24,690 bases of DNA, taken from positions 1-24,690 of the IMG/VR virus record IMGVR_UViG_3300031857_001307, one strand, 5' to 3'. A model generated the notes under the pieces. It was not told the DNA's origin. It saw only the letters and a program-made list of their open reading frames with translations, and did not search any database. Origin of the DNA: a virus. The translations under genes were made by a program, and so were the position numbers. Below, piece after piece: positions 1 through 24,690 of this stretch. Within the stretch, counting starts at the first letter, position 1; every line of letters starts with the position of its first letter.

Positions 1-506
1 ATCTTTTATCTGACCCTGAAACACCATTTGAAAAAATAATTATTGTTCGTCCCGCAGTTGAAGCTGAGGAAAAACTAGGTAGTTTACCAGGTGGGGTTGA
101 GGAAAAACTTGATCCGTATATCTTTCCATCTTATTACCTGTTGAATAAGATTATTGGAAAAGATGTTAGAGAAAAATTAAAAGAAATTGAAGCGATTGAA
201 GTTTTTGCTTTGGCATACATGAGAGGTATGAATATTGATAATTCAATATTGATATTTGAGGAAGCGCAAAACTCAACACCAAGCCAAATGAAGTTGTTGC
301 TTACAAGGATTGGGTTTAACTCTAAATTCTTCATATCTGGGGATTTGGAGCAGTTTGATAGACATAAAGACAAAACACATACTGGACTCTGGGATGCATT
401 ACACAAGTTCACTAATATGGAAGAAATTGCCACATTTGAATTCAAGCCAGAAGATGTTGTTAGAAATCCGATAATATCCAGAATATTGAAAAAATATGAA
501 GAATGA
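1..506 (+). CDS. phoH: PhoH-like ATPase, C-terminal part (5' end outside window)
   Basis: The reading frame is open from base 3 and has no start in the window, so only the C-terminal ~167 residues are seen. The order of motifs is that of PhoH: an arginine-proline stretch (RPAVEAEEKLGSLPGG), then AYMRGMNIDNSILIFEEAQN holding the Walker B acidic pair, then the sensor-like TRIGFNSKFFISGDLEQFD. The usual ILDEAQN is here IFEEAQN, with Glu in place of the first Asp. The missing N-terminal part should contain the Walker A loop. PhoH proteins are cytoplasmic P-loop ATPases with RNA-helicase or nuclease links, common in large phages; their phage role is not settled. An internal TTG at 141 is not a plausible start because conserved PhoH sequence lies upstream. 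The stop overlaps the next ATG (ATGA). Confidence 0.93.
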   Translation, partial: LLSDPETPFEKIIIVRPAVEAEEKLGSLPGGVEEKLDPYIFPSYYLLNKIIGKDVREKLKEIEAIEVFALAYMRGMNIDNSILIFEEAQNSTPSQMKLLLTRIGFNSKFFISGDLEQFDRHKDKTHTGLWDALHKFTNMEEIATFEFKPEDVVRNPIISRILKKYEE

Positions 507-1102
507 GAATCGGTATAGATGTAAATGGTGTGTTGAGGAATACACTGAAAAAAATCCAGCAGGAGTATGAAAAATGGTATATAGACAATCCATTTTTAGA
601 TGAGGACGAAAACACGTTCAAACGAGAGGTGTTTTCTGATGTTACTAGTTTGGAATTAACTAAACATTTATCGTTTGAAAATAATGATGATTTATATGAT
701 TTTCTATATAGAGAACATACTATGGAAATCTTCGGGCATGCTGGATCCGTGGAGAATTCAAGTATTCAAGAATTGAATGATATATATTTGGATTTTAGAG
801 ACAATCACGACTTTTATATTGTCTCTGATGAAATTGGAAAGTCAAAACCAGCGACCTTATTTTTCTTATCTAAGTTTGGATGTTTGATTGAAAATGTAAA
901 ATTTTATAGCGAATCAACAATAGATTCATTATGGGATTCAATAGATGTTTTACTTACTGCCAATCCTAAACTATTATTATCAAATCCAACAAATAAAGTG
1001 CTTATAAAATATAATACTTTATATAATGATACAATATCTGTTGGCCACGAAGTATCATTAATAAAAGAGTTGAGAGAAAAAATTAAAGAATTGTATGATT
1101 AA
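503..1102 (+). CDS. HAD-superfamily-like protein with variant motif I
   Basis: A 199-aa protein. The N-terminus RIGIDVNGVLRNT matches motif I of haloacid dehalogenase-like hydrolases (hhhhDxDG), with nucleophile Asp6. Motif II could be Ser108 in FYIVSDE, motif III Lys113 or Lys115 in GKSKP, and an acidic motif IV lies around Asp145-Asp148 (WDSIDVLL). The second motif-I aspartate, usually the general acid, is Asn8. Known members act as phosphatases or nucleotidases; with Asn at this place phosphatase activity is uncertain and the substrate is unknown. It is coupled to phoH by an ATGA overlap, and its own 3' end overlaps the next gene by 8 nt. The fold assignment rests on motifs read by eye. 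Confidence 0.65.
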   Translation: MRIGIDVNGVLRNTLKKIQQEYEKWYIDNPFLDEDENTFKREVFSDVTSLELTKHLSFENNDDLYDFLYREHTMEIFGHAGSVENSSIQELNDIYLDFRDNHDFYIVSDEIGKSKPATLFFLSKFGCLIENVKFYSESTIDSLWDSIDVLLTANPKLLLSNPTNKVLIKYNTLYNDTISVGHEVSLIKELREKIKELYD

Positions 1103-1373
1103 TGTATTAAATGAAAATTATTTTATTGACCTGGATGAGGTTGAAAGATATTTGGAAATGGATGGTGATTTTTTTATAGAATCCGGTGATACAGAAACAA
1201 AAATTAACTTGGTGAAGTTTGAATTAGTTAAAATGTTATTAGACACGGTTTTGACTGAGAATGACGTTATGATGGATGAAAGATTAGGGATGAAGATGGA
1301 GAATAAATTATCCATACCATTCAAAATTGCTTTCAATAGTTTGCTGAATAAAAAATTGATTAATCATTATTAA
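1095..1373 (+). CDS. hypothetical protein, 92 aa, acidic
   Basis: I do not recognise this family. The protein is small and soluble-looking, with an acidic N-terminal half (IDLDEVERYLEMDGDFF) and a predicted helical remainder, without Cys pairs, membrane segment or signal peptide. It overlaps the HAD-like gene by 8 nt and is followed after one base by the glycosyltransferase start (TAATATG), so it is almost surely translated from the same message. The tight packing on both sides is the main support for it being a real gene. Confidence 0.7.
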   Translation: MINVLNENYFIDLDEVERYLEMDGDFFIESGDTETKINLVKFELVKMLLDTVLTENDVMMDERLGMKMENKLSIPFKIAFNSLLNKKLINHY

Positions 1374-1374
1374 T

Positions 1375-2424
1375 ATGGAAAATTTACAAGAAAAAGTAAA
1401 ATTATCGATTTCCAACTTACGAGATAAAAAATCCAAGATATATTTCTTGGTTCAAGACACAAAAGGAAATGCGAAAGCATCTGTCCGGTTCATTTATCAA
1501 ATGGCAAGAACATTATTTGATAATGGGTTTAATCCAATAATTCTTCATGAAAAAAATGATTATACCGGAGTTTCCGAATGGTTAGATGAGAAGTATATGG
1601 AAATACCACATAAAGCGATTGAAAATCAAAACTTGGAAGTTGCTCCGGAGGATTTTATTGTGGTTCCAGAAATATTTGGGTATGTCATGGAACAAGTTAA
1701 ACAATTGCCATGCGCAAAAGTTGTTTTAACTCAATCATATTCTTATATGATGGAAACACTACAACCAGGTCAAAGTTGGTCTAACTATGGGTTTTATAAG
1801 TGTATTACAACAACTGAAAAACAAAAAGAATATATTAGTTCAATAATGAGACAAGCGACGTTTGATATTATTGAACCATACATTAGTGATGTATTTCAGC
1901 CAAAGAATGTTCCCCCTATGCCAATCATAGGTGTTCACACTAAGGAACATTCAGACACGATTAATATTATCAAAGCATTTTATTTGAAATATCCACAATA
2001 TCGCTGGTTTACTTTCAGAGATATGAGAGGATTATCCGAAGTAGAATTTGCTAAGTCGTTGAGGGATTGTTTTTTGAGTGTTTGGATTGATGATGATTCC
2101 GCGTTTGGGACTTTTCCGCTTGAAGCTATGGCGTCGGCAGTTCCGGTTATTGGTAAAATACCAAATTTACCGCCAAACTGGATGAATGAAGATAATGGTA
2201 TTTGGGTTGATAATAAAATTTCAATTGTGGATGTTATTGCTGATTTTATTCAAAATTGGTTAGAAGATGCTATAAGTGATAAACTATATAATGCTATGGA
2301 AGAAACTGCTAAAATTTATAAAAATGAAAGTGGTTTCAAAAATGAAGTTACTAAACTATTTGAAACCTATTTGAATCAACGAGCAGATGCGTTCGAAAGT
2401 CAAATAAACAAAACAGAAAATTGA
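1375..2424 (+). CDS. glycosyltransferase, GT-B fold (GT4-like)
   Basis: A 349-aa protein. The C-terminal half has the donor-binding signature of group 1/GT4 enzymes: SAFGTFPLEAMASAVPVIG at about residues 242-260. Glu250 is in the place of the second Glu of the EX7E motif, and the block is followed by an acidic loop (NEDNGIWVD). The N-terminal half reads as a Rossmann-like domain (IYFLVQDTKGNAKASVRFIY). The family transfers sugar from a nucleotide-sugar donor; the acceptor here cannot be told from sequence and could be modified phage DNA, a phage protein or a host glycan. The start lies one base after the previous stop and its own stop is one base before the next glycosyltransferase, so the two enzymes are probably made together. 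Confidence 0.82.
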   Translation: MENLQEKVKLSISNLRDKKSKIYFLVQDTKGNAKASVRFIYQMARTLFDNGFNPIILHEKNDYTGVSEWLDEKYMEIPHKAIENQNLEVAPEDFIVVPEIFGYVMEQVKQLPCAKVVLTQSYSYMMETLQPGQSWSNYGFYKCITTTEKQKEYISSIMRQATFDIIEPYISDVFQPKNVPPMPIIGVHTKEHSDTINIIKAFYLKYPQYRWFTFRDMRGLSEVEFAKSLRDCFLSVWIDDDSAFGTFPLEAMASAVPVIGKIPNLPPNWMNEDNGIWVDNKISIVDVIADFIQNWLEDAISDKLYNAMEETAKIYKNESGFKNEVTKLFETYLNQRADAFESQINKTEN

Positions 2425-2425
2425 T

Positions 2426-3232
2426 ATGGAAAATAAAGTTGACGTCTCAGTAATATTACCTATTAAATCTTCAAAAGCTAAGGACTTTGAAGAATATTTT
2501 AACAAAGCAATACAATCAATTCAAAATCAAATTACGCAGGTTAATGAACTCGTTATTGTTAGTAGTAATGAAAGTTCGTTAGTTGAATATTTGGAAAACT
2601 ATGATTTTGGAGAATTAAATGTAAAGAAAATTATTTGGGATAAAGAACCAAATTATTGTTCTCAACTCAATTTTGGTGTGGAGAATGCTTCATCGAAATG
2701 GATTTCCATTTTTGAGTTTGATGATGAATATTCAACAATATGGTTCAAAAATGTTAAAAAACATATTGAAGCATATTCAAATGTTGAGATGTTTTTACCA
2801 GTTGTGGTTGAAACTGATGACAAATCTGCTTTTGTTGGTTTTACAAATGAAGCCGTTTTTGCTGCGAATTTTTCTCAGGAAATCGGTTTTTTAACTAATG
2901 ATACATTACAAGATTATCAAAATTTTCAGACAGCTGGTTCTGTAATCAAGAAAAGTGTGTTTGAATCTTATGGTGGATTTAAACCATCAATAAAGTTGAC
3001 GTTTGTTTATGAATTCTTATTGAGGGTCACGTATAATTCTATTCCAGTTATGACAATACCAAAACTTGGGTATAAACATACTAACCTTAGGGAGGGTTCT
3101 ATATTTTGGAATTACAAACATGGCGATGCAAAAATGCTAGAAGATGAAGTTAAATTCTGGATTCAAAGCGCAAAGAAAGAATATTTCTTTAAGGACGATA
3201 GAGCCATAACGTATGGAGATATTGAATCATAA
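2426..3232 (+). CDS. glycosyltransferase, GT-A fold (GT2-like)
   Basis: A 268-aa protein. The N-terminus DVSVILPIKSS followed by NELVIVSSNESS is the nucleotide-binding start of GT2 enzymes. The acidic EFDDEYS around residues 97-102 (Asp99, Asp100) stands in for the metal-binding DXD motif. A later ETAGS-like segment (FQTAGSVIKKSVFESYGGF) matches the acceptor-side region where GT2 proteins carry a conserved Gly-Gly-Phe. It uses a nucleotide sugar; donor and acceptor are unknown. It directly follows the GT-B enzyme, and its TAA stop abuts the ATG of the sigma-factor gene with no spacer, which suggests translational coupling. Confidence 0.82.
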   Translation: MENKVDVSVILPIKSSKAKDFEEYFNKAIQSIQNQITQVNELVIVSSNESSLVEYLENYDFGELNVKKIIWDKEPNYCSQLNFGVENASSKWISIFEFDDEYSTIWFKNVKKHIEAYSNVEMFLPVVVETDDKSAFVGFTNEAVFAANFSQEIGFLTNDTLQDYQNFQTAGSVIKKSVFESYGGFKPSIKLTFVYEFLLRVTYNSIPVMTIPKLGYKHTNLREGSIFWNYKHGDAKMLEDEVKFWIQSAKKEYFFKDDRAITYGDIES

Positions 3233-3979
3233 ATGCTCGAAACCCAGTCTGGAAATACAGAAAATGGGGTGTCAAAAAAGAGAGGTAGAAAATCAATTAA
3301 AGAAAATTATTTCGATGTAAGAGAAGAAGATGCTGTAAGAAGTTTTTTAATTGCAGAATCCTTTGAAGAAAAAAATTTAATTTATAATGAATTTCTAAGA
3401 GGTCCTCTTGATAAAATGATTTCCTCAATCATAAGACGATATAAGTTATATCGGAAAGATATGGATTTTACTGAAATTCATACAGACACACATTCTTTCT
3501 TGATGACAAAAGTTGATAAATTTAAACCATCAAAAAACAAGAAAGCTTACTCTTACTTTGGAACTATTTGTAAAAATTACCTTATGGGTCAAATTATTAA
3601 AGACCAGAAGGAAACAAATAGAAAAATATCATACGAAGATATTTCTTCATCGCTTGAAGAACGCCCGGATATGATTTATAGGATTGATGAAGAAAACGTT
3701 GATCCTAATATAGTCATTTTAAGTTATTTGGCGGAATTGAAAGAATACATTGAATTAGAATCACTCAACGAAAACGAGAAAAAGTTGGGTTATGCTTTGG
3801 TTGATTTGTTTGACAATTATGAAACAATATTTTCTAGCGCAGATAATAACAAATTTAATAAAAATGTCATATTACTTTTTCTTCGTGAGATGACTAATTT
3901 GAGTACAAAAGAAATTAGAAGTTCAATCAAAAAGTTCAAAAAACTATATTTAGTTATTCAGTATAAGATGAAAAACTAA
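3233..3979 (+). CDS. 55: late-transcription sigma factor, T4 gp55-like
   Basis: A 248-aa protein. The core of about residues 60-125 reads as sigma region 2: a helix with IIRRYKLYRKDMDF, then FKPSKNKKAYSYFGTICKN, which matches the T4 gp55 pattern of FDP-x-K-x-x-KAFAYF followed by a helix. The N-terminus is basic (KKRGRKSIK) and the C-terminus ends in a basic helical stretch. T4 gp55 replaces the host sigma on RNA polymerase and recognises only a short -10-type late promoter, working with gp33 and the gp45 clamp; neither partner is recognised here. It sits just before the first structural genes, and a repeated ATATTTAT motif begins right after its stop (3986). A general RpoD-type sigma is less likely because region 4 is not evident. 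Confidence 0.75.
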   Translation: MLETQSGNTENGVSKKRGRKSIKENYFDVREEDAVRSFLIAESFEEKNLIYNEFLRGPLDKMISSIIRRYKLYRKDMDFTEIHTDTHSFLMTKVDKFKPSKNKKAYSYFGTICKNYLMGQIIKDQKETNRKISYEDISSSLEERPDMIYRIDEENVDPNIVILSYLAELKEYIELESLNENEKKLGYALVDLFDNYETIFSSADNNKFNKNVILLFLREMTNLSTKEIRSSIKKFKKLYLVIQYKMKN

Positions 3980-3985
3980 ACAATA

Positions 3986-3993
3986 ATATTTAT
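3986..3993 (+). promoter_or_regulatory. ATATTTAT motif, candidate late promoter element
   Basis: ATATTTAT in the context TAATATTTATTAG, in the 18-nt gap between the sigma gene and the 121-aa gene. It ends only 4 nt before the ATG. If it acts as a -10 element, the transcript would be nearly leaderless. Confidence 0.45.
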
Positions 3994-3997
3994 TAGT

Positions 3998-4363
3998 ATG
4001 CCAAGACCACAAAGAAAAGAAATAGATTTTACAAAAGAGTCCATATTATCTCTTATGCAAGAGATATATAATGAACTAGTTGAGCAAAGACAAACGGCAA
4101 TTAGAATTCAAAATAAAATGCTTTCTATGCTCAAGGACCCAGATGATATGAAAACTATCGGTCCTGTTATTGAAAAACAACAAAAAATCGTCAACGACTG
4201 TGTTGACAAAAAATTGGGATTATCCAAATTGCAATCTAGTATTTGGGAGAAATCAAATAACACCCAAGAAACTTTTTCTATGGCTGATTTAGATGATGAT
4301 TTAATTCAAAATCTAATAAATAAAGATGTGAATAACACAGAAGAAGTTTATAAAATGAAATAA
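3998..4363 (+). CDS. hypothetical helical protein, 121 aa
   Basis: Not recognised. The N-terminus is basic (PRPQRKEIDF), followed by two long predicted helices rich in Gln, Lys and Glu (about residues 12-90) that could form a coiled coil. The tail is acidic (MADLDDDLIQNLINKD). There are no membrane segments. It is the first gene after the sigma factor, preceded by the repeated ATATTTAT motif, and it ends one base before the start of the 706-aa virion protein. That position suggests a late, assembly-related role (chaperone, minor tail protein or late-transcription partner). These are inferences from position only. Confidence 0.72.
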   Translation: MPRPQRKEIDFTKESILSLMQEIYNELVEQRQTAIRIQNKMLSMLKDPDDMKTIGPVIEKQQKIVNDCVDKKLGLSKLQSSIWEKSNNTQETFSMADLDDDLIQNLINKDVNNTEEVYKMK

Positions 4364-4364
4364 A

Positions 4365-6485
4365 ATGCAATCAATAGATATTTCCCAAGCTTCCAAATCT
4401 ATTGAAGAGCAAATAAAAGCCATCAAAGATTATAACGCAACTTCTGCTGCGGCAAAAGAAGCGCAAAGAACTGAAGGAAATTCTTTAAGTCAATCTGTTG
4501 ATAATCTATCCCAACAATTAAACAAAATAACTCAGGATGTAAAAAGATATCAAAGAGATAATCTTTCATCCATGGACAACCTGTTAAATTATTTGGGATT
4601 AACAAGTGGGACTGGACCACAAACCCTACAATATCTCCGAAAAAAAATTATTGAGACCGCAACAAAAATAGAACCTGAAATTCAAAATATTTTGGCAAAA
4701 CAGACTATTAGAATTTTGGGGTGCTCTCAAGAACAAACTTTTGACGGATTTGCTTTATCCGCTGAAGATTTACAAATAATGCCGTTGCCCCAGCGTCCGG
4801 TGTCTGAAGGTATATACATTCCTATTGAGTCATTAGATTTTTTTGGAAATCTTAAACAAACTTTGGATTCTAATTATGGAAAGTTTTTTTATGAAAAGGA
4901 AACACCGGCTGCTGATAGTAATTTTGTCCCTTATGGTGGTAGATTAAAATTCCCCATGAATAAAACGTTAAACGTTTTGATGACGGAGAATAATGCTGGT
5001 AGGTCATATGCTGAAATTTTTGGTCGCAATTACCAGGGTGAATCAACGCAACCATTATTTGACATACAATACACGGATACAAATGGAGTTACACAGGGAA
5101 ATTATTTCCGAGTGGCTTTGATTGATAGGGAGCAACAAAATGGAACAAAGTTAAATACAATCGCAAATTATGTTAGGGATTATTATTCCACGATAAAATT
5201 GGTGGATCCGGTTTTAATTGGCGCTCAGGTCGCGAATTTGCTTACGGGAGCTATTAGTATGCAAGCCCAAAGAAGCACTGCGGAGATTACCAATCAAACG
5301 GCTTTTGGGTTAATAGTTCAAAGGATATTGGGTTTATGTTTTGATAGTCGTGCTGAAATTGATGTAAGCGGCATTTCCAAAATTGCGGAGTTGGATGGTG
5401 TTGATGATTCTTTTTTTGAATTTACGGATATTGATTTAAGAAAGATTGATATTGCGATTGCTAATATCCAGCAGGGTATTGCGCAATTTGAGGATTGTGG
5501 TAATGTAAAATTGCCAGTCAATTCAAAAGTTGTTATTGATGAATTGATTACGTTTAGGGATAAATTAACTGGAAATACTGATAGTGAAAACGTCCAAGGT
5601 GTTCAAGATGTAATTGACGCTGTGTTAAACAACGACATTTGGCGTAAGGAAATTACGGATGGACTTGGTTTGGATGTGTCGGTTAATAAAAATGTAATTA
5701 AGCAGATGCCGATTGCTGTTGCTTCGGCTATATTGACGCCAAAGGTTTTATTGCCGATTTATGCTTTGCTGGCGGTAGTTCAAAATCAAGCAAGTTTGAA
5801 CTATAATAATACCGTCAATAATGTTAATAACCAAACGGCAAACGCAAATGCTTTTACAAATTCAGCGGGCAATCTTTCCGGTCAGGCGGTAAATGTTGTA
5901 AATGATGGGGTTGATTTCTTGAAACAATTTAGGTCGTTTAGTATTGAGGTGATTTCAGAAATAAATTCTATTTTCTTGAAAACGCTTTTTGATTTATTGA
6001 AGCGTGATATTATTAGATTGATGACCACGGTTATTGGTGATGTTAATAAATCCACGAGATTAAAAAATCAAAAAATTATAACCAGATTGGTTCAAGTTGC
6101 CGCTATTGTCGCGCAATCTTTGGTGCTTTTGGATGATGCCAGAAAATGTAAAAGTTTGTTGAGTAGCATTCAAAACTTATTGAATTTAATTAACGGAGGA
6201 AGTAGTTTGGCGGCTCAAGTTAGAATACCCGAACCTTTATTGTTTTTGGCAGAGTTCTTGCCAGGGTATTCGCCAGAAAGGGCAACAATCAATATTATAA
6301 AAACCATGCAGTCATTCGGATTGGAAACCGGCCCTCTACCCGGAGGTTCGCCAAACCTTATGGCATTATATACCTACGCCGTAACAAAAGGTATGGATGA
6401 AGAAGAAACCGCAAATGGTAAAATCCAAGCGGTGGGACTTACTCCTCCCGTCGTAGGTGGATTAGTTAAAGTGACTGGAAAATGA
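4365..6485 (+). CDS. probable virion structural protein, 706 aa
   Basis: No family recognised. The N-terminal ~80 residues are helical and Gln/Asn-rich (SKSIEEQIKAIKDYN, NLSQQLNKITQDVKRYQRDN). A middle part of mixed composition carries aromatic and Gly-Asn turns typical of virion proteins (ENNAGRSYAEIFGRNYQGES). A hydrophobic stretch at about residues 449-472 (PIAVASAILTPKVLLPIYAL) is followed by an Asn-rich linker. The C-terminus is Gly/Pro-rich. It is next to the baseplate hub-like gene and coupled to the 68-aa gene by an ATGA overlap, so a baseplate or tail role is the best guess. The hydrophobic helix could be membrane-active or simply buried; a tape measure is less likely given the modest length. 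Confidence 0.75.
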   Translation: MQSIDISQASKSIEEQIKAIKDYNATSAAAKEAQRTEGNSLSQSVDNLSQQLNKITQDVKRYQRDNLSSMDNLLNYLGLTSGTGPQTLQYLRKKIIETATKIEPEIQNILAKQTIRILGCSQEQTFDGFALSAEDLQIMPLPQRPVSEGIYIPIESLDFFGNLKQTLDSNYGKFFYEKETPAADSNFVPYGGRLKFPMNKTLNVLMTENNAGRSYAEIFGRNYQGESTQPLFDIQYTDTNGVTQGNYFRVALIDREQQNGTKLNTIANYVRDYYSTIKLVDPVLIGAQVANLLTGAISMQAQRSTAEITNQTAFGLIVQRILGLCFDSRAEIDVSGISKIAELDGVDDSFFEFTDIDLRKIDIAIANIQQGIAQFEDCGNVKLPVNSKVVIDELITFRDKLTGNTDSENVQGVQDVIDAVLNNDIWRKEITDGLGLDVSVNKNVIKQMPIAVASAILTPKVLLPIYALLAVVQNQASLNYNNTVNNVNNQTANANAFTNSAGNLSGQAVNVVNDGVDFLKQFRSFSIEVISEINSIFLKTLFDLLKRDIIRLMTTVIGDVNKSTRLKNQKIITRLVQVAAIVAQSLVLLDDARKCKSLLSSIQNLLNLINGGSSLAAQVRIPEPLLFLAEFLPGYSPERATINIIKTMQSFGLETGPLPGGSPNLMALYTYAVTKGMDEEETANGKIQAVGLTPPVVGGLVKVTGK

Positions 6486-6688
6486 CAAAACAAGATATTG
6501 AAATAATTCTGGAAGAAGTAAAAGATTTGGTAAATCTGCCAAATAATAAATTAATAAGTTTGATGGATAAACTTTCAACCGAATTTGATGAAACAAAAAA
6601 TTCAATAATTGATTTGAGTTATCATTTAGATAATGTGGAAGCTTTGTATAATAAAATATTGAACGAATACGAAAAAAGGAGTAAATGA
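6482..6688 (+). CDS. small coiled-coil protein, 68 aa
   Basis: Short, highly charged and almost wholly helical by composition (IEIILEEVKDLVNLPNN, VEALYNKILNEYEKRSK), with heptad-like spacing of Leu and Ile. It overlaps the gene before and the gene after by 4 nt (ATGA at both ends), which argues strongly for it being translated. No known family is recognised. A chaperone or small structural partner of the flanking virion proteins is possible. Confidence 0.72.
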   Translation: MTKQDIEIILEEVKDLVNLPNNKLISLMDKLSTEFDETKNSIIDLSYHLDNVEALYNKILNEYEKRSK

Positions 6689-8478
6689 GCCAACAATTAT
6701 TTTATCAGTGCCAAGTTCTCAATATTGACGACCCATTAATGTTGGGTAGGGTCAGAGGAAGAAGGTTAATTGATAATTATGATGACATATTAAAATCAAT
6801 CTCAGATCCACCATGGAACGAACAAACCGATATATGGACGGAGCGAGACCCTTTTGTATTTCAACCATTATTACCTTATTATGTTTATCAAACACCAAAG
6901 GTAGATGAAATGGTGTTGGTGATGTATCTAACATCCGATGTTCCATTCATTAACCAATATTATGTTCAAAGCACATTTTATTCCCCAACTTCAACGAATT
7001 TCCAATATTATCAAGGTGGGAATAAATTCACCGGAACTGGAATTCAAATCAAAAATCCAAAGCCATTAAAAAATCTTGATGGGACATATACGGATAAGGA
7101 AAAGCATAAAGGAGTTTTTCCGGAACCGGGAGATAATGCTTTGCTTGGTCGTGGAAGTGCGGATGTGATTGTCAAAGAAAACGATGTTTTAATTAGAGCG
7201 GGAAAGTTTAAGGGAAACAATTTGTATCCAAATGTTATTCCTGGCGCAAATGATTTGCGAGGATTTTTCCAATTGTCAAAGTTCAATCGGGAAACATCAA
7301 ACTTAAAAAGCAAAAAATACACTTACGTAAATGAGGTTGTGTTTCCGGTTAAGTATCTGGTTGAATACCATATAACAAACCCAGAAAACGCCAACAATAA
7401 GTTTAATGGTTATATCTTTTTATATCAGCTTAAAGCGAATAATGTGACGGCATCAAACAATCTTACTGTCAGCAGTGCTGTTCCGCAGAACTTGAAGACT
7501 TTGGTTGTTATGAAAGATTTTACCAATTTGACAATAACCGAGGTTTCAAATTTCATTAACAATTTTTTGAAAACCTGTAATGACAAAAATGTTGATGACG
7601 AGGGAAATATTTTGTTTCCGAACAATCAAAAGTTTCCAATATTTTATCGTCCATTAACCACGGATTATGAATTGATGTCCTCGCAACCAATTCCAATTCC
7701 AGCGATAAACTCTGATTATGAATGTCAGGGGTCGCTTGTAGAAAACGCGGATGGGTGCTCAATAACAATTACGGTTCAGAATTTAACAACATCCCAGGTG
7801 GTTATAAGCGAACAAGCAATTGGGAACTGTTCCGAGATTCCGCAGTTATATACAATTGTATTAACAAATGTTATGGAACAAGTTGAAGAACTGGGGTTGG
7901 GGTATGTGTTGATTCCAACCTTACAAGATATTCAGGATGGGGTGCCACCACAAATTCCACCGATTAACGGATTTTCAGATGGACTTGCACAAGCAAACCT
8001 CGCACAAATATATCAAAACGTTAAATTATATTCCGGAATTGAGGGTGGATATGGTTTGATTTATAAGCAAGGTCAGGTTGGAACCCCAATCGATATTCAA
8101 ACAAAAGTGGAACCGCAATCACAAGTAAATCCTATCAGCACAACGATTGGGGCGCTTGGTGCTGACAAATTATATTTCTTATCGCATTTGACATCAATTC
8201 CGGGAAAGAAAAAAATTAATTTTGATAGAACGTTATATGGCATCACGGAAGAACAATTCGCGAATGAAATATTACCAAACACATCCAGTTTTGTAAGAGG
8301 GGAAGAATTGATTGAAATATTAAATTTGATTGTTGAGTTTTTAATAACTCACGTTCATCCATTCCCAGGGCGAGCCCCACTTCCAACAACAAGGTCAAAT
8401 ATGCAACTTTCAACATTAAAAAATGCCATGCAAAATGCGACAAACACCATGTTAAATAAGAATATCAGACTTAATTGA
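6685..8478 (+). CDS. baseplate hub/spike protein with gp5/VgrG-like OB domain
   Basis: A 597-aa protein. The first ~95 residues fit the OB-fold domain of T4 gp5 and related spike proteins: NIDDPLMLGRVRGRRL, then an acidic loop, then FQPLLPYYVYQTPKVDEMVLVMYL, where the P-K-V-D-E-M-V-L segment is the usual 'PxxGDEVLV' strand. The middle is rich in beta-type sequence. Near the C-terminus, THVHPFPGRAPLPTT (His556 and His558) is an HxH arrangement like the metal-binding tips of contractile-tail spikes. No lysozyme domain of the T4 gp5 type is visible. It acts in the baseplate, outside the cell, during membrane puncture. The Walker-like or enzyme motifs expected of other functions are absent. It is coupled to the upstream 68-aa gene (ATGA). 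Confidence 0.7.
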   Translation: MSQQLFYQCQVLNIDDPLMLGRVRGRRLIDNYDDILKSISDPPWNEQTDIWTERDPFVFQPLLPYYVYQTPKVDEMVLVMYLTSDVPFINQYYVQSTFYSPTSTNFQYYQGGNKFTGTGIQIKNPKPLKNLDGTYTDKEKHKGVFPEPGDNALLGRGSADVIVKENDVLIRAGKFKGNNLYPNVIPGANDLRGFFQLSKFNRETSNLKSKKYTYVNEVVFPVKYLVEYHITNPENANNKFNGYIFLYQLKANNVTASNNLTVSSAVPQNLKTLVVMKDFTNLTITEVSNFINNFLKTCNDKNVDDEGNILFPNNQKFPIFYRPLTTDYELMSSQPIPIPAINSDYECQGSLVENADGCSITITVQNLTTSQVVISEQAIGNCSEIPQLYTIVLTNVMEQVEELGLGYVLIPTLQDIQDGVPPQIPPINGFSDGLAQANLAQIYQNVKLYSGIEGGYGLIYKQGQVGTPIDIQTKVEPQSQVNPISTTIGALGADKLYFLSHLTSIPGKKKINFDRTLYGITEEQFANEILPNTSSFVRGEELIEILNLIVEFLITHVHPFPGRAPLPTTRSNMQLSTLKNAMQNATNTMLNKNIRLN

Positions 8479-8485
8479 TATTTAT
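8478..8485 (+). promoter_or_regulatory. ATATTTAT motif, candidate late promoter element
   Basis: ATATTTAT in the context TTGATATTTATTATT, overlapping the stop codon of the hub gene. It ends 14 nt before the ATG of the 500-aa virion gene. Confidence 0.45.
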
Positions 8486-8499
8486 TATTAAAAAATGAC

Positions 8500-10002
8500 A
8501 TGTCCATTTTAAGATCGTATTTTAATAAAAATAACACAATCATATCAAATACGGACATCAACACGGGAAGAAACCCCGTGCTTGAGCTAAATTTTGGCAG
8601 TTCCGATTTTATTGTGCCGAATTATGGTTATACAAGATTTATATTTGATATTGATTTATCCTTACTTCTGGAAAGCATAGACACCGGTGTTATATCAACA
8701 GGTTGCACAACAGGAATGACCCACACATTAAAGATGACAAACACATCATCTTTTGATAATGAATTGCTTAACACCTTCATGACAAATTCAAGAAGAAGGG
8801 CAACATCATTTGATTTAATTCTTTTCCGCATCCCGCAAACATCTGGCAACACCGGAAACATTCAAGAATGGGATGAAGGTGTTGGATTTGACTTTAATGA
8901 CTTCAATCTAACAAAGAACAGCGCATACGGGGGAATATCCCCATATACTTACGTTGATAGCAGGGCGTTCTCAACACGCCCATCAAACTGGTATAAAACA
9001 ACCACCGTATCTGATTGGTCTGAGCCCGGAATATATAACAACAAAAACGAAGGGTTGGTTAATTATTCTGGTTTAACAATCGTGGCGACGCAACACTTTG
9101 AATTGGGAAATGAAGACCTAGATATGGATATGACAAATGAGATTAATTCCATTATAAATGGAACATTAACTGGCGTCACAGGTTGGGGTCTTGCTTATGT
9201 CCCAGAAATTGAAAACATATCAGGTTTAACTGATAGTTATAGCGTTGCTTTCTTCACACGACATACGCAAACATTCTACGAACCATTCCTACAAACAACC
9301 TACGACGACCTAATCCAAGATGATAGAAACCAGTTCTTGAAAAACCAAGAAAACAAACTTTATCTATACATATATCAGAATGGGGACTTCGTTAATCTGG
9401 ACAATCCCCCAACCGTTCAAATCCAAGATAGAAATGGAACAATAGTTCCGGGAATGACCGCTTTAACCACATGTTTAAAAACAAAAGGTGTTTATGAGGT
9501 TGTGGTTCCAAATGGTTTCACCGGCTCACCAACCCCATGCACATTCTACGATATATGGGAAAACTTATATATTAACGGACAAAGCGTTCCAAATGTTGAA
9601 AACCAATTTATCCTCCAGCAATTAAGCGCCGGCATACAGATTGGTTCAACATCACAAGAACCACAAAAGTTTGGTTTTGACTTCTATGGAATAAAACAAA
9701 ATGAAAAAATTCTTAACACCGACATAAGGAAGGTTGGGGTTACAATTAAAAAAGCATATACAGCACAAAATATGCTCCTGGATGTATCTGGATTTTATAG
9801 AGTTTATGTGAAAGAAGGAACAACAGAAGTTCTGGTTCAAGATTGGACGCCGCTCAACCGAACACCAAATCAATATTATTTCATATTTGATATGAGAGAT
9901 AAGGTGCCAAATCAATATTATGTTGATATGCAAGTGAATACTTCAGGAGAGAAAGATACTTATAAAAGAGAATTAACCTTTGAAATCGTAAATACAAAAT
10001 GA
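8500..10002 (+). CDS. virion structural protein, DNRLRE-like N-terminal part
   Basis: A 500-aa protein. The N-terminal ~230 residues follow the layout of DNRLRE-type surface/structural domains. They have a strand-rich opening (YTRFIFDIDLSLL), a paired strand (ATSFDLILFRIP), an aromatic acidic turn (IQEWDEGVGFDF), a Trp-rich SNWYKTTTVSDWSEPG and a later helix (DLDMDMTNEINSII). The C-terminal ~200 residues contain what look like Ig-like or beta-sandwich modules (NPPTVQIQDRNGTIVPG, DVSGFYRVYVKEGTTEVLVQ). Such proteins are found on tail or baseplate surfaces of marine T4-like phages. The start is taken at 8500; an ATG at 8495 is in another frame. It overlaps the 151-aa gene by 4 nt (ATGA). The domain call is from pattern memory. 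Confidence 0.6.
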   Translation: MSILRSYFNKNNTIISNTDINTGRNPVLELNFGSSDFIVPNYGYTRFIFDIDLSLLLESIDTGVISTGCTTGMTHTLKMTNTSSFDNELLNTFMTNSRRRATSFDLILFRIPQTSGNTGNIQEWDEGVGFDFNDFNLTKNSAYGGISPYTYVDSRAFSTRPSNWYKTTTVSDWSEPGIYNNKNEGLVNYSGLTIVATQHFELGNEDLDMDMTNEINSIINGTLTGVTGWGLAYVPEIENISGLTDSYSVAFFTRHTQTFYEPFLQTTYDDLIQDDRNQFLKNQENKLYLYIYQNGDFVNLDNPPTVQIQDRNGTIVPGMTALTTCLKTKGVYEVVVPNGFTGSPTPCTFYDIWENLYINGQSVPNVENQFILQQLSAGIQIGSTSQEPQKFGFDFYGIKQNEKILNTDIRKVGVTIKKAYTAQNMLLDVSGFYRVYVKEGTTEVLVQDWTPLNRTPNQYYFIFDMRDKVPNQYYVDMQVNTSGEKDTYKRELTFEIVNTK

Positions 10003-10454
10003 GAACAATCAAATTAAAAGAAAGCGACATCACCAGATTGGTGAAAAAAGTATTAAAAGAACAAGAAACCGCAAATTATATGTTCTTTAGTAACCTAGAG
10101 CAAATCAAACGACAGTGCGAAATGTTGCTCGAGATGGATCATACCATGATTGATGAAATATTATCAAACGGTCATGATTGGGCTGATGACCATATCGCGG
10201 AAGCAAAAGTGAATATGGATCAGGTTTTTGATTTTATTATGAATGAAAAAAATGAGGAAGGTGATTATGATGAAATGAATGAAGGTGAAGAATTAACTGA
10301 AAAAAAGAAAAAAAATACAGCCACAAATCCTAAATTATGGAAACAAGCATTAGCTTGGGCGAGATTAAGATATGATGTGTGCCCAAGCGCATATTGTAAC
10401 GGTGCGGCAGTCAAAAGATATAATAGTCAAGGTGGTAAATGGACTAAAAAATAA
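9999..10454 (+). CDS. 151-aa protein with LKE-type N-terminal leader and a DUF5872-like tail
   Basis: The N-terminus RTIKLKESDITRLVKKVLKE is a basic amphipathic helix ending in Leu-Lys-Glu (residues 19-21). That fits the (L/I)xE cleavage rule of T4-type prohead proteases and resembles capsid-targeting leaders of internal head proteins. The middle is acidic and helical, with a Glu-rich linker and a Lys run. The last ~45 residues (LWKQALAWARLRYDVCPSAY, then a GGKW end) resemble a small domain of unknown function seen in phage and giant-virus proteins (DUF5872-like, from memory). A role as an injected or internal head protein is inference. It is coupled to the preceding virion gene by an ATGA overlap and followed by a 46-nt gap. 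Confidence 0.65.
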   Translation: MRTIKLKESDITRLVKKVLKEQETANYMFFSNLEQIKRQCEMLLEMDHTMIDEILSNGHDWADDHIAEAKVNMDQVFDFIMNEKNEEGDYDEMNEGEELTEKKKKNTATNPKLWKQALAWARLRYDVCPSAYCNGAAVKRYNSQGGKWTKK

Positions 10455-10487
10455 TTTACAAACATAGCAACTTTATCCGTATATAAT

Positions 10488-10495
10488 ATATTTAT
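10488..10495 (+). promoter_or_regulatory. ATATTTAT motif, candidate late promoter element
   Basis: ATATTTAT within TAATATATTTATATTAT in the 46-nt gap before the HNH endonuclease gene. It ends 5 nt before the ATG. Confidence 0.4.
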
Positions 10496-10500
10496 ATTAT

Positions 10501-11409
10501 ATGGATACACTAAAAAAATGTAATTTTTGTGGTGAGGAAAAAGCACTCACTGAATTTTATGCGTCACATAAGGGCGCAAAATGTAAAACGTGTTTTTTAC
10601 AGTCCGGTAGGATTTATAAAAAAAACAGAAGGTCTTCAGAAGAATTTAATAGTAGGGAAAAATTAAAATACCAAGAACGAAAAATAAGGTTGTGGGCTAA
10701 TGTTCTATTAAATTATACAAAAGGAAGGAAAATTGAGAATAATTTAGAAGTGGTGGATATTTTAAATTTGTATGAAAAACAAAACGGTCTGTGTTATTGG
10801 TATAAAATTCCTTTGAAGCCGTCACTAACTAATAAACATCCGCAACAACCATCTATTGATAGATTAGATAGAAATAAGGGGTACGTTAAAGATAATATTG
10901 TATTATCCTGTTATGCTGCTAATATTGGTAGAAATGAATCTGATTTAGAGACTTGGAATGATTTTATTGAATTGCTAAACAACAATCATAAAAATCACAT
11001 AGGTAAAAATGATGAATACGAAAAATTAAAAATAAAATTAGACCAGTCAGACGATAGAGACGAGTATGTGGTATATGATGAAACACTAAACTCATACACA
11101 ACAAAAAATATTAACGAATTTTTTAGACAAAACGATTTGGGCGTCAAAAATGTGAATGCTATACGAAAAAAGAGTAAAAGAAATATTCAAAAGGGAGTTA
11201 TAGTATTAAATAGGACTAAGGGTGAAACAATCCAAAAAAGAGTTTATCATTTAATATCGCCAGAAAATGTCAAATATAAATTATTTTCTCTGCGCTCATT
11301 TTGTAAACAAAATAATCTAAATGATAGTGCTTTACAAAGATTAGCAAAAAAAGAAATAAATTATTATAAAGGTTGGCAGTGCGAATACGAAACGATTACG
11401 TTAAAATAA
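10501..11409 (+). CDS. free-standing HNH homing endonuclease
   Basis: A 302-aa protein. An N-terminal zinc-ribbon-like module has Cys7-x2-Cys10 and Cys28-x2-Cys31. An HNH-type nuclease core lies at about residues 92-145: NGLCYWYKIPL, then PSIDRLDRNKGYVKDNIVL with the conserved Asp120-Arg and Asn132, then AANIGRN with the final Asn141. The C-terminus (LRSFCKQNNLNDSALQRL, ending KGWQCEYE) resembles the NUMOD-type DNA-binding repeats of homing endonucleases. Such enzymes cut an allele lacking the element and spread by repair. No intron or split gene is visible on either side. It sits at the plus/minus junction, with its stop one base from the stop of the convergent 215-aa gene, and no terminator lies between them. 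Confidence 0.82.
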   Translation: MDTLKKCNFCGEEKALTEFYASHKGAKCKTCFLQSGRIYKKNRRSSEEFNSREKLKYQERKIRLWANVLLNYTKGRKIENNLEVVDILNLYEKQNGLCYWYKIPLKPSLTNKHPQQPSIDRLDRNKGYVKDNIVLSCYAANIGRNESDLETWNDFIELLNNNHKNHIGKNDEYEKLKIKLDQSDDRDEYVVYDETLNSYTTKNINEFFRQNDLGVKNVNAIRKKSKRNIQKGVIVLNRTKGETIQKRVYHLISPENVKYKLFSLRSFCKQNNLNDSALQRLAKKEINYYKGWQCEYETITLK

Positions 11410-11410
11410 T

Positions 11411-12058
11411 TCATTTCTTTGGTTTATAACTAACCATCGTTGGCGCATTTCCCTTTCCAGATTTTGGATTTTGTTTTTCCGCCCTTCTTTTTTGAGCACA
11501 AGCCGCTTTCTTTTGAGCATCTGACATTTTACCCGCAACACCAGCAGCACGACATTTTGGATATGATTTAGAATCCGCATCCGATCTTCCACACGGAGGA
11601 TGCTTACCATTCTTATCCCTACTACAAATATTAACCCACGGACCCTTCGGTTGCTTACTCCCTTTTGGTTTTTTCTTGGTGCCAAACCAAACCGCCAAAT
11701 CTTCCTTCAATAACTCCTCCTTTAATGGTAATCCATTCATAGTTGGGTTAATCGCAGATCCCTCCTCATCATTCTGCCCTTGATACTTTTTTTTCAGATT
11801 TTTAACAATTTTTGACATCTTACGAGTTTTTGTCTCAATACTTTTTCTTTTTGCCGGAGTTTCATTAAAATCACCATCCGCTTCCTCATACGCCAACTCC
11901 GCATTCGTATATTGATACACGGGCTCAATAAATGGCTCCAGTTGATCTTTCTCCCAAGATTGGGGTGCTAATACTATTGGCACCTTATAATTCCCTGAGA
12001 CGGCAGCAGAAGTGGCTTCTTTAAGAATCTTTTTTATTGTTGCTTTGATATTATCCAT
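11411..12058 (-). CDS. 215-aa basic protein with LKE-type N-terminal leader
   Basis: I place the start at 12058 (MDNIKATIKKILKEATSA). A longer frame runs to 12133, but it would overlap the divergent gene and include the ATATTTAT motif at 12077, which lies 18 nt upstream of the chosen ATG. The leader ends in Leu12-Lys13-Glu14 before Ala, a good prohead-protease site. The middle is charged. The last ~80 residues are basic and Cys-bearing (GPWVNICSRDKNGKHPPCGR, then YPKCRAAGVAGKMSDAQKKA), resembling a short domain of unknown function seen in phage and giant-virus proteins. The basic tail would suit DNA binding inside the head. Function is unknown. Confidence 0.68.
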   Translation of the reverse strand: MDNIKATIKKILKEATSAAVSGNYKVPIVLAPQSWEKDQLEPFIEPVYQYTNAELAYEEADGDFNETPAKRKSIETKTRKMSKIVKNLKKKYQGQNDEEGSAINPTMNGLPLKEELLKEDLAVWFGTKKKPKGSKQPKGPWVNICSRDKNGKHPPCGRSDADSKSYPKCRAAGVAGKMSDAQKKAACAQKRRAEKQNPKSGKGNAPTMVSYKPKK

Positions 12059-12076
12059 AAAAGAATTATTATTAAT

Positions 12077-12084
12077 ATAAATAT
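12077..12084 (-). promoter_or_regulatory. ATATTTAT motif (minus strand), candidate late promoter element
   Basis: Reads AGATATTTATATTAA on the minus strand, ending 18 nt before the ATG at 12058. On the plus strand the same bases read TATAAATA (12076-12083), the T4 late-promoter core, 9 nt before the plus-strand ATG at 12093, so the site may serve both divergent genes. Confidence 0.45.
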
Positions 12085-12092
12085 CTAGAATT

Positions 12093-12326
12093 ATGGAACA
12101 GAAAGAACCAATCGGCGCTTTATTTGATAGCATATTATATTACACACCAGACGACTTAAATAATCTTATAGATGGTTTAACGCGAGAACAATCTTTTTAC
12201 GTTTTATCCCAGTGCGTTGAGTACGCACATAAGTCTGGATTATTATCGCTAAGTGAGTCTGAATTAGCATCAAAAGCTCTTAGGGTTATGAATCAAAAAA
12301 TTGTATCGCAAGATATTATTGGTTAA
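12093..12326 (+). CDS. hypothetical protein, 77 aa
   Basis: Small, acidic and helical by composition (TPDDLNNLIDGLTREQSFYV, then SLSESELASKALRVMNQK). No family is recognised. It is a lone plus-strand gene inside the minus-strand block, divergent from the 215-aa gene. It is followed 5 bases after its stop by a bidirectional hairpin terminator, so it looks like a complete one-gene transcription unit. That layout, with the T4-like TATAAATA 9 nt before its ATG, is the main support. Confidence 0.65.
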   Translation: MEQKEPIGALFDSILYYTPDDLNNLIDGLTREQSFYVLSQCVEYAHKSGLLSLSESELASKALRVMNQKIVSQDIIG

Positions 12327-12331
12327 AACAA

Positions 12332-12355
12332 AAAAGGGCGCTGATGCGCCCTTTT
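12332..12355. terminator. bidirectional rho-independent terminator
   Basis: A perfect 10-bp stem (AAAAGGGCGC / GCGCCCTTTT) with a TGAT loop lies between the convergent stops of the 77-aa gene (+) and the 384-aa gene (-). A/T runs on both sides make it usable in both directions. Confidence 0.88.
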
Positions 12356-12356
12356 A

Positions 12357-13511
12357 TTATTTATTTGTAGCAACTGCTTTATTTGTCTCAGTCTGCCCAG
12401 TAGCTGCTGGATCAGGTTGAGAAAAGAAATCCTCAATCTTAATAATCTTACCGCAGTTATCCATAGTGGCAACTTTCCTAACATCACCCTTAGCCATTCT
12501 ATCTGCGCGATTTTTAGCTGTCCCCATGTAACTAGGACCACTTATCTTTTTACCGTCATCAAACACAGACATTACAAGTGGGGCTTCATGACATTTTTCT
12601 GACATACACTTAAATGCAACCTCAACCGTTTCTGATGTTCCTAGTATTTGTTTTGCTTTTTCAGGGCTAACAGTCAAAGTTTGTTTTCTTGCCCCAGCAC
12701 TAGGATAATTATTTAAACTAAAAATATCTGTTCCAGTTTCATTACATGTAATTGGAACGTTATTTAATAATAACGTAAATTGCGCATCATTACAATTATG
12801 ATATTTGTCATTATCAGAACCTACTGGTATATATTTAACTTCAATATTTAAGTTGAAGTCACATTCAAATCTTGTTAACCCTTTAACCTCAATTGTTGCC
12901 GACACAAATTGTTCCGCAATAGCTTCTGGACTATTCCTTACCGTCGCAGAACCAATTACAGGTTGCGCTATTTGTATTTCTGGCAATTGTTTAACCAAAC
13001 CGTCAGAAACTACTGATTGAAGTTGTTGTGTCAAAAGTTCTTGTATTGTAGCGCTTCTTTTTTTCGCCAATTCACCCGGATTTAATCTTGGGCTACCTGG
13101 AGCTTCGTTATCTTTGTTGGGGACCGCAGACTCACCCGAAGCAATAGTTATTCGGGTAATTTGTGGTATGAAAAATTTATTCAAAAAATCTCTAACTTCT
13201 TGAACCGCATTTGTAACCTGTGTCACAATAGTTGTGCTGCCGTCAGCACTGTTAGCTTTATTACTCCAGAATCCACTTGCAAAGTTGAATTGTATTGTCA
13301 TCTTATCAGTAGCTTGAATTGGGTCGCCCTTTTCATCAGTCATCAATCCATATTTTTTAGCAAATTCCCTCGGTGTTAAAGTTTTCTCAACTTCTGGTTG
13401 TTGGGTAACTTGTTGTTCTAGAAATAAATATTGTTTTTTTGATGCCGATTCATGTAGATTTATAATCCTACGTCTTTCTTCATCATCAATATTCCAATTT
13501 TGTTTTATCAT
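12357..13511 (-). CDS. 384-aa probable virion-associated protein, possible OmpA-like middle domain
   Basis: No certain family. The N-terminus (IDDEERRRIINLHESASKK) is a charged helix with a Leu19-His20-Glu21 site before Ser, fitting prohead-protease cleavage. Residues ~65-170 have a layout reminiscent of OmpA C-terminal domains: a strand (MTIQFNFASGFW), a helix (TNAVQEVRDFLNKF), a strand (ITRITIASGESA), then LNPGELAKKRSATIQELL, which recalls the 'N-x-LSxxRA' helix. The C-terminal half contains two close Cys pairs (FKCMSEKCHE and others) and a Thr/Ala-rich tail. It forms its own transcription unit, with a terminator before and after and the ATATTTAT motif 18 nt upstream of the ATG. The OmpA comparison is weak and by eye. 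Confidence 0.7.
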   Translation of the reverse strand: MIKQNWNIDDEERRRIINLHESASKKQYLFLEQQVTQQPEVEKTLTPREFAKKYGLMTDEKGDPIQATDKMTIQFNFASGFWSNKANSADGSTTIVTQVTNAVQEVRDFLNKFFIPQITRITIASGESAVPNKDNEAPGSPRLNPGELAKKRSATIQELLTQQLQSVVSDGLVKQLPEIQIAQPVIGSATVRNSPEAIAEQFVSATIEVKGLTRFECDFNLNIEVKYIPVGSDNDKYHNCNDAQFTLLLNNVPITCNETGTDIFSLNNYPSAGARKQTLTVSPEKAKQILGTSETVEVAFKCMSEKCHEAPLVMSVFDDGKKISGPSYMGTAKNRADRMAKGDVRKVATMDNCGKIIKIEDFFSQPDPAATGQTETNKAVATNK

Positions 13512-13529
13512 GATCTTTATCTTTTTTAT

Positions 13530-13537
13530 ATAAATAT
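13530..13537 (-). promoter_or_regulatory. ATATTTAT motif (minus strand), candidate late promoter element
   Basis: Reads CTAATATTTATATAAA on the minus strand, ending 18 nt before the ATG of the 384-aa gene. It lies just downstream of the capsid-gene terminator, so a new transcript can start here. Confidence 0.5.
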
Positions 13538-13554
13538 TAGTTGTAAGTAAAAAA

Positions 13555-13578
13555 AAAGGGAGACAATTGTCTCCCTTT
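13555..13578 (-). terminator. rho-independent terminator after the major capsid gene
   Basis: A perfect 10-bp stem (AAAGGGAGAC / GTCTCCCTTT) with an AATT loop is followed on the minus strand by a run of about nine T (13549-13557). It lies 20 nt past the capsid stop codon and ends the minus-strand scaffold-capsid transcript. Confidence 0.93.
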
Positions 13579-13598
13579 GTAAATATCTCTGAGAAATA

Positions 13599-15404
13599 TT
13601 ATCTCAATTCTTGTAAGTCAAATGTTCTAACTCCATCAACTGTAATTCTACCATAGAACCTGTTGTTTACCATCTTCTTAGCATATCTTGTCATGATACC
13701 TTTGATTGGTGTAAAGTTGAATGGGTTATACATAGTTGGTGTAAGTTGTAATGGAACATACGGTGCGTAGATATAACCTGTGTCAAGCAAAGAAGTTCCT
13801 TTATGACCCAACAACACTTGGTTAGCTGGGAAGTAAGGGTCTCTATAAACCTGATATCTACCTGCTAATGTTCCAACTCTTTCAATACCCATGTTATATT
13901 GATCCTGCTCAGGGGCAGCATTTGAAACGTGGAAGTATTCAAGGTCGTCAAAAATTGCACTAATTTCAGAAGAAACTACAATCCAGTTAGCACCACCTCT
14001 AAGAGTTGATTTGTGGATTTGAGCTGAAATTTGGTTAATTGCTGTAATCAACGTTTGGTTCCAGTCTTTCTGAGTATAAGGAACAGCGTTTGATCCTAAT
14101 CTCTTCCAACCATTATAATCCCATCTCAAGTTCCAAGCAGCACCTTTTCTAAGGTCTCTCAAAATTTCTCTATCGATTTCCGCAGCAACTTGTTCAGACA
14201 ACAACGCAGTCAATTCAGCTTCTGCATCTATGTTATGGAATGCTGCAACGTCCTGCGCCATTTCTGGTGACCACTGAGCTCTTAACTTTCTTTCAGTTAC
14301 AGAAACTGTTACTGACATAAGATCAAACGAAACTTCACCTATCTTATCTTCAAATTCCAATTCTTTGTAAATTCTGTATGTTGCAGTAAATGCAGCATCA
14401 GCTAAGGTAGTCGATGTAAATGTTGATCCAGAATAACCATCAAGTGAATTGGCTCCAACAGTTGCCGGAACTTGTAAGTCAATTTCCAAATAAATTTGTC
14501 CATTTACGTCACAAATGTTATCATATTGACCACCACCAGTTTTAGAGTCTGGGAATACTAATGTATCGTTGTTGTTACCATACTGTACAATACCTTTTCC
14601 ATATCTTTGAGTTACAACTCTAAACAAATAAGGATTATTTACATTTGCTGATGTGTATATGTTTCCGGCAACACCGTAAATTGTCAAATCAGAAAGAAAT
14701 GATTCGTTATCAATTGGGTTACCATCAGGTCCAATTAACTTACCAGCACCAGCGTTAGCAAATCCTGACATGATTACTAATACTTTTCTAAATACTGAAT
14801 CAGGGTTACCAGTTGTTGCGCTATAACCGTAAGGTGCCAAATTTAACGTGGTATTATTCCATGCTGCCGTTGTAACAGTTGCTGTGATAGCAGAATATTG
14901 ACCTTTTGAGTAATCAAACAATCCAGGAGGATCCAAAGCTGGCTCATTACCTTCATAAAATCTATCATAAAGGTCTCTACCATTATTATAGTTATAACCC
15001 TCATTTGGCGATGCCGGGCCACCTGGCGCACCATAAGGTGGATAATGCTCAGATGTACCTGGTTGATATGCTTGAATATTTGGTACAAAGTAGAACAATT
15101 TACCAATTGGTAAGTTCATAGCTTGAACCGATACGATGTCATTAGCCAAAAGTTTAGAGAATACTCTTCTTACTATTGGAAATACAACAGTTTCGAATGA
15201 TCCTGTGTCTGATGTAGTTGCAGCTTCGTTAATCAAGTACGAAGCTTGGTTTTCATACAACTGGGCAACGTTTTCTCTCATGTGACCTTTAAGTCCTTCA
15301 AGAAATCCTAATTTATCCCACTTGCCAATTGTGTCTTCTTTGATAACTTTCAAGTGCTTAAGACCGATGTTACCAACAAGACCTGATTCTAATAATGCTC
15401 CCAT
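13599..15404 (-). CDS. 23: major capsid protein, T4 gp23-like
   Basis: A 601-aa protein, longer than T4 gp23 (521 aa), with extra loops in the middle. Recognisable gp23 blocks are VVFPIVRRVFSKLLANDIVS near residue 72, then RAQWSPEMAQDVAAFHNIDA and AEAELTALLSEQVAAEIDRE, and a C-terminal MTRYAKKMVNNRFYG. The N-terminal ~60 residues look like the propeptide: YLINE before Ala-Ala gives an Ile-x-Glu site after Glu60, near the T4 cleavage position (Glu65). It forms the hexamers of the head shell. The start follows an A-rich leader without a Shine-Dalgarno sequence, 32 nt after the scaffold stop, and a strong terminator follows the gene. Confidence 0.96.
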   Translation of the reverse strand: MGALLESGLVGNIGLKHLKVIKEDTIGKWDKLGFLEGLKGHMRENVAQLYENQASYLINEAATTSDTGSFETVVFPIVRRVFSKLLANDIVSVQAMNLPIGKLFYFVPNIQAYQPGTSEHYPPYGAPGGPASPNEGYNYNNGRDLYDRFYEGNEPALDPPGLFDYSKGQYSAITATVTTAAWNNTTLNLAPYGYSATTGNPDSVFRKVLVIMSGFANAGAGKLIGPDGNPIDNESFLSDLTIYGVAGNIYTSANVNNPYLFRVVTQRYGKGIVQYGNNNDTLVFPDSKTGGGQYDNICDVNGQIYLEIDLQVPATVGANSLDGYSGSTFTSTTLADAAFTATYRIYKELEFEDKIGEVSFDLMSVTVSVTERKLRAQWSPEMAQDVAAFHNIDAEAELTALLSEQVAAEIDREILRDLRKGAAWNLRWDYNGWKRLGSNAVPYTQKDWNQTLITAINQISAQIHKSTLRGGANWIVVSSEISAIFDDLEYFHVSNAAPEQDQYNMGIERVGTLAGRYQVYRDPYFPANQVLLGHKGTSLLDTGYIYAPYVPLQLTPTMYNPFNFTPIKGIMTRYAKKMVNNRFYGRITVDGVRTFDLQELR

Positions 15405-15436
15405 TTTTTTCTTGTTTTTTTTGTTTTTATTTTTTT

Positions 15437-16849
15437 TTATGCTATCTTTGACATAAGATCTTTCATCCTCATAAATTGAGGGTTTTCATATGTCTTTGAT
15501 TCAATTAAAGATGCTGAAGAACCAGTAGATACTGTTTTAATTAATTTCTTCTCAACATTCTCATTAATTGATTGTGCATTAGGGTTAGAAAGTTCATCTT
15601 TGATCGCTCTATATAAATTTTTTGATTCCTTCAAGCTATCAACATTATCGAACCTTCTCAAAATGTTTATTTTTTCTTTTTTTGTCGTGGAATGCTCAGT
15701 AAATAATCTAGTGGCATAAGCAAGATTAGAATTGAATACAGCAACTTCATTTAGTTTTTCTCTGAAAACATTTAGTGCTTTTCTGTATTCTTCATTCTTA
15801 CTTCTTAATACATTTACTTCGCTATCTAAGGATTCGAAAGTCATATTTCTATTTGGTGTTATACCTTTTCTTAACCCTCTACCTTCTTTTGATCCCATCC
15901 CATATGTGCGTGATGCTTCTTTTGTTTCTTTCTTCACAATTTTTGGTTTACCATCTGTATTCTCTCCTTTTGGAAAAACACTTTTTTTAACACTACCGGT
16001 TCCAACTGCTTTAACCTTACCCTTGAAAGCTTCTGGTTTTTTCTCGTCAAATCCACCAGTTTGTTTTTTGTAAGAGAATTTTTTAGCTGAACCCATACCA
16101 ACTCCTTTTGGTTTGATTGTAGATTTTTTTGGACTGTATGACTCATCAAGTTCGAATTCTTCTTCATCCTCCTCTTCTTCGTCATCCATTTCAATTTCAT
16201 ACATAACTTCTTCATCTTCAGAATCGAGGTCAATTTCGGATGATCCTTTGTCAGAAAAAATAGCGTCAATAATATCATCAATAGACTCATCTTCTTCGTC
16301 CATTTCTTCTTCGTATTCTTCATCCATTTCTTCTTCGTATTCTTCGTCCATTTCTTCTTCGTATTCTTCGTCCATTTCTTCTTCGTATTCTTCGTCCATT
16401 TCTTCTTCTGTTGATTCGCCAAGTTTTAATAAATACTCAACGTCAGCATCTGTGTCAGATAAGTGAATATCTTCACCATCCTTTTTAACTATAATGCCAT
16501 CATCTTCTCCCATGGATTTGAACACTCTAAGAATTTCTTCGTCAGAAGCGTCAGTAAGATCAATTGGTTCGTCAGTATCTACTGAATCGAAGTCCATTTC
16601 TACATTATCTACATCCATATCCATGTCTTCATCGTCCATATTCATGTCCTCATCATCCATATCAACTTCAGTATCTACATCAAATCCCATCTCTTCTTCA
16701 TCCTGTTCGGTAAGGGATTCTTTTACTAATTGTGAGATTTCTTCCTTCATAGTAGAACGAAGTATTCCTTTTGCATTTTCGGCAATTGCTTGTTCAACAT
16801 TTCGCATTTGAATAAGTGCCTCTTCGACTAAGTTTTTGTTGTCTTGCAT
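15437..16849 (-). CDS. 22: prohead core scaffold protein, T4 gp22-like
   Basis: A 470-aa protein, much longer than T4 gp22 (269 aa). The C-terminal ~120 residues carry the conserved part: FREKLNEVAVFNSNLAYATR, then LFTEHSTTKKEKINILRRFD. The N-terminal half is a very acidic extension, including MDDEDMNMDDEDMDMDVD and five tandem copies of an 8-residue EEEMDEEY unit (residues 148-187). Many LxE sites suit destruction by the prohead protease during maturation. A central Lys-rich segment with repeated GMGS/GTGS motifs follows. It forms the internal core around which the capsid assembles. It has its own start region: two ATATTTAT motifs and a terminator lie just upstream. Confidence 0.88.
   Translation of the reverse strand: MQDNKNLVEEALIQMRNVEQAIAENAKGILRSTMKEEISQLVKESLTEQDEEEMGFDVDTEVDMDDEDMNMDDEDMDMDVDNVEMDFDSVDTDEPIDLTDASDEEILRVFKSMGEDDGIIVKKDGEDIHLSDTDADVEYLLKLGESTEEEMDEEYEEEMDEEYEEEMDEEYEEEMDEEYEEEMDEEDESIDDIIDAIFSDKGSSEIDLDSEDEEVMYEIEMDDEEEEDEEEFELDESYSPKKSTIKPKGVGMGSAKKFSYKKQTGGFDEKKPEAFKGKVKAVGTGSVKKSVFPKGENTDGKPKIVKKETKEASRTYGMGSKEGRGLRKGITPNRNMTFESLDSEVNVLRSKNEEYRKALNVFREKLNEVAVFNSNLAYATRLFTEHSTTKKEKINILRRFDNVDSLKESKNLYRAIKDELSNPNAQSINENVEKKLIKTVSTGSSASLIESKTYENPQFMRMKDLMSKIA
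16289..16408 (-). repeat. five tandem 24-bp units in the scaffold gene
   Basis: Five in-frame 24-nt units encode EEEMDEEY four times and then a final copy ending in Asp. Copies are nearly identical at DNA level, which points to recent slippage or recombination and predicts length variation between related phages. Confidence 0.9.
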
Positions 16850-16870
16850 TAAAATTATTTATTTTAACTA

Positions 16871-16878
16871 ATAAATAT
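16871..16878 (-). promoter_or_regulatory. ATATTTAT motif (minus strand), proximal to scaffold gene
   Basis: Reads ATAATATTTATTAGTT on the minus strand, ending 21 nt before the scaffold ATG. Confidence 0.48.
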
Positions 16879-16936
16879 TATGAAAATGAAAAAAAATCGC
16901 ATTTTATATAAATGCAACAATTTTTCTAATTCATTT

Positions 16937-16944
16937 ATAAATAT
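16937..16944 (-). promoter_or_regulatory. ATATTTAT motif (minus strand), distal to scaffold gene
   Basis: Reads CAGATATTTATAAATG on the minus strand, 87 nt before the scaffold ATG and directly after the 16957-16982 terminator. It is a second copy upstream of the same gene. Confidence 0.45.
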
Positions 16945-16956
16945 CTGGGATAAAAA

Positions 16957-16982
16957 AAAAGGGGTTGAAATCAACCCCTTTT
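16957..16982 (-). terminator. rho-independent terminator between the DUF4494-like gene and the scaffold gene
   Basis: A 12-bp stem (AAAAGGGGTTGA / TCAACCCCTTTT) with a 2-nt loop is followed on the minus strand by a T run (16952-16960). It overlaps the stop codon of the 69-aa gene by two bases. It separates the portal-protease unit from the scaffold-capsid unit. Confidence 0.9.
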
Positions 16983-17190
16983 ATTCAAAAACTTCATCTA
17001 TTTTACTTTCTGACACCGCAGTTATTCGCCATTCTTGTGAAAACCCTTTATATCTTTCGGTGACTTTGGCTTCCACATCTGTGACGGAATATCCCTTTAC
17101 TAACTTCTCTTCACGTATTTTTTTAATTTTACCGGTGTTGTCGTCTAGTAAATCATACGTTACTTTTGCTACAAAATACTTTTCATCCAT
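16981..17190 (-). CDS. DUF4494-like small protein, 69 aa
   Basis: The sequence follows the pattern I recall for DUF4494, a small family from Bacteroidota: a start with FVAKVTYDLLDDNTGKIKKI, a central KLVKGYSVTDVEAKVTERY corresponding to the family's 'yLVdAxSFTEAEARI', and an end with WRITAVSESKIDEVF. Its function is unknown. It lies 6 nt after the prohead protease gene and just before a terminator, so it is the last gene of that transcript. Its place in a head operon is odd for a family otherwise known from host chromosomes, and it supports a Bacteroidota host. The assignment is from memory of the family pattern. Confidence 0.7.
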   Translation of the reverse strand: MDEKYFVAKVTYDLLDDNTGKIKKIREEKLVKGYSVTDVEAKVTERYKGFSQEWRITAVSESKIDEVFE

Positions 17191-17196
17191 ATTAAA

Positions 17197-17913
17197 TTAT
17201 TTTCCCAAAAAGTCGTTTAATTTTTTCATTAAATCAATAGAGCTACTAAAATCAGTGCTTGTGTTTTTGTATTTTTTTTCTTCTTCCAGGTTTTCATCAT
17301 ACTTTTGTCTGTCTTCTGGATTGCTAAATAGGTAAGCTCCGGGAGTTGATGGTGATGAAACCAAGTCAAAACATATAAGTTCAAAATCATCTTGAACTTC
17401 ATTTCTTTCTCCGACTTTCTTTAAGGAACCGACACCTCTTGATGATACACCCATGGTTACACCTTGTCTCATTAGGTTTGCTGCGACATCTCCCTTTGAG
17501 GATACAATTCCGCGCTCATGGAAGCCGGGTGAAGTAAGCAATTTTAATTTACCCATGAGAACATTACCATCCCACCAAATATCGGTTATGATATGGGATA
17601 CTCTATCCAAATCAATTAAGGAGGACTCTGGGTGGTTAAGTTCAGATGTTGATAATCCTTTCTTGATTAGGTTTTTATAGTTTTCCGCTTCTCTTTTTAA
17701 TATTTTTTCAGGATAGAATCTACCATTCCTATTGGGCGTGTTATATTTTTGGAGAACCGCATAAAATTCAAATGGATTTCTATAATCATGATTTGCGGCT
17801 TCTTTCAATACTTTGGCATTTGGTTCATAACTTGGAGAAATATATCCAGCATCCATTTCAACTAAAATGCCGTGTCCTTGTTCATTTGCTTCTAATATAC
17901 GTAAATTTTTCAT
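17197..17913 (-). CDS. 21: prohead core protease, T4 gp21-like
   Basis: A 238-aa serine protease of the herpesvirus-assemblin-like prohead protease group (family S78/U9 type). Probable catalytic residues are His94 in STSELNHPESS, Ser157 or Ser158 in GVTMGVSSRGVGS, and Asp183 in CFDLVSSPSTPGAY. It cleaves head proteins at (L/I)xE sites during prohead maturation. It carries such a site near its own N-terminus (VLKE before Ala-Ala, residues 35-38), consistent with self-cleavage as in T4. The length is close to T4 gp21 (212 aa). The ATATTTAT motif lies 14 nt before the ATG. It is followed closely by the DUF4494-like gene. Confidence 0.93.
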   Translation of the reverse strand: MKNLRILEANEQGHGILVEMDAGYISPSYEPNAKVLKEAANHDYRNPFEFYAVLQKYNTPNRNGRFYPEKILKREAENYKNLIKKGLSTSELNHPESSLIDLDRVSHIITDIWWDGNVLMGKLKLLTSPGFHERGIVSSKGDVAANLMRQGVTMGVSSRGVGSLKKVGERNEVQDDFELICFDLVSSPSTPGAYLFSNPEDRQKYDENLEEEKKYKNTSTDFSSSIDLMKKLNDFLGK

Positions 17914-17927
17914 TTAATCTTTTTAAG

Positions 17928-17935
17928 ATAAATAT
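17928..17935 (-). promoter_or_regulatory. ATATTTAT motif (minus strand), candidate late promoter element
   Basis: Reads CTAATATATTTATCTT on the minus strand, in the 29-nt gap before the protease gene. It ends 14 nt before the ATG. Confidence 0.5.
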
Positions 17936-17942
17936 ATTAGTT

Positions 17943-18389
17943 TCAAACTTTATCAATTAATTCTTTTTTAGTTGCTGAAAAATCAAAATATTTGTTTTGA
18001 ATAATATTGTATTTGTAGATGTTTTTAATGATTTTTTTAATTGCTTCTCGTATTTCGTGAGATTTGAATTCTATTGGATTGTTTGTGTATAATGTGACTT
18101 CTAAATTAAAAAAGGACCGCTTGCCCATCATAATTCCGCTCGATCTTAAATCCAAATCCACAATTATCCCCTTCATAAAAATTTCTTGATCCAAACTTTC
18201 ATTTATAATTAAAATCATGTCTCTTCTCAAACTACTCACAACTCGGCTCCAATTTTCATATTCTTTTTTTGGGCTCACCCACGATTGTATGTTCAAAAAC
18301 AAGGACTTAAAATTTTTGGCATCTACCGTCCCATATGATGTCTTGATTGAACTATACAAATTTAACTTTACACTTTTTCCCTTCTTCAT
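17943..18389 (-). CDS. hypothetical protein, 148 aa, in the gp68 position
   Basis: Not recognised by sequence. It has a basic N-terminus (KKGKSVKLNLYSSIKT), an alternating beta/alpha middle (IIVDLDLRSSGIMMGKRSFF) and a Lys/Ile-rich C-terminal helix (IREAIKKIIKNIYKYNII). No membrane segment or Cys cluster is visible. It lies between the portal and protease genes, where T4 has the small prohead core proteins gp67 and gp68 (gp68 is 141 aa). A core-protein role is possible on position and size alone. It is divergent from bS21 across a 97-nt gap that lacks the ATATTTAT motif. Confidence 0.72.
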   Translation of the reverse strand: MKKGKSVKLNLYSSIKTSYGTVDAKNFKSLFLNIQSWVSPKKEYENWSRVVSSLRRDMILIINESLDQEIFMKGIIVDLDLRSSGIMMGKRSFFNLEVTLYTNNPIEFKSHEIREAIKKIIKNIYKYNIIQNKYFDFSATKKELIDKV

Positions 18390-18486
18390 TAACTTTTTAT
18401 AACAAAATGTTTATTTTTTGTAAAAATATATATAAAAAAAAATGAATAGTCAAAGTATTTCTATAACAAAACAAATATTGTAAAGT

Positions 18487-18675
18487 ATGCTAATAGTTGA
18501 AATTAAAAATGGTGAAAGTTTGGAGCGAGCCCTTAAAACGCTCAAATCCAAAGTTATTAAAACAAAACAAAATAAAATCCTCTTTCAGAAGAAACATTAC
18601 GAAAAAAAATCAGTAGAAAGAAGAAATCAAATACAAAAAGCCATTTACACACAAAAAGTTAAAAACTCACAGTGA
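18487..18675 (+). CDS. rpsU: ribosomal protein bS21 homolog
   Basis: A 62-aa protein with the bS21 layout: a short strand (LIVEIKNGESLERALKTLKS) in which the 'E-x-x-x-x-ALKR-K' pattern is clear, a basic helix (KTKQNKILFQKKHYEKKSVE), then ERRNQIQKAIYTQK, close to the 'KPSVxRRxxxxxAxY' of Bacteroidota bS21. It is highly basic and of full family length. bS21 sits on the 30S platform near the anti-Shine-Dalgarno end of 16S rRNA and affects initiation. Phage-encoded bS21 proteins are known from metagenomic phages and may replace the host copy. The gene is on the opposite strand to its neighbours, converging with the 231-aa gene with a 9-nt overlap of the two ends. Confidence 0.87.
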   Translation: MLIVEIKNGESLERALKTLKSKVIKTKQNKILFQKKHYEKKSVERRNQIQKAIYTQKVKNSQ

Positions 18676-19362
18676 TTCAACCAGGTTCTTAATTTTAACA
18701 AGATTAAGGTGATCAAATGTTGAGTTTTCGATTTTTGTTATTGTTTCGGTAATTTTTTCTTTTGTCTGTATGTCAGATTCATTTTTCAAAATCTTATTTA
18801 ATTTTGAAAGGGCTTCTTCTTTCTTTTCAACAAATACGGTTTCCAAAACATCTGTGTTCTCTGAAATTAAATTCAAAAATTCTTTTTTGGAGTTTTCGTC
18901 CAAATTACCAACATATTGATTTAACGTTGAGTTGGCAATTTTAACCATTGTTTCTATTGGTAGTGCTACACTAGTTGATGATTTTTTATTTTCAGACATC
19001 AAAGTTTTAATTAAACTTTTTTTGGCTTCAACTCGTTCTTTAATATTAATGGATGAAGAATATACCAAAGCGTCAATATTTTTGTATTGGTTAGATACAA
19101 CACCATTTGTTTTTGGTAATTTAATTCCGGAGACAACCTCCTGAATCAAACTAATCCCTTCATTTAAATAATCCTTTGCTTCTTCCTCAGTCAAATTTTG
19201 CGGAGTGCTTAATTGGTCGTAGAGAGCGTATAATTTTGATAATGGTTTATCATTCAATACATAATACTTAAACTCTCTCAATAATTTTTTGAATTCTTTC
19301 TCATTATTATAAGATTGAACCAAATTGTTTTCTATAATTGATTTTATCTGTCCAAAAGTCAT
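18667..19362 (-). CDS. hypothetical head-region protein, 231 aa
   Basis: The family is not certain. It is nearly all helical and highly charged (SYNNEKEFKKLLREFKYYVL near the N-terminus, NIKERVEAKKSLIKTLMSEN in the middle, KKEEALSKLNKILKNES later), with coiled-coil character and no Cys. It directly follows the portal gene on the minus strand, with the ATATTTAT motif 16 nt before its ATG. In position it stands where T4 has prohead core genes 67/68. A core or portal-assembly role is inferred from position. Its 3' end overlaps the convergent bS21 gene by 9 nt. Confidence 0.75.
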   Translation of the reverse strand: MTFGQIKSIIENNLVQSYNNEKEFKKLLREFKYYVLNDKPLSKLYALYDQLSTPQNLTEEEAKDYLNEGISLIQEVVSGIKLPKTNGVVSNQYKNIDALVYSSSINIKERVEAKKSLIKTLMSENKKSSTSVALPIETMVKIANSTLNQYVGNLDENSKKEFLNLISENTDVLETVFVEKKEEALSKLNKILKNESDIQTKEKITETITKIENSTFDHLNLVKIKNLVESL

Positions 19363-19378
19363 TTTTTATATTTTACAT

Positions 19379-19386
19379 ATAAATAT
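19379..19386 (-). promoter_or_regulatory. ATATTTAT motif (minus strand), candidate late promoter element
   Basis: Reads GTAATATTTATATGTA on the minus strand; its first base is shared with the TAA stop codon of the portal gene. It ends 16 nt before the ATG of the 231-aa gene. Confidence 0.5.
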
Positions 19387-21248
19387 TACGAATTTAATAA
19401 CTTATCAAGTTCTTTTTCAATTTCAGACAAAGAATGTTGTCCGGAGTTCAAATCAATTATATTTTTCCCCTCAATAAAGTTGTTCTCAACAAGAATATTC
19501 ATGTCAGGAAATTTTTGTTCTGGTGCCAACTCTGGTCCTCCACCTGCTTCTGGACCGGGAGGTGGTGGTGGTGCTCCACCCAATAACTCTTCACCTCCTC
19601 CTCCTGGTGGTGGTGGAAGTGGTGCCGCACCGCCGCCAAATATTTCTTCACCACCTGGTGAAGTTTCTGCACCAGCTGCCGGTGTTGCTCCTGATGTGGA
19701 GCCGTATAACTTATCAATATTATCAAAGATTCCTGTTTTGGTTATTACTGTCGCAGTTGCTTTTAATTCTTCACCTACGGCTCGTTCAATTCTTTGTTGT
19801 TGTAAGTCTAATTTAACTTCGTCATCTGACCATCCAAAAATATGTTTCTTTGCCCAAGTTGAAGATGTTGCTTGAATTCCATTACCCGGATCCATCACAA
19901 GTTCTTTATATAGCGCAACTTTTTCTTTCCAAACATCAATCATTAATAAATCAGCTTGTTTGGATGGATTTGTTAATCCTAATGTAAAGTTTGCCAATTC
20001 ATCTTCAAATCCCAACAAAAACAAATGTATGATTGCTATTTTATTCATTTCAGCGATCATGCTTTTTTGGATTCTGTTAATTGTTCTGGCAAATCGTATA
20101 TCTTGTAATGATAAATTTTTTCCATCACCCACAACTTCCTCAAATCCCAAAAATGCTTTTGGAACTCTCAAAGCTGTTAATAATTTTTTCTGAATATATT
20201 CAATATCCGCAATCTCGGACAAGTTTGTCGCACCTGGCAAAGTTGTTATTGGATCCGGAGCAGCTGGGTCACGAACAGGAATAAAATAATCCTGATCCAC
20301 GGCCATCTGGTTAAATCTCATATCAACATTTCCGCTTTTACTATCAACAATTTGTTCTCGTTTAAACTTGTTGGCAACACGCTGAACGTATGCTTCAACA
20401 TCATCATCATTCATATTACCCACAAATACCTTAAACATTCTTCGTTCTGGAGCCCTTGATGTCCTATAAATCAACATGGCATCCTCAGACAACAATAATT
20501 GTTTCCAAATTCTTCTCGCTTTTTCAAGCATAGAAGTTCCATAAGGTAATTTTCTATCATCACCCAATAAACGGAAATGCGCGATCTCCCAAGATTGGAA
20601 CTCCATATTTTTGTTTTTCCAAGTGAAGTGTAACGCTTTTTTATCCTTATCTAGTTCTTTTGTAATGTCAATTGATATTTTACCTTCAGTTCCAATTTCA
20701 TGTCGCTCAATCTCTATCGTTGGTAATTGCTGACAACCCACAATTCCTTTCTCTGGATCCAATTTCAAATAAACAAAGTTGTCCCCATACTTACAAGTGT
20801 TTCTTGTCCACATGGGTAGGTTTGTGTTAATATCTAACGTATTATTAAATAAATCGGCAAGAACTGCTTTTATCCTTTTTGACTCAGAATATATTTGTAA
20901 AATGAACCCATCCTCATTTGGTGTTGTTGATTCTTCGGAATAGATGTCTAATGCCGCCGATATTTCGGGCGTATACTCCATCGATTCGTAATCATATTGA
21001 GCCGACAATCTGTTCGGTTCATAATAGATTGCTTGGGAATAAAGGTTGTTTTCAACCTTTTGCCAGTTAGATGTTAAATAGAAAGTTTGTTGAGCTTGGA
21101 GCTTTTCTCTTTCGTATTCTTGCTTATCTTGAGTTCGGAGTAATTCCTTTTTGTCAAACTTAAATGTTGGATAGTCCTGATTTAATAATGAATTAGGACC
21201 TAGTGTTTTGGATAATCTTTGCCAAACCGTTAAATTATTTTCTGCCAT
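19386..21248 (-). CDS. 20: portal vertex protein, T4 gp20-like
   Basis: A 620-aa protein against 524 in T4. Portal blocks are YESMEYTPEISAALDIYSEE near residue 85, NTCKYGDNFVYLKLDPEKG near 150, and a stem/wing region with RTSRAPERRMFKVFVGNMND. The extra length is mostly a C-terminal Gly/Pro-rich tail (about residues 520-571, with PPPPGGGGEE and GGAPPPPPGPE), then a helical end (SEIEKELDKLLNS). The dodecameric portal forms the DNA entry channel, nucleates head assembly and docks the terminase. The low-complexity tail probably faces inside or is disordered. It follows the terminase gene directly, with no sheath or tube genes between. A GTATTTAT motif lies 29 nt before the ATG. Confidence 0.94.
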   Translation of the reverse strand: MAENNLTVWQRLSKTLGPNSLLNQDYPTFKFDKKELLRTQDKQEYEREKLQAQQTFYLTSNWQKVENNLYSQAIYYEPNRLSAQYDYESMEYTPEISAALDIYSEESTTPNEDGFILQIYSESKRIKAVLADLFNNTLDINTNLPMWTRNTCKYGDNFVYLKLDPEKGIVGCQQLPTIEIERHEIGTEGKISIDITKELDKDKKALHFTWKNKNMEFQSWEIAHFRLLGDDRKLPYGTSMLEKARRIWKQLLLSEDAMLIYRTSRAPERRMFKVFVGNMNDDDVEAYVQRVANKFKREQIVDSKSGNVDMRFNQMAVDQDYFIPVRDPAAPDPITTLPGATNLSEIADIEYIQKKLLTALRVPKAFLGFEEVVGDGKNLSLQDIRFARTINRIQKSMIAEMNKIAIIHLFLLGFEDELANFTLGLTNPSKQADLLMIDVWKEKVALYKELVMDPGNGIQATSSTWAKKHIFGWSDDEVKLDLQQQRIERAVGEELKATATVITKTGIFDNIDKLYGSTSGATPAAGAETSPGGEEIFGGGAAPLPPPPGGGGEELLGGAPPPPPGPEAGGGPELAPEQKFPDMNILVENNFIEGKNIIDLNSGQHSLSEIEKELDKLLNS

Positions 21249-21277
21249 GGTATAATCTTACTTAAATGTTTGATAAT

Positions 21278-21285
21278 ATAAATAC
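21278..21285 (-). promoter_or_regulatory. GTATTTAT variant of the repeated motif (minus strand)
   Basis: Reads AAGTATTTATATTATC on the minus strand, starting at the base after the terminase stop codon. It ends 29 nt before the portal ATG. It has one mismatch to ATATTTAT. Confidence 0.4.
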
Positions 21286-23046
21286 TTATCTTGCACCAAA
21301 TAACCATCCATATTTTTGATAATCTTGTTTTGTTGGCCCCTGATTGATTGGATTTTGTCGTCCCATTTGTGGAATCATGGGATTAAAATATTCGGATGTA
21401 TTTTTATTTTCATTCATAACAGAAGACCAGGAATTAAGCATGGCTTTTGTATGATTAACGACCTTTTCTAATGATTGAAATGATTTTTCCGCGACATAAA
21501 TTGCCATAGCCGTTCCCATGATACAATCATCGTGATGTCCTTTCTGGTGATCAGGTCGTCCGTTTATATAAACAAATGTATTCATTTCATTATATAACCG
21601 AGAAGAATATATTTTGAAGCCGTGTCTAACGGCTTCTTCAAATGATGCTATAAGTTGAACCCTTTTATTGTTGAAGTTAATCCCGGGGATTTTTTCATTT
21701 ATCTTTGGGTCATATTTCCATTTGTTTGTCGTATCAACGCCATCCACATAAAACCCGTATTGATAATTCATTTCTTGGAGTTTTCTTGATGTTGATACAC
21801 CCATTCCTCCGGTTAAGTCAATAACACAAAATGCGCTATACATGCTACCCCATTTATACGCAATCTCTGCGAGAACATCTGGCGGAACCTTGCCAACATA
21901 TTCAAAAACTTGCTCCATCTCATCAAAATCAATAATTTCTATAGATGAGAAGTCCTCAGAATCCCCACGAGAAACATCAATCCCCATGACATACTTGTGC
22001 CCATTCTCCGGCTCCTTAAATATCCATAAAGAACCACCCATCATTTTTGCTGTTGGTTCCCTGAGTTGATTCTTGGCAATATTCTGCATAAGGTCGCTGT
22101 CAAATACATTATCCCCGGAACCAAGAAAGTTACATTCCAATTCCTGTGCGACCTTACGTCTGTCATATTTCAATTTCTTAACCATACCTTCAAACCAAGA
22201 AGAACATGGCTTATACCCTTGACCTATAAGTTCAGTGACCTTTGAGTGATCGCGTTCGTATGGGTTTTCACTTGATAAATCTAATATATCGGTATTCTTA
22301 TATTCCTCTTTATTGAGAAGGTAATGAACCAAATCCTTGGTTTTAACCATATATAAGTCTTTGGTATAACGAGGGTCTCTATACCAAAACATTTCCGTAA
22401 TTTTGAAATCATTAAAATTCCTTAATGCTTGGTCGTAGATTTCATAATATATCGGGTCATATCCATTTGGGGTGGATACAACGATTACCTTACCACCCGT
22501 GGAAAGTGAAGCCATACAAGCCGCCCAGAAGTCACCATCCGCTTCAATATACGCCGCTTCATCAAATACCAGTATGGTTGGGGTATAACCCCTCAACGCA
22601 TCCTTTGATGTCGCCACGGCTTTAACCTCGCAGTTATTCGTAAGCTTAAAATGTCTTTGTGAGTTTTTTTCTTGAGAAAATGTAACACCAACCCATGACG
22701 GCCACTGCTCGGTGAATGTTCTGACTTTGTTTGCCATCTCCACCGCCGTATCCAATTTGTTGGCGATAATTAGGATTTTTTCTGGTTTGTTCTTTGGAGC
22801 AAAAACCAATCTCTTTGATGCCCACGCTGCGGTTACTGTTGATACTCCCGCTTGTCTATATTTGAGGGCGATGTTTTCATTATATGCTTCATAATCTTCC
22901 ACCAACGAAACTTGGTCGGGAAATAAATCTAATGGAACATATTTTGATACTGTATTATCGTAGGTTTGTAAATATGTGCGAAGTGCGTAAGGAGTATTCT
23001 TTACGCACTTCGTTAGTTCTATAATAAGTTGTTCTTTTGAATTCAC
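21286..23046 (-). CDS. 17: terminase large subunit, T4 gp17-like
   Basis: A 586-aa protein (T4 gp17 has 610). ATPase part: adenine-binding region FPDQVSL (residues 42-48), Walker A variant KYRQAGVSTVTAAW (62-75) lacking the usual Gly-Lys-Ser/Thr lysine, Walker B ILVFDEAAYIE with Asp162-Glu163, and coupling motif STPNG (191-195). RNase H-like nuclease part: MGIDVSRGDSEDF with Asp356, VIDLTGGMG with Asp409, and GHHDDCIMG with Asp505/Asp506. It cuts concatemeric DNA and pumps it through the portal. The TAA stop is 37 nt before the portal start. A 12-bp inverted repeat lies within codons 12-23. No small terminase is recognised in the window. Confidence 0.96.
   Translation of the reverse strand: MNSKEQLIIELTKCVKNTPYALRTYLQTYDNTVSKYVPLDLFPDQVSLVEDYEAYNENIALKYRQAGVSTVTAAWASKRLVFAPKNKPEKILIIANKLDTAVEMANKVRTFTEQWPSWVGVTFSQEKNSQRHFKLTNNCEVKAVATSKDALRGYTPTILVFDEAAYIEADGDFWAACMASLSTGGKVIVVSTPNGYDPIYYEIYDQALRNFNDFKITEMFWYRDPRYTKDLYMVKTKDLVHYLLNKEEYKNTDILDLSSENPYERDHSKVTELIGQGYKPCSSWFEGMVKKLKYDRRKVAQELECNFLGSGDNVFDSDLMQNIAKNQLREPTAKMMGGSLWIFKEPENGHKYVMGIDVSRGDSEDFSSIEIIDFDEMEQVFEYVGKVPPDVLAEIAYKWGSMYSAFCVIDLTGGMGVSTSRKLQEMNYQYGFYVDGVDTTNKWKYDPKINEKIPGINFNNKRVQLIASFEEAVRHGFKIYSSRLYNEMNTFVYINGRPDHQKGHHDDCIMGTAMAIYVAEKSFQSLEKVVNHTKAMLNSWSSVMNENKNTSEYFNPMIPQMGRQNPINQGPTKQDYQKYGWLFGAR
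22979..23012. repeat. 12-bp perfect inverted repeat inside the terminase 5' coding region
   Basis: CGAAGTGCGTAA and its exact reverse complement TTACGCACTTCG are separated by 10 nt, 34 to 68 nt into the terminase coding sequence. It is GC-richer than its surroundings. There is no following T run, so it does not look like a terminator. Confidence 0.85.
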
Positions 23047-23051
23047 TCATT

Positions 23052-24329
23052 TTAATTTGGACTCATTATGCCCAGATCATTCAAAAAGTCATCCAAATTG
23101 TCATCATCGTCTGGGTCTTCACCTTGTTCTTCTTGATATTCTTCGTATTCCTGTTTGAGCTGCTGGGCTTCTTTCATAATTTCTCTAAACCTATCCGCAG
23201 CATTTTGATTTTTGCTACCGTCAGTTGAAACCACATCTCCAATTACTTTGAGAAATTCTGTTGCTGGTAATTGATAAAGTTGAATATGGAACCAGTTAAT
23301 TAACCCTTTATTTTGGGGTTCAAACATTTCATCTGGTAATGTATTTCTAATTTTCTCAACTATTTCTGGACCGATACGAAGTTGCATAGGTTCGTTGGAT
23401 AAAGTATCCGTCTGTCCCATAACTCTCTGTCTCATTTCAGCAGATTGTGGTAATCCATATCTACCTTTTGCTTCTTCAATCCCTTTAAGTATTTCATGAC
23501 ACAAAATTGGAAATATTAAACCCTGGGCAACTATTTTTGTATCTGGTTTTTCTTCACCCTCTTCACCTCCTTCATCATCGTCATTATCTTCTAACTGAAC
23601 TTTTCCGGCAACACCATTACCAGTTTTACTCATCATCTCAATCATCTGTTCCATACTGAAATACAGATAATCGTTAATTGCCATTATACCAAGATACGCA
23701 TCATATAAAAATGGATCAATTTCGTCTAACTTGCTTTTTATTTCAGGTTTTTGGAACATATAGTGTCCTTTCTTTGCACTACCCTGAACTATCGCATTTA
23801 TAAGATTTCTTTTATGTTTTTCTAATTCAAATTCTTCCTCATCAGTTAAATCCTCAACATCAAAAGATTGAAATGCTAATTGATTTTTTTCTTTTTTTTC
23901 TTCTTTATCTGCTTCCTTTCTAAAATTAGATGTATCAATACCACCACGATTAAGTTGGGCTTCAATCGCAAACCAATCTTCTGGAACTTCCATTTCTTCA
24001 AGGGCAGCGCTTTTTGCCAACTCTTCAAGTTCTTCTTTATGTCTACTTTCAATAGACATAATGCGTGGAAGCTTCTGCATCATTTCGGAATAAATCATGG
24101 CTTGAACTTGTTGTGAGCTCAAGTTTTCAATTCCTGTAACACGACTTAATTTTTCAGCAACTTTTTGGAACCTACTGCTTACCAATCTTTGAACGTCAGC
24201 AGCCCCTCTTCTCATCGCCGGATTTTGTCCATATAATGAATCATCCTTTGCCAACTTTCTTTCTAACTCTGGGTCCATCCTTTCAGGACGATTACCATAT
24301 TCTATTTGTTCTTTAATTTTTTTTGCCAT
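23052..24329 (-). CDS. hypothetical protein upstream of terminase, 425 aa
   Basis: The family is not recognised. It has a basic N-terminus (AKKIKEQIEYGNRPERMD), a long helical first half (QAMIYSEMMQKLPRIMSIES, RHKEELEELAKSAALEEMEV), an acidic linker (DNDDDEGGEEGEEKPD), a folded-looking middle (IVAQGLIFPILCHEILKGIE) and an acidic C-terminal tail (DPDDDDNLDDFLNDLG). It ends 5 nt before the terminase start and begins 7 nt after the Pro-rich gene, so all three are probably co-transcribed. It occupies the place of the small terminase (gp16) in T4 but is far larger and shows no clear gp16 signature; a packaging or structural partner is possible. Confidence 0.75.
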   Translation of the reverse strand: MAKKIKEQIEYGNRPERMDPELERKLAKDDSLYGQNPAMRRGAADVQRLVSSRFQKVAEKLSRVTGIENLSSQQVQAMIYSEMMQKLPRIMSIESRHKEELEELAKSAALEEMEVPEDWFAIEAQLNRGGIDTSNFRKEADKEEKKEKNQLAFQSFDVEDLTDEEEFELEKHKRNLINAIVQGSAKKGHYMFQKPEIKSKLDEIDPFLYDAYLGIMAINDYLYFSMEQMIEMMSKTGNGVAGKVQLEDNDDDEGGEEGEEKPDTKIVAQGLIFPILCHEILKGIEEAKGRYGLPQSAEMRQRVMGQTDTLSNEPMQLRIGPEIVEKIRNTLPDEMFEPQNKGLINWFHIQLYQLPATEFLKVIGDVVSTDGSKNQNAADRFREIMKEAQQLKQEYEEYQEEQGEDPDDDDNLDDFLNDLGIMSPN

Positions 24330-24336
24330 CTTGATT

Positions 24337-24690
24337 TTATTTTAATATTTGACCGAAAATTACATCCATGATTTTTTCCTTCGCTTGTTCTGGCGAAACA
24401 GCTTTTGGTGCTGGGTTCGGACCTTCAAAAGGTTTTTTTCCTGGGTGTCCAGGTCTTGTTGATGGTTTAATATCTGGTTTTGTTGTGGGTTTTGAGGGTG
24501 CTATTGCCGGAGCAGATGCTTCCTTAGTTTCTTTCTTTTTAGCTTTTGGTGCTGGGTTCGGACCTTCAAACGGTTTTTTTCCCGGATGCCCTGGTCTCGT
24601 TGATGGTTTAACGTCCGGCTTTGTTTTTGGTTTTGATGGCGCGACAGCAGGGGCTGAAGCTTCTTTCAAATAATTTAACAAATCACCTTT
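24337..24690 (-). CDS. Pro/Lys-rich tandem-repeat protein (5' end outside window)
   Basis: The frame is open to the window edge, reading KGDLLNYLKEASAPAVAPSK; a TTG at 24681 is not needed as a start. Two copies of a 47-residue unit (KEASAPA(V/I)APSKP..., then STRPGHPGKKPFEGPNPAPK) are followed by a short helix, EQAKEKIMDVIFGQILK. The composition is Pro, Lys and Ala-rich, so it is probably extended or disordered. A Leu-Lys-Glu before Ala-Ser at the first repeat fits a prohead-protease site. Function is unknown; an internal head or surface-decorating protein is possible. More repeats may lie beyond the window. It lies 7 nt before the 425-aa gene. Confidence 0.75.
   Translation of the reverse strand, partial: KGDLLNYLKEASAPAVAPSKPKTKPDVKPSTRPGHPGKKPFEGPNPAPKAKKKETKEASAPAIAPSKPTTKPDIKPSTRPGHPGKKPFEGPNPAPKAVSPEQAKEKIMDVIFGQILK
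24401..24669 (-). repeat. two tandem copies of a 141-bp unit
   Basis: The DNA segments beginning at 24401 and 24542 are nearly identical over most of their length (for example GCTTTTGGTGCTGGGTTCGG in both), giving a 141-nt period, or 47 codons. Third-position differences between copies show they are not a very recent duplication. Confidence 0.88.

Follow-up and report, generated by a model that had tools for sequence, protein, structure and literature searches.

The late promoters of phage T4 carry an 8-bp A/T box, TATAAATA, at -10 and are served by gp55, gp33 and gp45. They have no -35 element, are A/T-rich downstream, are used on both strands and stand upstream of head and tail genes in a genome that encodes a gp55-family sigma (PMC2988020). 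In the T4 structure, gp55 flips A-12, A-9 and A-8 into pockets (PMC7892883). Clade-specific variants of the box are known from cyanophages (NATAAATA), KVP40, 44RR and Aeh1, and these retain the central AAA (PMC2984593, PMC2988020). The Bacteroidota housekeeping promoter is of the TTTG/TAnnTTTG type; in F. johnsoniae the polymerase starts 4-5 nt after TAnnTTTG, and leaders are longer than 10 nt in 87% of predicted transcripts (PMC6847099). In TA-led leaderless genes, the first T of a -10-like signal lies ~10-12 bp before the start codon (Zheng et al. 2011, PMC3160421).

The window analysed here is a stretch of 24,690 nt (IMG/VR fragment, IMGVR_UViG_3300031857_001307 positions 1-24,690) with T4-like genes, namely a gp23-type capsid protein, a gp20-type portal, a gp21-type protease and a large terminase. 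It shares with T4 the 8-bp A/T box at -10, the lack of a -35 element, the A/T-rich downstream sequence, the use of both strands, the position upstream of head and tail genes and an encoded gp55-family sigma. The clade to which it belongs has TT in place of AA at -10 and -9, so that the centre kept by the cyanophage, KVP40, 44RR and Aeh1 variants is altered, and it has a shorter gap to the ATG, with many genes predicted to be leaderless. Its sigma has an extra C-terminal part compared with T4 gp55, and gp33 and gp45 were undetected. The motif is very probably a late-type promoter of large T4-like phages, which probably infect Bacteroidota, and would be read by the phages' own gp55-like sigma. 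No earlier description of it was found in the open-licence literature. The features of the window are as follows.

3233-3979, plus strand: putative gp55-like late sigma factor of 248 aa, with a sigma region-2-like part and an extra helical C-terminal part.
3987-3994, plus strand: core TATTTATT before gene 3998-4363, with the ATG 3 nt past the 8-mer, predicted leaderless; in 64/64 orthologous upstreams, all at -11.
8479-8486, plus strand: core (site 8478) before gene 8500-10002; in 64/64 orthologous upstreams.
10489-10496, plus strand: core before HNH-like endonuclease gene 10501-11409, predicted leaderless; in 11/11 orthologous upstreams at -11.
12076-12083, minus strand: core before gene 11411-12058 (start MDNIKAT); in 87% of 53 orthologous upstreams.
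13529-13536, minus strand: core (site 13530) before gene 12357-13511, directly after a terminator; in 30/30 orthologous upstreams.
13555-13578, minus strand: terminator hairpin and U-tract directly upstream of the 13530 core.
13599-15404, minus strand: major capsid protein gene (gp23 family; phrog_138, E=1e-64); core in 0/58 orthologous upstreams.
16870-16877, minus strand: core before acidic scaffold/core-like gene 15437-16849; in 42/42 orthologous upstreams.
16936-16943, minus strand: second, distal tandem core (site 16937), also before 15437-16849; two sites in only 12/45 relatives.
16957-16982, minus strand: terminator hairpin and U-tract directly upstream of the 16937 core.
17927-17934, minus strand: core before prohead protease gene 17197-17913 (phrog_207); in 37/37 orthologous upstreams.
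19378-19385, minus strand: core (site 19379) before gene 18667-19362; in 30/30 orthologous upstreams.
21277-21284, minus strand: core in the GTATTTATA form before portal gene 19386-21248 (phrog_213); in 26/26 orthologous upstreams.

A first-pass annotation of this DNA had reported ten gene-oriented sites, and all ten were found at its coordinates and on its strands; the core-to-ATG spacings it had given (4, 14, 5, 18, 18, 21, 87, 14, 16 and 29 nt) are each correct. ATATTTAT occurs 10 times in the window compared to 4.5 ± 1.9 times in dinucleotide shuffles, and 0 of 100 shuffles reached 10. Within 90 nt upstream of genes, [AG]TATTTAT (ATATTTAT/GTATTTAT copies) was observed 9 times in sense and once in antisense, in keeping with the reported orientation, and 2000 shuffles gave 0.72 on average and never more than 4 for the same count, so that the motif is in excess over this background. 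The two copies noted inside coding sequence also exist, at 13424-13431 and 16429-16436. Most sites lie in gaps, as had been said of all of them, but 8478 and 19379 share a base with the gene before them, the last of its stop codon, and are thus not strictly intergenic. The proposed extension to TA(A/G)ATATTTATA did not hold up: only 2 sites are within one mismatch of TAAATATTTATA, and several of the upstream TA, TAA or TGA letters belong to the stop codon of the gene in front, which accounts for part of the extension. The terminator-like hairpins adjoining the 16937 and 13530 cores on their upstream side were confirmed. An Rfam search gave no match, and sigma70-like promoters were rejected as an explanation since the scan result was at chance level.

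The core before 11411-12058 sits in a divergent gap shared with the plus-strand gene 12093-12326, and firing in both directions may be possible there. This small ORF has ATAAATA in sense within 60 nt in all 70 distinct relatives, the ATAAATA being the reverse of the core that faces 11411-12058. A perfect bidirectional terminator hairpin (AAAAGGGCGC...GCGCCCTTTT) lies at 12332-12355, with convergent genes on either side.

A close capsid relative is encoded on at least 600 contig stretches, and the contigs recovered measure up to 321 kb. Almost the whole length of two relatives (309 and 317 kb) was analysed, with gene starts in relatives taken from a simple first-ATG ORF caller. When 8-mers were ranked by upstream strand asymmetry with the motif not supplied, ATATTTAT and TATTTATA came first in both whole relatives and were at the top in the virion region of the distant relative Flavobacterium phage vB_FspM_immuto (MW353175), so that motif discovery recovers the core unprompted. 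In the two whole relatives the core was found at 4.0-5.5/kb in sense and 0.3-0.4/kb in antisense in tandem gaps, at 2.6-4.0/kb on both strands in divergent gaps, at 0-1.0/kb in convergent gaps and at 0.05-0.16/kb inside genes. This spread over gap types is that of promoters. Position matrices of 81 and 87 sites (~170 in total) show only "not T" as conserved before the core, and no upstream signal of a -35 partner was seen in them. The functional core is [A/G/C]TATTTAT[A/T], with the 8-mer TATTTATA as its best form.

In immuto, the core stands on 15/55 virion-region genes compared to 7/94 replication-region genes (P=0.0016). The jumbo relatives also have it in front of homing endonucleases, a methyltransferase-like gene and many small uncharacterized genes; the regulon therefore extends beyond structural genes, and we infer late timing from the virion gene content and the sigma. 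A PHROG-based functional split of one whole relative was limited, most proteins being without a family. HNH/homing-endonuclease-like genes with a late-type core of their own were seen in the window (10501-11409) and in two related loci (L176:2360-3106 and L171:11145-11903), and two of the three have the core at leaderless distance.

Conservation was assessed in the upstream regions of orthologous genes from up to 160 related loci, with duplicates removed and ortholog starts snapped to the nearest in-frame ATG; the snapping also applied to the ninth motif gene, for which the start position taken was displaced by one codon. TATTTAT was present in 100% of the distinct orthologous upstreams for eight motif genes and in 87% for the ninth, compared to a shuffle expectation of 0-16%, and the bases flanking the core vary freely among orthologous gaps. 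For genes without the core in the window, only 0-5% of orthologous upstreams contain it, with the exception of the small ORF 18487 (22%). The distal tandem site 16937 is poorly conserved. The scaffold-like gene 15437-16849 precedes the major capsid gene in one run of genes, and the capsid gene is presumably transcribed from the scaffold gene's promoter. The 32-nt gap ahead of the capsid ATG (15405-15436) is almost pure A/C in the window, and the scaffold-like protein has a DEEYEEEM unit repeated in tandem (16240-16420, minus strand).

The same phage genomes contain TATCTTTG sites with TTTG ~20 nt upstream, which is the Bacteroidota housekeeping promoter type. These sites show the same leaderless and leadered gap classes as the TATTTAT core but differ from it in their upstream element and core, and presumably serve earlier genes. 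The core could itself be a variant of this host promoter, read by sigma-ABfr instead of a phage sigma, as both are A/T-rich -10/-7-type elements at similar distances to the ATG. The TATTTAT sites, however, came out negative in a sigma-ABfr test (TAnnTTTG at -7 and TTTG near -33): they have no G at the TTTG position, the T before the core that TAnnTTT requires is disfavoured (6-8%), the upstream TTTG of the TATCTTTG sites is missing, and few genes carry both types (4-6 of ~80). A host variant is accordingly considered very unlikely. Host-type sites beside partnerless TATTTAT sites point to a Bacteroidota host and to a second, phage-specific form of the polymerase; judged from these signals, the clade of large T4-like phages probably infects Bacteroidota.

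The distance between core and start codon falls into two classes. In the two whole relatives the gap from core 8-mer to ATG is 3-4 nt in 74 of 164 genes (40/81 and 34/83), which places these sites within the TA-led distance of Zheng et al. (2011), 5-11 nt in about nine genes and at least 12 nt in nearly all others. Both classes recur in the remaining loci, most of them from virion regions, where the middle range is less empty. Host-type TAHHTTTG sites fall into a 4-5 nt class and a class that begins at about 14 nt, and the gaps are bimodal in TATTTATN as in TAHHTTTG sites. As the F. johnsoniae polymerase starts 4-5 nt past TAnnTTTG, a 4-nt gap there corresponds to an mRNA beginning at the AUG, and by analogy the 3-4 nt gaps at TATTTATA would be leaderless too; T4 numbering would put the start 1-2 nt further on. 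Judged from the bimodal gaps, about 45% of the core-driven transcripts of the whole relatives probably lack a leader, and with so few gaps of 5-11 nt, leaders of about 1-8 nt seem to be avoided. The strongest leaderless candidate is gene 3998, whose gap does not vary among the 64 distinct relatives and whose ATG is real, given synonymous changes and coding constraint from codon 2 on.

The short spacings had been read in the first-pass annotation as leaderless transcripts or, alternatively, as a translation-leader element. The former is probable for the 3-4 nt subset, and the latter is disfavoured. A core acting as a ribosome-binding element with no promoter function would fit sites near start codons, often at fixed gaps (3-4 and 13-14 nt), and Bacteroidota lack Shine-Dalgarno sequences and tune initiation by A/T-rich upstream bases (PMC6847099). 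Yet the core is absent before genes within tightly packed runs, which need translation equally, its gaps span 3 to >30 nt, and its gap classes are shared by the host-type promoters of these phage genomes. In phage Mel-JY01 (PP395634), moreover, the core lies mostly at about -41 with a Shine-Dalgarno-like sequence between core and start, which makes it independent of the initiation mode. We regard a purely translational role as highly doubtful.

T4 itself was analysed with the same script as a control, and TATAAATA was found sense-upstream at -22 to -36 in its virion region. In the two whole relatives TATTTATA outnumbers TATAAATA in sense (47 and 51 versus 9 and 17), as it does in the virion regions of immuto (13 versus 3) and Mel-JY01 (7 versus 0); Rhodothermus phage RM378 (NC_004735) has TTATTTAA. 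The first-pass annotation had found it unexpected that the motif is the reverse complement of the T4 late core, but there is no anomaly: read in the same direction, the two share 6 of 8 letters and, in T4 numbering, differ at -10 and -9 only (AA to TT), with A-12 and A-8 kept. The reverse complementarity of TATTTATA and TATAAATA is a property of the word. It is also the one argument for taking the sites as genuine TATAAATA promoters of the T4 type that fire from the opposite strand, antisense into the gene upstream. Against this, the sites follow the orientation and start of the downstream gene, with sense copies in tandem gaps >10-fold over antisense, convergent gaps are nearly empty, and T4's own TATAAATA is sense-upstream; this orientation was rejected on the T4 control and the gap-type counts and is extremely improbable. 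Compositional chance in upstream gaps of ~75% A+T is the least credible explanation of all, refuted by the complete conservation of the core across dozens of orthologous gaps in which neighbouring bases vary, and contradicted by the shuffles.

The core is a real, strongly conserved element, best described as a T4-type late promoter variant whose centre is re-coded and which probably has a large leaderless class. The late-promoter reading of the first-pass annotation is backed by phylogenetic footprinting, the gap-type distribution, the lack of a -35 element, the upstream terminators and the gp55-family sigma.

That a gp55-like sigma is encoded in the window was also borne out, as remote homology consistent in both search directions. 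PHROG and Pfam searches with the ORF 3233-3979 gave no match, nor did a phmmer search of the PDB. A profile of 21 relatives, used in hmmsearch, ranked gp55 first among the T4 frames tested (E=6e-4) and also matched immuto26A_153 at 1e-13 and a Mel-JY01 protein at 9e-11. In the reverse direction, the gp55 PHROG (phrog_234) led to this very frame in immuto and three whole relatives at 6e-4 to 8e-3, a profile that also matches weakly in 7/14 control genomes. Alignment to six gp55s by hhalign gave P=5.5e-6 and a score of 43.9, the best of 30 column shuffles scoring 19.7. By these profile comparisons the sigma is a remote gp55 homologue. A fold model was weak (pLDDT 68), and sigma factors ranked high among its Foldseek matches in the PDB at E>0.1, which is not significant.

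The gp55 pocket residues L54, R57, F86 and Y97 and the clamp-helix contacts E70/D74 (gp55 residues from PMC7892883) are largely kept in the clade's sigma, and N13, H95 and T99 are not. The N13 and T99 differences are suggestive of a tie to the change at -9. The H95 change was rejected as the sole cause of the -9 switch, since cyanophages with A retained at -9 likewise have an aromatic residue at the H95 position. The clade's sigma continues into a helical C-terminal part of ~90 residues, which has no counterpart in gp55, is present where gp55 bears its clamp-binding motif and gave no match to gp33. Profiles for gp33 and gp45 (phrog_254, phrog_223, PF02916) matched in T4 only and in none of the three whole relatives or immuto, although both proteins could be hidden from profiles by high divergence. 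With gp33 and gp45 undetected, activation may not follow the T4 mechanism. The relatives do have a family-B polymerase and clamp-loader-like ATPases; immuto has a family-A polymerase instead.

In the proposed mechanism, host RNA polymerase carrying the phage gp55-like sigma (3233-3979) would open the DNA at TATTTATA, the -10 position, and transcription would begin about 4-5 nt downstream of the core. The clade would have altered -10 and -9 of T4's TATAAATA from AA to TT, and its genes would either begin where transcription does (gap 3-4 nt, leaderless) or follow a leader of at least roughly 10 nt. We infer recognition of this core by the sigma, the start position and leaderless translation. 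A wider hypothesis can be offered tentatively, although we think it unlikely as a whole: the gp55-like sigma would work independently of clamp and coactivator, with its C-terminal part in gp33's role at the polymerase flap, on the re-coded core TATTTATA, with many early and late mRNAs leaderless and leaders of ~1-8 nt selected against.

Conservation of the T4 late promoter is high among T4-related phages infecting Proteobacteria and cyanobacteria, and this clade is two bases off. With a divergent gp55 whose pocket residues can be compared to those in the T4 cryo-EM structure, the re-coding of a promoter by a phage sigma becomes testable, and evidence for leaderless mRNAs in phages of hosts without Shine-Dalgarno sequences bears on translation start in such hosts. 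The core also gives a rule for calling late transcription units in a large, mostly unannotated environmental phage family.

The named phages are distant relatives, with capsid proteins of only ~37-42% identity in the aligned part. Immuto and Mel-JY01 share the core TATTTATA and a homologous sigma with the clade; RM378 has the related core TTATTTAA, and its sigma gave no match. The capsid relatives LR756508 and LR756511 contain neither core in the 50 kb examined. In immuto (record 62000-77000), a long repeat, roughly TATATTTAGGTATCAATAATTAAAA, stands before some 15 small genes without a known function. As TAnnTTTG shows no sense excess in immuto, TATATTTAGGTATCAATAATTAAAA may be the early promoter of this phage. 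In Mel-JY01, leaders are longer and Shine-Dalgarno-like. The recorded host of Mel-JY01 is Microcystis, and the phage groups with Bacteroidota phages by its late core, its sigma and a handful of TTG-N-TAnnTTTG sites (6 sense, 0 antisense). Given these Bacteroidota-like signals and the Shine-Dalgarno-like leaders against the Microcystis record, the host assignment of Mel-JY01 is worth checking.
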